From positions 1 through 64,000 of the forward strand of contig NZ_QYTW02000009.1 in the NCBI RefSeq assembly GCF_003605405.2: a stretch of 64,000 bases of DNA. Reading direction: 5' to 3'. Below, in pieces: positions 1-64,000 of the stretch. The notes under the pieces were generated by a model that was not told where the DNA came from, ran no database searches, and saw only the letters and a program-made list of their open reading frames with translations. The first letter of the stretch is position 1; the number at the start of each line of letters is the position of its first letter. Position numbers and translations under genes: made by a program. The stretch comes from Siminovitchia terrae (lineage in GTDB: Bacteria > Bacillota > Bacilli > Bacillales > Bacillaceae_C).

Positions 1-527
1 AAAAATTAAATAGCTGGAGCTTATTTGGCATGCCTTTTTTTGAAAACCCTATGAAAATGACCATCTCCTCATCAGATTACACTCCATTTCCAGTAAATTT
101 TTGGGAATTCAGGAATTTACTCGTTTGGAATACCGAGAGTATATTTATATCAGTTGAAGAGTAAAAAGACTCACTTAAATAATAAATTTATGCATTTTAT
201 TTAAAAGTTTACTAGATATATATGACACATTTTGTAGGTTATGCCTAAAAAGAACAAATTCCATCAATTTTTTTAACGTATTATCATACAGAAAATATAT
301 AAAACAGAAAATATAGTCTTGTATTTTTATATTCAAAAACGTGAAATTCCCCTTGTAGACTATATTTTTTGAAAAGTTGATAAAATGTACCTATATACTT
401 TTTTTGGAAGCCTATTTATAATAGATATAATTTAGTAAATATCTACCCATTATATTTGGTGCAAAATGGCGATTTTTCAAACATAAGAAATTTTGCAAGT
501 CAAATCTTGTAGAATGGAGTAGGTAAT
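1..527. other. AT-rich intergenic stretch, no gene seen
   Basis: The first half kilobase is strongly AT-rich and has stops in all frames. I see no RNA gene and no start preceded by a ribosome-binding site. A short direct repeat of ACAGAAAATATA occurs twice near 288-318. The stretch probably holds the promoter of the small gene that begins at 528, but I cannot place it. Confidence 0.5.
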
Positions 528-707
528 ATGAAAAATGAAGAGAGTAAAACCAGATCGATGGATCCAGTGATAAAAAAGTGTATGAAGCATTTGGAAATCA
601 TTGGAGCAGATGATAAAACAAGGCAAATTGTTTATATGTATATGAAGACACTGGAAGATAAGTTGACAAAGGTGAATGAAAAAGAACTCGATCACCAATC
701 CCCTTAA
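528..707 (+). CDS. Small uncharacterised protein, 59 aa
   Basis: The ATG follows a good ribosome-binding site (GGAG/TAGG) and the gene ends directly in an intrinsic terminator, so it looks like a real monocistronic gene. The product is charged, rich in Lys and Met, without signal peptide or membrane segment, and probably helical. The sequence runs MKNEESKTRS... to ...KELDHQSP. I do not recognise the family. Function is unknown. Confidence 0.6.
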   Translation: MKNEESKTRSMDPVIKKCMKHLEIIGADDKTRQIVYMYMKTLEDKLTKVNEKELDHQSP

Positions 708-735
708 ACAATCGGAAAACCCGGTTGTTTTTTTG
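707..735 (+). terminator. Intrinsic terminator of the 59-aa gene
   Basis: A 9-bp stem (AACAATCGG paired with CCGGTTGTT, one T-G wobble) with loop AAAAC is followed by a T-run. It overlaps the stop codon of the upstream gene. Confidence 0.85.
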
Positions 736-1507
736 TTATATGGGAAATTATAAAATTCTATGCTTGTGTATATCTTGTTTATCAGATTGTGCTGTGTCCA
801 GCTCCAGCACCTATCGACTAGCAGACTTCGCGCCTAATGTGCTCTTGCGGTAAGGATGTTAACCTCACCTCGTCGCAAAGCTGCACGAAGTTTACTCAAA
901 GAAGTTGTCACGAGGTAATTCAAGAAGGCTGCTTTCCTACGATAAGTTAACATCGGCTCCGACGTACAGGACGTCCTAGTGCAAGCGAAGCGACAGGATG
1001 TCGCGATTGAGCCTGCCGAGTCCCATCGGTTCGAGGTCATAAGACGCCACAGGACGTGGCGATATTCGGCGGCCAGCGCTTGTCGCCCCTAAACGCCGTT
1101 TTCATGTACATCGATGAACAGGCGCTTGCGCTTTTGTTCTTATGTGACGGGTTCCAGCAACTGGCCGATTGTTTCCTCTTTCTATGGTAAGTAACATAAA
1201 CTCCGGTAAAGTAGGAAGCTCTTAGTACAGTGAGCGATGAGGTGTTACGTTTCAATCCTGCCGGATCTGCGGAATGTGGGGCTTTGGCTTATGAGGTCGT
1301 CCTGTTGTTCGGTTGCAAGTGCTAGGGTTTGAGGTCACAAGTCAATCAGCTATGGAGGTTGAAAAGCATTACTGCTTTCCTTGTGCTTGCTGACCCTGAA
1401 CAGCCACCCTCACTTTTCCTGTAGCTTTTCGACGGAAAAAACATTATATTATAATTGGTTTCCAAATGAATAGTTGGAGCCAGGTCAATCGAAAGTGAGG
1501 AAAAGGT
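736..1507. repeat. Family A repeat copy 1 in a 770-bp intergenic region
   Basis: From about 795 to 1345 the sequence shares long blocks with other intergenic regions of the window. Examples are the CCAGCTCCAG start, the AGTGCAAGCGAAGCGACAGG core near 980-1000 and the tail ACAGGCGCTTGCGCTTTTGT near 1120, all seen again at 60.17-60.50 kb. Short open frames here lack ribosome-binding sites. A TATAAT at 1450-1455 is a plausible -10 for the PBP gene, with a poor -35. Confidence 0.65.
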
Positions 1508-3589
1508 ATGGACCTACTTCATAAAATAAAGGATAGTATTTGGAAATTCTGGAAAAAAGCCCATCTTAATCAGATATTACTATTGGTTATTTCGTTAGTG
1601 ATCTTGATTGGTCTATCATATTTTGCTTATTTGGCGAGTGCCGCCAATGTTGAATCTTTGAAAAAAGGATTGGCACAAGCAACCGTTATTTATGACAAAG
1701 ATGGTGATGAAGCGAGTAAGATTTCTGCCAACCGGATGGAAGGTGTGCCGATTGCGGAGGTTCCTCAAAACTTAAAGGACGCCGTTGTTGCTATAGAAGA
1801 CCATCGTTTTTATAAGCATAGAGGATTCGATGTTTATGGTATTTCCCGTGCGTTTTTTAAAAATCTGTTTGCTGGAAGAATTACGGCTGGAGGAAGTACT
1901 CTTACGCAGCAGTTAACCAAGAATGCCCTCCTTTCTCCAGAGCGGACATATAAGAGAAAGCTCGAAGAAATTTTCTTGGCAGTCGAAATCGAGAAGAAGT
2001 TTACGAAGGATGAAATATTGGAAATGTATTTAAACCAAGCCTTCTTTGGTAGCGGAGGTTGGGGAGTCCAGAATGCATCCAAAAAGTTTTTTGGTAAGGA
2101 TGTAAGTCAAGTTACGCTTAGTGAAGCAGCGATGCTGGCAGGAATTGTGAATAGACCATCAGCCCTTGACCCATATAAAAATTATGATGCATCAGTTGAG
2201 AGACGAAATCTTGTTTTAAAGCAGATGTTGAATTTTGAAATGATTAGTGAATCAGAATATCAAGAAGCTGTTAATGAGAAAATTGTACTTGAAGACAAAG
2301 GAGAAGACCCGCTCAAAGGAAAGTATCCTTATTATGTAGACGCCGTTTTGAATGAGGCTATTAACCAATACGGTTTAACTCAGGAAGAAATACTGACGCG
2401 AGGTTATAAAATCTACACAGAGATGGATCAAAATGTTCAGGCTGGTTTAGAAAGGGTATATGCAAATAACTCTCTTTTTCCAGTAAGTCCAGACGGAACG
2501 CTTGCGCAAAGCGGGGCCATCATGCTTGACCCTAAGACAGGAGGAATCCGTGGATTAATCGGCGGCAGAGGTGAACACTCATTCCGTGCATATAACAGGG
2601 CGACACAATTAAAGGCACAACCAGGTTCCGTTATGAAGCCTATTGCTGTATACACACCTGCGCTTGAAGAAGGTTATACGGCAGAATCTATGTTAAAAGA
2701 TGAAGAGGGCATGACATTTGGGAACTATAAACCGAAAAATTTTAATGGGCAATACGCAGGAGAAGTCCAGTTGTATACTGCTGTTGAACAATCACTAAAT
2801 GTTCCGGCTGTCTGGCTTTTGAATGAAATGGGGTTGGATAAAGGGATTGCATCCACTAAGGAATTCGGGCTGCCTATCCAAAAAGAAGATGAAAACCTTA
2901 GCCTGGCTTTGGGTGGCACGACCACCGGGTATTCCCCACAGCAAATGGCAGAGGCTTATTCAGTTTTTGCTAATGAAGGAAAAAGGGAAAAAAGCCATAT
3001 TATTACGAAAATCGTCGGACCTACAGAGAATGTAGAAGGCGAATTCAAGCCAAAAACCAAACGGGTGACAAGTCGTAAAACTGCCGAAAAAATGACAGCC
3101 ATCCTTCTTAATGTAGTAGAGACAGGGACTGGGCGGAACGCAAAAGTTCCTGAGTATGAAATTGCCGGAAAAACCGGGTCAACACAGCTTCCTTATCCGG
3201 AAATAAAAGATGGTACGAAAGACCAATGGTTTGTCGGCTATACGCCGAACCTTGTGGGAGCTGTCTGGCTTGGTTATGATTTAACCGATAGAAACCATTA
3301 TTTAAGAGGTTCAAGCAGTGAAACAGTTGTCCCTATTTTCCGCTCGATGATGGAGCAGACATTACCTCATGTTGAAAAAAGCGAGTTTGGGACACCATCC
3401 ATCAATGAGCGTCTTGAGGAAGAACGGAAAAAAGAAGAGAAATCCTTAAAAGAACAACTGAAAAATTTTGATGATAAGATGATTGATGAAGCAAAAAAAT
3501 GGAAAGATAAATTGGAAAACGGAAAGAGCAGTTTTAAAAAGCTTGAAGAAAAGCTAAAAGAAACGTATAGGCGATTCCAAAATGAATAA
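1508..3589 (+). CDS. Bifunctional class A penicillin-binding protein (PBP1A family)
   Basis: This 693-aa protein would polymerise glycan strands and cross-link peptides outside the membrane. A short cytoplasmic N-terminus is followed by one membrane anchor (residues about 23-45). The glycosyltransferase 51 domain carries EDHRFYKH (97-104, catalytic Glu97) and GGSTLTQQLTKN (128-139). The transpeptidase domain carries SVMK (374-377, Ser374), SLN (429-431) and KTGS (555-558). The last 60 residues are a highly charged, probably coiled-coil tail. Length and motifs resemble PbpF/PbpG of B. subtilis. In B. subtilis pbpF lies beside hemE; that place is empty here, so this may be the relocated equivalent, but I do not assign a symbol. 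The start follows GTGAGGAAAAGGT. Confidence 0.9.
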   Translation: MDLLHKIKDSIWKFWKKAHLNQILLLVISLVILIGLSYFAYLASAANVESLKKGLAQATVIYDKDGDEASKISANRMEGVPIAEVPQNLKDAVVAIEDHRFYKHRGFDVYGISRAFFKNLFAGRITAGGSTLTQQLTKNALLSPERTYKRKLEEIFLAVEIEKKFTKDEILEMYLNQAFFGSGGWGVQNASKKFFGKDVSQVTLSEAAMLAGIVNRPSALDPYKNYDASVERRNLVLKQMLNFEMISESEYQEAVNEKIVLEDKGEDPLKGKYPYYVDAVLNEAINQYGLTQEEILTRGYKIYTEMDQNVQAGLERVYANNSLFPVSPDGTLAQSGAIMLDPKTGGIRGLIGGRGEHSFRAYNRATQLKAQPGSVMKPIAVYTPALEEGYTAESMLKDEEGMTFGNYKPKNFNGQYAGEVQLYTAVEQSLNVPAVWLLNEMGLDKGIASTKEFGLPIQKEDENLSLALGGTTTGYSPQQMAEAYSVFANEGKREKSHIITKIVGPTENVEGEFKPKTKRVTSRKTAEKMTAILLNVVETGTGRNAKVPEYEIAGKTGSTQLPYPEIKDGTKDQWFVGYTPNLVGAVWLGYDLTDRNHYLRGSSSETVVPIFRSMMEQTLPHVEKSEFGTPSINERLEEERKKEEKSLKEQLKNFDDKMIDEAKKWKDKLENGKSSFKKLEEKLKETYRRFQNE

Positions 3590-3696
3590 CTTTGTTAATT
3601 TTTGAAGTTTTATATGATTTATGTCACAGAAGATGAAATTTTTGTCGATATATGAGAGAATACTTATTGGTTAAAACATAGAGGAGGCATGTAAGA

Positions 3697-5076
3697 ATGG
3701 AATTCCGCATTGAACGGGATACGATTGGTGAAATTAAAGTGCCTGCAGATAAATACTGGGGCGCACAAACTCAGCGGAGCAAGCAGAATTTTAAAATTGG
3801 AAATGAAAAAATGCCTTTGGAAGTCATTAAGGCTTTTGCTCAATTAAAAAAAGCTGCTGCATTCACAAATAATGGGCTTGGTAAGTTATCTGATGCCAAG
3901 AAGGAAGCGATCGTTACAGCATGTGATGAAGTGCTGGACGGTAAATTCGACGAACATTTTCCGCTGGTTGTATGGCAGACGGGAAGCGGCACACAGTCCA
4001 ACATGAATGTGAATGAGGTTCTTGCTCGTAGAGCTAATGAATTATTACCAGAGGGTTCTGAAGAAAAGGTTCATCCAAATGATGATATCAACATGTCCCA
4101 GAGCTCTAACGATACATTCCCGACAGCAATGCATATTGCTGCATATCATGCAATTTACCATGACTTGATTCCTGCCTTGGGCCAATTGAAACAAACGCTT
4201 TTTGAAAAAGAAAAAGCGAATATGGATATTATTAAAATTGGCCGCACTCATTTGCAGGATGCTACTCCACTCACGCTTGGCCAAGAAATCAGCGGTTGGA
4301 GAGCAATGGTTGAAAAAAGTGAGAAAATGATCAAAGAAAGTGCCGAACATCTTCTTAACCTGGCTATTGGAGGAACGGCTGTCGGCACAGGGATCAATGC
4401 TGAACCTATCTTTGGCGACAAAGTGGCGGAACAGCTAAGTAGGCAAACCGGATATTCTTTTGTTTCATCTGACAATAAGTTCCACGCTCTAACAAGCCAT
4501 GATGAAATTGTTTTCGTGCATGGAGCATTGAAGGGACTTGCTGGCGATTTGACAAAAATTGCGAACGATGTTCGCTGGCTTGCCAGCGGTCCACGCAGCG
4601 GTATTGGAGAAATTTCGATTCCTGCCAATGAACCGGGAAGTTCTATCATGCCTGGAAAAGTGAATCCGACACAAAGTGAGGCACTTACAATGGTTGGAGT
4701 TCAAGTGTTTGGTAACGATGCGGCTATCGGCTTTGCTGCAAGCCAAGGAAATTTTGAATTAAACGTTTATAAACCGGTAATTATTTACAACTTCTTACAG
4801 TCAGTTCACCTACTTGCAGACTCAATGATTTCATTTAATGAAAAATGTGTCCAAGGTCTTGAGCCGAATATTGAAGTCATTGAGGAGAATGTGAACCGTT
4901 CACTCATGCTCGTTACAGCGCTGAACCCTCATATCGGATATGAAAAAGCTGCTGAAATTGCCAAGCTTGCATTCAAAGAAGGTACAACTTTGAAAGAAGC
5001 TGCTATCAAAACTGGATATTTGACAGAAGAGCAATACGACGAATGGATTGATCCGAAAAAAATGGTTCATCTATAA
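3697..5076 (+). CDS. fumC: Class II fumarate hydratase
   Basis: Fumarase of the TCA cycle, interconverting fumarate and (S)-malate in the cytoplasm. The 459 aa match the iron-independent class II family. Visible motifs are SSNDTFPT (136-143), [10 protein letters not shown] (182-191) and the family signature [11 protein letters not shown] (314-324) with the catalytic Ser loop. The ATG follows GAGGAGG with good spacing. The gene stands alone between the PBP gene and a bidirectional terminator. The B. subtilis orthologue is called citG and lies elsewhere on its chromosome, so this position is a local arrangement. Confidence 0.95.
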
Positions 5077-5102
5077 AGAAAAGCGTAGGGCGACGCTTAG
5101 CA

Positions 5103-5144
5103 GGGGTCAGACCCCCTTTAGTCTCCTAAAGGGGGTCTGACCCC
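5103..5144. repeat. Perfect 19-bp fold-back built on GGGGTCAGACCCC
   Basis: Two perfectly complementary 19-nt arms (5103-5121 and 5126-5144) surround a TCTC loop. Each arm contains a sub-palindrome (GGGGTCAGACCCC and GGGGTCTGACCCC), so the segment can form one long hairpin or two small ones. It sits between fumC and the fumC/SASP terminator and has no T-run of its own. Such motifs are typical of dispersed REP-like elements. Confidence 0.8.
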
Positions 5145-5150
5145 ATACGA

Positions 5151-5177
5151 AAGGCCCCCGAATTTTCGGGGGCCTTT
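5151..5177. terminator. Bidirectional terminator between fumC and the SASP gene
   Basis: A 10-bp perfect stem (AAGGCCCCCG / CGGGGGCCTT) with a six-base loop is followed by T's on the plus strand and ends in AAAGG-type symmetry on the other. It can serve both convergent genes. Confidence 0.85.
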
Positions 5178-5195
5178 TTGCCATGTTATATTCAC

Positions 5196-5399
5196 TTATT
5201 GTTGAGGGTAACCGCCAAGCTGTTGTTGCGCCATTGCAACGAGACGCTTTGTAATTTCTCCACCGACAGAACCGTTAGCACGTGAAGTTGTATCTGCACC
5301 AAGATTCACGCCAAATTCCTGGGCGATTTCAACCTTCATTTGGTCAATTGCTTGCTCAGCACCAGAAACCAAAATTTGATTTGAATTGTTATTAGCCAT
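5196..5399 (-). CDS. sspB: Alpha/beta-type small acid-soluble spore protein
   Basis: This 67-aa protein coats and protects DNA in the dormant spore and is degraded at germination. It has the family's conserved blocks: the GPR protease site around VEIAQEFG and the second helix region [20 protein letters not shown]. The start chosen is the ATG behind AAGGAGATGACAAC; an upstream in-frame ATG lacks a ribosome-binding site. The neighbouring yheE/yheC-D genes match the sspB locus of B. subtilis, so the symbol rests on family plus position. Confidence 0.9.
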
Positions 5400-5633
5400 G
5401 TTGTCATCTCCTTGTTTGTTGATAATAAGATTGGCTGGGTTAGTCGGATTTGCACCGACACACATGCATGTGACCTTCTTGGAATTTAACCCATCGTTTA
5501 TAATATTTATTATGTTTTTTCAAAATGAAAATATGCAGGAGGGGGAGTGGAAGTTTTTACCTGATGTAATAGCCGGGTGTCATACATGTATTCTTCATTT
5601 CACGAAAAGATATATGAAAGGAGGAGGGTACGT

Positions 5634-5882
5634 ATGAATTACTGTCGGTTATGTAACGGAATATCGCTTGAAAATCAGACTTGCTTCATATGCATGGGAA
5701 TTTTGAAGGATCAAGGCAAAATATATGACTTCTACGATGATTACTCTCCTTATATGGAGATTGAATTGAATAAATTGGCTGACGGCGATCCTGAGAGCTT
5801 CCAAAAGTCGGAATGTGTTCACTTATTTGTTTGTGAAGCGTGCGGAACACAGCAAGAATTGAAAATTTTTTATGGGTGTTAA
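5634..5882 (+). CDS. Small zinc-ribbon protein, 82 aa
   Basis: The product has three CxxC pairs (CRLC, CFIC near the N-terminus, CEAC near the C-terminus) and is acidic between them, so a structural zinc site is likely. The ATG lies behind a strong AAAGGAGGAGGG site, which excludes the longer upstream frame. I do not recognise a named family. It stands divergent from the SASP gene and convergent with the 65-aa gene, inside a sporulation neighbourhood. Confidence 0.75.
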   Translation: MNYCRLCNGISLENQTCFICMGILKDQGKIYDFYDDYSPYMEIELNKLADGDPESFQKSECVHLFVCEACGTQQELKIFYGC

Positions 5883-5889
5883 CATAAGA

Positions 5890-5913
5890 AAGGGACCCAT
5901 TATCGAGTCCCCC
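5890..5913 (-). terminator. Probable terminator of the 65-aa gene
   Basis: GGGAC and GTCCC form a short stem just beyond the stop at 5916. On the minus strand it is followed by TTTCTT. The stem is short, so confidence is moderate. Confidence 0.45.
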
Positions 5914-5915
5914 GG

Positions 5916-6113
5916 TTATTCCATACTTTCCTGTGGCGGATCCTCAGGAAAAAAATCAGTGGATTGTTCTATGTTTGTTGAATCTTCTCTCATAAAAACA
6001 GATCCTCCGGACATTCCTTCATTCTCCATCCGGTCTACATCCATGAAATATTTTTCTCGACCTTCATGGTTTGAATCTGGCAGAAAGTTATCTTTCACCT
6101 TTTTCTTTTCCAT
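5916..6113 (-). CDS. Small acidic hypothetical protein, 65 aa
   Basis: The start follows AAGGAGGCTGAATACG, a strong site that rejects the longer frame starting 54 bases upstream. The product is hydrophilic and acidic towards the C-terminus, without Cys or membrane segments. I do not recognise the family. Its position next to SASP and yheE suggests, but does not show, a sporulation link. Confidence 0.65.
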   Translation of the reverse strand: MEKKKVKDNFLPDSNHEGREKYFMDVDRMENEGMSGGSVFMREDSTNIEQSTDFFPEDPPQESME

Positions 6114-6185
6114 CGTATTCAGCCTCCTTAGGGGTAGTTTGGGCTGCTTATACGATAGATCATACATATAAAAAGTTGGAAAAAA

Positions 6186-6404
6186 TTATCGTTGCTGATC
6201 GTAAACATGAAAAAGCATTAAATCATGCACCTGCTTTTCCAATGCAGTCTCGTATTGACTGACTGGCCTCTCCAATTTCCATTCGATTCTTCCGTTCTTG
6301 TGATAGACACCTTCCATTCTTTTTCCGGAGAAATAAAATGAAAATGACCACCCTGGAATTCGCTCTTCTTTATAGAGAGGCTTATATTGAAAGTGCTGTA
6401 GCAC
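6186..6404 (-). CDS. yheE: YheE family protein, 72 aa
   Basis: A small soluble protein of unknown function matching YheE in length and position between sspB and yheC/yheD. It starts with GTG behind GAGGTGATCCCGC. It is rich in aromatic residues and has no Cys. The next gene upstream on the same strand is the YheC/D spore-coat-associated protein, with about 60 bases between them, so co-expression is plausible. Confidence 0.75.
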   Translation of the reverse strand: MLQHFQYKPLYKEERIPGWSFSFYFSGKRMEGVYHKNGRIEWKLERPVSQYETALEKQVHDLMLFHVYDQQR

Positions 6405-6465
6405 GCGGGATCACCTCGGCTTTTAGAACTATTCTAACAATTATTTTAAAAAGAATCTAAGATTA

Positions 6466-7827
6466 TCACTCCCAAAGAAGTTGGGGAGAATGGATCGTTT
6501 TTTCCGTCAAATGAACTGCGAATGCAAGGGCGAGTTTGCTAGTCAATGCATCGGATTCTTTTAATCCGGGATGGGAGAATATTTGGCGTCCCGGTTTTGA
6601 ATTGGCCTCAAACATCCAAACTTTCCCATTACAGTCTATTCCAAGATCAAAGCCGATTTCCGCAACAATCCCTCCTATATTATCTTCAATAGCAGCAGCC
6701 AGATCCAGTGCAGCTTTATGAAGTTTATTTTGATAAATTTCCCTTTCCTCTTCTTCCGGAAAAACTTCTTCAAGGGATCGGACAACCCCTCCAAACCTGG
6801 AATGAGTGGTAGGGCTGCCATCTCCAGCTATTTTAGCGGCGATTGCACTGATATTCCATTGGCCGCTTTCATTTTTATTGACATGGACACGAAAATCCAT
6901 CGGCTTTTTGTTGAGCCGTCGAAGCCGGATTCCCTGCTGTACTATCAATTTCTCAGATTCTTTCCCTTTGTACGTGTGGTTGATTAAGCCTTCGATGGAA
7001 GAAAATTTATAAAGTCGGCTTTTTTTATCAAAAAAACGGCAATAGAAATCTCCTTTTGCTGGATCATAGAGAACTTGACGAATCTTTTCTCCGTTGCTTC
7101 CGTCCGCCTTTTTCAAATATACATGCCCATAGGTTTCGACCATCCGTTCAATATCCGAAAATGACCTGAATGGATGGGTTTCAGGGAGATAATGTTCGGC
7201 ACGGGAATCATTGCACAACCGCTCATGTAGTTCCAGCTTGTTGAAAAATCCTGGGTTATACCAAGGGATCAGATAGTCATTTTCCATTTTTTCTTTTACT
7301 TTTTGGAAAGAGGGCTGGCCTTCGCTCAAACGGTTTGGCAGCCGGTCATATACTACATTGGGAAAAGGAACGATCCTTTTCTTCCAGCTTTGTTCGTGAT
7401 AGAAAAATCCATTTATGACCCCTTTTTCCCAATCAACATGCTTTTCACCGAATAAAAAAGGGACCGCTCCGACAGAGGCCTGTACGGACATTTGATTGGC
7501 GAAATTTTTTGTCCTTTCTCCGACAGGCAATAATTGAAAAGGTGTAAAACCTGACGTGAAAATGCCTACAAGGGGACCGAGATATAATGCTTCATCATCT
7601 TCAAAGAGGCAGAGTGACGAAACAAATTCAGGGATTCCCAAAATTTTAGCCAAACTTGAACTGATGGAAATTACATTTCTTCCATTCGGGTGCCGGCTGC
7701 ATTCAGCTTCTGCAGCATTGGAACCAAATAAGACAAATTGATGTTTCCCCTTAGGCTGAAATTCCCGCGGATAATATAGTTTTATCTCGTTACTGTCAAA
7801 CATTTCACATTTATATCGAACCCTCAT
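6466..7827 (-). CDS. YheC/YheD-type ATP-grasp protein
   Basis: A 453-aa protein of the family annotated in Bacillus as endospore coat-associated YheC/YheD. The C-terminal half has an ATP-grasp fold: KKADGSNGEKI, a basic segment, and GFDLGIDCNGKVWMFEANSK with the metal-binding Glu/Asn, followed by PGRQIF. The N-terminal half is the family's own domain. The substrate is not known. B. subtilis carries two paralogues in tandem (yheC, yheD); only one is present here, so I do not choose between the names. The ATG lies behind AAAAGGAGGGC. Confidence 0.85.
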   Translation of the reverse strand: MRVRYKCEMFDSNEIKLYYPREFQPKGKHQFVLFGSNAAEAECSRHPNGRNVISISSSLAKILGIPEFVSSLCLFEDDEALYLGPLVGIFTSGFTPFQLLPVGERTKNFANQMSVQASVGAVPFLFGEKHVDWEKGVINGFFYHEQSWKKRIVPFPNVVYDRLPNRLSEGQPSFQKVKEKMENDYLIPWYNPGFFNKLELHERLCNDSRAEHYLPETHPFRSFSDIERMVETYGHVYLKKADGSNGEKIRQVLYDPAKGDFYCRFFDKKSRLYKFSSIEGLINHTYKGKESEKLIVQQGIRLRRLNKKPMDFRVHVNKNESGQWNISAIAAKIAGDGSPTTHSRFGGVVRSLEEVFPEEEEREIYQNKLHKAALDLAAAIEDNIGGIVAEIGFDLGIDCNGKVWMFEANSKPGRQIFSHPGLKESDALTSKLALAFAVHLTEKTIHSPQLLWE

Positions 7828-8323
7828 ACAAAAGCCCTCCTTTTAAAAGGTGTCCATATTTGCCCTTGTGCACCATTATTATTTATAATCAGTTCAGACC
7901 GTACAATGCCGAACAACGGAACTAGGCGGATTCCCCATATCGTATGACGGAGAATATGTCCTTGTTCAAGAGAAAGTATAAAATCAAATAGGGTTAACTT
8001 CGACGGATAGAAGGTCCTGGTGCCGACGACGTATAGGAAGTCATGTCTTGAGCCTGCGACGTACAGGAAGTACTAGTGCAAGCGAAGCGACAGGAGGTCG
8101 CGTCCTGAGCCTGCCGACGCCACAGGACGTTAAGTCAAGTCAGTGATGGTGATGGCTGAGGAACAGCCTCATTTCAATTCGCCTTGTAAATAGCATTTTG
8201 GTTCGAAAGTGAAATTACCTTAGTTCTGTTCTAGCGCCATAACCCTGTAAAAGATCAAACTGCTTTCCTTTGGTGGCTGAAAAACTGTTACCTGAGGAAC
8301 CATCCCTAAAGGAGAGAAAATGT
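7828..8323. repeat. Intergenic region with family A repeat copy 2
   Basis: This divergent region between yheC/D and yheB carries at about 8009-8192 a family A copy. It has two successive versions of the core (GACGTATAGGAAG then GACGTACAGGAAG, followed by AGTGCAAGCGAAGCGACAGG) and the TGAGCCTGCC box. No gene is visible. The last 20 bases hold the yheB ribosome-binding site. Confidence 0.65.
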
Positions 8324-9463
8324 ATGTCAAGCTGGTTTACAATCATACCTTTCATGGTTATTATCGGAGCCGTAATAGGAGGATTCACCAACTTTTTGGC
8401 AATCCGGATGCTGTTTCGGCCATATCGCACGCTCTATATTGGCAAATGGCAGGTACCATTTACACCAGGCTTAATTCCGAAGCGACAGGGTGAATTGGCA
8501 GCCCAAATCGGAAAGCTCGTTGTAGGCTATCTGGTAACGCCTGAAAGCATTTATAAAAAACTGACAGATGAGTCGTTCAAACGTGATACAGAGGAATGGA
8601 TTCACACCAAATTGAACAGTTGGCTGGAAAAAGGGGTGACACCGGAAGAAATACTGAACCAATTTGGAATGAGTAATCCCGTGGAGAAAATGAAGTCAGT
8701 GATCGATAAGGCGATTGAAAAAAAATATGTCTCACTTAAAATGAAGTATCTGAACGAGCCGATAGGGGATATTCTGCCCGATCAGCTTACAGAAACTATT
8801 TACAGCAAAATCCCCGGATTGGCCGATCAAATCATTAAAAAAGGGGAAGATTATTTTTCCAGCGATGAGGGAAAAGAAAAAATCAGGCTCATGATCGAGA
8901 ATTTTTTGAAAAACAGAGGAAAGCTTTGGAATCTGGTTCAGATGTTCATTGGTGAAGAGCAACTGGCGGATAAAATGCAGCCGGAAATTATGAGGTTTCT
9001 TCATAATAAAGGAACAAGGGATCTCCTGATATCCATTTTAGAAGAGGAAGGACGAAAGTTAGAACAAAGAAAGTTGGAAGAGTTTTATTCTGGAGTAAAT
9101 GAGGAGAAAGTCCTGCATTTTTTAAAAAAGGAGGCAGCCGAGCTTTTTCCGCTTGAAGGGTATTTGCAAAAACCTGTTAAAGAGCTGATTGAACCATATA
9201 AAATTCAACTGTTGGATAGGGGAGTGCCACGGCTGCTTGCATCAGCAGGCGAATATTTAACGCAACAATCGGGTGAAATCCTTGAGCGTTTTCAAGTGGA
9301 GGATATTGTACGGAAGGAAATTGAGTTATTTTCCCTTGAGCGCTTGGAAGAACTGGTTATAGCTGTTGCAAAAAAAGAACTCGTGATGATTACTTACCTT
9401 GGCGCACTGCTTGGGGGCTTGATCGGCATGATCCAAGGAATCATTGTAACGGTCACTTCATAG
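8324..9463 (+). CDS. yheB: DUF445 membrane protein YheB
   Basis: A 379-aa protein with one membrane segment at each end (N-terminal [16 protein letters not shown] and C-terminal [18 protein letters not shown]) and a long helical, charged middle, the standard DUF445 architecture and the expected YheB length. Function is unknown. The ATG at 8324 follows AAAGGAGAG; the in-frame ATG 54 bases earlier lies near the repeat and has no ribosome-binding site. yheA follows after 30 bases, so the two form an operon. Confidence 0.9.
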
Positions 9464-9493
9464 TATGTTACACTTGGGTGAGGAGGGATGATC

Positions 9494-9841
9494 ATGAACA
9501 ACTTGTATGACTTTGCGTACGACCTTGAAAAAGCGATGCGAAACAGTGATGAATTCAAGCATTTGAAAGAGATGTATGGATCTGTTACTAACGACAGTGA
9601 AGCAAGTAGAATGTTTGACGAGTTCCGCAATGTCCAGATGCAGCTTCAGCAAAAACAAATGGAAGGGCAGCATATTTCGGAGGAAGAGGTTATGCATGCT
9701 CAGGAAATAGCCAACAGAGTGCAGCAAAATGAGAAAGTGACTAGACTCATGGAAGCAGAACAGCGGATGAGTATGACAATTGCAGAACTGAATAAAATTA
9801 TCATGAAGCCGCTGGATGAATTATATAGTTCTTTTTCTTAA
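9494..9841 (+). CDS. yheA: YlbF/YmcA family protein YheA
   Basis: A 115-aa, all-helical protein of the YlbF/YmcA family. Paralogues form the RicAFT complex that influences RNase Y, sporulation and competence; the role of YheA itself is not established. The ATG at 9494 is chosen because GGAGGGATGATC gives correct spacing, while the ATG six bases earlier lies within the Shine-Dalgarno. It is co-transcribed with yheB and ends at a compound terminator. Confidence 0.9.
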   Translation: MNNLYDFAYDLEKAMRNSDEFKHLKEMYGSVTNDSEASRMFDEFRNVQMQLQQKQMEGQHISEEEVMHAQEIANRVQQNEKVTRLMEAEQRMSMTIAELNKIIMKPLDELYSSFS

Positions 9842-9931
9842 AAAGGCTCCTCTTTGTGTGGTGACCCCCAAAAGTTAGATTTTTGACTCTAACTTTCGGG
9901 GTGCACTTCACTGAGGGGCTTTTTTTGAACG
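9841..9931 (+). terminator. yheA terminator interrupted by a nested hairpin
   Basis: The outer arms AAAAGGCTCCTC and GAGGGGCTTTTTTT form a normal rho-independent terminator. Between them sits a second inverted repeat (GACCCC...AAAGTTAGA paired with TCTAACTTT...GGGGT, about 9865-9905), so the loop is itself a long hairpin. Confidence 0.75.
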
Positions 9932-10248
9932 GTCCAAAAATCCGAAAACTGTCCGATAATGAAAGATTGCTATCAAAAATTAAGGATACTGTCCAAGAAT
10001 GAAGGTTACTGTCCCAAAAATAAGGTTACTATCCAAAAAATTCCGAATAAAAAGCAATTCTATCCAGAGTTTACTCATAAGGTTTCACGGTCTGTGCTTC
10101 TTCTGGAGTCCCTAGGCAGTCACTCCATCACCCCTGCAAAATGATAAAACAATGTTCGTCAGCAGTTTCTCAAATTTCCGGTTCTATATAAAAGGCGTGT
10201 CTCGTATAAATAAGAAGAGGTAGGAGACCTTCGCAAAGGGGGAGCATC
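9932..10248. repeat. Short degenerate tandem repeats upstream of yhaX
   Basis: About five imperfect units of roughly 20 bases, each beginning CTGTCC or CTATC, run from 9948 to 10045. The stretch after them is AT-rich and carries the yhaX leader. TATAAAT near 10197 may be part of a promoter, but I cannot fix one. No coding sequence is supported. Confidence 0.5.
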
Positions 10249-11175
10249 ATGACCTATAAAATGCTTGTTTTAAATATTGATGGAACGTTGTTGCAAGATA
10301 ATGGCCGCATTCATAAGCAAACCCGTGAAGCGATTGAGTTCGCTCTTCAAAAAGGGATTCATATAGTATTGGCAACAACAAGGAATTTTCCTGCGGCAAA
10401 ACGAACGGCAAAGTCTTTGAAGATAAAAGATTATATTATTGCTCACCAGGGGGCTTTTATTGCAAAAAATATAAGCAAACCCATCTATGTTCAAAGAATC
10501 CATGAGCAGATTGCAAGTGAAATTACCGCATTTTTAGAATCTTTTTCATGCCAAATCAGACTCGTCCATGAGAAATTTTTAATCGGCAATAAAGTAAAAC
10601 TTCCGAACAACATGATGGCAAAGGTCGTTTTTCAATCGGCCAATCGTTTTGTTTATCAGGAACGGTATGTTGACTCTATTAGTGAAAAACTGGTGGATCA
10701 GTCGGTTTCTCCGCCCAACTTTGAAGTAGTATTTTTTGATGAAAATGAAATGACTGATGCCATGACGGCAATAAAGAAAATGTACAGTGAGGTTGTCTGT
10801 ATTCCAATTGACCCTTTGAAAATGGCCATTGTGCCAGCAGGGGTCTCCAAGCTGGAAGCTGTAAGATTTGTTTGTAGCCAGTACGGCATTAGTAAGCATG
10901 AGGTGGTTTCCATTGGGGCTGGTGTGGATGATCTTTCTCTTATGCAATGGTCTGGGCTTGGTGTCGCCATGGGGAATGCTCCGAAGGAGGTTCACGATGC
11001 CGCCGATTGGATCACAAGAACAAATAATGATAATGGTGTGGCGTATATGGTCAAAGAGCATTTCAGAAAACAGTATCGCCTTGGCTTCTTGAACAATTTA
11101 AAGAAATCAGATTTACCCGAGGATGGTTATGATAACCCTTTTCTGATCAGTTCGGAAAAAAATAAATTTGAGTGA
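10249..11175 (+). CDS. yhaX: HAD-like Cof-type protein YhaX, altered active site
   Basis: A 308-aa protein of the Cof subfamily of HAD phosphatases, similar to YhaX, a sporulation-associated protein in B. subtilis. The fold landmarks are present: N-terminal motif I, the ATTR motif II and the C-terminal motif IV. Motif I reads LNIDGT, so the usual nucleophilic Asp is Asn. Motif IV reads GAGVDD in place of the common GDGxND. Phosphatase activity is therefore doubtful, and the protein may bind rather than hydrolyse. The ATG follows AAAGGGGGAGC. The gene stands alone and ends in a strong terminator. Confidence 0.8.
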   Translation: MTYKMLVLNIDGTLLQDNGRIHKQTREAIEFALQKGIHIVLATTRNFPAAKRTAKSLKIKDYIIAHQGAFIAKNISKPIYVQRIHEQIASEITAFLESFSCQIRLVHEKFLIGNKVKLPNNMMAKVVFQSANRFVYQERYVDSISEKLVDQSVSPPNFEVVFFDENEMTDAMTAIKKMYSEVVCIPIDPLKMAIVPAGVSKLEAVRFVCSQYGISKHEVVSIGAGVDDLSLMQWSGLGVAMGNAPKEVHDAADWITRTNNDNGVAYMVKEHFRKQYRLGFLNNLKKSDLPEDGYDNPFLISSEKNKFE

Positions 11176-11217
11176 AGGTACCGAAGACTGCCTATTAATG
11201 GGCAGTCTTCTTCACTT
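11171..11217. terminator. Bidirectional terminator between yhaX and yhzD-like gene
   Basis: The inner stem GAAGACTGCC / GGCAGTCTTC with loop TATTAAT is extended by AGTGAAG / CTTCACT outside. It lies between convergent genes and can stop both. Confidence 0.8.
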
Positions 11218-11222
11218 TCATG

Positions 11223-11408
11223 TTAGCGATGGAATAGAAGTAGTTTCCCAGCGGGGGACGAGCAGCGATGTGTTCTGTTGAGTAGTCCTTTATCTGTTAG
11301 GATCGCTGTTCCTTTTTCTTTGGCTTCGCTGTCATCCATAGCCTCGAAGCTCTCATCCAGTAGTTTTTCTCCTGAGGGTTCAAAGGCAGTAATTTTGTAA
11401 ATTCCCAT
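11223..11408 (-). CDS. YhzD-like small protein, 61 aa
   Basis: A small soluble protein opening with MGIYKITAFEPSGE and ending in a basic GKLLLFHR. This resembles the YhzD family that sits in the same yha region of B. subtilis. No function is known. The start follows AAGGAGGCTGAAAA. It is transcribed away from yhaO and shares the terminator with yhaX. Confidence 0.7.
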   Translation of the reverse strand: MGIYKITAFEPSGEKLLDESFEAMDDSEAKEKGTAILTDKGLLNRTHRCSSPAGKLLLFHR

Positions 11409-11541
11409 TTTTCAGCCTCCTTGTCTTGTATCTATTGTTACATATTTTTGAAAAAGGGAAAAGCGCAATGTAAGGAGATATGGAAGAAATTTGTCCATTC
11501 ATGTATAATGATAGAACGTATATTCGATTGAGGTGATGGCA

Positions 11542-12780
11542 TTGGAGCAAATTCGTTTTATCCATACAGCAGATTTGCACTTGGACAGCCCCTTTCTCGG
11601 TTTAAACAAATTACCCGATAAACTGTTCAGTCGCCTGCAGGAAAGCACATTTTCCGCATTGGAGCGAATAGTGGACACAGCCATTGAAAAGAGTGTCGAC
11701 TTTGTTTTGTTCGTAGGAGATCTATTTGACGGGGAGGATCGCAGCATTAAGGCACAGGCACGTTTGAGAAAACAGCTAAAGCGGCTAGAGGAAGAGGACA
11801 TTTTCGCTTTTATTACATATGGCAATCATGATCATTTGGCTGGTGACTGGGTTAAGCTGGATATGCCAGACAATGTATATGTTTTTAATGAAAGCCCTGA
11901 AGCTTTCCTTTTTACAGCTAAAAATGGAGTTACGGTTCACGTTTATGGGTTCAGCTATCCAGAACGGCATGTATTGACAAGAAAAATAGATGAATATGAA
12001 AAAGTACCTGGTGCAGATTTGCATATTGCGATGCTCCATGGAAGTGAAGACGGACATTCAGGCTCCCATCAGCCATATGCGCCATTTACCATACGTGAAC
12101 TGAAGGAAAAAGCTATGGACTATTGGGCGCTTGGGCATATTCATAAAAGCAGGGTACTGCATTCGGATCCATATATTGTTTATCCAGGTAATACGCAGGG
12201 GCGGCACAGGAAGGAAGAAGGGGAGAAAGGCTGTTATTTTGTTACGATGACAAAGGAGGGACAAACGGAGCTGGAATTCATTGAAACAGCGGATATAAGA
12301 TGGGAATCGGTCCGTATCGATTTGAAGGAAAAAATGGGGATGACGCAATTCTATACCTCATGTATGACAGCAATGGAATCACTAGGAAGTAAGGGGCAAA
12401 GTATCCTTTGTCAGGTAATGATAGCCAACCCATATCATCTTTCCCAAAAATTGTTGAAAACAATAGAAAATGGGGAGTTCATTGAAATGCTTCAGGACGA
12501 GGTTTTTCTTGATGATGATTTTATTTGGCCTTATCATGTGAAGCTTGAAGAGAATTTAAAGGATGAAAAAAAACTTATATCAGATGATGCCTTTTTGAAT
12601 GTGCTCGAAGAAGCCGCCAGTGAGCTGTTTCATGCAGATGTATTCGATCAAGCTGTATCCGATTTATTTTCACATACATATGGCAGCAGATACCTTGATG
12701 CTATTGATGGGCCCGAAAGAGAACAGATATTGCAATCAGCAAAGAAGTTGGTGCTTAGATGTCTGTCCGAAGTAGACTGA
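11542..12780 (+). CDS. yhaO: Mre11/SbcD-like DNA exonuclease YhaO
   Basis: A 412-aa metallophosphoesterase of the SbcD/Mre11 type, partner of the YhaN ATPase encoded next. Metal-binding motifs run in order: HTADLHLDS near the N-terminus, FVGDLFDG, YGNHDH, MLHGSE and WALGHIHK. The C-terminal third would contact YhaN. A TTG start is chosen because GAGGTGA lies five bases upstream; GTG and ATG codons overlapping the Shine-Dalgarno are less likely. It is the first gene of yhaO-yhaN-yhaM. Confidence 0.9.
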   Translation: MEQIRFIHTADLHLDSPFLGLNKLPDKLFSRLQESTFSALERIVDTAIEKSVDFVLFVGDLFDGEDRSIKAQARLRKQLKRLEEEDIFAFITYGNHDHLAGDWVKLDMPDNVYVFNESPEAFLFTAKNGVTVHVYGFSYPERHVLTRKIDEYEKVPGADLHIAMLHGSEDGHSGSHQPYAPFTIRELKEKAMDYWALGHIHKSRVLHSDPYIVYPGNTQGRHRKEEGEKGCYFVTMTKEGQTELEFIETADIRWESVRIDLKEKMGMTQFYTSCMTAMESLGSKGQSILCQVMIANPYHLSQKLLKTIENGEFIEMLQDEVFLDDDFIWPYHVKLEENLKDEKKLISDDAFLNVLEEAASELFHADVFDQAVSDLFSHTYGSRYLDAIDGPEREQILQSAKKLVLRCLSEVD

Positions 12781-12795
12781 AAGGGGGCGGATTTC

Positions 12796-15771
12796 TTGAA
12801 ATTAAAACAAATACATATATATGGATATGGCAGGCTTCATGATTTCACAGCGGACAACCTTTCAGATCTCCAATTGTTTTATGGAGAAAATGAAGCGGGT
12901 AAATCTACGATCATGTCTTTTATCCACAGTATCCTTTTTGGATTTCCCACCCTGCAGCAATCCGAATTAAGATATGAGCCGAAAACCCAATCTTCATATG
13001 GAGGCAAGCTTATTTTCGATACGGAGAAATATGGTGAGGTGGTTATTGAACGAGTAAAAGGAAAAGCAGCGGGTGATGTCACTGTCTTGCTTGAAGATGG
13101 ACCTGCGGAAGCATCGGATTTTCTCCCGAAGCTACTGAACGGAATGGATAAAAAAATGTACCGGAGTATTTTTTCCTTTGATCTTCAAGGTCTTCAGGAA
13201 ATCCAGCACCTAAAGGAAGAAGAAATCGGAAAATACTTGATTGCAGCCGCTACCATCGGATCTGACGGGCTCCTAAGGGCAGAACAACAAATCCAGAAGG
13301 AGCTTCAAGAGCTTTTTAAACCCGGAGGCCGCAGGCCGATTCTCAATGATCTATTGAAAAACCTTCGTCAACAGGATCAGCAGCTTAAAAGAGCAAAACA
13401 GGAGAATGCAGCATACGAATCACTTTTAACTGAAATCCAAAAAATCAACAGTAGAGTGGAAGCGACTAAAGAGTTTCTGAAACAAAAGAAAATAAAGTCT
13501 GAAGCTGTTAATGAATTATTTAAAAGATGGCCGCTTATAATGGAAAAAGATCAAATCAAACAGCGCCTTCTTGAACTGGGGCCTGTTCATTTTCCTGCAG
13601 ATGGCTTAAAGAGATTGGAAAAATATCATGACCGGCTGCTTGAATTATCTAGTACTCTGCAGACTGTACATCAAAGAATCCGGTCCATTGAACATGAAAT
13701 AAAGGAAAATGCCCTTAGACAGGAATTTGATCTGAATAAAGCGCAAATATTCGTTAACGAATGGCCCCAACAAGAGCAAGGTTTGCGGGAGTTGTCCAAT
13801 TTGGACCATTCTATTGCTGAAGAACGAAAAAAGTTCGATGCTTTTCTTGCAGAACTCCATTATCCCGCCAAAATGGTCGAAAAGATCAACAGCTTGAATT
13901 TGGGTATAGACATGAAAGCTAGAATGACGGAAACTCTTCAACAATATATCAGATCAGAAGACCGGCTGAAAGATTTGGCAGATCGGCTCAAGGACGGCAG
14001 AAAAGTGGTCATTGACCTTGAAAATAGATGCAAAGAGATAGAACAGCAGTTTGTGAGTGAAAGTGTTTTTAAAGAATGGAGAATCCATTACGAGGAGCAG
14101 GCATCGACAGCGAGCCTGAAGGAGGAAAAGTCGAAGCTTGAAAAGGAAATCGAGGAGCTTGAAAAGAGGAAGAAGCATGAGAAGGATTTGCTCCACAAAA
14201 AGAAAAGGCAGTCCCTCATTGTGTCAGCTACATTTCTTTTTATCTCTCTTGGAATGCTTATTTGGAGCTTCATATCCAAACAGTGGTCGATGATTTTTGC
14301 CGCCATATTAGGAATGACCTTTTCCGGTTACTTTATTAGAAAAGTTGAGGGAACTGGAATTGATTTCATAACCGAAACTCTCGATGGAAAACGTCGGGGG
14401 CTACAAAAATTGGAGGAACAGCTGAAAAGGGCTGCTGGCGATAACCATATCACACATCAATACGAAGATCAGCAGCGTTTGCGTATAAAGTGGAAAGAGG
14501 ACTATGCGCGGCTTCAGGATGAGAAGCAGAGGGTGGCGGAAATGGAGAATTCTTTTCACCAGTTGCGAAGAATTGTCGAGGTAGAGGAAAGAAAACTGAA
14601 CGAAATTAAAGCGGAGCTTGGGTTAGACGAAGGTTTTTCACATTTGAAAATGGAGGATGCATTTTCCATGCTTAAAAACCTTCAGAGTATTAGCTGCCAA
14701 TTAAACGAGGCTATGGCCAAGAAAGAAAGGCTCCAAAAAGAGCAGGGAAAATGGACAGAAGGACTCTTTCAATTTCTAAGTAATGTGGGAGAACCTGTTC
14801 ATGAGCCTGCGCAAGCGGTGTACTTTTTGCAAGAGACTTTGAAGAAAGAACAGGAAAAGAAGATTGTCATAAAAGAGCTTGAAAAAAAATTGTCTGAACT
14901 GAATATAGATGTCTTACAACTTAAAAATGAAGATTCCGCTATCCGGTCGAATATGAAAAAGCTTTTTGAAGCTGCTCAAGTTGATGACGAAGAGGATTTT
15001 CGTAAAAAAGCCAAGCTATCCGAGGAGAAGAATATCCTGCTGGAGCGTTTATCTCTTCTGGAAGGACAGTTAGGTGAAATAATGAATCCTTTCCACACTC
15101 AGGAAGAAATACAAACTGAAATCAAATACTTAAAAGCAGAGATTGAAAAGAAATCACAGCTGTTGGAGGAGGATCGGAATAGTCTGGCGTCCCTAAATCA
15201 GAAATTATCTTTTTTGGAAGAAGGAGGCACCTATACGGAGCAATTGCATCTTTTCCGTCAGATGCGTTCAACTTTCAACGAAGAGTCACGGAACTGGGCC
15301 AAACTGGCCATTGCCTTGAAGCTGCTTGAAAAAATCATGAAAAAATACAAGGAGGGCCGCTTTCCACAGGTAATCCGGCAAGCGGCTGAATATTTTTCAT
15401 TCTTAACGGATCATGAGTATATTCATCTTCACGTCAAAGCAGATGGAAATCTAGCAGTTGAAAGGAAAGACCGGGTTTTATTCGCCCCTGAAGAATTAAG
15501 TAAAGGTACAGGTGAGCAGCTTTATATCGCTATTCGGCTTGGGCTTGTTCATGTAATGAAAAAAGAATATCCCTTTCCGGTTATTATTGATGACGGATTT
15601 GTCAACTTTGATCAAGCGAGAACAAAACGGATGCTTGAATTGGTACAAACAATCAGCCTTGATACCCAGGTTTTGCTATTTACATGTCATCGTCATATTG
15701 CCGGACAGTTTTCTGAAGATCGGATTTTTCATCTTCAGCAGAGACTGCCCACCCTAAATTTGACTGAATAA
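12796..15771 (+). CDS. yhaN: SbcC/Rad50-like ATPase YhaN
   Basis: A 991-aa SMC-like ATPase. Walker A GENEAGKST lies at 30-38. Long coiled-coil arms fill most of the protein. The signature region SKGTGEQLYIAIRLGL and the Walker B/D-loop VIIDDGFVNFD lie near the C-terminus. Unlike classical SbcC, the middle (residues about 473-515) holds two adjacent hydrophobic segments, so the coiled coil may be anchored in the membrane. It starts with TTG behind AAAGGGGGCGG, 15 bases after yhaO, and would form a nuclease complex with YhaO. Confidence 0.9.
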   Translation: MKLKQIHIYGYGRLHDFTADNLSDLQLFYGENEAGKSTIMSFIHSILFGFPTLQQSELRYEPKTQSSYGGKLIFDTEKYGEVVIERVKGKAAGDVTVLLEDGPAEASDFLPKLLNGMDKKMYRSIFSFDLQGLQEIQHLKEEEIGKYLIAAATIGSDGLLRAEQQIQKELQELFKPGGRRPILNDLLKNLRQQDQQLKRAKQENAAYESLLTEIQKINSRVEATKEFLKQKKIKSEAVNELFKRWPLIMEKDQIKQRLLELGPVHFPADGLKRLEKYHDRLLELSSTLQTVHQRIRSIEHEIKENALRQEFDLNKAQIFVNEWPQQEQGLRELSNLDHSIAEERKKFDAFLAELHYPAKMVEKINSLNLGIDMKARMTETLQQYIRSEDRLKDLADRLKDGRKVVIDLENRCKEIEQQFVSESVFKEWRIHYEEQASTASLKEEKSKLEKEIEELEKRKKHEKDLLHKKKRQSLIVSATFLFISLGMLIWSFISKQWSMIFAAILGMTFSGYFIRKVEGTGIDFITETLDGKRRGLQKLEEQLKRAAGDNHITHQYEDQQRLRIKWKEDYARLQDEKQRVAEMENSFHQLRRIVEVEERKLNEIKAELGLDEGFSHLKMEDAFSMLKNLQSISCQLNEAMAKKERLQKEQGKWTEGLFQFLSNVGEPVHEPAQAVYFLQETLKKEQEKKIVIKELEKKLSELNIDVLQLKNEDSAIRSNMKKLFEAAQVDDEEDFRKKAKLSEEKNILLERLSLLEGQLGEIMNPFHTQEEIQTEIKYLKAEIEKKSQLLEEDRNSLASLNQKLSFLEEGGTYTEQLHLFRQMRSTFNEESRNWAKLAIALKLLEKIMKKYKEGRFPQVIRQAAEYFSFLTDHEYIHLHVKADGNLAVERKDRVLFAPEELSKGTGEQLYIAIRLGLVHVMKKEYPFPVIIDDGFVNFDQARTKRMLELVQTISLDTQVLLFTCHRHIAGQFSEDRIFHLQQRLPTLNLTE

Positions 15772-15837
15772 TGAGGCTTGGCGAAGAGGGAGTATGTTAT
15801 AATTTTTTGAGGAGAACAAAGGGAGGCTGGCGTTTGG

Positions 15838-16782
15838 ATGTTAAAAGAATTATTGGAACATGAAGTTGGAGAGCAGGTGGATTTATTTCTCCTCGTCAAA
15901 AGTGCGTTCAGAGGAGTAGCAAGTAATGGAAAGCCATTTCTTACACTCATTTTACAAGATCGCTCCGGTGATATCGAGGCGAAGCTTTGGGATGCTTCAG
16001 ACAGCGAGGTAAAAGCTTACCAACAGGGGACGATTGTACGAGTTTCCGGGGAAGTACACAATTATCGTGGAAGAATGCAGCTGAAAATAAAAAAAATTAG
16101 GCGCTCTAACCCACAGGACAATGTAAACGTCGGGGATTTACTGGAAAAAGCCCCTATATCAAAAGATGAAATTTCTAGTAAAGTAACACAATATATATTT
16201 GAAATGAAGAACCCGAATATTCAACGGATTACAAGGCATTTGCTTCGCAAATACCATGATGCGTTTCTCGAATATCCAGCTGCAACAAAAAATCACCATG
16301 AGTTTGTATCGGGCCTTGGTTATCATGTCGTTTCAATGTTGGATTTGGCTAAGGCTGTGGCGGAATTGTATCCTTCCCTTGACCGGGATTTGCTGTTTGC
16401 GGGCATTATCCTCCATGACCTCGGTAAAGTCATAGAACTATCTGGTCCTGTGGCTACAACTTATACGATTGAAGGGAACTTACTGGGACATATAACCATC
16501 ATCGTCAATGAAATTGGAAAAGCTGCCGAAGAGCTGGACATTCAGGGAGAAGAAGTGGTTGTCCTTCAGCACCTAGTTCTTAGTCATCATGGAAAATTAG
16601 AGTGGGGTAGTCCAAAACAGCCTATGATCAAAGAGGCTGAAATTCTATTCTTGATTGACAATATGGACGCAAAAATGAATATGCTGGATCGTGCATTAAA
16701 ACATGTTAAACCGGGAGAGTTTTCGGAAAAGGTTTTTCCGCTTGATAACCGGTCATTTTATAAGCCGACATTTCATTCTTGA
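15838..16782 (+). CDS. yhaM: 3'-5' exoribonuclease YhaM
   Basis: A 314-aa nuclease with an N-terminal OB-fold (residues about 10-90, binding single strands) and an HD domain carrying the metal ligands ([25 protein letters not shown]). In B. subtilis YhaM degrades RNA and single-stranded DNA from the 3' end. The start lies behind GGGAGG. It follows yhaN after 66 bases and closes the operon with a strong terminator. Confidence 0.93.
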
Positions 16783-16810
16783 TGCCTCTCTCTTGAGAGG
16801 CATTTTTTTG
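16782..16810 (+). terminator. yhaM terminator
   Basis: ATGCCTCTC / GAGAGGCAT stem with TCTT loop followed by seven T's, directly overlapping the end of yhaM. Confidence 0.9.
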
Positions 16811-16866
16811 ACCACTTTTTCATATTATTACAATAAATGGACTAGCCAATGAAAGGAGAAAAGAAA

Positions 16867-17055
16867 ATGACCTTGCCGATTTGGTTGTATTTCGTTATTG
16901 TAGGGATATTTGTCAGTGCGTTTATGGCTATCAAAACAGCGCGTGAAGACCGTGAGTTTGAAAAGGAATGGATTGAAAAAGAAGGAAAAGTCTATATTGA
17001 AAGGATGGAGGAAGAAAAGGAAAGGAAAAAGCAGGTAAGGGAAACCGGAAGTTAA
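16867..17055 (+). CDS. yhaL: Sporulation protein YhaL
   Basis: A 62-aa protein with one N-terminal membrane segment (IWLYFVIVGIFVSAFMAI) followed by a highly charged, helical cytoplasmic tail of Glu/Lys repeats. It matches YhaL in layout and in position between yhaM and prsA. The ATG at 16867 lies behind AAAGGAGAAAAGAAA; the ATG 18 bases upstream has no ribosome-binding site. Confidence 0.8.
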   Translation: MTLPIWLYFVIVGIFVSAFMAIKTAREDREFEKEWIEKEGKVYIERMEEEKERKKQVRETGS

Positions 17056-17129
17056 ACAAGATGGAGGGTTTGGATTACTGTTTTATATTGAATCGAATTC
17101 CCCCTTCAGCCATACAAAAGGGATGTTCA

Positions 17130-17161
17130 TAAAAAATAAACCGGGCGGGCTGCCCGGTTAT
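17130..17161 (-). terminator. prsA terminator
   Basis: AACCGGGC / GCCCGGTT stem immediately past the prsA stop, followed on the minus strand by TTTATTTTTT. Confidence 0.85.
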
Positions 17162-17165
17162 TATT

Positions 17166-18083
17166 TTATTGTTTTTCTTCTTCACTATCTGATGCGTCCC
17201 CGTCTTCTTTCGGCTCATTTAAAATCGGGTCGAAAGCTTCTTTCAGATCTTTGTCTTTCACTTTGATATCTGCTTTTTCAAGCTCTTTCTTTAAAGCTTC
17301 CTGCATCATTTCAGGATCAAGCTTGGACACTTTCAATTCATTTTCGTACTTGTCCTTTACCTTATCAAAAGACTTCTTGTCTTTCTTTTCCTTGATGTCC
17401 GTTACTTGGATGATGTGCCAGCCAAACTGGGTTTCCACAGGATTGCTGATCTCGTCTTTTTTTAATTTGAAAGCGGCCTTTTTGAACGTTTCGTCCATTT
17501 GAGGGTCGTCGATGGAAATTGTCCCCAGGTCCCCGCCTTGTTCATTGGCAGCTGTGTCTACAGAATATTTCTTTGCAAGCTTTGCAAAGTCCTCGCCTTT
17601 ATCAAGCTTTGCTTTTACTTCCTTTGCTTTTTTTTCATCATCAACCAAAATGTGTCGGGCAGTTATTTCCTTTTGTTTGTTCTCATAATATTCTTTTACT
17701 TCATCTTCAGAGACTTTAATGTCTTTTGCTGCCGCTTTTTCTTGAAGAAGGTTGACTTTCATGGATTGACGGAAATCGTCTTCGTCTTTAAAGCCGCTTT
17801 GCAGAAGTGCCATTTGAAATTGTGGCCCGAGCTGTTCTTTAAGCTCGTCCATTTTTTGGTCCACTTCTTTATCAGACACTTTGTATTCTTTGGAGAGAAC
17901 TTTTTCAAAAACAAGCTGCTGAAGTGCCTGCTCTCCGTACTTATCTTTCATTGCTTCGTATAATTCGTCTTTTGTGACGTTTCCAGCTTTTGTTTTGGCA
18001 ACTGTATCGCCGCCTTGGCCTCCGCATCCTGCAAGACCGACAATTCCTGCAGCTAAGGAAAGGGATAATACCCATTTTTTCAT
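17166..18083 (-). CDS. prsA: Foldase lipoprotein PrsA (parvulin PPIase)
   Basis: A 305-aa extracytoplasmic lipoprotein that helps secreted proteins fold after Sec export. It has a signal peptide with lipobox GLAGC (Cys20), an N-terminal chaperone region, a parvulin-type PpiC domain (residues about 135-230, from TARHILVDD to FGWHIIQVTD) and a charged C-terminal tail rich in Lys, Asp and Glu. The ATG is placed behind GGGAG at nine bases; the TTG nine bases upstream is too close to it. It is monocistronic and convergent with yhaL. Confidence 0.95.
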   Translation of the reverse strand: MKKWVLSLSLAAGIVGLAGCGGQGGDTVAKTKAGNVTKDELYEAMKDKYGEQALQQLVFEKVLSKEYKVSDKEVDQKMDELKEQLGPQFQMALLQSGFKDEDDFRQSMKVNLLQEKAAAKDIKVSEDEVKEYYENKQKEITARHILVDDEKKAKEVKAKLDKGEDFAKLAKKYSVDTAANEQGGDLGTISIDDPQMDETFKKAAFKLKKDEISNPVETQFGWHIIQVTDIKEKKDKKSFDKVKDKYENELKVSKLDPEMMQEALKKELEKADIKVKDKDLKEAFDPILNEPKEDGDASDSEEEKQ

Positions 18084-18262
18084 GTAAGCCAACTCCCTGT
18101 TTTTTTATGTCTATGTGTTTCAATTTCTACAAATCATACTATATCACAGATGGTTGAAGAAAAAAAACAATTTCCCGAAAATCTAAGAAATTGGGCGTTT
18201 GATTCACCCAACATGCCCTTCTGGTTCATATGCTATAGCGAAAAGCAAAGGAGGTTATCAAT

Positions 18263-18352
18263 ATGGGAGGATTTGGCTATGGCGGAGGATTTGCGCTTAT
18301 TGTAGTTCTGTTTATCTTGTTGATCATTGTTGGGGCAGCGTTTGTTTGGTAA
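18263..18352 (+). CDS. YjcZ-family microprotein 1, 29 aa
   Basis: Too short for standard gene calling, but preceded by AAAGGAGGTTATCAAT. The product is a Gly/aromatic head (MGGFGYGGGF) followed by a single hydrophobic segment ending in FVW. This is the layout of the YjcZ/SscA sporulation microproteins of Bacillus. A paralogue lies 90 bases downstream. The role in the spore is unknown for most members. Confidence 0.8.
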   Translation: MGGFGYGGGFALIVVLFILLIIVGAAFVW

Positions 18353-18441
18353 AAAACATCTAAAAACTGGGCGAGTATCTAAGCATAAAAATATTGAATG
18401 AATAGAATATATGGTGAGGAATTTTTAGGAGGTGCATGTAA

Positions 18442-18534
18442 GTGGGCGGAGGCGCTGGATTCGGAGCAGGCTTTGCTTTGATAGTAGTATTGTTCATCTT
18501 GTTAGTCATTGTCGGAGCGTCCTGGTTTATCTAA
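18442..18534 (+). CDS. YjcZ-family microprotein 2, 30 aa
   Basis: The second tandem copy starts with GTG behind TAGGAGGTGCATGTAA. Its Gly-rich head (GGGAGFGAGF) and the membrane segment (LIVVLFILLVIVGAS) are nearly identical to the first copy, while the DNA between them has diverged. That supports selection on the peptide and an old duplication. A terminator follows. Confidence 0.8.
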   Translation: MGGGAGFGAGFALIVVLFILLVIVGASWFI

Positions 18535-18569
18535 AAATGAAATATTTCTTGAAATCATGACAGAAAATA

Positions 18570-18608
18570 AGGACGGTATCCACGCGGATGCCGTCCTTTC
18601 TTTTTTCC
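18570..18608 (+). terminator. Terminator of the YjcZ-type pair
   Basis: A 13-bp stem (AAGGACGGTATCC / GGATGCCGTCCTT, one mismatch) with ACGC loop, followed by a T-rich run. Confidence 0.85.
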
Positions 18609-18635
18609 CAGTATTCCTTTGCACTTGTAGTGTTT

Positions 18636-18911
18636 TTAAGTGTACAAGATCTCGATGTACGAGGAGAAAAGCAAAATCGTAATCAGTATATTGATGGTGC
18701 GAAATATTTTTGGGTGCCGCTCCTCAGGTATTTCCCGTTGAACACAGAGGGAATATGTCAAGTTATTAAAAATATATAAAATAAAAATAGCAAATATTAT
18801 AAACAACACCGGCAATCCGAATCTCCCCCCAACTATCTCATAAACATACGATAGCAAATTTTTCAAAAAAAAGACAGCATAAAAAATGATGCTTCCATAA
18901 GTTTTCAGCAA
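18636..18911 (-). CDS. Small membrane protein at the yhaK position
   Basis: A 91-aa product with three hydrophobic segments. It lies between prsA and yhaJ, where B. subtilis has the small gene yhaK, but I cannot confirm homology from sequence alone. The best start is TTG, 17 bases after the yhaJ stop, with no clear Shine-Dalgarno. Translational coupling to yhaJ is possible. The weak start keeps the confidence moderate. Confidence 0.5.
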   Translation of the reverse strand: MLKTYGSIIFYAVFFLKNLLSYVYEIVGGRFGLPVLFIIFAIFILYIFNNLTYSLCVQREIPEERHPKIFRTINILITILLFSSYIEILYT

Positions 18912-18927
18912 ACTTGTGAAAGCACCG

Positions 18928-19473
18928 TTACTCGGAATCGTCTTCTACCAATATTTCGTAGCCTTCATCATTTTCTTCAACCAGTGCATTTTTGGGCGTA
19001 AAGAAAAGTGTTTTAAAATATAAAAGGTCAAATGCTGATATACCGTTATGGTATGCAAGCAAAATGGTAATATAGTGCCCAAATTGCGGAAAGAAAAAAA
19101 TAGCTGCAATGAGCAGTACATTCAGCACAATAAATGGTAATATAAGCGCCAATCCAAATTTTGCTTTAGGAATCGGATACTCCACTTTTAAATCTATGAC
19201 AGGTATAATACGAAAATACCGCTCGATTTCCCATCTCATATGTTTATAATAAGACATGATTGGTACAATATGAAATAGTTTATGAATCGGATATAGTAAA
19301 ATAAAACTACATAAAAATATAAGGAAAAATTCATCATTGAATTCCCGGGCCGCAACTGTCTGCATTGTTACATAGGATACGATAAAAACCAATACGGAAA
19401 TCAGAGCGGAAATAAAAAAACGTCGAAAAAAATGATATTTGTGGTGCACGTTGTAGGCTTTCCAACAATGCAT
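18928..19473 (-). CDS. yhaJ: DUF3267 membrane protein YhaJ
   Basis: A 181-aa protein with four hydrophobic segments and an acidic C-terminus, of the DUF3267 type and matching YhaJ in position next to yhaI and hpr. The region HKLFHIVPIM and the loop before the third segment fit the family's pattern. Function is unknown. The ATG follows AGGGGGGCTGTTGCC. Confidence 0.75.
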   Translation of the reverse strand: MHCWKAYNVHHKYHFFRRFFISALISVLVFIVSYVTMQTVAAREFNDEFFLIFLCSFILLYPIHKLFHIVPIMSYYKHMRWEIERYFRIIPVIDLKVEYPIPKAKFGLALILPFIVLNVLLIAAIFFFPQFGHYITILLAYHNGISAFDLLYFKTLFFTPKNALVEENDEGYEILVEDDSE

Positions 19474-19617
19474 GGCAACAGCCCCCCTAACTTTGTTTAA
19501 GTTTCACTCATAATGTACGACGGATGGAAGGGAATTGCAATATGATTTTTGAGGTTTTTTCGTTATGTTGTAAAAAATTGATGATTTCATGGATGATAAA
19601 AGTACGGAGGTATGAGA

Positions 19618-19950
19618 ATGGACGAATTGAAAGAGCGAATCGAAAGGCTGGAATATCATCAAAAGCTGTTGCTGGGCATGGTCCAGCCGGTGAATAAGGA
19701 TTTCGATTTGCTGATAATAAAAAAAGGAATGACTGAGAGAGAAGTAGAGGAATTTTCCCAGCTTTGTGAAGAATTAACAGATGAGATGGAAAAGCAAAAA
19801 GCGGAAAAGTTTGTTTTTCATTTTCCGCTTTTCAAACAATTCACTTCTAGATTGAACGGGAAACTCAAGCCTGAAGAAACCATACAGGCATGCTTGAATC
19901 AAAAGGTTCATCCCGAGCTAATGAAAATACTATGGCTGAATATCAAATGA
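19618..19950 (+). CDS. yhaI: DUF1878 protein YhaI
   Basis: A 110-aa soluble helical protein with a coiled-coil-like N-terminus (LKERIERLEYHQKLLLGM), the expected YhaI length, adjacent to hpr as in B. subtilis. The start at 19618 is chosen because GGAGG ends seven bases before it; the ATG at 19612 touches the Shine-Dalgarno. It is convergent with hpr, with only nine bases between the stops. Function is unknown. Confidence 0.8.
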   Translation: MDELKERIERLEYHQKLLLGMVQPVNKDFDLLIIKKGMTEREVEEFSQLCEELTDEMEKQKAEKFVFHFPLFKQFTSRLNGKLKPEETIQACLNQKVHPELMKILWLNIK

Positions 19951-19959
19951 TATCCAATT

Positions 19960-20529
19960 TTATACAGCGCTGTTGATTTCAGCCTTTTCCAATCTTCTTC
20001 CCTCTTCCAAGAAATCGGATTCGAGGTTATTGAAAGATTTTTCGAAAATCTCCATAAAATCATCCCCGTATATTTGCCTTACAATCGCCATCATTTCCAT
20101 GGCTTCAGGAAGTTTGCCATATAAATCCCTAAGAGGTGAAGCTCCTGTGAAAACTGAGTCAGCCTCGGGATCGTAACAATCGATTAAATCAAGCAAAAGG
20201 TCTTCTCCAAGCTTTGTCAATTTCACGTACGTATTTCGTTTATCATTCTCTTTTTTTGAAAATTGAAGATATCCACGCTCTGCCAGCTTTTTAGAGAAGT
20301 TGAAGGCAGTGGATACGTGCATTACACCAAATTTTGCAATATCTGAAATGGAGGCGCCTTTTAAATGATAGGCGATCCATAAAATATGGTGTTCATTGAT
20401 ATTCAAATTATACGGCTTAATCCAGTTCTGCCAATCTTTCTCAATGGTTTTCCACAATGCTTTACTTAATTGGGCCATGCGTTGGCTGAAGATCATTGCT
20501 TCTTTGACGGAAACGTGTTTGCTTGCCAT
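19960..20529 (-). CDS. hpr: MarR-family transition-state regulator Hpr (ScoC)
   Basis: A 189-aa MarR-type DNA-binding protein. In B. subtilis Hpr/ScoC represses extracellular protease, peptide-transport and sporulation genes. The winged helix spans about residues 40-120, with the recognition region [22 protein letters not shown] and the wing [16 protein letters not shown]. The C-terminal helices mediate dimerisation. The ATG lies behind GCGGGGGAAT; an upstream in-frame start lacks a site. It is slightly shorter than the 203-aa B. subtilis protein at the C-terminus. Confidence 0.93.
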
Positions 20530-20674
20530 TTTATTCCCCCGCTTTAAAGGTATTTCTATTATTATGCAAAAAAAATCATAAAAATGCAATCTGAAAAAAA
20601 TTTGGAAAATTTTGAATGAGGTAATTAAGAGAAAGGCAAGAGCGGTTTATTTTGATCTCTTGCCTTGGAACCAA

Positions 20675-21052
20675 TTAGGAAGGGCGTATGACACCTTTAC
20701 CTTCTTCCAGCTTGTTCTCCAGCTCTGCAATCGTTTTTTGGATGTTCTTAATCTCAGTTTGCATTGCTTCTTTCGTAGGCTCGATTTCATGCTGCCATTC
20801 TTCTACGGCCATTTTTACGTCGGTTGCTAGCTCTTTGATGATTTCTTTTCCATCGTGAGAAAGCTTTGTTACGGATTCTTTCAATTCAGTTGCATTTTCT
20901 TTAAATTCGCTGGCAATCTTGATCCATTCATCTTTCGATTCCCTCATTTGTTTGCGCAGTTCTTTGCCCGATAGTGGAGCATATAGTAGAGCTGCAGCCG
21001 CACCGACAGCTCCTCCCACAAATAGTCCGTAAGTTAACATTTTTTTGTTCAT
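20675..21052 (-). CDS. yhaH: YtxH/YhaH family stress-type membrane protein
   Basis: A 125-aa protein with one N-terminal membrane helix (YGLFVGGAVGAAAALLYAP) followed by the family motif SGKELRKQMRE and a long amphipathic coiled-coil tail. It matches YhaH next to hpr. Relatives are general-stress proteins of unknown mechanism. The start follows GGGGGAGGAAAA. Confidence 0.85.
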   Translation of the reverse strand: MNKKMLTYGLFVGGAVGAAAALLYAPLSGKELRKQMRESKDEWIKIASEFKENATELKESVTKLSHDGKEIIKELATDVKMAVEEWQHEIEPTKEAMQTEIKNIQKTIAELENKLEEGKGVIRPS

Positions 21053-21164
21053 TTTTCCTCCCCCTTGTTCTCTTATAAAATATTTTTCTGGATAAAAATA
21101 AACTCTCCTGATAATCACTTTACCCGAACTTGTTCATGTACACACTTTTTTTGCATAGTATATA

Positions 21165-21475
21165 GAAAAGCTGAAGGCGTCGTTTAGCGATGTACAGACT
21201 GGAGTGCCTTTGACGAGATAAAGGAAACACGGCGACGAAGGAGCCGATGTTGACTTATCGTAGGAAAAGGCTCGAAGTCTGCTAGTCGCTGACGCCGGAA
21301 GCTGGACAAAAGAAAAGCTGAAGCGCCTTGCTCAGCCCCGCCAAGCACAAGACGGTTCCCGAGGAGGCATTCTTTCAGCCACCACAGGGAAGAGGCTTGT
21401 GACCTCGAGGGGCTAGGCGCAGAAACTGGACAAAAGAAAAGCTGAAGTCCTTTGCTCCAAGCAAGTCCAAAAAAA
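21165..21475 (-). repeat. Family A repeat copy, inverted, with internal duplication
   Basis: Read on the minus strand, 21177-21310 matches the left half of the family A copy at 60.17 kb (CTAGCAGACTTCG, then ACGATAAGTCAACATCGGCT). A second block repeats the GGACAAAAGAAAAGCTGAAG sequence at about 21303 and 21430, so part of the element is duplicated. No gene is present. Confidence 0.65.
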
Positions 21476-21524
21476 TTTGGAACTTCCTTTCCTTTTTACA
21501 CAAGAAAGGATAGAGGTGGACAAC

Positions 21525-21719
21525 TTGAATCTCATCAGGATTATTTTTCTCATTATGGGCACATTGATGCTCGTAAGCATGTTCTATAATGTTATTTTAT
21601 ACCAACGCCCGGGTATTTATCCTCCAAAGAAGGTGTTGAGGGCTCGCGCAGCTTCTTTGGGAAGCATTGGTGGAATCTTGTTCATTGTCGGTCTTTTATT
21701 TTCCCTTTTTTCCAAGTAA
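21525..21719 (+). CDS. Small membrane protein, 64 aa (YhzF-like by position)
   Basis: Two hydrophobic segments are separated by a short basic loop (QRPGIYPPKKVLRARA). The TTG start lies behind GAGGTGGACAAC; the upstream frame reaches into the family A repeat and lacks a site. B. subtilis has a similarly sized gene, yhzF, in this neighbourhood, but I do not claim homology with certainty. Confidence 0.6.
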   Translation: MNLIRIIFLIMGTLMLVSMFYNVILYQRPGIYPPKKVLRARAASLGSIGGILFIVGLLFSLFSK

Positions 21720-21754
21720 AATAAGAACCCTCACCAGCGGCGGGGTTCTTATTG
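21720..21754. terminator. Bidirectional terminator, 64-aa gene and trpP
   Basis: An 11-bp perfect stem (AATAAGAACCC / GGGTTCTTATT) lies between the convergent genes. Confidence 0.8.
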
Positions 21755-21757
21755 ACT

Positions 21758-22279
21758 TTATGAAGCTTGCTGCATAAGGTTCGTCCTTTTTAAAATCGTT
21801 TTTACAATTGGAAAAAGGACGAACATGGCGACTGCGTTCATGATTGTTGCAGGGATGACTACTGAACCGAATAGTGCTGCAAACGGTCCTGGCAAGCCGA
21901 CAATAAGATAAGCCGATGTGAGGAAGACTGTACCGGAAACGATTGTGCCGATCCCCGTAAGGATAGAGACTCCAATCAAATTGGACATATTTTTCGCGAT
22001 CAGCAAATAAAGTCCAAAGAAAACAAAAGCAGTAACCGGTTTGTCGATTAAGTTTGGAATAAGTCCTCCGGGGAAGCTTGAAGTGAGTCCTGCAAGTAAT
22101 CCGGTGACTAAACCTAGCAAAAGCACGTTTTTCTTATCAGGGAAAAGTGCTATCCCCAAAAACATCATAGCCAGCATTGTGTCCGGCTTCATACCCATAT
22201 AGATCCCAGGCATAATAAAATGCAGGGCGGCGCCGATTGCCACAAATAACGATAAAATAACAAGCGTTCTTGTATTCAT
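21758..22279 (-). CDS. trpP: Tryptophan transporter TrpP
   Basis: A 173-aa integral membrane protein with five to six hydrophobic segments, matching the TrpP (YhaG) family of tryptophan uptake proteins, in its usual place near hit and hpr. It would import tryptophan. The start ATG follows AAGAGGAG. The 5' leader contains six G/TAG triplets at exact five-base spacing over the Shine-Dalgarno, a TRAP target (see separate entry), which supports the functional call. Confidence 0.92.
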   Translation of the reverse strand: MNTRTLVILSLFVAIGAALHFIMPGIYMGMKPDTMLAMMFLGIALFPDKKNVLLLGLVTGLLAGLTSSFPGGLIPNLIDKPVTAFVFFGLYLLIAKNMSNLIGVSILTGIGTIVSGTVFLTSAYLIVGLPGPFAALFGSVVIPATIMNAVAMFVLFPIVKTILKRTNLMQQAS

Positions 22280-22285
22280 TTGTAA

Positions 22286-22313
22286 CTCTCCTCTTCTCTT
22301 CTAAACTCAACTC
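22286..22313 (-). promoter_or_regulatory. TRAP-binding site over the trpP ribosome-binding site
   Basis: On the minus strand six triplets, GAG-GAG-TAG-GAG-GAG-GAG, follow each other with exactly two bases between them (TT, TT, AA, AA, GA). The last two overlap the Shine-Dalgarno, six bases before the ATG. TRAP (MtrB) binds (G/U)AG repeats with two- to three-base spacers and in B. subtilis blocks trpP translation. The sequence is direct evidence for the site; repression is inferred. Confidence 0.85.
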
Positions 22314-22427
22314 ATAATGTCAATCCTGACATGCTCTGATGCTGCCAGCGAAAGATTAACAGTATTGTAGCATAATATTTTCTGAAAATGAAGCCTTTTT
22401 TCGTTGAGAAAGGATCGTACATCTCTT

Positions 22428-22850
22428 TTATTTCAATCGGCTGGAAATTTCGGCCGCCATTTGTTGTAAATCTTCAGGAGTGTATTCGGATTGATGGCTC
22501 ACAAACTGCTTTGAAAAGCCGTCATTTGCATCATATCTTGGAATCAAGTGCATGTGGTAATGAAACACTTCCTGTCCGGCAAAAGAACCATTGTTGTTTA
22601 GAAGGTTTATGCCTTTTGCACCAAACTGATCTTTAATAGCCTGTGCAATTTTGGGAACCGCGGAAAAAAGCTTGGCTGCAGTTTCTTCGTCCATTTCAAA
22701 AATATCTGTTTTATGTACTTTGGGGATGACAAGTGTATGTCCTTTTGTGATTTGGCTTATATCCAAAAAAGCCAGAATATCTTCGTTTTCAAAAATCTTT
22801 GCTGACGGAAGTTCTCCATTTACAATTTTACAAAAAATACAGTTGCTCAT
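22428..22850 (-). CDS. hit: HIT-family protein Hit
   Basis: A 140-aa histidine-triad nucleotide-binding protein of the HINT/YhaE type, hydrolysing nucleotide phosphoramidate-like substrates. It has an N-terminal zinc-binding CxxC (NCIFCKIV) and the triad HYHMHLIP (HxHxH). The ATG beginning MSNC is preferred because GAGGTGG is about eight bases upstream; the ATG six bases earlier is too close. It is divergent from ecsA, as in B. subtilis. Confidence 0.93.
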   Translation of the reverse strand: MSNCIFCKIVNGELPSAKIFENEDILAFLDISQITKGHTLVIPKVHKTDIFEMDEETAAKLFSAVPKIAQAIKDQFGAKGINLLNNNGSFAGQEVFHYHMHLIPRYDANDGFSKQFVSHQSEYTPEDLQQMAAEISSRLK

Positions 22851-23431
22851 GTCCATTCCACCTCGTATTGATATATAATAGCTCATTTTATCATAAGGGA
22901 AGGGGAACAACAAAAGCCATATTTGGCTTTGACAAGCTTAGATCGCGATGTCCTGTCGCTTCACTTTACCTTGTGCTCAGCAAGCTTAGCATGCAATCAG
23001 TACTTAAAGTGTCAGCGGCGCGTTATGTGCCTTCTCTCGAATTTGCATTCTCCGTTTGTTGAAGCAAGGCACAATAAAATGTGCAGAGCAGTTAAGCTCT
23101 GCACATTTGAAGGTTTGCGGTTCATTTTGGAAAGTGTTCTTCATCTAAACCATCGGTTTAACTAAAGAAACGTTTGATCAATCTTATCATGCCCAACGCA
23201 ATCATCCCCTTATGAAGGTGCAGATTACAGTTCATGCAATTGATTTGACTTTCCGCGTTTACTGCAGTTCAGTGTCTACGACAACCACCCCAGCTTCGCT
23301 TTTTCCCGCTCCTTCAAATATATATTGTGCATTTTGGCAAGACCTATAAGAGGTAAAATTCACCAGTTGTTAGTGCTTGCACGATTGTTTTTTGTTACAA
23401 TGAAATCAGTTGAACGAGAGGACGAATGAGA
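22851..23431. other. Gene-free region between hit and ecsA
   Basis: The region holds a perfect 13-bp inverted repeat at 23077-23108 (AAATGTGCAGAGC / GCTCTGCACATTT) without a T-run. Near 22935-23050 is a degraded inverted piece resembling family A (GCGATGTCCTGTCGCTTC). The rest is non-repetitive. No ribosome-binding site precedes any short frame. It must hold promoters for both hit and ecsA, which I could not define. Confidence 0.5.
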
Positions 23432-24181
23432 ATGTCTTTATTGGAAATCAAAAACCTTACCGGTGGATATACGAAAAAGCCGGTATTGAAGGATGTCTCT
23501 TTTTCTATGGAGGAAGGGACGATAATCGGCTTGATCGGACTGAATGGGGCTGGAAAGAGTACGACAATTAAGCATATTATCGGCTTGATGGAGCCGCGTT
23601 CAGGGAATATCACCATACATGGTACCCAGTTGGAAGAGGATCTGGTCAAATATCGGAAGCAGTTTTCCTTTGTGCCTGAAACACCGGTCCTGTATGATGA
23701 ATTGACACTTGAGGAGCATTTGCAATTGACCGCAATGGCCTATGGATTATCGCAGGATACATATGAATCAAGGGTTATGCCACTGCTTAAGGAGTTTCGG
23801 CTTGATAAAAAAATGAAATGGTTTCCTTCCCATTTTTCCAAAGGCATGAAACAAAAAGTGATGATTATGTGTGCCTTTCTCATTGAACCGTCATTGTATA
23901 TCATTGATGAGCCGTTTGTAGGGCTTGACCCGCTCGGAATTCAGTCGCTGCTTGAATTGATGGAAAAGATGAAGGATAAAGGGGCGGGCATATTAATGTC
24001 GACTCATATCCTGTCGACGGCCGAGCAATTTTGTGATGGATTCGTCATTTTACATGACGGCATGGTTCGGGCAAAGGGGACTTTGGAAGAGCTGCAAGAA
24101 CAGTTCGGCATGCGTGGTGCAACTTTGAATGACATTTATATTCAATTGACAAAGGAAGAGCCTGATGAAGCAAATAAATGA
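23432..24181 (+). CDS. ecsA: ABC transporter ATP-binding protein EcsA
   Basis: A 249-aa ATPase of the Ecs transporter, which in B. subtilis affects protein secretion, competence and regulated intramembrane proteolysis. Walker A is GLNGAGKST (36-44). The ABC signature is in HFSKGMKQKVMI and Walker B in SLYIIDEPFVGLDP. The start at 23432 is preferred to the ATG six bases earlier because of Shine-Dalgarno spacing. It overlaps ecsB by 17 bases, indicating coupled translation. Confidence 0.95.
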   Translation: MSLLEIKNLTGGYTKKPVLKDVSFSMEEGTIIGLIGLNGAGKSTTIKHIIGLMEPRSGNITIHGTQLEEDLVKYRKQFSFVPETPVLYDELTLEEHLQLTAMAYGLSQDTYESRVMPLLKEFRLDKKMKWFPSHFSKGMKQKVMIMCAFLIEPSLYIIDEPFVGLDPLGIQSLLELMEKMKDKGAGILMSTHILSTAEQFCDGFVILHDGMVRAKGTLEELQEQFGMRGATLNDIYIQLTKEEPDEANK

Positions 24182-25388
24182 GCTATGGCCTGAAAGGCTT
24201 CAGGAATTTATAAAAGAAATGCGCCGTTACTTCAAATATATGTTTAACGACCATATGAGGTTTGTCTTGATATTTGGAGGCGGTGCAGCCATTTATTATT
24301 ATTCGCAATGGGTGAAGCAGCTCACGCCGGAATTTCCGATCAGTCTTGTTATGTCGCTAATTTTAGCTTTCTTCCTGACCATTAGTCCAATCATTACTTT
24401 GTTAAAGGAAGGGGATATGGTTTTCTTATTGCCACTGGAGAAAGAGCTGTCGGATTATTTCAGAAAAGGGATGAGACTCAGCTTTACTATCCAGGCGTAC
24501 CTGCTGCTGCTCGTACTTGCCGCACTCATGCCCATGTATTTTAAAGCAACGGGTGCTGGTTTGGTTTCTTTTCTATATTTATTCGGATTGCTTCTACTTC
24601 TGAAATATTGGAATTTAAGGCTTCATTGGGATACGATGAAAACGACGGAGCAGGGGACTCAAATCGCGGATCCGCTCATTCGCTTTATCCTGAATGCATC
24701 GGCGCTTTATCTTATTATTGAAAAAGCTTCGTGGTGGTTCATATTGGCGGTTCTTTTGATCATGGTAGCTTTTGCTCTTTTTATAAGGGCTTCAGTGAAA
24801 AACAAGTTGCTGAAATGGGAGCTGTTGATTGAAAAAGAACAAGGCAGGATGCAAATGTTCTATAGGATGGCAAATATGTTCACGGATGTTCCCCATTTAA
24901 AAAGTAAGGTATGGCGAAGAAAATGGCTGGATCCTGTTTTTCGATTTATTCCATTTGGAGACAAAAACACTTTCCGCTACTTATATTCAAGGACGCTTGT
25001 TCGGACTAGCGAATATTCAGGGCTGATTGTCCGACTCACGTTGATTGCTGCTGTTATTTTATTTTTTGTTAATAACTTATACGTGGCAGTTGGCGTTTCC
25101 CTACTCTTTCTATATTTGACGGGCTTTCAGCTTCTTCCCATTTTTAAGCGGCATGATACCAAGGTCTGGATACATCTATATCCAGTACAGCCCATCTATA
25201 AAAAGGTAGATTTTTATCGTTTATTGATCCAAGTGCTCGTCATTCAGGGGCTGGTGTTCGGGGGGGTAACTGCATTGGGTGGAAGCTTTGTCAACGCCGG
25301 ACTGGTTCTAATGGTAAGCCTTTTGTTTGCGTTTATTTTCGGTAAGCGTTATGCCCCTGGGAGAATTAGGAAAATGGAACAATATTAA
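24165..25388 (+). CDS. ecsB: ABC transporter permease EcsB
   Basis: A 407-aa permease with about eight to ten hydrophobic segments and basic cytoplasmic loops, pairing with EcsA. The ATG lies inside the ecsA end behind AAGGAAGAGCC. The B. subtilis operon has a third gene, ecsC; here a terminator follows at once and no ecsC is visible. Confidence 0.93.
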   Translation: MKQINELWPERLQEFIKEMRRYFKYMFNDHMRFVLIFGGGAAIYYYSQWVKQLTPEFPISLVMSLILAFFLTISPIITLLKEGDMVFLLPLEKELSDYFRKGMRLSFTIQAYLLLLVLAALMPMYFKATGAGLVSFLYLFGLLLLLKYWNLRLHWDTMKTTEQGTQIADPLIRFILNASALYLIIEKASWWFILAVLLIMVAFALFIRASVKNKLLKWELLIEKEQGRMQMFYRMANMFTDVPHLKSKVWRRKWLDPVFRFIPFGDKNTFRYLYSRTLVRTSEYSGLIVRLTLIAAVILFFVNNLYVAVGVSLLFLYLTGFQLLPIFKRHDTKVWIHLYPVQPIYKKVDFYRLLIQVLVIQGLVFGGVTALGGSFVNAGLVLMVSLLFAFIFGKRYAPGRIRKMEQY

Positions 25389-25415
25389 AAGCACTCGCCC
25401 CGCGAGTGCTTTTCG
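25387..25415 (+). terminator. ecsAB terminator
   Basis: AAAAGCACTCGC / GCGAGTGCTTTT, 12-bp stem with CCC loop, starting at the ecsB stop. Confidence 0.9.
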
Positions 25416-25434
25416 GGTTTCAGGAATTTAAAGG

Positions 25435-25620
25435 TTGTGAATCTATCCAGCGCACTGCTTTCAGTTACAGCAGCTATCGACTGACTCGGATGTACAGGAA
25501 GTAAAAGTCAAGCGGAGCAAGAGAGGTACTTTCTGAACAAGCGAATGCCAAGTCCGAAGAATTCAGTCAGTTCTTTCAGATAGCTTCCTTAAAACTCGCT
25601 TATTTTGCTTGCTCTTTCTT
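25435..25620 (+). repeat. Degenerate family A repeat between ecsB and yhaA
   Basis: GGATGTACAGGAAGTAAAAGTCAAGCGGAGCAAG resembles the family A core (GACGTACAGGAAG, AGTGCAAGCGAAGCGACAGG) with many changes, and CTATCGACT matches its left part. It stands where ecsC would be expected. Confidence 0.45.
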
Positions 25621-25668
25621 TTTTCCATTTAGTCTCAAACTGCAAGTCAATGGACAAAGCTTACACTT

Positions 25669-26880
25669 TTAAGGGATAGCAATAGATTCATCTTTTGGAA
25701 GTTCCTGTTTTTGATATTCAACAGCAGCTAATGTCAAAGTTTTAGCCCCTAAAAGCATTGACTTTTCGTTGATATCAAATTTCGGATGATGATGCGGGTA
25801 TGGAGATTCGGTATCATCGGGTTGGGCTCCAGTGAAAAAGAAGGTACCTTTTACATGTTGTAAATAATAAGCAAAATCTTCTCCGCCCATTTGTTGTTCC
25901 AATTCTTCTACATTTGTGACCCCCGCAACGTCTACCGCTAGTTTTGCCAAAAATTCTGTCTCTTGTTTATGGTTTACGACTGCCGGATAGCCGCGGTAAT
26001 AATTGTATTCATATCCGCAGTCCCCATTGGCGAGACAAGTCCCTTTTACAACCGCTTCAATTTCTTGCTCAATTAAATCACGGACCTCTTCACTGAATGT
26101 CCTGACAGTTCCTTGTAGTTTGGCAGTATCCGCAATAACGTTGAAGGCGTTCTCGGCAATGAAAGAACCAACCGAAACAACTGCCGATTCAACAGGGTTT
26201 ACCCTTCGGCTTACAATTTGCTGAAGGTTCATGACAAGCTGAGAGCCAATCGCAACTGCATCCTTTGTTTTATGCGGCATAGCCCCATGGCCTCCCCGGC
26301 CTTTAATCAGGATTTCAAAGCGGTCTGCAGCAGCCATGAATGGGCCTGTACGATAACTAATCGTTCCATGAGGGATCTCCGCCCATAAATGCGTTCCAAA
26401 AATGGCATCTACACCATCCAGGCAGCCGTCTTTAATCATGGAGATGGCCCCGCCAGGTGCGAACTCTTCGGCATGCTGGTGAATCAATACATACTCACCT
26501 GAAAGTTCTTCCCTGAGTTCATTCAGAACCTTACCGATAATCAATAATGATGCTGTGTGACCGTCATGACCGCATGCATGCATCACACCTGGGACCATTG
26601 AACTAAACGGAAGGCCGGTTTCTTCTTGAATCGGAAGTGCATCAAAATCGGCGCGCAATGCAACGGTTTTACCAGGATTTCCGCCTTTGATCCGCGCAAC
26701 GACACCGTTTCCTCCCACATTTGTTTTTACATCAACCCCTAGTTGCTTGTAAAAGTCAGCAATATAGGCTGCTGTTTCGGTTTCTTCGAATGACAATTCG
26801 GGATTTTGATGCAGGTGGCGTCTAATTCGCACCATTTCATCGTAATATTCTTCTAATTTTTTAAATAGAGCCTGCTCCAA
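25669..26880 (-). CDS. yhaA: M20 amidohydrolase YhaA
   Basis: A 403-aa zinc-dependent aminoacylase/carboxypeptidase-like hydrolase that would deacylate N-acyl amino acids. Metal and catalytic motifs are visible: HACGHDGHTAS, the HQHAEEFAPGG block, and the C-terminal GGEDFAYYL and HHPKFDIN. The lid/dimerisation domain is in the middle. It starts with TTG behind AGGTGGTGG. It is encoded opposite to ecsAB. Confidence 0.9.
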   Translation of the reverse strand: MEQALFKKLEEYYDEMVRIRRHLHQNPELSFEETETAAYIADFYKQLGVDVKTNVGGNGVVARIKGGNPGKTVALRADFDALPIQEETGLPFSSMVPGVMHACGHDGHTASLLIIGKVLNELREELSGEYVLIHQHAEEFAPGGAISMIKDGCLDGVDAIFGTHLWAEIPHGTISYRTGPFMAAADRFEILIKGRGGHGAMPHKTKDAVAIGSQLVMNLQQIVSRRVNPVESAVVSVGSFIAENAFNVIADTAKLQGTVRTFSEEVRDLIEQEIEAVVKGTCLANGDCGYEYNYYRGYPAVVNHKQETEFLAKLAVDVAGVTNVEELEQQMGGEDFAYYLQHVKGTFFFTGAQPDDTESPYPHHHPKFDINEKSMLLGAKTLTLAAVEYQKQELPKDESIAIP

Positions 26881-27027
26881 TGAGAACCACCACCTATTTT
26901 TTATTTAAAATGATTATAGCATAGAGGAAGTCTTATATCTTTATTTGGAGAACTAGAATAAAAGTGACCGAACCACAAAGAAAGTAAGGAAATGTAGCAG
27001 ATAAGCCCATTTCCTCAAATAGATTCG

Positions 27028-28422
27028 TTATATGAAAAACAAAGCGGCAACGGTTGTAACGAATAAGCCGATGATGACAGGGACAAGGTTGCGCCTTGCC
27101 AGTTCAAAAGGATCGACATTGCAGATGGCAGCCGCAGGTATGAGTGCCCAGGGAATAAGTGTTCCTCCTCCGATCCAGATTGTTGTAATCTGCCCTAACG
27201 CTGTCAAAGAGGCTGTACCAGATCCGATGGCTTTGCCGAATAGTGCGGCAATGGAACCTGTTAGTGGAAGGCCGGAGAAACCGGAGCCGTCCAATCCTGT
27301 AATCACTCCGACTGCAGCAATTGTAAAAGCTCCCAATGATTTAGTGATAGGTACAACAGCTGCAAGGGCTGTTCCAAGGTCATTGATAATCCCTTCGGAA
27401 CCTTCAGGCAAGGGGCTGCCAATCATTTGTTCAAATCCGCCTCCACCGAGATAGAAAAATGCGGCAATGGGAATAACTGGGCCAAACACACGAAAGCCGA
27501 ATTGCAACCCTTCTATGAGGAATTTTGTTGTTTTTTCCAATGCCTGCTGTTTATGGGCTGCTATAGATGTGAATATTAGTATTAATACGGATGTGCCGCC
27601 AATGAGGGCTGTGGCTTCGCCGCCCTGAAGCTTTAAGGTGAACATCATGATTATATTGGCTACAAATAAGAGGGGAATGATTGCTGCGAAGATGCGCTTG
27701 ACGGGAAGGGGAAGTTCGCTTTCTTCATTTTTTTTCAAGATTTCTTCTGCTGAGAACTTTTTTAAAGAATCAAGCTTTCCTTTCTTCATATCTCTCTTTA
27801 ATAGGACGAAAGCGGTGACTGTTGTGACAATACCCATTATGATGATAAGGGGAATGCTGGCTGTGATAACGTCTGAAGCAGTGATCCCGGCTGCGTCACC
27901 TGACAGTTTTGGTGCGGCCTGAATGATGAAATCACCGGATAAAGCAATCCCGTGTCCGAACAGATTCATGGCCATTGCGGCACCGAGAGCTGGAAGGCCG
28001 ACGCGGAGGGCGACGGGCAGCAAGACAGCTCCCATTAGAGCAACAGCAGGAGAGGGCCAAAAAAACCAGGAAATAATCATCATAACGATTCCAATCGTCC
28101 AAAAGGCGAGTGTTGGTGTTTTGATGATTTTAGCAAAAGGTGAAATCATCAAATCATTGATTCCTGTTGCCATCAACACCCGGCTCATAGACGTAATGAT
28201 AGAAATGACTAGGATTATGGACAGAAGTTCGGAAATGGCATACATGAAACTTGAAAAAATCCCGCTGATGGATGCGGCTATGGATCCTGTTGCGGTAAGT
28301 CCAAGCAGAAAAACACCAGCTATGCAAATAATCGTGATATCGCGTCTGAAAATCATCATCAGAATGGTAAAGCCGATGAACAGAAGATAGATCCAATGTA
28401 AGGCCGTCAACTCTATTCCCAC
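27028..28422 (-). CDS. yhfA: Multi-pass transporter YhfA
   Basis: A 464-aa integral membrane protein with about 12 hydrophobic segments and Gly-rich re-entrant-like stretches (GLDGSGFSGLPLTGSIAALFG). Its length and position before the heme genes match YhfA of B. subtilis, a transporter of unknown substrate. The GTG start lies behind GGGAGGA; the ATG 24 bases upstream is beyond the Shine-Dalgarno. Substrate remains unknown. Confidence 0.75.
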   Translation of the reverse strand: MGIELTALHWIYLLFIGFTILMMIFRRDITIICIAGVFLLGLTATGSIAASISGIFSSFMYAISELLSIILVISIITSMSRVLMATGINDLMISPFAKIIKTPTLAFWTIGIVMMIISWFFWPSPAVALMGAVLLPVALRVGLPALGAAMAMNLFGHGIALSGDFIIQAAPKLSGDAAGITASDVITASIPLIIIMGIVTTVTAFVLLKRDMKKGKLDSLKKFSAEEILKKNEESELPLPVKRIFAAIIPLLFVANIIMMFTLKLQGGEATALIGGTSVLILIFTSIAAHKQQALEKTTKFLIEGLQFGFRVFGPVIPIAAFFYLGGGGFEQMIGSPLPEGSEGIINDLGTALAAVVPITKSLGAFTIAAVGVITGLDGSGFSGLPLTGSIAALFGKAIGSGTASLTALGQITTIWIGGGTLIPWALIPAAAICNVDPFELARRNLVPVIIGLFVTTVAALFFI

Positions 28423-28525
28423 ATTTATTCCTCCCTGCGGCTTCAAATGTCAGTAGGGACAAAAGCCCAAAATCCCATACTTCATCATATGATGGCCAGG
28501 GCATGGTGTGTCAGCATAATCAGGC

Positions 28526-29041
28526 CTAATCTGTATTTATCTCATCTTCATCGTCTAGCACGAAGACAGACAGGTAAGAAGGTCCGGAAAAGATATTTGT
28601 GCTCTTAGCAGATTGGATGGCCTTAGAATGAGAATCGGCGAATAGAGAAGATTGTTTCCAGTCTTTAAATGCTTCCTCGTCCTTCCATATCGTCATGGCA
28701 ATGTACGTGTCATTGGATAGTGGACGAAGTAGCCGAAAGGCAGTGAAGCCGGGAAGCGCTTCGATTTTTTTCATTTGCTCTGTGAACGTATATTCAAAAA
28801 CGGGACGGTTTTCTTCACGTACAGGTATATGGTTGCAAGCAACGAAGCCTTTCTGTTCAAGCCGCCCAGAAGAATGGATGGCTTCGTATTTTCTGGGTGA
28901 TTGAAAAATCGTTTTTCCTTCGGTTTCGTGCCACAATTGGCAGGTGTCTGCATTTTGCATTAAAAGCATGCAGTCCTCCGGATGTTTGTCTTTCATTTTT
29001 TTTAAGAAGAAAAATGTTCCAGTTGTAATATATGTGTACAT
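28526..29041 (-). CDS. hmoB: Heme-degrading monooxygenase HmoB
   Basis: A 171-aa protein with a C-terminal antibiotic-biosynthesis-monooxygenase (ABM) fold: FEYTFTEQMKKIEALPGF, LRPLSNDTYIAMTIWKDEEAFKDWKQS, SHSKAI. This is the layout of HmoB (YhgC), which opens heme and releases iron. It is divergent from the heme biosynthesis operon, as in B. subtilis, so synthesis and breakdown are encoded side by side. The ATG follows GAAAGAGGTGTCTTGA. Confidence 0.85.
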   Translation of the reverse strand: MYTYITTGTFFFLKKMKDKHPEDCMLLMQNADTCQLWHETEGKTIFQSPRKYEAIHSSGRLEQKGFVACNHIPVREENRPVFEYTFTEQMKKIEALPGFTAFRLLRPLSNDTYIAMTIWKDEEAFKDWKQSSLFADSHSKAIQSAKSTNIFSGPSYLSVFVLDDEDEINTD

Positions 29042-29140
29042 TCAAGACACCTCTTTCATATAGAGTACTTATTTACATGAGTCTACCCAAATGGGGAGAG
29101 GACAAAACAAAGCAAGGAAGCTTGTGAAAAAAGCACAAAT

Positions 29141-29169
29141 TTATGACAACCCCGCATCCCGCCTATACT
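29141..29169 (+). promoter_or_regulatory. Possible sigma-A promoter of hemEHY
   Basis: TTATGA and TATACT are separated by 17 bases, about 110 bases before hemE. The -10 is good, the -35 poor. Confidence 0.3.
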
Positions 29170-29281
29170 TTGGATAGGAAAAGTAATATAGTAGGCATGA
29201 GTCAATCACATGTACTATTATATGAGTGGAATTAGATTATTTTTATATACGAGAAAAACCTGAAAGGTGGCTTCCTTGTTC

Positions 29282-30328
29282 ATGGGTAAAATCACAAACG
29301 ATACATTTTTAAGGGCTGCGAAAGGAGAGAAAACGGATCATGTACCTGTTTGGTATATGCGCCAGGCTGGACGTTCTCAGCCGGAATATCGGGAACTAAA
29401 AGAAAAGTACTCTCTTTTCGAAATTACGCATCGTCCGGAAATTTGCGCTTATGTAACAAGGCTTCCGGTAGAAAACTATAATGTGGACGCGGCAATTTTA
29501 TACAAAGATATCATGACCCCGCTTCCTGCGCTAGGCGTGAATGTGGAAATCGTCGGTGGGGTTGGCCCTGTTATTGATAACCCGATTCGTTCTGCAACTG
29601 ATGTTGAAAAACTCGGTGAGCTTCATCCGGAAAAAGATATTGATTATGTTTTAGAAACAATCAAGATTTTAACGGAAGAGCAATTAACGGTCCCATTGAT
29701 TGGATTTGGAGGGGCGCCATTCACGTTGGCGTCATATATGGTTGAAGGAGGCCCTTCTAAAAATTACCATAAAACGAAAGCGTTCATGTATTCGGAGCCA
29801 AAAGCGTGGTCGCTATTGATGGATAAGCTTGCTGATATGACGGTGGTTTATTTGAAAGCACAAATCCAGGCAGGAGCAAGCGCCGTCCAATTGTTTGATT
29901 CATGGGTCGGTGCGCTGAGCCAAGCAGATTACCGAACGTTTATCAAACCTGTTATGGAAAAGATATTCACCGAATTGAAAAACGAGAATGTCCCGCTTAT
30001 CATGCATGGAGTAGGAGCCAGCCATCTTGCGCTGGAATGGAATGACCTACCGCTTGATGTGGTCGGTCTTGATTGGAGACTGCCGATTGCTGATGCACGT
30101 AAGCTAGGCGTTACAAAAGCGGTACAAGGAAACCTAGATCCTGCTGTACTTATTTCTTCGTGGGATGTCATAGAAGAAAGGGCAAAAGAAATCATTGATC
30201 AAGGGATAGAAAAGCCGGGCTTTGTTTTCAATCTTGGCCATGGAGTTTTCCCGGAGGTCAAACCGGAAACACTGAAAAAACTGACTGCATTTGTTCATGA
30301 ATATAGTGCAGAGAAACTAAAGCAGTAA
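29282..30328 (+). CDS. hemE: Uroporphyrinogen decarboxylase
   Basis: A 348-aa enzyme decarboxylating the four acetate side chains of uroporphyrinogen III to coproporphyrinogen III. The signature [16 protein letters not shown] is near the N-terminus, and [13 protein letters not shown] and the C-terminal [10 protein letters not shown] are intact. The ATG at 29282 is chosen; TTG at 29276 is also possible given the AAAGGTGG site, and the GTG within that site is not. First gene of hemE-hemH-hemY. Confidence 0.96.
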
Positions 30329-30353
30329 TCTTTTCCAGAAGGAGAGCAGCAAG

Positions 30354-31289
30354 ATGCCGAAAAAGAAAATGGGATTGCTAGTTATGGCATACGGAACTCC
30401 ATATAATGAAGATGATATTGAACGTTACTATACTCATATAAGGCGCGGGAGGAAGCCTTCTCCTGAAGCATTAGAAGATTTAAGGAACAGATACGAGGCG
30501 ATCGGAGGAATTTCACCGCTGGCAAAAATTACCGAAAATCAAGCCTATGGACTTGCTGACCGGCTGAATGAAGTCCAAGATGAGGTGGAATTCAAAGCAT
30601 ATATCGGATTAAAGCATATTGAGCCATTTATTGAAGATGCCGTACAGAAAATGCAGGACGATGGAATTAAAGAGGCCGTATCGATCGTCCTGGCTCCTCA
30701 TTTCTCTACTTTCAGCGTCAAGTCGTATAACGGACGTGCACAAGAAAAGGCCGTTGAATTGGGAGGCCTTGAAATTACGTCCATTGAAAGCTGGTACAAA
30801 GAACCGAAATTCATCGATTACTGGGTCAGACAGGTAAATGAGGTTTACGATAGCATGCCGAGTGATGAACGGGAGGTAGCCTGTTTAATTGTATCTGCAC
30901 ACAGCTTACCTGAGAAAATTCTTCAATTTCACGATCCATATCCTCAGCAATTGCAGGAGACAGCAGACCTGATTGCAAAAGGAGCTGGTATTAAAGATTA
31001 TGAGGTCGGGTGGCAAAGTGAGGGAAATACACCCGAGCCATGGCTCGGCCCGGATGTGCAGGATTTGACACGCGATTTATACCATCAGAAAAAGTACAAG
31101 GCTTTTGTTTATATACCGGTGGGATTTGTTTCAACCCACTTGGAAGTGCTCTATGATAACGACCACGAGTGCAAAGCAGTGACAGATGAAGTCGGCTCAG
31201 CATACTACAGGCCTGCAATGCCAGATGCGCAGCCTGAATTTATTGATGCACTGGCGACAGTTGTTTTAAAGCAACTTGGAAAACTTTAA
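30354..31289 (+). CDS. hemH: Ferrochelatase (coproporphyrin type)
   Basis: A 311-aa monomeric, soluble ferrochelatase. In Gram-positive bacteria this enzyme (CpfC) inserts iron into coproporphyrin III. Landmarks are [27 protein letters not shown], the SAHSLPE block with a metal-handling His, and [14 protein letters not shown] with the conserved Glu. It starts behind AAGGAGAGCAGCAAG, 25 bases after hemE. Confidence 0.96.
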
Positions 31290-31310
31290 TTAAAAGAAGG
31301 CGATTTCGGT

Positions 31311-32723
31311 TTGGCAGAAGACAAGAAAAAAGTTGTTGTGATCGGTGGTGGAATAACTGGTTTATCAGCAGCGTATTATTTACAAAAAACAATTCATGAA
31401 AAGAAGCTACCATGTGATGTCTTGCTTGTGGAAGCGAGCCATAAACTTGGAGGGAAATTTCAAACAGTTTATAAAGATGGATTTACAATCGAACGCGGCC
31501 CGGACTCCTTTCTTGAAAGGAAAAAGAGCGCGGCAGAACTTGCTATAGATGTCGGCTTGAAAGATGAACTGGTGAACAATACAGCGGGACGGTCTTTTGT
31601 ACTTGCCAACGAGAAGCTCCATCCAATGCCCAAGGGGGCAGTTATGGGAATTCCGACGAAAATCACGCCTTTCATTACAACTGATTTATTTTCTATCCAA
31701 GGTAAAATGAGGGCGGCTGCAGATTTTGTCATGCCTCGCTCAAAAGTTTCGGGGGACCAATCATTGGGCGGCTTTTTCCGCAGACGCCTAGGGGATGAAG
31801 TTGTGGAAAATTTGGTTGAACCACTACTTTCAGGCATTTATGCGGGTGATATTGACCGGCTTAGCCTAATGTCCACATTTCCGCAATTTTATCAGGTGGA
31901 ACAGAAATACAGAAGTTTGATCATGGGGATGAAAAAGACAACACCTTCTGGACCGAAAAAGGAAGTAAGTGCAAAGAATCAAGGGATTTTCTTAACTTTG
32001 AAAGGCGGTTTGCAGTCGCTTGTCAAAGCAATTGAAGAAAAACTCGAACCTTCTTCGATATTAAAAGGAACACGTGTTGTTTCAATAGTGAATAACAATG
32101 AAAAAGGGTACAAACTTCAACTGAATAACGGAGAGTGGCTCGAAGCGGACAGTATTATTCTTACTCTGCCTCATTTTGCACTGGCAGATTTGTTTCCTGA
32201 TAATCCTGTCATTCAAGGGATGAAGGAAATGCCTGCCACTTCTGTAGCAACGGTTGCGATGGCCTTTGATGCGAAAGATGTCGATGATCACTTGGATGGG
32301 ACTGGTTTTGTAGTATCAAGAAACAGTGATTATACGATCACGGCATGTACCTGGACGCATAAAAAATGGCCGCATACAACACCAGAAGGAAAAGTTCTGT
32401 TGCGTTGCTATGTTGGCCGTGCGGGTGAGGAAACCGTTGTAGATTTATCAGATGAAGAGATAGAAAGAATTGTTTTGGCAGATCTGAAGCGGACAATGGA
32501 TTTATCGGCAAAACCAAATTTTACGATTGTAACACGGTGGAAACAGGCCATGCCGCAATACACTGTCGGCCATAAAGAGCGGATTGATAAAATCAAATCT
32601 GATTTCCAGAATAATATGCCTGGGGTATTCATTGCCGGCAGCTCCTACGCAGGTTTGGGAATTCCTGATTGTATTGACCAGGGAAAAGCAGCGGTAGATG
32701 ATGTTTTACGGCACATTCATTAA
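31311..32723 (+). CDS. hemY: Coproporphyrinogen III oxidase HemY
   Basis: A 470-aa FAD enzyme (also named CgoX) that oxidises coproporphyrinogen III to coproporphyrin III in the Gram-positive heme route. The dinucleotide-binding VVIGGGITGLSAAYYL is at the N-terminus, FERGPDSF-type substrate loop follows, and the C-terminal GVFIAGSSYAGLGIPDCI closes the FAD site. The TTG start follows AGAAGGCG. Last gene of the operon. Confidence 0.95.
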   Translation: MAEDKKKVVVIGGGITGLSAAYYLQKTIHEKKLPCDVLLVEASHKLGGKFQTVYKDGFTIERGPDSFLERKKSAAELAIDVGLKDELVNNTAGRSFVLANEKLHPMPKGAVMGIPTKITPFITTDLFSIQGKMRAAADFVMPRSKVSGDQSLGGFFRRRLGDEVVENLVEPLLSGIYAGDIDRLSLMSTFPQFYQVEQKYRSLIMGMKKTTPSGPKKEVSAKNQGIFLTLKGGLQSLVKAIEEKLEPSSILKGTRVVSIVNNNEKGYKLQLNNGEWLEADSIILTLPHFALADLFPDNPVIQGMKEMPATSVATVAMAFDAKDVDDHLDGTGFVVSRNSDYTITACTWTHKKWPHTTPEGKVLLRCYVGRAGEETVVDLSDEEIERIVLADLKRTMDLSAKPNFTIVTRWKQAMPQYTVGHKERIDKIKSDFQNNMPGVFIAGSSYAGLGIPDCIDQGKAAVDDVLRHIH

Positions 32724-32724
32724 A

Positions 32725-32764
32725 ATGGAGGAGCGGTTCTGAAGACCGTTCCTCTTATTTTTTC
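32725..32764 (+). terminator. hemEHY terminator
   Basis: GAGGAGCGGT / ACCGTTCCTC (one G-T pair) with a following T-rich run. Confidence 0.8.
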
Positions 32765-32841
32765 GGGTGTTCGGATGATCATGAGGGAAAACTCGATGGT
32801 TAATTGCTAGAAATTCTTCTGTGAAAATATACCCTTATAGA

Positions 32842-33035
32842 TTTAACTTCATTCAGCAGAAGTCTCCCACTTCTGTAAGTGGTGAGATAAATGCCTATTG
32901 GTATTCCATTCAGTGGGGGTCCAAACCCCGGCTGAATAAAGTGAAAGCCTCCGGCGGATGCCACAGATTTTCAGAGGAAATTTATCGAGCGGAGCTCGAT
33001 AAAATCTGGGCGCGAATACGTAAGGTGCATTTGAT
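32842..33035 (+). repeat. Family B structured repeat, copy 1
   Basis: A 194-bp unit from TTTAAC to TTTGAT. It carries the GGGGNNNAAACCCC-type hairpin, the GAATGCC-type hairpin, and the TTTATCGAGC / GCTCGATAAA stem. The last hairpin is partly decayed. It ends 15 bp from the stop of the DUF4256 gene. Confidence 0.9.
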
Positions 33036-33050
33036 CACTCAGATTCAAAT

Positions 33051-33632
33051 TTAGACCCTTAGCGAGCAGCGGAACCCTCTGCCACCAAAGTAGGCGTCCG
33101 CGCCGTTATGATACAAGAAGACGTGTCCGAAACGAAAATCGCAAAAAAGCGCACCGCCGAGTTCTCTAATATCAGAGGGAGTTTGCACCCAACTTGACGT
33201 TTTCATATCGAAATTCTCAAGTTTCTGCAACTCTCGATATTGTTCTTCCGTTAACAGTTCAATGCCCATGGCGGCTGCCATATCAATAGCGTTATTTTCA
33301 GGTTTATGTTTTTTTCTTGACTCCAGCCCTTCACGGTCGAAACAAACACTTCTGCGACCTTTAGGGCTTTCCGCTGAACAATCACAAAAAATGTATTCAT
33401 CCTTCTTTTTATCATGACCAACAACATCCGGTTCACCGCCGGTTCTTTCCATTTCATTGAGCGACCAAATTTTTTCAGCATTAGCATCCAGCTTTGCTTT
33501 GACTTTAGTCCATTCAAGACCTTTATGGCGATGCATGTTTTTTTCAAAACGAGTTTTTAATACACTAAGCAACTCTTCGCGTTGTTCTAATGACAGCTCC
33601 TTTTTATTGCTGATTTTATCACTCTTTGTCAT
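33051..33632 (-). CDS. DUF4256 family protein
   Basis: A 193-aa soluble protein of the DUF4256 family, with the characteristic GGEPDVVGHD, FCDCSAESPKGRRS, and the Gly/aromatic C-terminus YHNGADAYFGGRGFR. Function is unknown. The start at 33632 follows AAAGGAGAATCGAAC; a start ten codons upstream lacks a site. The gene is flanked by family B repeats at both ends (15 bp and about 35 bp away) and is an insertion relative to the hemY-yhgD order of B. subtilis. Confidence 0.85.
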   Translation of the reverse strand: MTKSDKISNKKELSLEQREELLSVLKTRFEKNMHRHKGLEWTKVKAKLDANAEKIWSLNEMERTGGEPDVVGHDKKKDEYIFCDCSAESPKGRRSVCFDREGLESRKKHKPENNAIDMAAAMGIELLTEEQYRELQKLENFDMKTSSWVQTPSDIRELGGALFCDFRFGHVFLYHNGADAYFGGRGFRCSLRV

Positions 33633-33667
33633 GTTCGATTCTCCTTTATTGTTTTTACTCATAATAG

Positions 33668-33861
33668 TTTAACTTCATTCAGCAGAAGTCTCCCTCTTTT
33701 GTAAGTGGTGAGATGAATGCCTATTGGTATTCCATTCAGTGGGGGTTCAAACCCCGGCTGAATAAAGTTAAAGCCTCCGGCGGATGCCACAGATTTTCAA
33801 AGGAATTTATCGAGCGGAGCTCGATAAATTCTGGGCGCAAATACGCCAAGGCGCATTTGAT
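33668..33861 (+). repeat. Family B structured repeat, copy 2
   Basis: TTTAAC to TTTGAT. It keeps the basal stem arms and the TTTATCGAGC stem, with one base lost before that stem (AAAGGAATTTATC). The 14 bases after the right border (GATATGTAAATATT) also follow copy 3, so these two share flanking DNA. Confidence 0.9.
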
Positions 33862-34684
33862 GGATATGTAAATATTTGTTTTGTAACAGTCTTTTAATAG
33901 CTGTGTAAATTCAGTGTATAATAAATTATATGGTTAAGTAAATCCATTCCTCACAATGGTTCTTGAATGATGCAACGTGAACACTTGTTTAAAAATTATT
34001 CTTACAGGGGTTAGTGGACAGGTTGATTCAAAGATTGGGAGCTAATGCAGAAAAGGATGTTACAGCCTATTAAGGTACAAGGGACTTTATCCAAGTATTA
34101 AGGGAAGATATCGTTCTTAAGTAACTTCCGTTGTAGATGAGATTCAAGACAATTACTAAATCTGTACTCCTAAAATACATAACTGATTTGAAACAATATT
34201 CGGCTTAAGAAATGTTTACCATGCCATTATTTCTGGAGTGGCATATCACGCGTTTTGTACACTTAGTTTGGCCAAATCATAGGCTAATTGTATCCTATCC
34301 TTTATAAAGACTTGCTTTTTTTAGGGGTAATTTACATGATCTTGGAAAAATATAAGAATATGAATTTGTTGAAAATATAGCTGTCGATTCGATATTAGAA
34401 GGTAAATTGCTAAGGCATATCCGATGGTTAACACAGGAATCGAGATAACAGCTAAAGAACTAGGGCGAAGAAATAATTTTGCAACACCTGATACATAAAA
34501 ATTAGAAATAAACTACAAATCGCTTTTGAAGCTGAGATTGGTACGAGATACGACAAGGAAGAGGCCTGTTATTCAGCCCATAAAAGTATCAATCAATTTT
34601 TTCGCAAAAATGAAAACAGATGTTAACTCGGAATGTACAATCTAGGTAAAGAATGATACAACTGAAGAAAAGGAGAGCATTAAT
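33862..34684. other. AT-rich, probably decayed DNA between repeats
   Basis: About 820 bases without a credible gene. Short frames with peptide-like composition (for example near 34423-34497) are repeatedly broken by stops, as expected from decayed coding DNA. I could not name a source gene. Confidence 0.4.
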
Positions 34685-35074
34685 ATGGGGTATTCTGAAA
34701 TTGCAGTAATACTGTTCGTTTATAGTGGACTCATGACTTTCTTTTTAATCCCTTTTCAAAGGAGAGCACACTCAAAAAGTTACCAACAGAATCAGATATC
34801 CTTCATATCAATTTTTAAATCTAGTTTAGTTAAAATGATTTTTCACAAAAAGGCTATTTTAGCTTTAACCTTATTAGGATTTATGTTAATTAGCATTTGG
34901 TTAGGATATGCTGGCGTAGAAGACCATTATAATGCTCACAGTGGTTATTCTTCAATAAGCACAAATTTCAAAGCTATATATACTATTTGCGGTGTATTTG
35001 TATATACAGTTGTTCTTTTATTGCTTCTCGGATATGTGAGAACATTAAAAATCGTAAAGAGTACAAACAAGTAA
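34685..35074 (+). CDS. Small membrane protein in the repeat-bounded insert
   Basis: A 129-aa product with three hydrophobic segments (N-terminal IAVILFVYSGLMTFF, middle ILALTLLGFMLISIWLGY, C-terminal AIYTICGVFVYTVVLLLLLGY) and a basic tail. The ATG follows AAAAGGAGAGCATTAAT. The family is unknown to me. It lies between family B copies 2 and 3 and is more AT-rich than its neighbours, which suggests transfer. Confidence 0.65.
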   Translation: MGYSEIAVILFVYSGLMTFFLIPFQRRAHSKSYQQNQISFISIFKSSLVKMIFHKKAILALTLLGFMLISIWLGYAGVEDHYNAHSGYSSISTNFKAIYTICGVFVYTVVLLLLLGYVRTLKIVKSTNK

Positions 35075-35079
35075 GAATA

Positions 35080-35262
35080 GAAATAAGTTTTTCTGATTTC
35101 AACTTTAATGATCAAGATTATTTATATGGTAGCCTTTTTGGGAAGAAGGAGCTTATTAATGATGCAAATAATGAAAGTGATGTGTTACTAAGAGTAAAAG
35201 ATGACAAGGGTAATGTTATCATTGATGAGTTTCAAGTATCATCTGACAAATCATCAAATTAG
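35080..35262 (+). pseudogene. Gene fragment ending at family B copy 3
   Basis: An open stretch just after the membrane protein encodes an acidic peptide (SFSDFNFNDQDYLYG ... KDDKGNVIIDEFQV) with beta-strand-like character and a stop five bases before the repeat. It has no start codon or ribosome-binding site in frame, so it is probably the remnant of a longer gene. Confidence 0.35.
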
Positions 35263-35266
35263 AAAG

Positions 35267-35461
35267 TTTAACTTCATTCAGCAGAAGTCTCCCACTTCTG
35301 TAAGTGGTGAGATGAAAGCCTATTGGTATTCCATTCAGTGGGGGTTCAAACCCCGGCTGAATAAAGTTAAAGCCTCCGGCGGATGCCACAGATTTTCAGC
35401 GGAAATTTATCGAGCGGAGCTCGATAAATTCTGGGCGCAAATACGCCAAGGCGCATTTGAT
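35267..35461 (+). repeat. Family B structured repeat, copy 3
   Basis: A nearly complete copy from TTTAAC to TTTGAT. Both arms of the 16-bp basal stem, all three inner hairpins, the TTTATCGAGC stem and the terminal CAAAT...ATTTG hairpin can be drawn. Confidence 0.9.
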
Positions 35462-35631
35462 AGATATGTAAATATTTCTTGTGGATGTTACCTTCTTTAT
35501 GCCTAGATTGGTCACAGATTAGTATGAATGGAGATTTGAAGAAATCTATAGTGCTGAATTTTCACACTAATAAAAGGCTACTTTCTAATTGGGTTTCCAC
35601 TATTCCCCAATACCTTTTTTGAGGCTCATTC

Positions 35632-35660
35632 TTGCCTCCATTTTAAAACTGTGTTATATT
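35632..35660 (+). promoter_or_regulatory. Sigma-A promoter of yhgD
   Basis: TTGCCT, 17-base spacer, TATATT. The predicted start of transcription falls about where the TGAC-N15-GTCA palindrome begins. Confidence 0.55.
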
Positions 35661-35670
35661 TTGAACAAAA

Positions 35671-35693
35671 TGACTATTTTGGTTTTTTAGTCA
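35671..35693 (+). promoter_or_regulatory. Putative YhgD operator 1
   Basis: TGACTA and TAGTCA form a palindrome with TGAC-N15-GTCA spacing, just downstream of the yhgD promoter. The same arms and spacing recur in front of yhgE. Confidence 0.65.
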
Positions 35694-35714
35694 ATGATAA
35701 GCGAGGTGAAATAG

Positions 35715-36287
35715 ATGGCTGTTGACCGAAAGCAGCTAATCGTTGAAGCGGCAACAAAATCATTTTCTCTGTTCGGGTATAAAGCCACGACGATGGATCA
35801 AATTGCAAAGATAGCCAATGTCGGCAAGGGAACGATCTATACTTTTTTCGAGAATAAAGAAGAATTACTTGCCGAAATAGTGACTGCTTTAATCAAAGAA
35901 ATGAAAGCTGAAGCAGAAGAAACAATCCGGGATGATTTATCATTCCATGAAAATGCCAACAGAGCTATCTATCGTTTGCTAGAGTTTCGGAAAGATCACC
36001 AACTCACGATTAAACTGTTTCAAGAGGAAAGGGAAATCGGTACTCCGACTGTCATGGAAGTCATCCAAAGGGTCGAGGGAGCGATTATCAACTATATAAA
36101 AGATAAAGTGGAGGAAGCGATACAAAAAGGTGAAATCAGACAATGCGATCCAGAAGTTACAGCTTACATTATGTTGAAGATGTATGTTTCTCTAATTTTT
36201 GACTGGGAAAAATGTCATCAGCCATTGGATAAGGATAAGATAGCATCTTTATTCGAATTTTATCTGTTTAAGGGATTGTCCAAGTGA
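35715..36287 (+). CDS. yhgD: TetR-family regulator YhgD
   Basis: A 190-aa TetR-type repressor. The N-terminal helix-turn-helix has the typical KATTMDQIAKIANVGKGTIYTFFENKEEL. The C-terminal ligand domain is divergent. It sits directly upstream of yhgE, as in B. subtilis, and matching palindromes precede both genes, so it most likely represses itself and yhgE. The ATG follows GCGAGGTGAAATAG. Confidence 0.92.
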   Translation: MAVDRKQLIVEAATKSFSLFGYKATTMDQIAKIANVGKGTIYTFFENKEELLAEIVTALIKEMKAEAEETIRDDLSFHENANRAIYRLLEFRKDHQLTIKLFQEEREIGTPTVMEVIQRVEGAIINYIKDKVEEAIQKGEIRQCDPEVTAYIMLKMYVSLIFDWEKCHQPLDKDKIASLFEFYLFKGLSK

Positions 36288-36311
36288 TAGTCCTTGTTTT
36301 CACAATAAAAA

Positions 36312-36334
36312 TGACTAAATGAGGAAAATGGTCA
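36312..36334 (+). promoter_or_regulatory. Putative YhgD operator 2, before yhgE
   Basis: AATGAC and GTCATT are perfect inverted arms with the same TGAC-N15-GTCA spacing as operator 1. The site lies in the 71-base gap between yhgD and yhgE. Confidence 0.65.
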
Positions 36335-36358
36335 TTCAGTATCGAGGGGAGAACAAAA

Positions 36359-38605
36359 GTGAAAAAATCGTTATTTATTGCTGAGTGGAAAGAGATTTTC
36401 CGTAATAAAAAATTATTAATACCTATTATTGCTGTGATGATGATTCCAATTCTGTATAGCGGTATGTTTTTATGGGCTTTTTGGGATCCATACGATAAAT
36501 TGGAAGATCTGCCGGTCGCCGTTATTAATAATGACAAAGGAGCCGAATTTGAAGGAGAAGATCTTCAACTGGGATATGAGCTCGTGGAAAAATTAAAAGA
36601 AAACGACCAGTTTTCTTTCCAGATTATTAAACAGAAGGAAGGTTATAAGGGGTTAGCGTCGCAGGATTATTACATGTTGATTGAGATTCCAAAGGATTTT
36701 TCTGAAAATGCAACTACCTTGATGGATGAAAATCCGAAGAAGTTGGAACTGAATTATGTGCCTAACGAAGGGTACAATTTCCTGTCTGCTCAAATTGGAG
36801 AAACTGCTATGAAAGAAATTAAGTCAGCAGTTTCCAAGGAAGTGACTGTTACATACGCTGAAACGATGTTTGACAAAGTACAAGAGATGGCGGATGGATT
36901 TGAGCAGGCGACTGAAGGAGCCAACGAACTAAGTGATGGAACGGAAAAAGTAAATGAAGGCTCGAATAAATTGAAAGAAAATTTGAGTTTGCTTGCTTCT
37001 AAATCAATCGAATTTCAAGACGGCGTATCCCAAATCAAGTCAGGGGCCGGAGAGTTGTCATCTGGAACTGAAAGCTTATCAAATGGCCTTGACCAACTTG
37101 CTAGTGGTCATAAACAGCTCGTAGATGGAACGAAATCAGCACGGGAAGGAGCTAAGAAACTAGCTTCAGGTTCGGAAAACTTGGAAGAGGGGCTTATGCA
37201 GGCTGAGGGTTCAATGGATGCAATTATTTCCGGTACTAGCCAAATTTATGATGGAACAGGCCAGTTGGCCGAAAAGCTTCAACAATTCCAATCCGGTGCA
37301 AGCACAGTTTCTCAGGGGGCAAATCAACTGAATGCAGGAATTGTCCAAATGAAGGAGCAGATGAATGGAATTGATGGAAAGCTTGCAGCACTGCCAATTC
37401 CTGATGAAGTAAAGGCGCAGTTGGCAAATGAGTTAAAAGGGCAGCTTCAGGAAGGGATATCTAAATTGGAAGCCGGGAGTGCTGAATTGGCGGCAGGGAC
37501 AGAACAATTGAAGTCGTCCGCCGGTGAACTGCAAAAAGGTGCTGCTACTCTAAATGAGAAAGTCGGCCAATTGAACGATGGGCAACAACAGTTACAGTCT
37601 GGGTTGGGTGAACTTTCCCGTGGATCGGGTGAGCTTTTACAAGGGGCAAATCAGCTAGCTGGAGGACAAGGCGAGTTGCTCAATGGAATGTCAACTTTTG
37701 ATCAAAAGTTGAATGATGCAAAGTCGGGGGCTGCAGAGCTGAATAACGGGGCAAAACAGTTGAACGGCGGAATGGAAAAATTGACGGAAGGGTCAAGCCA
37801 GCTTGGTGAGGGAAGCAAGCGGCTGGCAGAAGGCTCTGAAGAGCTATCGGATGGCATCCAACAGCTTGATGATGGAGCTGCCGAAATGAAGGAAAAACTG
37901 GGCGATGCGGCTAAGAAATCAAGCTCTATCCATGCCGATGACCAAACATATGATATGATGGGCGAGCCTGTAGAAGTGGAAAACCATCCAATGAATAAAG
38001 TTCCTAACTACGGAACTGGGTTTGCACCATACTTCTTGTCGCTTGGATTATTTGTCGGCGCCTTACTTTTATCGATTGTATTTCCGTTAAGGGAACCGGC
38101 CAGCAGGCCTAAAAATGGCTTTTCCTGGTTCATTGGGAAATTTGGAGTGGTTGCGATTGTTGGTATTTTACAATCACTGCTTGCGGTAGTCATCATGCTG
38201 TACGGTCTTGAAATTGAAGTGAAAAGTGTACCGCTTTTTATTTTGACAACCTTCGTAACAAGTATGGTATTTGTGGCCTTAATCCAGTTTCTTGTCACAT
38301 TGCTTGGCGACCCAGGCAGATTCATTGCCATCGTCATCTTGATTTTGCAATTGACAACGAGCGCAGGAACCTTCCCACTTGAACTGATCCCGCATGAATT
38401 GCAGTGGTTCAACGCTCTGTTACCAATGACTTATTCCGTTCAAGCGTATAAAGCGGTTATTTCTAGCGGGGATTTCAGTTTCATGTGGCATAACCTAGGA
38501 ATTCTGGGTGGTTTCCTTCTTGGCTTTATGATTTGTACGTTAGGTTTTTTCATTTATAAACATAAGAAGCAATATGCTGTGAGCCATATGGCTGAGGAAG
38601 CATAA
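36359..38605 (+). CDS. yhgE: YhgE/Pip family membrane protein
   Basis: A 748-aa protein with one N-terminal membrane segment, a very long extracytoplasmic part and about five C-terminal segments of ABC-2 permease type. The extracellular part (residues about 180-520) is built of imperfect heptad/undecad-like repeats of the type GxxxLxxGxxxLxxG (for example GANELSDGTEKVNEG), expected to form a long coiled coil. Relatives include the phage-infection protein Pip. Start is GTG behind GAGGGGAG. Likely controlled by YhgD. Confidence 0.9.
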   Translation: MKKSLFIAEWKEIFRNKKLLIPIIAVMMIPILYSGMFLWAFWDPYDKLEDLPVAVINNDKGAEFEGEDLQLGYELVEKLKENDQFSFQIIKQKEGYKGLASQDYYMLIEIPKDFSENATTLMDENPKKLELNYVPNEGYNFLSAQIGETAMKEIKSAVSKEVTVTYAETMFDKVQEMADGFEQATEGANELSDGTEKVNEGSNKLKENLSLLASKSIEFQDGVSQIKSGAGELSSGTESLSNGLDQLASGHKQLVDGTKSAREGAKKLASGSENLEEGLMQAEGSMDAIISGTSQIYDGTGQLAEKLQQFQSGASTVSQGANQLNAGIVQMKEQMNGIDGKLAALPIPDEVKAQLANELKGQLQEGISKLEAGSAELAAGTEQLKSSAGELQKGAATLNEKVGQLNDGQQQLQSGLGELSRGSGELLQGANQLAGGQGELLNGMSTFDQKLNDAKSGAAELNNGAKQLNGGMEKLTEGSSQLGEGSKRLAEGSEELSDGIQQLDDGAAEMKEKLGDAAKKSSSIHADDQTYDMMGEPVEVENHPMNKVPNYGTGFAPYFLSLGLFVGALLLSIVFPLREPASRPKNGFSWFIGKFGVVAIVGILQSLLAVVIMLYGLEIEVKSVPLFILTTFVTSMVFVALIQFLVTLLGDPGRFIAIVILILQLTTSAGTFPLELIPHELQWFNALLPMTYSVQAYKAVISSGDFSFMWHNLGILGGFLLGFMICTLGFFIYKHKKQYAVSHMAEEA

Positions 38606-38607
38606 AA

Positions 38608-38655
38608 AATGCGGAAGAAAGTCCCGATTGGGCTTTTCTTCCGCACTATTTTTTT
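38608..38655 (+). terminator. yhgE terminator
   Basis: TGCGGAAGAAA / TTTCTTCCGCA stem with an inner CCC/GGG extension and a T-run. Confidence 0.85.
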
Positions 38656-38689
38656 ATGAGTAAAGAAAGTATAAAATTAGATGAAATAT

Positions 38690-39010
38690 TTAGTTCGAAT
38701 TAAGTTTTTATATGTCTAGCTACGCCGTACAGGACGTACAAGTGCAAGCAAAGCGACAGGACGTCGCGTACTGAGCCTGCCAGCGCCTTGGTCAGCCCCT
38801 CGAGGTCACAAGTCACGCGGAAGTTTATTCAGGAAGAAATGTGCTCCTGCGGCACAGCTTATTCAAGGAAGCATATGTTTCCCTCGTCGCAAAGCTACAT
38901 GAAGCATACTCAAGGAAGCTTTTCACGATGTAATTGAAATTAGCAGCTTTCCTGTGGCGGCTGAGGAACTCCCTCATCAAAATTCGCCTTGTGCTTGTCG
39001 GCCTTTCACT
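38690..39010 (+). repeat. Family A repeat copy between yhgE and sco
   Basis: Contains the core GCCGTACAGGACGTACAAGTGCAAGC..., the GAGCCTGCC box and the CCTCGTCGCAAAGCT block that is also found near 870 in copy 1. It fills the gap between two convergent genes. Confidence 0.65.
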
Positions 39011-39014
39011 TTTC

Positions 39015-39578
39015 TTATAGAGAAGCTTTTATATCTTTAATGATCTGCTTGAATGGCACTTCTTTATCCCCGGGATATTCCCCGATCAGTTCCCCCTCTT
39101 TATTAAAAAGATAGAAGCTGACTCCATGGATGACCTGGTCGTCATCTCGTGGTTTTTTCACGACTGTTTTAAAATTTTTCGGTGCATAATTTTCGATTTC
39201 TTCTTGTGAATACCCTGTAAGGAAGTGCCATCTGGAAAAATCGGCTTCAAAGGATTCACCGTAGTCTTTTAGCACTTCAGGAGTGTCAATTTCCGGATCC
39301 ACACTAAATGATACAAAATGGACATCGTCCAGTCCCTTTTCCTTTACTTTTTTCTGCAGTTCGCTCATATTCATCGTCATTGGGGGACAAACCGTCGTAC
39401 AGTTCGTGAATACAAAATCGGAGACCCAGACCTTACCTTTTAAATCCTTAAGCCCGAAACTGTTCCCATCTTGATCTGTATAATTGAAATCTTCAATGGG
39501 GCTGCCACTCTTCGGGGAAGAACAGGCGCTTAATATGAGAAGAAAAGATATAAAGATAACGGAAAAAACTTTTTTCAA
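39015..39578 (-). CDS. Sco1/SenC-type copper chaperone lipoprotein
   Basis: A 187-aa lipoprotein of the Sco family that delivers copper to the CuA centre of cytochrome c oxidase. It has a signal peptide with lipobox LSAC, a thioredoxin fold, the copper-binding CTTVCPP (CxxxC) and the distal His in VIHGVSF. B. subtilis Sco is YpmQ, encoded elsewhere. A TTG start behind GGGAGGG is chosen; the upstream 20 codons lack a site and would displace the signal peptide. Confidence 0.88.
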   Translation of the reverse strand: MKKVFSVIFISFLLILSACSSPKSGSPIEDFNYTDQDGNSFGLKDLKGKVWVSDFVFTNCTTVCPPMTMNMSELQKKVKEKGLDDVHFVSFSVDPEIDTPEVLKDYGESFEADFSRWHFLTGYSQEEIENYAPKNFKTVVKKPRDDDQVIHGVSFYLFNKEGELIGEYPGDKEVPFKQIIKDIKASL

Positions 39579-39845
39579 AAAAAACCCTCCCGAAAAACAC
39601 ACATATTTTGCATCCATTATACCTAATATATGCAACACATTGGCAGTAACAGGCCAATGTTCAGAAATAATTCATTTAAAAGTAAATCTGGTGAATTTTT
39701 TACTTGCCGGACAAAAATGAAGGCTTTCCCTTATTGAGAGTCTCGAGAGATAGTGGTAATATCAATCCGAGAAAAGAATTCGAAACGGTATATTAGAAAG
39801 GCGTGAGGAGTCATATACCCTCTGATAAAGAAATTTTTATTTAAG

Positions 39846-40895
39846 ATGGATCCTGAAGAGATGCATCACCGTACCGTCTCCGCATTGAAGCTTGCGGATA
39901 AGGCGGGCGGAAAAGCATTGTTGCGGTCAATGTATCAGGTTGATGACGAAAGCTTGGCAATAGATGTTTGTGGAATACGATTTCCAAATCCGGTAGGATT
40001 GGCTGCCGGATATGATAAGAACGCTGAGGTTTATCATGCGCTGTCCGCCATGGGTTTTGGCTTTGTAGAGGTGGGGACGATAACACCGGTTGCGCAGTCT
40101 GGAAACGAAAAGCCGCGGCTTTTCCGTCTTGTTGAAGACAGTGCGGTGATCAACCGCATGGGGTTCAATAATGATGGGGCAGAGGCTGTTAAAAGGAACC
40201 TGCACCATTATGAAACTGCAGGTGTGCCGATTGGAATTAATATTGGCAAAAATAAGGTAACTCCCAATGATGAAGCATCAAGCGACTATGAAAAGTGCTT
40301 GGACATCCTTTATTCGTACGGACATTATTTTGTGATTAATATTAGCTCGCCTAATACTCCTAATTTGCGTGACTTACAGGAAATAGAGAGTCTCAAACAG
40401 TTAATTTCTTCGATTCAGAGGAAAAAGGCTGAACTGGAGTCAAATGGCGCAGCGAAAAAGCCGATTTTCTTAAAAGTGGCTCCTGATATGACTGATGAAC
40501 ATATGCGCGATGTTGTACATGCTGCTGTGGATGAAGGTCTTTCCGGAATTATTGCTACAAATACGACTCTGTCCAGAAAAGGGCTGGCTTCAAAAGCCTA
40601 TGTTGAAGAAGCTGGCGGCCTCAGTGGTCTCCCGCTCAAAGAAAGGTCAACCGCATGGATTAAGGAAATATATGAAGAAATCGGCGATCAGGTACCTATT
40701 ATTGGTGTTGGCGGTATATTTAATGGAGAGGATGCCTATGAAAAAATCCTTGCTGGCGCAAGCCTAATCCAAGTGTACACAGGGATGATTTATGAGGGTC
40801 CGGGAATCGTCAAATCTATTAATACAAGATTGCTGGAATTGTTGAAGAGAGATGGATTTACAAATATTAAAGAGGCGGTTGGAGCAGGCCGTTAG
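39846..40895 (+). CDS. pyrD: Class 2 (quinone-linked) dihydroorotate dehydrogenase
   Basis: Oxidises dihydroorotate to orotate in pyrimidine synthesis, passing electrons to quinone. The 349 aa from this ATG include VGLAAGYDKNAE, the RLFRL and NRMGFNN blocks, NISSPNTP and the FMN-binding IGVGGIF. The start is uncertain. The frame stays open upstream and encodes IYPLIKKFLFK, the family's usual N-terminal membrane-associating helix, and a GTGAGGAG site lies before it, but the expected Met codon reads ATA. The ATG given here has no ribosome-binding site. B. subtilis has a class 1B enzyme, so this is an extra or alternative gene. Confidence 0.88.
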   Translation: MDPEEMHHRTVSALKLADKAGGKALLRSMYQVDDESLAIDVCGIRFPNPVGLAAGYDKNAEVYHALSAMGFGFVEVGTITPVAQSGNEKPRLFRLVEDSAVINRMGFNNDGAEAVKRNLHHYETAGVPIGINIGKNKVTPNDEASSDYEKCLDILYSYGHYFVINISSPNTPNLRDLQEIESLKQLISSIQRKKAELESNGAAKKPIFLKVAPDMTDEHMRDVVHAAVDEGLSGIIATNTTLSRKGLASKAYVEEAGGLSGLPLKERSTAWIKEIYEEIGDQVPIIGVGGIFNGEDAYEKILAGASLIQVYTGMIYEGPGIVKSINTRLLELLKRDGFTNIKEAVGAGR

Positions 40896-40903
40896 AGAGA
40901 GGA

Positions 40904-40935
40904 TGGAGCTGTCATTGGGCAGTTCCATTTTTGTA
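40904..40935 (+). terminator. pyrD terminator
   Basis: TGGAGCTG / CAGTTCCA stem with TCATTGGG loop, followed by T's. Confidence 0.75.
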
Positions 40936-40951
40936 TTATAACAGATGAAAC

Positions 40952-40981
40952 AATAAAAAAATAACCCCCAGCGGTGGGGGA
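40952..40981 (-). terminator. yhfH terminator
   Basis: CCCCCA / TGGGGG hairpin. On the minus strand it is followed by TTATTTTTTTA. Confidence 0.75.
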
Positions 40982-40991
40982 GTATGTCAGC

Positions 40992-41120
40992 TTATTTAAA
41001 ATCTAAGCACTTATCGCATTTTGTTCCATAGCACTCGTGTTGTTCTGATACGGTTTCTCCGCATTCTGTACATTTCTTTGGAGGTAAATTTTTAAAAAAT
41101 TCAACTGCATTTTCGATCAT
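40992..41120 (-). CDS. yhfH: YhfH family zinc-ribbon microprotein, 42 aa
   Basis: A short gene easily missed. The product begins MIENAVEFFKNLPPKKC and has CTEC and CDKC pairs plus a lone Cys, the YhfH pattern, and lies next to yhfI as in B. subtilis. It has a promoter, a GGGAG site and a terminator of its own. A structural zinc site is likely. Function is unknown. Confidence 0.85.
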   Translation of the reverse strand: MIENAVEFFKNLPPKKCTECGETVSEQHECYGTKCDKCLDFK

Positions 41121-41171
41121 TTGAATGTCCACTCCCTCAAATTTGTTATACAACGGTGCTTCGTTGTTTAT

Positions 41172-41201
41172 ATTGTATTATAACAGTTGTTTTTCTGTCA
41201 A
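41172..41201 (-). promoter_or_regulatory. Sigma-A promoter of yhfH
   Basis: On the minus strand TTGACA, 18 bases, TACAAT. A TATAAT also overlaps the spacer. Confidence 0.5.
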
Positions 41202-41252
41202 CAGGAATTTTCTTTTTTTCTGCTAAAAATTTAAAAATCTAGTATAGTAAGG

Positions 41253-41450
41253 ATTAACTTCATTTAGCAGAGGTCTCCCACTTCTGTAAGTGGTGAGATG
41301 AATGCCTATTGGTATTCCGTTGAATGGGGGTTCAAAACCCCGGCTGAATAAAGTTAAAGCCTCCGGCGGATGCCACAGATTTTCAGAGGAAATTTATCGA
41401 GCGATGCTCGATAAAATCTGGGCGCAAATACGCCAAGGCGCGCATTTGAT
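41253..41450 (+). repeat. Family B structured repeat, copy 4
   Basis: ATTAAC to TTTGAT. The loop of the TTTATCGAGC / GCTCGATAAA stem differs (GAT for GGA) while the stem is kept, and T-G replaces C-G in the basal stem. It ends 25 bp before yhfI. Confidence 0.9.
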
Positions 41451-41475
41451 CGAAGATCGGAAGGGAGGGATGAAG

Positions 41476-42210
41476 ATGGAACTGACCATTATTGGACACT
41501 GGGGTGGATTTCCGAAAAAAGGGGAAGCAAGCTCAGGATACTTGTTGACTCATAACGGTTTTCATTTGCTTATAGATTGCGGAAGTGCTGTCCTATCCAA
41601 GCTCCAGACCATAATAAGTGCTGAGAGGCTGGATGGAATGATTCTTTCGCATTATCATGCGGACCATACGGCGGATATTGGTGTAGTCCAGCACGCCCTT
41701 TATGTTGGAAAGTTCACTAACCAGTATGACAGAACTCTCCCCATCTATGGTCATATGCTGGATCTGGAGCGCTTTAATCAGCTTTCTTATAAAGATGTAA
41801 CAGCAGGGATAGCTTATAAACCTGAAGAAATATTACATATTGGTCCATTTCGGATATCCTTTTTGCAAACACATCATTCAGTTCCCTGTTTCGCTATGAG
41901 GATTGAGACAGATGGAAAAGCTCTTGTGTATACAGGCGATACTTCATACTTTAAAGAACTGGAGGATTTTGCTAGAGGGGCTGATGTATTGCTTTGTGAA
42001 TCGAATTTTTATAAAGGGATGGATGGAAGTGCTGCTGGTCATATGACGAGCGAGGAAGTTGGAATGACTGCTCATCAAGCGGGTGTGGACAAGCTCATCC
42101 TGACACATCTGCCCCATTTCGGAGATCTGTCGAGGCTTAAAGACGAAGCTGCAGAACAGTTCACAGGTGAAATTCTCATGGCTTCGGAAGGGCTGAAAAT
42201 CATAATTTAA
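41476..42210 (+). CDS. yhfI: Metallo-beta-lactamase-fold hydrolase YhfI
   Basis: A 244-aa MBL-fold enzyme with SHYHADHT (metal ligands), HHSVPCFA, YTGDTSY and THLPHF motifs, equal in length to YhfI. The substrate is not known; relatives are RNase Z-like or phosphodiesterases. The ATG at 41476 follows AAGGGAGGGATGAAG. The frame is open upstream through family B copy 4, which can mislead start calling. The stop TAA is part of the TTTAAC border of copy 5. Confidence 0.9.
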   Translation: MELTIIGHWGGFPKKGEASSGYLLTHNGFHLLIDCGSAVLSKLQTIISAERLDGMILSHYHADHTADIGVVQHALYVGKFTNQYDRTLPIYGHMLDLERFNQLSYKDVTAGIAYKPEEILHIGPFRISFLQTHHSVPCFAMRIETDGKALVYTGDTSYFKELEDFARGADVLLCESNFYKGMDGSAAGHMTSEEVGMTAHQAGVDKLILTHLPHFGDLSRLKDEAAEQFTGEILMASEGLKIII

Positions 42211-42396
42211 CTTCATTCACCAGAAGTCTCCCACTTCTGTAAGTGGTAAAATGAATGCATATTGGTACTCCATTCAGTGGGGGTTCAAACCCCGGCTGAA
42301 TAAAGTTAAAGCCTCTGGCGGATGCCTCAGATTTTCAGAGGAAATTTATCGGGGCTCGATAAAATCTGGGCGCAAATACGCCAAGGCGCATGTAAT
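42206..42396 (+). repeat. Family B structured repeat, copy 5
   Basis: Begins inside the yhfI stop codon and ends about 20 bp before lplJ. It has a four- to five-base loss in the TTTATCGAGC stem (TTTATCGGGGCTCGATAAA) and a degenerate right border (TGTAAT). Confidence 0.9.
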
Positions 42397-42417
42397 GGTA
42401 AAGGGGAAGAAGATAAC

Positions 42418-43410
42418 ATGCTTTTTATTGATAATCAAGGTATTACGGATCCGCGAATCAATCTGGCTATTGAGGAATTTGCCCTTAAAAACCTTGAAAT
42501 GAAGGACGACGGGTATTTACTCTTTTATATTAATGAACCTTCAATCATCATCGGCAAAAACCAGAATACAATTGAAGAAATCAATACAGATTATGTTGAA
42601 AAAAATGGTATCCATGTCGTCAGGCGGCTGTCAGGAGGCGGAGCTGTTTATCACGATTTGGGAAATTTGAATTACAGCTTCATCACGAAGGATGAAGGGG
42701 ATAGCTTCATGAATTTCCGGAAGTTTACTGAACCCGTTATTCAGGCATTGGAGAAGCTTGGAATAAAAGCGGAATTGCAAGGAAGAAATGATATCCTGGT
42801 GGAAGGTCGAAAAATTTCTGGAAATGCCCAGTTTGCGACCAGAGGGCGCATGTTTACCCACGGGACATTGCTGTTTGATTCCGAAATCGAAAATGTAGTT
42901 TCCGCATTGAAGGTTCGGAAAGATAAAATCGAATCAAAGGGGATCAAGTCAATCAGAAGCCGTGTAGCAAATATCTCGGAGTTTCTGGAAGAAAAAATGA
43001 CCACCGAGCAGTTTAAGGAACTCCTTCTCCGTTATATTTTTGACGGACAGGATCCAATTCCAGCGTATAAGTTGACAGAAGATGATTGGAAAAAGATCAA
43101 TGAAATTTCGAAAAGCCGATACCAGAATTGGGATTGGAATTATGGGAAATCTCCTAAATTTAACTTTCAGCATTCACGCCGTTTTCCTGTAGGCCAAATC
43201 GAATTCCTTTTGGATGTGAATAAAGGCCAGATTACCAACTGTAAAATTTTCGGGGACTTTTTCGGTATCGGGGATGTAAATGATATTGAAGAGCGGTTGA
43301 TAGGAGTAAAATATGAAAGATCGGAAATAGCTAAGGTTCTTGAAAATGTAGACATCCAGCATTATTTCGGAAACGTTACAAAGGATGAAATCATTGAGCT
43401 GTTATATTAA
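42418..43410 (+). CDS. lplJ: Lipoate-protein ligase LplJ
   Basis: A 330-aa ligase that adenylates lipoate and transfers it to lipoyl domains. It has the RRLSGGGAVYHDLGNLNYSF motif, the NDILVEGRKISGNAQ block with the catalytic Lys region and a C-terminal accessory domain. The start follows AAAGGGGAAGAAGATAAC; the frame reads open upstream into family B copy 5, which is not part of the protein. Length agrees with the B. subtilis enzyme. Confidence 0.95.
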   Translation: MLFIDNQGITDPRINLAIEEFALKNLEMKDDGYLLFYINEPSIIIGKNQNTIEEINTDYVEKNGIHVVRRLSGGGAVYHDLGNLNYSFITKDEGDSFMNFRKFTEPVIQALEKLGIKAELQGRNDILVEGRKISGNAQFATRGRMFTHGTLLFDSEIENVVSALKVRKDKIESKGIKSIRSRVANISEFLEEKMTTEQFKELLLRYIFDGQDPIPAYKLTEDDWKKINEISKSRYQNWDWNYGKSPKFNFQHSRRFPVGQIEFLLDVNKGQITNCKIFGDFFGIGDVNDIEERLIGVKYERSEIAKVLENVDIQHYFGNVTKDEIIELLY

Positions 43411-43416
43411 GAGAGG

Positions 43417-43451
43417 AGTCACAGCCTGAAAAATAGGGTTGTGACTTTTTT
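43417..43451 (+). terminator. lplJ terminator
   Basis: AGTCACAGCC / GGTTGTGACT stem (one wobble) followed by six T's. Its right arm overlaps the -35 of lcfB. Confidence 0.8.
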
Positions 43452-43467
43452 GAACTTTTATTATAAT
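43439..43467 (+). promoter_or_regulatory. Sigma-A promoter of lcfB
   Basis: TTGTGA, 17 bases, TATAAT. It overlaps the lplJ terminator. Confidence 0.5.
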
Positions 43468-43508
43468 TAAAAATAGTAATGCATCTGGGATTTTTAACGC
43501 CAAAAAAA

Positions 43509-43526
43509 TGAATGATCGTTCATTCA
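43509..43526 (+). promoter_or_regulatory. FadR-type operator before lcfB
   Basis: TGAATGA-TCGT-TCATTCA agrees with the known FadR box of B. subtilis (TGAATGAnnnnTCATTCA). FadR represses fatty-acid degradation genes there, including lcfB. The box lies between promoter and start codon. Confidence 0.85.
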
Positions 43527-43541
43527 ATAGGAGGAAACGTT

Positions 43542-45059
43542 ATGAATTTACCTGATAGTTTACTAGAGGCAGCAATGAAAAACCGTGAAAATACCGCCTA
43601 TTATTTCATGGATAAGCAGACGACCTATGAAGAACTGAATGTGTCTGTCAATAAGTTTGCAAGCGGGTTAGCAAAAGCGGGAATAGGAAGAGGGGACCAT
43701 GTTGCTCTTCTGCTGGGTAACTCCCCGCATTTCATTATTAGTCTTTATGGGATTATGAGAGTTGGAGCGACAGCGATTCCGATCAATCCAACCTATACTC
43801 CGTCCGAAATTGCCTACATATTGAAAGATGGAGATGTAAAAGCCGTCATCGCTTTGGATCAGATGGTTCCTTATATCGAAAAATTGAGGACGGCGGCACC
43901 GAAAATTGAACATTATATCATTTGTGAAACGGGAGCTCAATTAACCGAAGGAATGGAAACGTTTTCTGAAGTTCTCCATTCAGGAGATAGCGATTTTATA
44001 CCAGTACCTGTAAATAGCGAGGAAACGGCCGTCATTTTATATACATCTGGAACGACTGGAAAGCCTAAGGGTGCGATGCTGAGCCATGGAAATCTATATT
44101 CCAACGCACGTGATATCCGGGACTATTTGAAAATGGATAGTAAAGATACGGTCATTACAACGCTGCCAATGTTCCATGTATTCAGCCTGACTGTAGTTTT
44201 GAATGCTCCGCTTATAAGCGGATCGGCTCTGATTATCGTACCAAAATTCAGTCCGAAGGAAATTTTCCGAGTTGCCCAAAAATATAAAGCAACCATCTTT
44301 GCAGGGGTTCCGACGATGTATAATTTCCTATATCAGTATGCGGGAAGTAACCCTGGTGACTTTTCCTCTATGAGGCTATGTATTTCAGGAGGAGCGTCCA
44401 TGCCAGTCGCTTTACTGAAAAATTTTGAAGAAAAATTCGATGTAGTTGTTTCTGAAGGATATGGATTATCGGAAGCTTCGCCAGTCACCTGTTTTAATCC
44501 GCTTGACAGACCCCGAAAGCCTGGATCGATCGGCACATCTATTTTCAATGTGGAAAATAAGGTAATGGATGAATTTGGAAATGAACTTCCTATAGGAGAG
44601 GTGGGAGAATTGGCGGTACGTGGGCCAAACGTCATGAAAGGGTACTATAACATGCCCGAAGAAACATCAGAGACTATTCGTGAAGGTTGGCTGTATACGG
44701 GAGATTTGGCAAGAATGGATGAAGAAGGTTATTTTTATATAGTTGATCGTAAGAAAGATCTTGTCATTGTTGGGGGGTATAATGTATATCCTAGAGAAGT
44801 GGAAGAAGTTCTGTATAAACATCCTGGTGTTCTGGAAGCCGCAGTGATCGGCGTGCCCGATGCGGAACAAGGAGAAACAGTGAAAGCTATTATTGTACCA
44901 AGGGATAAACAAGTGGATAGGGCGGAGCTGCATCAATTTCTTGCTGAAAGACTGGCTTCGTATAAGCTGCCTAAATTCATCGAGTTTCTTGAAGAACTAC
45001 CGAAAAACTCTACAGGCAAAATAATGAAAAGGGATTTGAAAAATCGAGTTCTTCAATGA
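43542..45059 (+). CDS. lcfB: Long-chain acyl-CoA synthetase LcfB
   Basis: A 505-aa AMP-forming ligase activating fatty acids to acyl-CoA for beta-oxidation. It has the P-loop YTSGTTGKPKGA, the GYGLSEASPV motif, the YTGDLARMDEEGY block and the C-terminal catalytic Lys in PKNSTGKIMKR. The ATG follows ATAGGAGGAAACGTT, just downstream of a FadR box; the longer frame begins inside the operator. Repression by FadR and induction by long-chain acyl-CoA is inferred from B. subtilis. Confidence 0.94.
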   Translation: MNLPDSLLEAAMKNRENTAYYFMDKQTTYEELNVSVNKFASGLAKAGIGRGDHVALLLGNSPHFIISLYGIMRVGATAIPINPTYTPSEIAYILKDGDVKAVIALDQMVPYIEKLRTAAPKIEHYIICETGAQLTEGMETFSEVLHSGDSDFIPVPVNSEETAVILYTSGTTGKPKGAMLSHGNLYSNARDIRDYLKMDSKDTVITTLPMFHVFSLTVVLNAPLISGSALIIVPKFSPKEIFRVAQKYKATIFAGVPTMYNFLYQYAGSNPGDFSSMRLCISGGASMPVALLKNFEEKFDVVVSEGYGLSEASPVTCFNPLDRPRKPGSIGTSIFNVENKVMDEFGNELPIGEVGELAVRGPNVMKGYYNMPEETSETIREGWLYTGDLARMDEEGYFYIVDRKKDLVIVGGYNVYPREVEEVLYKHPGVLEAAVIGVPDAEQGETVKAIIVPRDKQVDRAELHQFLAERLASYKLPKFIEFLEELPKNSTGKIMKRDLKNRVLQ

Positions 45060-45090
45060 TCACGGATGCTCTCTTCCGTGATTTTTTTAG
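45057..45090 (+). terminator. lcfB terminator
   Basis: ATCACGGA / TCCGTGAT stem overlapping the stop, followed by TTTTTT. Confidence 0.85.
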
Positions 45091-45119
45091 GTGAAAAGTT
45101 ATAAGATTAAACGAATTTT

Positions 45120-45300
45120 TATTCGAATAATGAGCTTTAGACGCCTAGCTCCTACAAAGAGATTGCGTCCTGAGCCTGCCGACGCCATGGGTGAAAGGAT
45201 CCGACCAAATTGTTGAGTTGGCCGAGAAGCTGCCGCTGCCCCATAAAATTCATCTTATACTGTCACAGAAAGGGACCCCTTGCACTTTTCTTATAGATAG
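45120..45300 (+). repeat. Family A remnant between lcfB and the hydratase gene
   Basis: CGCCTAGCTCCTAC, GCGTCCTGAGCCTGCCGACGCCA and a late CACTTTTCTTATAG match other family A copies (8.1, 38.7-39.0 kb). The core itself is missing. Confidence 0.5.
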
Positions 45301-45364
45301 AAAGGTTTTTTCAAAGAAATCGAGAAATATATATAGGTGAGCTTAATAAGGAAGGGGATTAGCT

Positions 45365-46141
45365 ATGAAAAATATTCAGTTGGATGTGCAGGATTTTATT
45401 GCGACTATAACAATTAATCGTCCCGATTCTTTAAATGCTTTTAATTACGAAACACTGTGTGAATTGGGAGAAACCGCAGAAATATTAAAAACGGACAAAA
45501 ATGTTCGATTGGTGATTGTGAAAGGAGCCGGTGAAAAGGCCTTCAGTGTTGGCGCAGACCTGAAAGAAAGGAAGACGTTGTCCGAACAGCAAGTACGTCG
45601 CAACGTCAATAAAATTGGAGATGTGTTTCATGCAATAGAAAAATTGCCACAGCCGACCATTGCAGCAATGAACGGCCATGCTTTTGGCGGAGGAATGGAG
45701 CTTGCTTTGGCATGCGACTTTAGGATAGCAGTAAAAGAAGCGACCATGGGGTTGACGGAAACAAGCTTAGCAATTATTCCGGGTGCTGGAGGAACGCAAA
45801 GGCTGCCGCGCTTAATTGGAGAAGCCAAGGCAATGGAATTGATCCTGACAGCACGGAGAATGAAAGCCGAAGAAGCATATACATATGGAATTGTTACCAA
45901 AATCGCGGAGCGGGAAGAACTGATGGAAAAAGTAATGGAACTTGCAGACGCTATTCTTGCTAACGGGCCGATTGCTGTCCAACAAGCAAAATATGCCATC
46001 AAAACAGGAATGAATACGGACCTGCAGACCGGGTTGGAGATTGAAAGAAAAGCATATGAACTGACAATCCCTACCGAGGACCGGCTTGAAGCGCTCCAGG
46101 CATTCAGTGAAAAGAGAAGGCCTATGTATCAAGGGAAATAA
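45365..46141 (+). CDS. Enoyl-CoA hydratase/isomerase family protein
   Basis: A 258-aa crotonase-fold protein. The oxyanion-hole region GGGMELALACDFR and the catalytic Glu segments TSLAIIPGAGGTQRLPRLIG are intact, so hydration of 2-enoyl-CoA is likely. It lies downstream of lcfB on the same strand, which fits a role in fatty-acid breakdown, but it has its own leader and no FadR box is visible. Start ATG behind AAGGAAGGGGAT. Confidence 0.88.
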   Translation: MKNIQLDVQDFIATITINRPDSLNAFNYETLCELGETAEILKTDKNVRLVIVKGAGEKAFSVGADLKERKTLSEQQVRRNVNKIGDVFHAIEKLPQPTIAAMNGHAFGGGMELALACDFRIAVKEATMGLTETSLAIIPGAGGTQRLPRLIGEAKAMELILTARRMKAEEAYTYGIVTKIAEREELMEKVMELADAILANGPIAVQQAKYAIKTGMNTDLQTGLEIERKAYELTIPTEDRLEALQAFSEKRRPMYQGK

Positions 46142-46491
46142 GCACAAGCGTCTATCCTATAGACTGCTCCGAAATGCGGAACGGCCAAGGTTGTTTAGAG
46201 GCGAGTGCAGCCAGCCAAGGAACCGGTAGATCCAGGACAACTACCCTGTCGCTTTGTTTGCATTCGTACTTCCTGTCCAGCGAAGGTCAATCCAGTGAAG
46301 GCGCTTGTTGCCTTCATGAGATTGATCGAAGCCATCTAGATCGGAGTACCTCCGGCGGGATAGAGGAGAGCGGTGTGCTATAGTTAGACAATAAAGAAAA
46401 GCGTAAACGCTTGCCCATCGACGGTAGACTGGCCAGGAAATGTCTGGATCCTGCGGTTTCTTTTGGCAAGGGTGCAATGGGGGAGCTGATT
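46142..46491. other. Gene-free region, possible degraded repeat
   Basis: No gene with a ribosome-binding site. GTACTTCCTGTC near 46270 is the complement of a family A core piece, and AAGCGTAAACGCTT near 46396 is a small palindrome. Otherwise nothing is recognisable. Confidence 0.35.
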
Positions 46492-46674
46492 ATGAATAGA
46501 TATCATTGTTGTGCAACATGCGTTCATTTTGTTGCCGAAAGAAAAGACGGAAAGATGAGTTACTACTGCAAAAGATTGGGATATGAAACAAAGACCCATT
46601 ACCAATTCAATTGCTGGACTCCTAAAGATAACGTTCGCAAGCTGATGAAGAAGGATGAAGGAAAGGATGCTTAA
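46492..46674 (+). CDS. Small Cys-rich protein, 60 aa
   Basis: The start follows GGGGGAGCTGATT. The product has CCATC, a CK pair and a late Cys (NCW), with His between, so a zinc site is likely. It is basic at the C-terminus. Function unknown, and I do not recognise the family name. Confidence 0.7.
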   Translation: MNRYHCCATCVHFVAERKDGKMSYYCKRLGYETKTHYQFNCWTPKDNVRKLMKKDEGKDA

Positions 46675-46701
46675 TATAAAGACTTCTATATGTGATTTGT
46701 C

Positions 46702-46950
46702 AGACATCCATTACCAATTATTCATGCTGGGATAGCTGGTACTTCCACGTCCACACTTTCAGCCGCTGTTTCTGAAGCAGGGGCTCTTTGTGCTCTAGGA
46801 GCAGATAATATGACTCCTGGTGATATACGAAAAAACATCGGAGACATTCAAAACGCAGACGGGCAAGTTGTTTGCGGTTCATTGATCGATCTCTTTCGTA
46901 TTATTTCTTCCTTTGATGAACAAATCGTTCCTGTTTATCATTTACCGTGA
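46702..46950 (+). pseudogene. Fragment of a nitronate monooxygenase
   Basis: An open stretch without start codon encodes PIIHAGIAGTSTSTLSAAVS and EAGALCALGADNMTPGDIR, clearly the N-terminal flavin-binding part of the nitronate monooxygenase (2-nitropropane dioxygenase) family. The homology ends after about 50 residues. The rest of the gene is gone. Confidence 0.65.
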
Positions 46951-47447
46951 GAAGACAGATGGGAGATAAAGGTTGGTTAGGTGTGAGCCTAACGGTTATT
47001 CTGGGCAGTTTCACTTCCTTAGAGTAAATCAGTCTTACATAATGGAAAGGCTGATGCTACAATGAAATGAGCATTCAGTATTCCTAATGTTTTACTATCT
47101 TATCTTAGTGGCTAAATACTGCAGAAAAGCTGCTGGAATGTCTAACTGTGTAAAAGATAGGTTTGTAAAACTTAGTGAGGAATATAACGTTTCGTTGAAT
47201 GGAATCATGTTTTTTGGCCTTATTCATATTTTTGCAAACACTGAATGATTAAAGCTCATGTATGCAGGACAAAATCTTAAAAATGAAGCCATATGACTTC
47301 TAACTTTAGGAGAAGCAAAGCCTAATTAAAACTTTGGTTACGCTGATGTTGTTAGGAATTTCCTGCTTCAAACAACCCGCAGGGTGTGAAGTGGTGAAAA
47401 GTTCAAAATAAGTAGATTAGTTGATTGATTTTTGGGGGTAAGGAGAA
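46951..47447. other. Gene-free decayed region upstream of azlC
   Basis: No credible gene. A stretch near 47108-47248 reads as a peptide with VKDRFVKLSEEYNVS, vaguely like a ribbon-helix-helix protein, but without a start or site. The leader of azlC occupies the end. Confidence 0.35.
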
Positions 47448-48173
47448 TTGGAAGCTTCAGTACGGAAAGTAAAGACCTCACAATTTCGCCTCGGTCTCCA
47501 AGATGGTGTTAGCATAGCCGTTGGATATGCCCCGATTGCCCTAACCTATGGGCTTTTGGCAAAAACAGCAGGTCTTACGCTGATAGAAACTGTCTTGATG
47601 AGTCTCATTGTGTTTGCAGGGGCTTCTCAGTATATGGCGCTTAGCATGTTTGCGCTCGGAACGGGATCACTTGAAGTGATCATGACGACTTTCATTGTGA
47701 ACATCCGGCATTTTCTCATGTCCGCCTCATTAAACGAGAAAGTAGAAAAAGAAGTTCCGTGGAAAAAAGCCGTTTATGCCTTCGGAATTACAGATGAAAC
47801 TTTTTCCGTTGCCGCTACGAAAGCAGGGACTGTTTCGACTGGTTATTTATTTGGTATCATTTCTTTGGCATATAGCAGTTGGGTTGTTTTTTCAGGCATT
47901 GGCTATGGCATAGGGGCCAGTTTGCCGAAGGTGCTTCAAGACAGCATGACCATAGCGCTTTACGCCATGTTTATCGGTTTACTTGTCCCTTCCATGAGAA
48001 AAAGTGTAAAGGTTGTCTACTTAGCTCTTTTAGCCGCTGTTTTTAATAGCGTTTTCGTTTTTTGGAATGTGATGGGAAAAGGCTGGGCTATCGTTGTGGC
48101 GACTCTTCTGTCCTCGATTTTGGTCGAAGCGGTTGAAACCATAAAAAAGAAGGGAGAGTCAGCCAATGAATAG
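47448..48173 (+). CDS. azlC: AzlC family branched-chain amino acid exporter, large subunit
   Basis: A 241-aa membrane protein with about seven to eight segments and the AzlC features GLQDGVSIAVGYAPIALTYG and NIRHFLMS. Together with AzlD it exports branched-chain amino acids or their analogues. Start TTG, close to the AAGGAG site. It overlaps azlD by eight bases. AzlC-like paralogues exist, so the exact substrate is uncertain. Confidence 0.88.
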   Translation: MEASVRKVKTSQFRLGLQDGVSIAVGYAPIALTYGLLAKTAGLTLIETVLMSLIVFAGASQYMALSMFALGTGSLEVIMTTFIVNIRHFLMSASLNEKVEKEVPWKKAVYAFGITDETFSVAATKAGTVSTGYLFGIISLAYSSWVVFSGIGYGIGASLPKVLQDSMTIALYAMFIGLLVPSMRKSVKVVYLALLAAVFNSVFVFWNVMGKGWAIVVATLLSSILVEAVETIKKKGESANE

Positions 48174-48477
48174 TTCATTGATCATTTTTACAATTATTGG
48201 TATGGCGGTTGTTACATATATTCCGAGAATGCTGCCCTTCGTCATGTTCAGAGGCAGGGAGCTGCCGCCCTTTTTTCAGGGGGTATTGCAAAATGTTCCG
48301 TTTGCTACGCTTGGCGCATTGATATTTCCCGCTGTTCTCCTTATTAACGAAGGAAATCTTCTTTTTGGGGTTGCGGGAGCCGCGGCTGCTTTTATCATTG
48401 CATTTCTTGGGGCCAACGTAATCATCGTCGTGATTGGTTCTATTGTGGTATTAAGCATTTATTCATTTTTTATTTAA
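48166..48477 (+). CDS. azlD: AzlD family small subunit
   Basis: A 103-aa protein with four hydrophobic segments and the conserved TYIPRMLPF start. It is translated by overlap with azlC and its site GAAGGGAGAG lies within azlC. Partner of AzlC. Confidence 0.88.
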   Translation: MNSSLIIFTIIGMAVVTYIPRMLPFVMFRGRELPPFFQGVLQNVPFATLGALIFPAVLLINEGNLLFGVAGAAAAFIIAFLGANVIIVVIGSIVVLSIYSFFI

Positions 48478-48605
48478 CATTGGCGGGGCTTTTTTAAAGC
48501 TTTCGCTTATTTTTTTCTTTTGAGGAGACAATAGGACCATATCGGTTCTGTTCTGCCGGCTATCTATTCTACATATAATAATGAATGGACAAGGAGGGGA
48601 GACTA

Positions 48606-49871
48606 TTGGTTAGAAAATGGGCATTGCGGGCAGTGATCGCTTATTTTTTGTTTGGTATAGCCATGTATGTGTATCTGTTTTTCTTGACGGACACTTCGAT
48701 TCCGCACATGTATAAAGGGACGAGCATAGATCCCGCGACTTTTTTAAACAGCAGAGAGCTTATGCTGAGCGAGGAATATTCAAAAATCCGGAACCTGATG
48801 TTTTTTCTTGCGGAACCTTATCAATGGCTGTTTTATTATCTAATTTTACTGTTTGGCATATCTGCGATGTTTGAACGATGGGCAGGGAAGACGACGAAAT
48901 GGTTCCCGCTCCAAACAATCATTTACCTTTTTTGGTTGTCGCTTGCCTCATTTGTCGCAACTTTTCCGTTTGCCTATACATCCTATCTTTTTTCTAGGAC
49001 CTATAATATCTCCACACAGTATTTCTCTTCTTGGATGAAGGATCAATTTCTGGACTTCTGGATCAGTTATGCAACGATGTGTGTAGTCATCCTTGTCATT
49101 TATTCGATGATGAAAAAATTCAAAAAGAAGTGGTGGCTAGCGGTCTGGGTGTTATCCATCCCGTTTTCAATCTTCATGATGTTCATCCGGCCAGTCGTGA
49201 TTGACCCGCTTTACAATGACTTTTATCCTCTAAAAGATAAACAGCTTGAAATGAAGATTCTTTCGCTTGCTGATGAAGCGGACATTCCTGCCGAACATGT
49301 GTATGAAGTGGATATGTCTAAAAAGACTAACGCATTGAATGCCTATGTGACAGGTGTTGGCTCCAATTCCAGGATTGTCCTCTGGGATACGACCTTGGAA
49401 AGGCTTGATGACGAAGAGGTTTTGTTCATAATGGCGCATGAGATGGGTCATTATGTGGAGAAGCACATTTATAAAGGCATTGCGGGGTATATAATGCTTT
49501 CTTTTGTTGGCCTGTGGCTGACAGCGAAACTGATGGAGCTGTGGATTCAGAAGAGGGGAACAGTCTGGAAGGTAAATAGCATAATCAGCATCAGTTCTCT
49601 GCCAGCCTTTCTGCTTATTACATCTATTTTGCTTTTTGCCGTGAGCCCTCTAACCAATTGGGTATCGCGTTACCAGGAAATGCGTGCGGACCGGTATGCA
49701 TTGGAAACGACGGAAGATCGTGATGCCGCTGTACGGACATTCCAGGATTTGACAAGAGCTGGGTTAAGCGAGGTCAATCCACCGTATTTAGTAAAAATTT
49801 TCCGATATGGACACCCGACGATGCTGGAGCGAATCAAAATGGCAGACGAGTTTGAAAGAGAGAGCGATTAG
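48606..49871 (+). CDS. yhfN: M48 family zinc metalloprotease YhfN
   Basis: A 421-aa integral membrane protease of the CAAX prenyl protease 1/Ste24 type. The HEXXH motif appears as MAHEMGHYVEKH, with the third ligand in the region EMRADRYALE. N-terminal membrane segments and two flanking the active site are visible. The natural substrate in Bacillus is unknown. A TTG start behind AAGGAGGGGAGACTA is chosen, since the upstream ATG lies before the Shine-Dalgarno. Length matches YhfN. Confidence 0.88.
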   Translation: MVRKWALRAVIAYFLFGIAMYVYLFFLTDTSIPHMYKGTSIDPATFLNSRELMLSEEYSKIRNLMFFLAEPYQWLFYYLILLFGISAMFERWAGKTTKWFPLQTIIYLFWLSLASFVATFPFAYTSYLFSRTYNISTQYFSSWMKDQFLDFWISYATMCVVILVIYSMMKKFKKKWWLAVWVLSIPFSIFMMFIRPVVIDPLYNDFYPLKDKQLEMKILSLADEADIPAEHVYEVDMSKKTNALNAYVTGVGSNSRIVLWDTTLERLDDEEVLFIMAHEMGHYVEKHIYKGIAGYIMLSFVGLWLTAKLMELWIQKRGTVWKVNSIISISSLPAFLLITSILLFAVSPLTNWVSRYQEMRADRYALETTEDRDAAVRTFQDLTRAGLSEVNPPYLVKIFRYGHPTMLERIKMADEFERESD

Positions 49872-49876
49872 TCAAC

Positions 49877-49920
49877 AAGGATGGCTGCGGTTCATGAACC
49901 CCGCAGCCATCCTTTAGTTT
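49877..49920 (+). terminator. yhfN terminator
   Basis: A 14-bp perfect stem (AAGGATGGCTGCGG / CCGCAGCCATCCTT) with short T-run. Confidence 0.8.
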
Positions 49921-50104
49921 CGCAAACTAACAATGCCTAAGTTGCGCCGAATATCTATCACTTAACACTGGAATCGGGTTTCAGCGCCCGTTCTATAACA
50001 GGTATCTCCCGTACTTTCTTTATCTCGTTAGAAGTACTCTGTTAGCCCTGGAAGAATTAGCTGTAGATGAAGAACTGGTCCTTTGAAGTATTTTGCGCTT
50101 CAAA

Positions 50105-50134
50105 GCAAAAAAACCCCCCTTTTCAGGGGGATGC
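50105..50134 (-). terminator. Terminator of the IDEAL-domain gene
   Basis: CCCCC TTTTCA GGGGG hairpin. On the minus strand it is followed by seven T's. Confidence 0.85.
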
Positions 50135-50138
50135 AGTT

Positions 50139-50366
50139 TTATTTACCTATGTGGTTAATGAGTTCTTTGGAAAGCTTTGTGAAAGCTTTCTCGTCTCTTT
50201 GATCTAACGCAAGATCAATTTCCGCACGCAGTTGTTCCTCTCTCCGCTTTTGCAAAAGATCGTTTAGGAAAATTTCTGTGTACCATTGCAACGCTTTAGC
50301 TTCTTTTTGATTTTGGGTCATCGTGTACTCTTTCAACAGTTCCTGATAAGTTTTCTTCCTCTCCAT
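50139..50366 (-). CDS. IDEAL-domain protein, 75 aa
   Basis: A small helical protein whose C-terminal half, EIDLALDQRDEKAFTKLSKEL, fits the IDEAL domain of Bacillaceae. Its function is unknown in this protein. The ATG follows GAGGTGATCATCG. It is divergent from comK. Confidence 0.75.
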   Translation of the reverse strand: MERKKTYQELLKEYTMTQNQKEAKALQWYTEIFLNDLLQKRREEQLRAEIDLALDQRDEKAFTKLSKELINHIGK

Positions 50367-50644
50367 CGATGATCACCTCGGAACCTTTTTTTAATTATAC
50401 ACGGATTTGGGTAAAAAAACAAGGCAGGAATTTAAATTTTCTGATGTTTTTTTATATTTGAACCTATCGTGACTAAGGACTCAAGGTGCCTTGGAACAAA
50501 AATATTTTGATGCATTGATGAGGTAATAAAGTATGAGTGGATAGAATGGTATGTTTTGATTTTTTAGAATTTTAATGACGTTTTTGGAAATCTATGCTAT
50601 TATTATAGGCATATTGGATGAATGCTGAAGAAAGGGGAAGAAAA

Positions 50645-51196
50645 ATGGCAGAAAAAGATACAACGTTATCAAATTATGAAATTAATCCTTATACGATGAT
50701 GATTCGGCCAGCGGGCGACGAATCCTCGGAAGTAGTTGAAGCAGGCGCCCGCTATTTGATTTCTTGCAAAACCTTTGAGATTGTAAAAAAAAGCTGTGAG
50801 TATTTTGGAAGCTCATATTCAGGCAGGAGGGCTGGAACAAAGCAGTTAATCGGCATCACTCATAAGGCACCCATTATTGTAGACCCCTACACTTCCATCT
50901 ATTTATTTCCAACCGCATCGCCGACAAGTCCTCAATGTGCGTGGATTTCCCATGACTATATTGCTTCATATAAAAAGAATGGTCCATATTCAACAATTGT
51001 CACGTTTCAGAATAGCGAAAGCTTTGAGCTCCCGGTTTCTTTCTACTCTCTAGAAAATCAAGTTTCGCGAACAGCTATGCTTCGGATCAAATTTACACAA
51101 AATATGAAGAGAATGGAACATTTTAACAAAAATCCGTCTCATTTATTACATAATCGGGCATCTGAGCCTAATGGGGCCTATTGGATCAACGAGTAG
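50645..51196 (+). CDS. comK: Competence transcription factor ComK
   Basis: A 183-aa protein of the ComK family, the master activator of DNA uptake and recombination genes. Family blocks visible are YEINPYTMMI, the Tyr/Cys-rich centre with FGSSYSGRRAGTKQLIG, ISHKAPI-like THKAPIIVDP and the CAWISHDYIA motif. The ATG follows AAAGGGGAAGAAAA. Its position before yhjD/yhjE agrees with B. subtilis. I found no clean AAAA-N5-TTTT box pair upstream, so autoregulation is not shown. addBA, which acts in recombination, lies 1.6 kb downstream. Confidence 0.93.
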   Translation: MAEKDTTLSNYEINPYTMMIRPAGDESSEVVEAGARYLISCKTFEIVKKSCEYFGSSYSGRRAGTKQLIGITHKAPIIVDPYTSIYLFPTASPTSPQCAWISHDYIASYKKNGPYSTIVTFQNSESFELPVSFYSLENQVSRTAMLRIKFTQNMKRMEHFNKNPSHLLHNRASEPNGAYWINE

Positions 51197-51284
51197 AAAA
51201 AGACAGTCACGCCTTCTTCTCTTTTTTTGAAGAGGAAGAAAGTATTGAATCACTTGAAATATTTTGTTCGAATTAAAATTGAAT

Positions 51285-51485
51285 ATGTCAAGCTCCGACG
51301 TACAGGAAGTACTAGTGCAGGCGAAGCGACAGGACGTCGCCGATTTGAGCCAGCCGACGTACAGGAAGTACTAGTGCCACCGAAGCCACAGAATGTGACG
51401 ATCTGAGGCGGTCGGGCACTATCGGTGGAAGGGTCAAGTCAGGCTTAAGGAACTGCCTCTTAGCAATTCGCTTTGTGCTTATCGT
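51285..51485 (+). repeat. Family A repeat copy between comK and yhjD
   Basis: Two successive cores (CGACGTACAGGAAGTACTAG at 51298 and 51357) and the TGAGCC box. It reaches to the stop of yhjD. Confidence 0.65.
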
Positions 51486-51848
51486 TTAAGAAGGGTAGCG
51501 GGTGCTTAAATAAAGGCACATTAGTTCTTCGATCCTGTTTCGCAGCCGGGGATTGAAGTAATTATGGTGTTCTTCGTACCCTTTATACAAGAACAAGTAC
51601 ATCGTAAAAGCCTCATCCGACTTCATTCGTTCCACCCGAATATTATTTTTATGCAAATACCGCTTCACTTCGGCCAATTCTTTCTGCACTTTCCGGATGG
51701 TGTTTTCAATCAAATGTTGATAGGGTTTTTTCAACTTGAACGAGCTTTTCTCAATAGCGGACAAATCACGGTGTAAAACTGTCAGCAGCATCGGTAAATA
51801 GATCGCTTGTTCAATGATATCCCGCTCGTTTCCAGGAATTTTTGTCAT
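51486..51848 (-). CDS. yhjD: Sporulation protein YhjD
   Basis: A 120-aa basic helical protein identical in length and place to YhjD, whose gene is expressed during sporulation in B. subtilis. The start at 51848 follows CAGGAGGGCTGCTCA; the upstream extension has no site. Molecular role unknown. Confidence 0.8.
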   Translation of the reverse strand: MTKIPGNERDIIEQAIYLPMLLTVLHRDLSAIEKSSFKLKKPYQHLIENTIRKVQKELAEVKRYLHKNNIRVERMKSDEAFTMYLFLYKGYEEHHNYFNPRLRNRIEELMCLYLSTRYPS

Positions 51849-52035
51849 TGAGCAGCCCTCCTGAGTAGAACGTTTGTTCCTTTTTTTGTATTTTACTAAG
51901 GGGTGAAAAAAATAGCAAGCTGAAAATTTTACCTCTTGCAAGGTGCCGAATAGAACAAGCAGGCCCGGCTATGCTATAATTTATAAGAAATCAAGTTGCC
52001 GGGCCCATTTACCTGCTGGGAATAGAGGAATGTTC

Positions 52036-52644
52036 ATGGATTTGTTCTCATTCGAAGACTGGATGACGATAGAAAATGTAATCGAACTGATTGAAAAATA
52101 CCGATCAATTGGTCCGCTTCCAGGGATCTTGTTGCCTTTTTTAGAGGCTTTTCTGCCTTTTTTGCCACTTTTCCTGTTTGTGATGGCCAATGCTAATGCC
52201 TTTGGTCTGGGGTGGGGCTTTCTTTTCTCTTGGATTGGGGCTTCATGGGGGGCCTACTTTGTATTCCTCCTTATTAGAAGATTTGGCAAAGCAAGGCTTT
52301 TTGGCCCGCTCCGCAGAAATCCCAAAGTGCAGAGCTTGATGGCATGGGTGGAAAAACGCGGGTTTGGTCCTCTGTTTCTTTTACTATGCTTCCCGTTTAC
52401 TCCGTCAGCAGTCGTCAATATTGTAGCGGGGCTTTCAGGTATTGGCATTTATCAGTACATGCTGGCTGTATTGACGGGGAAAGCAGTCATGATCTTCATT
52501 ATGAGTTTCATCGGCTATGATGTTATCTCATTGATCAGGCAGCCGGTCAGGACTGGGATTGCACTCGGAGCCATCGTAATTTTATGGTATATTGGGAAGC
52601 GGATTGAAGTGAAACTGAAACAAAAGCAATATGATCGGGGATAA
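52036..52644 (+). CDS. yhjE: TVP38/TMEM64 (DedA-like) membrane protein YhjE
   Basis: A 202-aa protein with about five hydrophobic segments and the SNARE-associated/DedA core: FLEAFLPFLPLF, GASWGAYFVFLLIRRFGK, and CFPFTPSAVVNIVAGLSGI. It is probably a lipid or small-molecule transporter; the exact function is unknown. The start at 52036 is spaced correctly from GAGGA. In B. subtilis sipV follows; here addB follows. Confidence 0.88.
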   Translation: MDLFSFEDWMTIENVIELIEKYRSIGPLPGILLPFLEAFLPFLPLFLFVMANANAFGLGWGFLFSWIGASWGAYFVFLLIRRFGKARLFGPLRRNPKVQSLMAWVEKRGFGPLFLLLCFPFTPSAVVNIVAGLSGIGIYQYMLAVLTGKAVMIFIMSFIGYDVISLIRQPVRTGIALGAIVILWYIGKRIEVKLKQKQYDRG

Positions 52645-52667
52645 TTTACATATTGTCAAAATGATAA

Positions 52668-52709
52668 AGGGAAAGCTGCTAAAAGTTATAGCGGCTTTTT
52701 TCTTTTTGC
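52668..52709 (+). terminator. yhjE terminator
   Basis: AAAGCTGCTA / TAGCGGCTTT imperfect stem followed by T's. Confidence 0.7.
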
Positions 52710-52740
52710 TGAAAACGTATCTATGAATAGGAATGTATGT

Positions 52741-52770
52741 TCGTTTCTTAGCTGCCATGTATGGTATAAT
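52741..52770 (+). promoter_or_regulatory. Extended -10 promoter of addBA
   Basis: TGGTATAAT with a TG one base before the -10. The -35 is poor. Confidence 0.4.
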
Positions 52771-52831
52771 AAGGTTACAAACATAGAAGAGCAATTAAGA
52801 TGATGTTTACAACAAAAGAGGGGTTGAAAGC

Positions 52832-55800
52832 ATGTCACTACGCTTCGTCATCGGCCGTACAGGAACAGGGAAAACAACTCTATTCCAGAAGGAAATCAGA
52901 GAAAAACTGACAGAGCAACCTGATGGCCCTCCGATCTTGTATATTGTTCCGGAGCAAATGACTTTTATATCAGAATATGAATTGGTGCAATCGGAGGGGC
53001 TTACGGGAATGATCCGTGCACAGGTATATAGCTTTCCTCGCCTTGCTTGGCGTATTTTTCAGGAGACAGGCGGAGCAAGTCGAATCCATGTGACTAGCAC
53101 CGGGTTAAATATGCTCATAAAAAAAATAATTGAAGAACATAGATCTGAATTGAAGCTATTCAGGCAAGCATCTGATAAAACAGGATTCATACAGCAGGTC
53201 GAACAGATATTCACAGAGTTCAAACATTACTGTGTCGAGCCGGACGATCTCGCTCAGAAAAGGGAAGAAGTAGGCTTTTTTCAATCCCAGAAAGCACTTG
53301 CTGACAAGATGCATGACCTTGAATTGATCTATAGGCATTATGAAGATGCTTTAACGGGAAAATATCTGGACTCGAATGATTCCTTGAGCTTGCTGGCGGA
53401 GTCGATTGAGAAATCTCGTTACTTACAGAATGCAGAAGTATATATAGATGGTTTTACCAGCTTTACACCTCAAGAATATATGGTGATTGAACGACTGATG
53501 AAAACCTGCAGCCGTGTTTCTGTTTCTCTTATGCTTGACCGTCCATTTAAAAATGAAATCCCTGATGAGCTTCATTTATTCAGGATGACGGGGGAAGCAT
53601 ACGGAAGCTTATATGAACTGGCAATCCAGGAAGGAATTACAGTTGAAGATGATGTGGTTCTCGGGGAAACCTTCAAATTTAAACATAATAGCCTGAAATT
53701 CCTGGAGTCCAGGTTTGAAAGCAGGCCGTCGGGACAGTATACGGACAATCCGGTAATAAAACTGATGCAATCCGTCAATAAGCGTGCAGAAATTGAAGGA
53801 ATTGCAAGAGAAATACGTCGATTCGTCATGGAAGATGGCTACCGTTATAAGGATATCGCGGTTTTGCTACGAAATGGGAACCAATATCAAGGGGAGATAG
53901 AAACCGTTTTTTATGATTACGAAATTCCTTATTTCATTGATCAAAAACGCTCTATGCTTAACCATCCTCTTGTTGAACTGATTCGATCCGTCCTGGAAGT
54001 GATCAACAGCAATTGGAGATATGAGCACGTGTTCCGTGCAATAAAAACCGATTTGTTCTTTCCGCTGGAAACTAATTTGAACGATTTAAGGGAGCAGATG
54101 GACAGGCTGGAAAACTATGTCCTGGCCTATGGGATCAAAGGCGCCGATTGGACGAAAAAAGACAGGTGGATATACCGCCGTTTCCGCGGATTGGAGTTGG
54201 ATGGGGGTGTACAGACTGATGAAGAAAGGAAACTCGAAAAGGAGCTTGCTATATCAAGGGATATTGTCACCCTGCCCATCCTTAGGCTTACAAGGCGTCT
54301 AAAAAAAGCAGAAACAGGGCGGGATCTGTGCGAAGCCGTCTATTTCTTTTTGGAAGAACTTGATATTCCTAGAAAGCTGGAGGTTCTAAGTCAGAAAGCT
54401 GAAGAGAAAGGCAAGCTTGTTGAATCAAGGGAACATGATCAGGCCTGGAATGATGTCATGGAGCTGCTCGACCAATTCGTGGAGATTTTAGGGGATACAA
54501 AAATGACATTAGAAGAGTTTATCCCAGTGATGAATGCGGGATTGGAAGAGATGAAGTTTTCATTGATTCCCCCAGCCATTGATCAGATCTTTGTAGCAAA
54601 CCTTGAGCAGTCGCGTTTTTCTCGTGTTAAGGTTTCGTTTATCGTCGGATTGAATGACGGTGTCCTTCCCGCTAAATTCAGCGAAGGGGGAGTCTTTTCG
54701 GATGAAGACCGGACAGCGTTGATGGATTCTGGGATGAATATCGCCCCTGACAGCAGAAGAAGGCTTCTCAATGAAGAGTTCGTCGCCTATAGGGCATTTA
54801 CTTCAGCAGAGGAGCAGCTGCTGCTTTCTTGGCCTTTGGCGGATGACGAGGGTAAGGCACTCCAGCCATCCCCTTACATTGATAGAATTAAAGGAATGTT
54901 TCCTCAGGTAGTAGAAACAATCGCTGTGAATGATCCAGCAGAATTAAGCGGTGATCATCAATTTGAATATATCTCCCACCCGGATTCGGCGATAGCTTAT
55001 TTGACGGGACAATTGAACCTAAAGAAAAGAAATTATCCCGTTGCACCATTTTGGTGGGATGTCTATAACTTTTATATGTCAGACTCGCTTTGGAAAAGAA
55101 GGGCTGAAAGGATTTTATCAAGCTTATTCTTTAATAATGGAACGAAGAAACTCTCGGAAAATACGAGCAAAGAGCTGTATGGGGACAATATTACGGCAAG
55201 CGTATCGAGAATGGAGCTTTTTAACAGCTGTCCTTTCTCCCATTTCGCATTGCATGGCTTAAAGCTCCGGGACCGTGACATTTTCAAGCTTGAAGCACCT
55301 CATATTGGAGATTTATTTCATGCTGCTTTGAAGTGGATTGCAGATGAAGTGAACAAAAACAATTTGAAGTGGTCAGACCTGACGAAAAAACAATGTGAAC
55401 AACTGGCCAGGGAAGCAGTGGCCTATTTGGCCCCAAAACTTCAAAATCAAATTCTGTTAAGCTCCAACCGTTTTTACTATATTAAAAGAAAGCTTGAACA
55501 GGTGATTGGCAGGGCCTCTTATGTAATGAGCGGGCATGCGAAGGAAAGCGGGTTTATACCTGTTGGATTAGAGCTGGCCTTTGGACCGAAGCAGCCACTT
55601 CCTCCATTGTCCTTCACATTGAAAAATGGGATGAAGATGGAGTTGCAGGGGCGGATCGACCGTGTAGATAAAGCTGAGAACGACCATGGGATTTACTTAC
55701 GGGTGATTGATTATAAATCCAGCGCAAGGGAGCTGGATCTAAGTGAAGTCTATTACGGGCTTTCATTGCAAATGCTTACGTATTTAGACATTATCATTAC

Positions 55801-56326
55801 TTATTCAAAGCAGCTGATTGGAGAAGAAGCATTCCCAGCAGGGGTATTTTATTTCCATCTACATAATCCGATGATTCAAACTGAGAAAATCATGACATTA
55901 TCTGAAATAGAGGAAGAAATATTCAAGAAGTTTAAGATGAAGGGGATTGTCCTTGAAGATGCGGATTTAGTTCGTCTGATGGATTTCTCTTTGGAGACAG
56001 GTGAATCCAATATCATTTCGGCAGGGATAAAAAAGGACGGTACGCTAAGTGCCAGATCAAAATCCGCAACGAAAGAAGAGCTTGGACTCTTGAGGCGTCA
56101 TGTACGTTCTCTTTATCAACAGTCGGGAAATGGAATCATATCGGGGAAAGTGGATATAGACCCTTATCGAATGAAGGATAAAACGCCGTGTAAATTTTGT
56201 CTGTATAAACCAGTTTGCCAGTTTGACCCAGCTTTGCCGGAAAATGAATTTCGACTGATTCAGCCGGAAAAACGGGAAGCTGTCATTACACGTATTCGGG
56301 AAGAAGGTGAAGAACTTGAAAACTGA
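52832..56326 (+). CDS. addB: ATP-dependent helicase/nuclease subunit AddB
   Basis: A 1164-aa subunit of the AddAB end-processing enzyme (RecBCD counterpart). Walker A GRTGTGKT lies at 8-15. The C-terminal nuclease domain has the RVIDYKSSARELD motif. Four Cys of the iron-sulphur cluster are visible: Cys800 (NSCPF) and the cluster CKFC...C near 1120-1129. It binds Chi and degrades one strand. Start ATG behind GAGGGGTTGAAAGC. It overlaps addA. Confidence 0.95.
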   Translation: MSLRFVIGRTGTGKTTLFQKEIREKLTEQPDGPPILYIVPEQMTFISEYELVQSEGLTGMIRAQVYSFPRLAWRIFQETGGASRIHVTSTGLNMLIKKIIEEHRSELKLFRQASDKTGFIQQVEQIFTEFKHYCVEPDDLAQKREEVGFFQSQKALADKMHDLELIYRHYEDALTGKYLDSNDSLSLLAESIEKSRYLQNAEVYIDGFTSFTPQEYMVIERLMKTCSRVSVSLMLDRPFKNEIPDELHLFRMTGEAYGSLYELAIQEGITVEDDVVLGETFKFKHNSLKFLESRFESRPSGQYTDNPVIKLMQSVNKRAEIEGIAREIRRFVMEDGYRYKDIAVLLRNGNQYQGEIETVFYDYEIPYFIDQKRSMLNHPLVELIRSVLEVINSNWRYEHVFRAIKTDLFFPLETNLNDLREQMDRLENYVLAYGIKGADWTKKDRWIYRRFRGLELDGGVQTDEERKLEKELAISRDIVTLPILRLTRRLKKAETGRDLCEAVYFFLEELDIPRKLEVLSQKAEEKGKLVESREHDQAWNDVMELLDQFVEILGDTKMTLEEFIPVMNAGLEEMKFSLIPPAIDQIFVANLEQSRFSRVKVSFIVGLNDGVLPAKFSEGGVFSDEDRTALMDSGMNIAPDSRRRLLNEEFVAYRAFTSAEEQLLLSWPLADDEGKALQPSPYIDRIKGMFPQVVETIAVNDPAELSGDHQFEYISHPDSAIAYLTGQLNLKKRNYPVAPFWWDVYNFYMSDSLWKRRAERILSSLFFNNGTKKLSENTSKELYGDNITASVSRMELFNSCPFSHFALHGLKLRDRDIFKLEAPHIGDLFHAALKWIADEVNKNNLKWSDLTKKQCEQLAREAVAYLAPKLQNQILLSSNRFYYIKRKLEQVIGRASYVMSGHAKESGFIPVGLELAFGPKQPLPPLSFTLKNGMKMELQGRIDRVDKAENDHGIYLRVIDYKSSARELDLSEVYYGLSLQMLTYLDIIITYSKQLIGEEAFPAGVFYFHLHNPMIQTEKIMTLSEIEEEIFKKFKMKGIVLEDADLVRLMDFSLETGESNIISAGIKKDGTLSARSKSATKEELGLLRRHVRSLYQQSGNGIISGKVDIDPYRMKDKTPCKFCLYKPVCQFDPALPENEFRLIQPEKREAVITRIREEGEELEN

Positions 56327-59300
56327 TATTCCAGTAAAACCTGAACATGCGAAATGGACGGATGATCAGTGGAAAGCAATTTATGCAAAAGACCAGGATA
56401 TATTGGTAGCTGCTGCGGCTGGTTCCGGAAAAACCGCCGTGCTTGTCGAGCGAATCATTCAAAGAGTTATTGCTGAGACAGATCCGCTTGATGTCGATCA
56501 GCTGCTCGTTGTCACCTTTACGAATGCCGCTGCGGCAGAAATGAGAGCAAGAATAGGGGAAGCGCTGACCCAGGCAATCAACGAACGGTCGGAATCCGTC
56601 CATCTAAGAAAACAACTAGGCTTGTTAAACAGGGCATCTATTTCAACACTTCATTCCTTTTGTCTCGATGCAGTGAGAAAGCATTATTACATGATTGATA
56701 TCGATCCTCACTTTAGGGTAGCCGACGATAATGAAATCGGCCTCCTGCGAGATGAAGTGCTGGATGATCTATTTGAAGAAGAATACGGAAAAAAGAACAA
56801 TGACCAGTTTTTCGAGCTGGTTGACACTTTTACAGGAGACCGGAGCGATGGAGAGCTTCAGGAACTTGTTCTTAAATTATATGATTTCTCCAGGTCTCAC
56901 CCGCATCCGGACCGTTGGTTGGATGCCCTTGTTAATATGTATAATATTCCGGAAGGTACCAGCATTGAGGACCTTCCATTTACACAGATATTATTGTCCG
57001 ATATTAAGCTGCAGCTTACAGGTGCAAGGCAAATGCTTGAAGAGGCTTATGAAATGACCAAAATGCCGGGCGGGCCGGCTCCAAGAGCAGCCAATTATCT
57101 GGATGACTTGGAAATAGTGAATCGGATGATAAAGGCAACAACAGAAAGCTGGGAAATTCTTCACAGCGAGATGAACAACTGGAAGTTTACCAGGGCAAAA
57201 AGCTGTCGCGGAGACGATTACGATCGCAAACTATTGGAAGATGCCGATGCACTTAGAAAGAAGGCCAAAGGTATTTTAGAAAAGATTGTCAAGGATGTTT
57301 TTGCAAGAGAAGCGGAAGGCTTTTTGCGTGACATGCGCCAAATGCACCCGATTTATCAGGCGTTGGTCCAGCTTGGAAAGTTATTTTCCATCCGTTTCAC
57401 TCTTGAGAAAAAAGAAAAAGGGATCGTAGATTTTGCTGATCTTGAGCATTTTGCTCTTCATATATTTGTGGATGGTGAGAGTTCTGAAAATGAAATCCAG
57501 CCTTCCGAAATTGCTTTGGAGTATCGGAATCAGTTTAGGGAAGTGCTTGTAGATGAATATCAGGATGTAAACATGGTTCAGGAAACAATTCTTCAGCTTA
57601 TTTCGGCCGACGGTGAATATGACGGGAATTTATTTATGGTTGGGGATGTGAAACAGTCGATTTACCGATTCCGCCTTGCAGAACCGAATTTGTTTTTGGC
57701 AAAATATACGAGGTTCGATTCTGACGGAATTAACAACGGTCTTCGGATTGATCTGTCCAGAAATTTCCGGAGCAGGGCAGAAGTATTGGATGGCACGAAC
57801 TTTCTATTTAAGCAGTTTATGGGAAAAAGTGTCGGAGAAATTGATTACAACAAAGATGCCGAGCTTGTTCTTGGTGCAGGTTATCCTTCGGATGACGTTT
57901 ACCCAATAGAGGTTGTACTTATTGATCAATCAGAGGAATCGGATTCAGAGAGTAATCTGCAAGAAGACGGGTTCAATGAAGAAGAAATCGAGCAATCCCG
58001 ATTGGAAGCCAGATTCTTGGCAAAGAAAATCAGGGAGATCGTTGATGGGGAGAAGTCTGTTTATGATCCGAAAATTGGACTGCACCGTCCAGTTCAGTAT
58101 AAGGATATTGTCATCTTGTTAAGATCTCTTACCTGGGCACAAGATATTATGGATGAGTTGAAACATGAAGGGATTCCAGTGTATGCCAACCTTTCATCCG
58201 GTTATTTTGAAGCGACAGAAGTAACGGTGATGATGTCACTTCTGAAAGTCGTCGACAATCCGGATCAGGATATCCCGCTAGCAGCTGTTCTCCGCTCTCC
58301 AATCGTCGGCCTTGACGAAGAAGCCTTGGCCCAAATCAGGATGAACTTTAGGAAGGGCAGTTTTTACGAGGCTGTAAAAAAATTTGTTAAAATGCCTGGT
58401 GATGCATCCCTTGAAAGAGTCAGGGAGAAGCTGACTCCATTTATTGGACAATTGAATGAATGGAGAAGCATGGCGAGAAGCGGGTTGCTGTCCAGCTTGA
58501 TCTGGCAGCTGTATCGGGATACAGGTTTTTATGAATTTGTAGGCGGACTCCCAGGGGGAAAGCAAAGGCAAGCCAATTTAAGGGCGCTGTATGACAGGGC
58601 CTCCCAGTACGAGGAAACATCCTTCAGAGGTTTGTTTCGTTTCCTGCGCTTCATTGAGAGGATGCAGGACCGTGGCAAAGATTTAGGGGCTGCCCGTGCA
58701 CTGGGAGAGCAGGAGGATGTTGTTCGGCTGATGACTATCCATTCCAGCAAAGGTTTGGAATTTCCTATTGTATTTGCTGCAGGATTAGGGCGCAAGTTCA
58801 ACATGCAGGACATCAACAGCTCGTATTTGTTTGATAAGGACTTCGGCTTTGCCAGCAAATATATTGATTCTGATAAGAGAATCTCTTATCCATCCCTGCC
58901 GCAACTAGCGCTGAAAAGAAAAAAGAGAATGGAACTCGCTGCAGAGGAAATGAGGGTTCTATATGTGGCTCTTACGCGTGCAAAGGAAAAGCTGTATCTC
59001 ATTGGGATTGTTAAAAATTTGGAAAAAGAGATCAAAAAGTGGTCCAAAGGAAGCCTTAAAGGAGATTGGCTCCTGAAGGATTTTGATCGGGCATCTGCTT
59101 CAACATTTATGGATTGGATCGGACCTGCGATTATCAGGCACAAAGACTGCAATATTGCTGATATAGCAGATGTTTTTGGAGAAGTCAGCAATCATCCATC
59201 TCGGTGGAAAGTAGATATTGTACCGACATCCGTGCTACAGTCAGCAGCAGAGGAAGTAGAAAGGGAGTCTGATGACTGGCTTGAGACCGTGAAGGAAGGG

Positions 59301-60062
59301 CTGTCTATAAGTATCGAATCACCTTTGAAAGAGAAGGTGTTTTCAAGGCTTAATTGGAGTTATCCTCATTTGATTGCTTCAAAGAGAATGTCGAAACAAA
59401 CGGTTTCGGAACTTAAAAGAATGGCTGAAATAAAAGATGAGGCCAGCGCTGTAACCTTAATGGGTGGAAGCGGGCGTAGGACCTCCCCGATTTTTAACAA
59501 GCCGAAATTTCTTGAAAAGCAATCCATATCGCCAGCTGAACGTGGGACAGTCATGCATGCGGTCATGCAGCATATTCCACTTGACGAAGCTCCGTCACTA
59601 ATGTCTGTTGAGCATCTGTTAGATGATTTAATTCAAAAAGAAATCCTTACGCTTGAACAGGCAGATGCAGTTTCAGGTGAGCAAATCGTACATTTTTTTC
59701 AAAGTAATCTGGGCAGGAGAATCCTAGAATCACCCAAAACTGAACGGGAAGTTCCTTTCACAATGGGCATTAAGGCAAAAGAAGTCTACCCCGATTGGGA
59801 TGGTGAAGACGAATCTGTTATCGTCCAGGGAATGATCGACTGCATCGTGTTGGAAGAGGATGGTGCCATATTGGTCGATTATAAAACAGATGCTATCACT
59901 AACCGATTTCCGGGAGGTTTCGACCAAGCCAAAAAGGTGCTTGAAAAGAGATATCAGATGCAAGTCCATTTATATGGACAGGCCATTGAACAAATTTGGA
60001 AGAAGAAAGTGAAAGAAAAATATCTATACTTCTTTGATGGCAGCCACATTTTAAAATTATAA
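56316..60062 (+). CDS. addA: ATP-dependent helicase/nuclease subunit AddA
   Basis: About 1248 aa. UvrD-type 3'-5' helicase and nuclease that resects DNA breaks with AddB. Walker A AAAAGSGKT is near the N-terminus. Helicase motifs VDEYQDVN, GDVKQSIYRFR and TIHSSKGLEFP follow, and the C-terminal RecB-type nuclease carries GMIDCIV and VDYKTD. A TTG start seven bases behind AAGGTG is preferred; a GTG nine bases upstream is also possible. It overlaps the end of addB, so translation is coupled. Confidence 0.95.
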   Translation: MKTDIPVKPEHAKWTDDQWKAIYAKDQDILVAAAAGSGKTAVLVERIIQRVIAETDPLDVDQLLVVTFTNAAAAEMRARIGEALTQAINERSESVHLRKQLGLLNRASISTLHSFCLDAVRKHYYMIDIDPHFRVADDNEIGLLRDEVLDDLFEEEYGKKNNDQFFELVDTFTGDRSDGELQELVLKLYDFSRSHPHPDRWLDALVNMYNIPEGTSIEDLPFTQILLSDIKLQLTGARQMLEEAYEMTKMPGGPAPRAANYLDDLEIVNRMIKATTESWEILHSEMNNWKFTRAKSCRGDDYDRKLLEDADALRKKAKGILEKIVKDVFAREAEGFLRDMRQMHPIYQALVQLGKLFSIRFTLEKKEKGIVDFADLEHFALHIFVDGESSENEIQPSEIALEYRNQFREVLVDEYQDVNMVQETILQLISADGEYDGNLFMVGDVKQSIYRFRLAEPNLFLAKYTRFDSDGINNGLRIDLSRNFRSRAEVLDGTNFLFKQFMGKSVGEIDYNKDAELVLGAGYPSDDVYPIEVVLIDQSEESDSESNLQEDGFNEEEIEQSRLEARFLAKKIREIVDGEKSVYDPKIGLHRPVQYKDIVILLRSLTWAQDIMDELKHEGIPVYANLSSGYFEATEVTVMMSLLKVVDNPDQDIPLAAVLRSPIVGLDEEALAQIRMNFRKGSFYEAVKKFVKMPGDASLERVREKLTPFIGQLNEWRSMARSGLLSSLIWQLYRDTGFYEFVGGLPGGKQRQANLRALYDRASQYEETSFRGLFRFLRFIERMQDRGKDLGAARALGEQEDVVRLMTIHSSKGLEFPIVFAAGLGRKFNMQDINSSYLFDKDFGFASKYIDSDKRISYPSLPQLALKRKKRMELAAEEMRVLYVALTRAKEKLYLIGIVKNLEKEIKKWSKGSLKGDWLLKDFDRASASTFMDWIGPAIIRHKDCNIADIADVFGEVSNHPSRWKVDIVPTSVLQSAAEEVERESDDWLETVKEGLSISIESPLKEKVFSRLNWSYPHLIASKRMSKQTVSELKRMAEIKDEASAVTLMGGSGRRTSPIFNKPKFLEKQSISPAERGTVMHAVMQHIPLDEAPSLMSVEHLLDDLIQKEILTLEQADAVSGEQIVHFFQSNLGRRILESPKTEREVPFTMGIKAKEVYPDWDGEDESVIVQGMIDCIVLEEDGAILVDYKTDAITNRFPGGFDQAKKVLEKRYQMQVHLYGQAIEQIWKKKVKEKYLYFFDGSHILKL

Positions 60063-60063
60063 C

Positions 60064-60113
60064 GAAAGAGTGCCAAATAGGGAAAATCAGTCCCTTGGCA
60101 CTCTTTTCTTTGT
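60064..60113 (+). terminator. addBA terminator
   Basis: AAAGAGTGCCAA / TTGGCACTCTTT stem with an inner GGGA/TCCC pairing and T-run. Confidence 0.85.
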
Positions 60114-60722
60114 TGTATAGGAAATTATAAAATTCTATGCTTGTGTATAACTTGTTTATCAGATTGTGCTACGTCCAGCTCCAGCGCCTATCGACTAGCA
60201 GACTTCGCGCCTCCTCCTACGATAAGTCAACATCGGCTCCGACGGACAGGACGTCCTAGTGCAAGCGAAGCGACAGGATGTCGCGTTTTGAGCCTGCCTT
60301 CGTCGCCGTGTTGTCTGGCTGCGAGTGCCATCGACTCGAGGTCATAAGCCAATCGCTGCTGAAGGCAAACTACACCTTCTTCAGCGCTCGTCTTATGCTT
60401 GTCGCCGATAAGCAGGCACTCTCGCACTTCGTGTTTCCTTTATCTCGTTGGAGTCACTCCAGTCTGTACGTCGATGAACAGGCGCTTGCGCTTTTGTTCT
60501 AATAAAGGTGAATAGCTTATTTTTCACTAAACCCTGTGTCCAGCTCCGCCGTACAGGAAGTACAAGTGCAAGCGAAGCGACAGGACGTCCTAGTGCAGTT
60601 CGAAGCGACAGGATGTGCGATCCTGAATCGGGAGGTGGCTCTTTGAGGAGATCGAGTTATTGTGTCTCCCTCATTTTGAGTGTTCCAGTTTGTACGTCGG
60701 TAATCGGACGCTACCACTTTTC
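60114..60722 (+). repeat. Two family A copies between addA and gerPF
   Basis: 60165-60505 is the fullest copy of the family: CCAGCTCCAGCGCC start, GACGGACAGGACGTCC core and AGGCGCTTGCGCTTTTGT end. A second, shorter copy follows at 60535-60722. No gene is present. In B. subtilis this interval holds sbcD and sbcC. Confidence 0.7.
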
Positions 60723-60941
60723 TTAGTTATTCCCGACTGTCGGCTGGTCAACAAGATTCGTATCAAGTGTGTTGGTTCCACTGATTCCGTTATTCGTCAC
60801 GATAAAACCGCCGGTATTGGCAGAGCCAGAACCTTCAAATGTTTTTACAGCACTTTTGGGAGAAATGACAGCTGTATCCCCAAACTGGACAACGCCTCCC
60901 CCGACATTGAAAATTTGGACAGGTCCAACAATAGCAGGCAT
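60723..60941 (-). CDS. gerPF: Spore germination protein GerPF
   Basis: A 72-aa protein of the GerPA/GerPF family: MPAIVGPVQIF, GGVVQFGD, SPKSAVKTFEGSGSANTG. GerP proteins are coat-associated and let germinants pass to their receptors. It is the last gene of the gerP cluster, starts behind GGGTGATGACAA, and is separated from gerPE by about 160 bases of repeat. Confidence 0.9.
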   Translation of the reverse strand: MPAIVGPVQIFNVGGGVVQFGDTAVISPKSAVKTFEGSGSANTGGFIVTNNGISGTNTLDTNLVDQPTVGNN

Positions 60942-60964
60942 TTGTCATCACCCTATATGATAAT

Positions 60965-61175
60965 TTTGATTTGTCCAGCAACTTCCAGGAAGTATTGGTG
61001 CTGGCGAAGCCATAGGATATGATATGGCGTTTTAAGAGCTCAAAGCAATTTCGCCTTCTTTAGCATTTGTCTAGCTCCAGGCGCCATCGGCGCAAGGATC
61101 AAGTCAAATTGCTGTGGTGGCTGAAAAGCTGCCTCCTTGCAATTCGCCTTGTGCGCCTAAGGCTGTGCGCCTTGC
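60965..61175 (+). repeat. Family A repeat reaching into the end of gerPE
   Basis: CCAGGAAGTATTGGTGCTGGCGAAGC, GTCTAGCTCCAGGCGCC and GGCTGAAAAGCTGCCTCC match family A blocks. The right half overlaps the last 20 or so codons of gerPE. Confidence 0.55.
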
Positions 61176-61553
61176 GCTCTCATTACCCGGAGAAATTTGA
61201 CGGATATGAAGCACTCTTGCTTCTGAATTAATGTGATTAGTAGTACCTATTTGAACGATGGCAGAAGAAGAAATAGTTATTAGGTGAATATTACCAACCT
61301 TGATATCTGGATACTCGTTATACTTCGTAATGGACGGCAGCTGCCTGGGTAATGAAGGAATTGGGATGGGCTTGTTGAAGGCATTGTAATTCTTGAAATT
61401 ACCTTCGTTGCCAAAAAACAATTCTTTATATCTTTGTACGGCCAGAGCATCTGTGTAGGCTCTCAAATGTACAGTGTCGCCGATTTCAACGACAGAGCCG
61501 AATATCATATTTTTAATATCCATCGTCTTTACGACAGAACCTCTTAACGGCAT
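61104..61553 (-). CDS. gerPE: Spore germination protein GerPE
   Basis: A 149-aa coat protein of the GerPE family, with VVEIGDTVHLRAYTDALAVQR and KVGNIHLITISSSAIVQIGT. The normal end should be near VLHIRQISPG; the following 20 or so residues (ARRTALGAQGELQGG...) are encoded by family A repeat DNA and are probably an acquired tail. Start ATG behind AAGGAGATGCCATT, 16 bases after gerPD. Confidence 0.85.
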   Translation of the reverse strand: MPLRGSVVKTMDIKNMIFGSVVEIGDTVHLRAYTDALAVQRYKELFFGNEGNFKNYNAFNKPIPIPSLPRQLPSITKYNEYPDIKVGNIHLITISSSAIVQIGTTNHINSEARVLHIRQISPGNESARRTALGAQGELQGGSFSATTAI

Positions 61554-61569
61554 AATGGCATCTCCTTAT

Positions 61570-61743
61570 TTATCGGGAAAGAGGAACGAAAGGCCCAATG
61601 ATCAAAGATTCCGGCGGTGTGTCAAATAAAGATGCTAACTGAATTGTATCCGCATCTCCTACCAGCAGAATGGATGAAGCACTTACCCCGATCACCCGGA
61701 TCTGCCCGACACATAATTCACGGTTCACTATATTAAGTTCCAT
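61570..61743 (-). CDS. gerPD: Spore germination protein GerPD
   Basis: A 57-aa protein, too short for many gene callers. MELNIVNRELCVGQIRVIGV and SASSILLVGDADTIQLASLF show the GerPD family, and the place between gerPC and gerPE fits. Its start overlaps the end of gerPC and follows GGGAGGGATGAACCCCC. Confidence 0.88.
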   Translation of the reverse strand: MELNIVNRELCVGQIRVIGVSASSILLVGDADTIQLASLFDTPPESLIIGPFVPLSR

Positions 61744-62356
61744 GGGGGTTCATCCCTCCCTGTTGATTTGGAATTTGAGAAATGAAACCATGTACAGCTT
61801 TATTAATATCCGCCAGCAATGTCTTATATACTTTACTGTACAACTCTTCTTCATTCACATCATGGGTATGCTGCGTGCTGAAGAAACCCAAATAATGATC
61901 GGCTCTACCAGGGATTTGCTTGCGGATATCCTCTTTGATCATGTTGATATACGGCTCTTCAAGATTCCTGCCAACCTGAGTTTCTGTATCTTTTATCAAG
62001 GTATCCAATTCATTATCAATATAATGATTCAGCTTTTCAAGTATCTCATCATAGAGGTTGGGGTGGCGTACAAAAGCCTGGGTTTGCGTCGAGCCTGGCG
62101 GTGCTGAAAAATCCTCAACGGAATTCAGGTCAGCAGGGTTCATTCCAATATTTAAGGTCCCTTCAAGTGTTTCCACTTTTAGCTGGTCAAACTTATATTC
62201 CAGCCTTTCAACAGTTACAGTCGGCTTTTCTTTCAATTGTTTCAGTTCATTTGACAGGGATTGGATTGAATTCCTTAAAGAGGTAATTTCCTTCTGCTGC
62301 CTTTCTATGAAAAAATACAATTGCTGCATTGTGTAATTCGCCTGCATTTTGTACAT
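61733..62356 (-). CDS. gerPC: Spore germination protein GerPC
   Basis: A 207-aa protein with an N-terminal coiled coil (IERQQKEITSLRNSIQSLS) and the GerPC core VERLEYKFDQLKVETLEGTL, NIGMNPADL. The start at 62356 is chosen close to AAGGGTG; the ATG nine bases downstream is an alternative. Family B copy 6 begins about 30 bases upstream of the start, so its original leader has been replaced. Confidence 0.88.
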   Translation of the reverse strand: MYKMQANYTMQQLYFFIERQQKEITSLRNSIQSLSNELKQLKEKPTVTVERLEYKFDQLKVETLEGTLNIGMNPADLNSVEDFSAPPGSTQTQAFVRHPNLYDEILEKLNHYIDNELDTLIKDTETQVGRNLEEPYINMIKEDIRKQIPGRADHYLGFFSTQHTHDVNEEELYSKVYKTLLADINKAVHGFISQIPNQQGGMNPHGT

Positions 62357-62384
62357 CCACACCCTTTCAATGTTTAAAAAGGTA

Positions 62385-62579
62385 TATAACTTCATTCAGC
62401 ATAAATCTCCTACTTCTGTAAGTGGTGAGATGAATGCATATTGTTATTCCATTCAGTGGGGGTTCAAACCCCGGCTGAATAAAGTCAAAGCCTCCGGCGG
62501 ATGCCACAGATTTTCAGAGGAAATTTATCGAGCGGAGCTCGATAAAATCTGGGCGCAAATACGCAAAGGCGCATTTGAT
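62385..62579 (+). repeat. Family B structured repeat, copy 6
   Basis: TATAAC to TTTGAT, with the 3' half intact (TTTATCGAGC stem, CAAAT...ATTTG hairpin) and a few changes in the basal stem. It lies on the plus strand inside the minus-strand gerP cluster. Confidence 0.9.
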
Positions 62580-62609
62580 AAAATAACTAAATTATTCTAT
62601 AACAGTCGA

Positions 62610-62745
62610 TGCGCTATGTCTGGCTCCAGCCTCCTTTCGATAAGTAATCATCGGCTTCGATGTATAGAAAGTCACGTTCTAAGCCTGGCGGTGCCACAGG
62701 ATGTGGCGATGTTAGTTCATTTATCACCCCTAATCAGTCGTCTAT
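62610..62745 (+). repeat. Family A remnant between gerPB and gerPC
   Basis: CTGGCTCCAGCCTCC, ATCGGCTTCGATGTATAGAAAGTCA and GAGCCTGCC-like TAAGCCTGGCGG blocks are degenerate family A pieces. The remnant abuts the gerPB stop. Confidence 0.5.
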
Positions 62746-62948
62746 AATGGAATTAGACTGACTTCCTGCTGTGCCAGTTCAGCTTCGCCTGTTACGGCTG
62801 GAGCAGGAGCTGTATAACCACCCGTATTATATAGATGAGAAGAGGGTGTGATGACTCCAGAAGTACCGATTTGAAGTACCGAGGAGTTGGTGATTCCGCC
62901 GATTTTAATCATTTGTATGTGAATGGTCTGCTGTACATTTACAATCAT
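62742..62948 (-). CDS. gerPB: Spore germination protein GerPB
   Basis: A 68-aa protein with QTIHIQMIKIGGITNSSVLQ and IGTSGVI, the GerPB pattern. Start ATG behind CAGGAGGAAGCC. It follows gerPA by 22 bases. Confidence 0.88.
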   Translation of the reverse strand: MIVNVQQTIHIQMIKIGGITNSSVLQIGTSGVITPSSHLYNTGGYTAPAPAVTGEAELAQQEVSLIPL

Positions 62949-62970
62949 GGCTTCCTCCTGTGTCCTTCAT

Positions 62971-63192
62971 TTATAGATTGAGTAAAATACCCTGATCCAG
63001 GCCATCGGCATCATAACTATTAGTGGCAGAATTCTGGTTGCGAACCCTAATCTCTTCGCCTGTATTGAATGACCCTGCACCCGAGAACGTTTTGGCATAG
63101 GAAATCGGATGGATTTGAAATACATCCCCAATATTGAAAGCTGCCCCTGTATTTATATTGATAATCTGAACGGCACCAACAAATCCAGGCAA
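62971..63192 (-). CDS. gerPA: Spore germination protein GerPA
   Basis: A 73-aa protein, paralogue of GerPF: MPGFVGAVQIININTGAAFN, IGDVFQIHP, KTFSGAGSFNTG. First gene of the gerP cluster. It starts with TTG downstream of GGAAGGATG. In B. subtilis the operon is made late in the mother cell; I could not define the promoter here. Confidence 0.88.
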   Translation of the reverse strand: MPGFVGAVQIININTGAAFNIGDVFQIHPISYAKTFSGAGSFNTGEEIRVRNQNSATNSYDADGLDQGILLNL

Positions 63193-63424
63193 TACCGTTC
63201 ACATCCTTCCATATTGCCGTATTTATCTATGTATTGTATTTTATGAAAAAGAATCGAATTGGTGATATTGCTTCCGTTTTGCCCTTTTTCAAAAAATTCA
63301 TTGCAGCAAGTAATATTAATTGTAGTTTTTTAGACAAACTTATACGATGGTGGTATAAAGAAATAAGGAAGAGTTATGAAGCGGGTCTTGTAAGGGAGCT
63401 TGCAATGGCCTGAAAGGAGCAACA

Positions 63425-64000
63425 ATGAATAAACATTTGGAATCTGTAAGTACAATGGAGAGGATTCAGACTCTCGATGTTCTCAGGGGATTCTCACTGC
63501 TGGGGATTCTGTTGGTGAATATGATTAGTTTTCATTCGCCGTATGGTTACTACAATCCATATGAATGGTGGAAGTACGGGGATCTGACTGTGTATACGTG
63601 GTTAGATATCCTTGTACAAGGAAGTTTTTATCCAATCTTTGCGATGATGTTTGGCTATGGATTGGTAATCATGCAAAGGCGTTCCGCAATCAGGGGAACC
63701 TCTTTTTTGAAGATTAGTATGAGAAGACTTTCCATATTGCTCATTTTTGGAATCATACATGCTTTTTTTATTTGGTCTGGAGATATTTTGATTACATACG
63801 CATTAATGGGAATGGTACTACTCTTGTTTTTGAGGCTGCCTGGTCCATGGCTCATGGGATTAGGCTGGGGGTTATACTTGCTGCCGCAGTTATTCTTTTC
63901 GGGCATGCTTGTCTTAGCCTCATTGTTTGATTCTGCTTCCCTTGCGGATTATATTGATATTGCGGGCCTACAGCAGTCGGAAATTATCTATTCAACTGGA
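63425..64000 (+). CDS. DUF418/YeiB family membrane protein, truncated by window edge
   Basis: The first 192 residues of a multi-pass membrane protein. The N-terminal RIQTLDVLRGFSLLGILLVN and the FAMMFGYGLVIM and LIFGIIHAFFIW blocks are typical of the YeiB/DUF418 family. Function is unknown. The start follows AAAGGAGCAACA. The rest lies outside the window. Confidence 0.85.
   Translation, partial: MNKHLESVSTMERIQTLDVLRGFSLLGILLVNMISFHSPYGYYNPYEWWKYGDLTVYTWLDILVQGSFYPIFAMMFGYGLVIMQRRSAIRGTSFLKISMRRLSILLIFGIIHAFFIWSGDILITYALMGMVLLLFLRLPGPWLMGLGWGLYLLPQLFFSGMLVLASLFDSASLADYIDIAGLQQSEIIYSTG

Follow-up and report, generated by a model that had tools for sequence, protein, structure and literature searches.

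IS200/IS605 elements such as IS608 and ISDra2 insert on the 3′ side of a short, fixed target, which they do not duplicate, move on the lagging-strand template and carry a hairpin beside the right end, preceded on its 5′ side by a complementary stretch. REP-associated tyrosine transposases (RAYTs) belong to a group sister to the IS200/IS605 enzymes; the REP/REPIN elements with which they are associated are palindromes of 20–40 nt. The bcr1 repeats of the Bacillus cereus group are short gene-free repeats of Bacillaceae with TTTAT duplications. PMC3733652 lists bcr1 repeats as MITEs; PMC8266576 treats the spread of REPs, and the question whether RAYTs move them, as poorly understood and awaiting elucidation.

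Six repeats in a 64,000-nt stretch of the Siminovitchia terrae genome (the window) are part of a family, over 500 strong, of small, gene-free, intricately folded DNA elements. The family very probably consists of non-autonomous single-stranded-DNA transposons, cut by a Y1 HUH enzyme on the lagging-strand template, with a RAYT as the putative mover. The element appears to share with IS608 and ISDra2 all the features listed above; it differs from them in having no gene, in being folded throughout and not just at its ends, and in that its sole stretch complementary to TTTAA (TTAAA, on the 3′ side of the 5′ domain of the consensus) lies ∼100 nt inside. With the REP/REPIN systems it has in common that gene-free copies number in the hundreds, that the genome has just one RAYT and that the enzymes are related to those of IS200/IS605. 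Unlike REPs, it is ∼190 nt long and asymmetric, lacks the GTAG tag on both strands of its consensus, displays an exact target and polarity, and has no copy beside the genome's own RAYT (none within 1.5 kb). It resembles bcr1 as a short gene-free repeat of Bacillaceae and is set apart by the lack of duplication, a distinction made by description and not by sequence.

Copies in the window

An earlier note, made from the letters of the window, had described six units of ∼195 nt, all on the plus strand; a repeat search recovered the same six in register, with a mean column identity of 94% (Table 1). Covariance model R1 gave six plus-strand matches (199–236 bits) and, on the minus strand, six weak mirror matches of at most 25.6 bits. 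Since R1 was built from sequences including five of the six window copies, the R1 match of these five is by construction.

Table 1. Positions in the window of the six copies and of the domains of copy 3
Feature	Position	Strand	Description	Evidence
Copy 1	32842..33035	+	host pentamer TTTAA 32842–32846, insert 32847–33035	repeat search, R1
Copy 2	33668..33861	+	TTTAA 33668–33672, then insert	repeat search, R1
Copy 3	35267..35461	+	TTTAA 35267–35271, then insert	top R1 score of the window, 236.3 bits
Copy 4	41253..41450	+	ATTAA 41253–41257, then insert	repeat search, R1
Copy 5	42206..42396	+	TTTAA 42206–42210, then insert	repeat search, R1
Copy 6	62385..62579	+	TATAA 62385–62389, then insert	repeat search, R1
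5′ domain, copy 3	35267..35371	+	outer stem TTTAACTTCATTCAGC/GCTGAATAAAGTTAAA around three smaller hairpins	folds, pair counts
3′ domain, copy 3	35372..35436	+	stems TGCC/GGCG, CAGAT/ATCTG and TTTATCGAGC/GCTCGATAAA	folds, pair counts
Right end, copy 3	35437..35461	+	hairpin CAAAT-A-CGCC-AA-GGCG-C-ATTTG, then AT, right border	

The borders had been called near-constant. On the left, TTTAAC stands in copies 1, 2, 3 and 5, and is replaced by ATTAAC in copy 4 and TATAAC in copy 6; on the right, five copies end in TTTGAT and copy 5 in TGTAAT. The initial five bases (TTTAA) belong to the host target and lie outside the element, so that the unit proper measures 186–193 nt. Copy 4 lies between a gene of the dihydroorotate dehydrogenase family and one with a metallo-beta-lactamase fold. 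The ORF upstream of copy 5 has its stop codon in the pentamer, and the insert of this copy has a 4-bp deletion in the central stem.

Target, borders and empty sites

Twelve insertions could be compared with a relative across the join, and six of them have a clean empty site that retains the pentamer: window copies 2, 4 and 5 and three of eight further comparable copies. The other six joins are not clean. In the six clean cases the host pentamer, mostly TTTAA, was there before insertion and is retained on the left; the insert spans from the next C through TTTGAT, and nothing is duplicated. The claims of a gene-free mobile element and, in these cases, of insertion beside TTTAA with nothing duplicated are borne out.

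The empty site of copy 2 reads TTTAA-GGATAT in G003 (not clean in G001; no match in G002 and G005), and that of copy 4 reads ATTAA-CGAAG in G003 and G001, the site being different in G002 and G005. For copy 5, TTTAA precedes the right flank in G003, G001 and G002, and G005 differs. The region of copy 1 has a homologue in G003 and G001 without a clean join; an orthologous site for copy 3 is absent from the four relatives compared (G001, G002, G003 and G005).

Across the genome the left pentamer is TTTAA in 76 of 92 copies and ATTAA in 7, with A at each of its last two positions in 91; the right border is TTTGAT in 83 of 89. Pentamer counts and clean joins together show the fixed short target without duplication that is typical of IS200/IS605.

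A base-paired guide at the left end was also considered and is weakened by relative G032, where the presumed guide reads GTGAAA in the 13 copies with a readable left end and the targets opposite it have A instead of C at the matching place in 11 of the 13.

Fold and paired changes

The 16-bp pairing with one mismatch reported earlier is present. The small GAATGCC/GGTATTC hairpin is poorly kept (72% of cells paired). In copy 4 the apical loop is altered and the TTTATCGAGC stem retained, as had been claimed. Copy 3, the only copy folded, is much more stable than its own shuffles, with z scores of −5.7 for RNA and, for DNA, −6.9 (plus strand) and −7.35 (minus strand). ARAGORN, run for a tRNA-like element, reported no gene in the window.

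Stems with paired changes were found, though the events are few and largely from one lineage: 56 cells have two-sided changes (19.7 in shuffles) and the covariation score is 0.121 (0.091 in shuffles), values that none of 500 shuffles reached. Counted by pairs, two-sided changes (18 pairs) are no more numerous than when the same structure is slid by −1 (18) or +1 (25). In the right-end hairpin one pair changes on both sides, from A–T to T–A, in 11 of 40 sequences, and this is the change observed when a cut-site guide was looked for at the right end. Because the paired change sits in this hairpin, the minimum-energy pairing of the 3′ domain (GCCT/AGGC with GGCG/CGCC) was set aside in its favour.

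Copy number and orientation

The genome-wide search suggested in the earlier note found 525 matches to a 27-nt core (at most three mismatches) in the genome and none in a control read backwards, which excludes chance. At full length, 525 copies would amount to ∼1.9% of the 5.3-Mb genome. Searches of plasmid and phage collections with copy 2 gave no match at E ≤ 1e-5.

Orientation follows the replication fork in 69 of 70 sampled copies and in 18 of 21 copies of the near-complete relative G032, in agreement with the strand preference proposed earlier and with the preference of IS200/IS605 for the lagging-strand template. The same polarity is seen in L144 and L148, two stretches where the ORF majority runs the opposite way. 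None of the three outcomes that the earlier note had named as contrary to its reading (random orientation, target duplications, absent structural covariation) was seen. Some chromosomal motifs are polarised by selection, and by that precedent the bias could have arisen through removal of one orientation after unbiased insertion. We regard this as highly improbable: the bias is already visible in copies 90–98% like the query, and TTTAA is about equally frequent on the two strands of the window (123 versus 130).

Orientation relative to neighbouring genes is close to independence, given that ∼75% of genes are co-directed: in the 63 copies flanked on either side by a long ORF, both ORFs are co-directed in 37, only the 3′ ORF in 11, only the 5′ ORF in 10 and neither in 5. 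Such independence argues against selection for an RNA. A structured RNA or cis-regulatory leader, spread by a mobile process and retained for its RNA function, would fit the strong fold with its paired changes, and several copies, judged by eye, stop just 5′ of an apparent ribosome-binding site and start codon. Copies in relatives G040, G026 and G030 moreover have a full 67-nt match to Bacillaceae-1 RNA (RF01690) nested in them, at the position of the TTTATCGAGC/GCTCGATAAA stem; this RNA is also found without the element, and an Rfam search detected none in the six window copies. We nevertheless consider such a role very unlikely, as the fork and not the genes sets orientation, 5 of 70 copies lie within long ORFs, and the same stems would be required by DNA transposition. 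An RNA function is not needed for the explanation.

Candidate transposase

The mover had been placed outside the window, and indeed no mover is annotated among the ten window proteins scanned; the genome's four Y1 transposase matches are on other contigs. Origin from a TnpB guide RNA was not upheld. Rfam searches gave five matches at E ≤ 5 between 32000 and 43000, none overlapping a copy, and no match over any copy in the whole window; at ∼190 nt the element is too short for a TnpB gene. By eye, the hairpin TCTCCCACTTC..AAGTGGTGAGA is like the hairpin at the right end of this genome's TnpB loci, which we record as a lead only. The search for a tnpA/tnpB element with the same ends found, among the loci examined, only nearby copies; those near the Y1/TnpB matches L032, L036, L037 and L043 appear to be separate insertions and not shared ends.

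The element is probably moved by a separate host enzyme acting on it. An ordinary IS200/IS605 TnpA, for example the intact IS200-type gene at L031, would make the family palindrome-bearing derivatives of such an IS. Target logic, strand preference and the hairpin at the right end are alike, an IS200-type TnpA is present (open frame of 183–199 aa), and one hairpin, by eye, is similar to the right end of a TnpB locus. This origin is unlikely all the same: the element has no similarity to the L031 locus at E ≤ 1, descent from a particular IS200/IS605 element finds no support, and G001, G003 and G022 have elements with a RAYT as their only full-length Y1 match, the others being fragments or containing a stop.

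A RAYT is the likeliest candidate, ahead of the IS200/IS605 enzymes, and we think it fairly probable that the genome's own RAYT, whose gene lies outside the window, is the enzyme. This RAYT is represented by one match (best NCBIfam model NF047646, 70.9 bits, below the cut-off of 80); residues H63, H65, Y122 and N126 are invariant in 28 homologues, Y122 being the tyrosine predicted to be catalytic. A PDB sequence search with the RAYT alignment gave 0 matches; the predicted structure of the L287 relative is of high confidence (pLDDT 92.9, pTM 0.88).

The link between RAYT and element is correlative, with exceptions. Five of 60 genomes encode a RAYT of at least 70% identity, and every one of the five has elements; G002 and G004, of the same genus, have neither. 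Four genomes have elements but no RAYT match: G023, G030, G040 and, within the same genus and with 13 core matches, G005. The copies in G030, which has no Y1 match, are all diverged (16 were aligned; their pairwise identity has a median of 70% and is 84% at best). In G032 a second Y1 frame, 191 aa long, is also open. In L287 and L288, element copies and RAYT are ∼0.8 kb apart; 78 of 80 named RAYT loci, including that of Lederbergia citrea (73% identity), have no element within the flanks of up to 10 kb examined. The genome's own RAYT locus is collinear with those of two relatives, and the alignment of a reverse empty site there (element in L287 and L288, absent from this genome) is not clean.

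Proposed mechanism and significance

Exact insert and target could be read directly in six insertions, with no duplication there, as could fork polarity, stems with paired changes and copy number. Target, lack of duplication, polarity and stems are hallmarks of HUH/Y1 single-strand transposition and so support the core of the earlier note; the cutting chemistry we infer. The plus strand would become single-stranded on the lagging-strand template and would fold, its 5′ domain into a cloverleaf-like shape, its 3′ domain into a branched one and its right end into a hairpin. A Y1 HUH transposase would then cut on the left after TTTAA and on the right after TTTGAT, and the excised strand would enter a further TTTAA, again on a lagging-strand template, with no duplication.

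On balance we lean towards a Bacillaceae RAYT that moves in trans a large, asymmetric, fully folded element, whose target, cut sites, lack of duplication and fork polarity can be read from genomes and which also hosts Bacillaceae-1 in one hairpin. The finding that a mobile element can harbour an RNA family of Rfam affects how such families are read. A family whose hundreds of asymmetric copies are closely alike, whose target is defined and whose empty sites are exact offers a direct assay of the REP/RAYT question, and a long-unproven partnership of enzyme and repeat becomes testable.

Copies of the element and their distribution

A repeat search of the window recovered the six plus-strand copies of the element at the positions reported in the earlier note; their mean column identity is 94%. 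Covariance model R1, built from an alignment (A3) of five window copies and 35 of the 42 full-length copies taken from extracted loci, matched all six at 199–236 bits on the plus strand (five of them had served to build it); on the minus strand it gave weak mirror images only. The window belongs to contig C68 of the S. terrae genome (5.3 Mb in 68 contigs), in which a 27-nt core had 298 forward and 227 reverse matches with at most three mismatches (control 0 and 0). A 25-nt core searched in 12 genomes matched 150 times in G003, 51 in G001, 21 in G032, 13 in G005, 5 in G040 and once in G022 (same genus as G032), with none found in six of the 12 (G002, G004, G024, G017, G042 and G059). Among 60 genomes, own included, the element was found in 14 by DNA search and in 15 by R1 with stricter filters. 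No title or abstract on the family was found in the open literature, searched without a name for it.

Insertion sites and borders

Window copies 1 to 5 were compared with stretches of four relatives. At copy 2, G003 has TTTAA directly followed by GGATAT, while the window has TTTAA, the insert and GGATAT; at copy 4, the empty site ATTAA-CGAAG is present in G003 and G001; at copy 5, G003, G001 and G002 have TTTAA before the right flank. Other relatives showed differing sequence or no match at these three sites. The region of copy 1 is homologous in relatives with a join that is not clean, and copy 3 had no homologous region in the four relatives. Joined flanks of 28 of 80 usable further copies of the own genome were searched in five relatives. 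Alignments across the join were obtained for eight (among 30 loci kept), three of them clean in at least one relative: the first site is empty in G003, G002 and G005; the second in G001, not in G002; the third, with pentamer TTAAA, in G002, not in G001, G004 or G005. In the remaining five the join was changed, shifted or repeat-rich. Clean joins were thus seen in six of 12 comparable insertions, none of the six with a duplication; the six unclean joins do not settle whether one is present.

Because the pentamer is already present at empty sites, the first five bases of the 195-bp unit delimited in the earlier note belong to the host, and the unit stands as an insert from the next C onward. Among 92 own-genome copies with a match starting in the first 8 query bases, 76 have the pentamer TTTAA and seven have ATTAA, with C as the following base in 90. 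In L012, where two copies adjoin head to tail, the left pentamer of one is TTGAT, the right end of the other. The L028 copy, whose site is empty in G002, lies just upstream of what we take to be the start of a tmRNA gene; flanks of the L154 copy resemble an interrupted gene, presumably of aldehyde-dehydrogenase type.

Structure and ends

The fold of copy 3 has a z of −5.7 as RNA and −6.9 as DNA (opposite strand, −7.35 as DNA). In a structure chosen from the same sequences that were scored, 91.3% of cells pair; two-sided changes occupy 56 cells versus 19.7 in shuffles and the covariation score is 0.121 versus 0.091, values reached in 0 of 500 shuffles. When the 3′ partners were slid, pairing fell to 33–51% and the score did not exceed 0.069, but the count of two-sided pairs was not lowered (18 in the chosen structure, 9 to 25 slid). 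Of the main paired changes, those from G-C to A-T, C-G to T-A and A-T to T-A occur in 11 sequences each and that from T-A to C-G in eight; they stem largely from one lineage and so represent few events. In a G040 copy (L082) the 5′ domain is cut down to one long hairpin.

On the right, a small hairpin is immediately preceded by CAAAT, which pairs with ATTTG beside the border, and the pairing is kept through a double change; this arrangement appears to resemble the IS608 right end as described in PMC6006769. At the left end, the consensus offers a single complement to TTTAA, the TTAAA with which the 5′ domain ends. This stretch reads GTGAAA in 13 G032 copies whose left end could be read; since just two of the 13 targets have the matching C, a base-paired guide there is unproven.

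Polarity with the replication fork

A preference for one strand at the fork is supported: across the window and 20 further 20-kb stretches, taken from 16 other contigs already known to carry copies, 69 of 70 copies read along the G-excess strand. R1 gave the same total (64 copies in the stretches and six in the window). Of 100 core matches listed for the own genome, 96 lie on the majority strand of their contig, four of these being the sole match listed there. In G032, a single contig of 5.49 Mb, sampling at 20 places puts the sign changes of the skew at 0.37–0.64 Mb and 3.07–3.34 Mb; the orientation of 18 of its 21 copies fits the skew (two-sided binomial p = 0.0015). Gene orientation does not account for the polarity, because long ORFs on both sides of 63 copies (chosen by length, without a gene caller) were both co-directed in 37 cases, one in 21 and none in five; in L144 and L148 the ORF majority is opposite and copies still follow the skew. 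The G-excess strand corresponds to the nascent leading strand and is hence identical in sequence to the template of the lagging strand. Use of this template, as by IS608 and ISDra2 (PMC6006769), is what the polarity would suggest for the element.

Candidate enzyme

Four matches to Y1 transposases were found in the own genome: one IS200-type TnpA, one 188-aa protein like REP-associated tyrosine transposases (RAYTs) and two short frames with a stop. The best NCBIfam match of the 188-aa protein is the RAYT family (70.9 bits, below the cut-off of 80). Homologues with at least 70% identity occur in five of 60 genomes, all five with elements (hypergeometric p = 0.00055, kinship ignored). As these genomes were picked by their RAYT, sharing it is no evidence; the elements in all five are. 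RAYT is the sole full-length Y1 match in G001, G003 and G022, and G032 has a second frame of 191 aa. The own RAYT locus aligns collinearly with L287 and L288, and shows no collinearity with L289 at the DNA level; the nearest named RAYT loci are from Bacillus sp. HF117_J1_D and Bacillus norwichensis. Neither RAYT nor element is present in two genomes of the own genus, G002 and G004. G030 has 34 R1 matches and no Y1 match; its copies are diverged and look as fossils would.

Against the link count four genomes with elements and no RAYT match (G005, G023, G030, G040), and six further element-bearing genomes with distant RAYTs alone (36–50% identity). In addition, of 80 named RAYT loci, 78 have no element in flanks of up to 10 kb. 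Across 28 RAYT homologues, H63, H65 and the pair Y122/N126 do not vary, the pair being spaced as Y115/N119 of the E. coli RAYT enzyme (PMC8266576, PMC6006769).

Bacillaceae-1 repeats

A full-length match to Bacillaceae-1 (RF01690, 57–83 bits), a candidate RNA of Bacillaceae (PMC2864571), occupies the place of the central hairpin in six of eight element loci tested; L269 and L274 had no match. Because Bacillaceae-1 also occurs without the element, we take it to be a separate repeat that nested in it. Similar repeats elsewhere in the sampled genome lie mostly against the G-rich strand (exceptions L143, L157 and L159), and L143 holds a tandem array of 58-nt units.

Repeats and element copies at individual loci
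Feature	Locus	Coordinates	Strand	Basis or remark
Bacillaceae-1 inside element	L076, L080, L081 (G040)			Rfam match
Bacillaceae-1 inside element	L053, L079 (G026)			Rfam match
Bacillaceae-1 inside element	L278 (G030)			Rfam match
Bacillaceae-1-like repeat	window	963-1029	-	opposite to elements
Bacillaceae-1-like repeat	window	8060-8125	-	opposite to elements
Bacillaceae-1-like repeat	window	38726-38791	-	opposite to elements
Bacillaceae-1-like repeat	window	51299-51420	-	opposite to elements
Bacillaceae-1-like repeat	window	60243-60308	-	opposite to elements
Bacillaceae-1-like array	L143	17351-18085
Bacillaceae-1	L308	9884-9950
Bacillaceae-1	L357	10072-10139
Abutting element copies	L012	1501-1885
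Element copy	L028	1501-1695
Element copy	L154	11978-12160
Element copy	L082	1001-1136

The L308 and L357 copies lie ~50 bp upstream of, and inside the matched stretch of, RAYT genes, and are two of four Bacillaceae-1 matches in 80 RAYT loci. Bacillaceae-1 could be a RAYT-linked repeat in its own right. Among repeats treated in the literature are REPINs (PMC3116915) and GTAG and CGTC repeats (PMC3733652).
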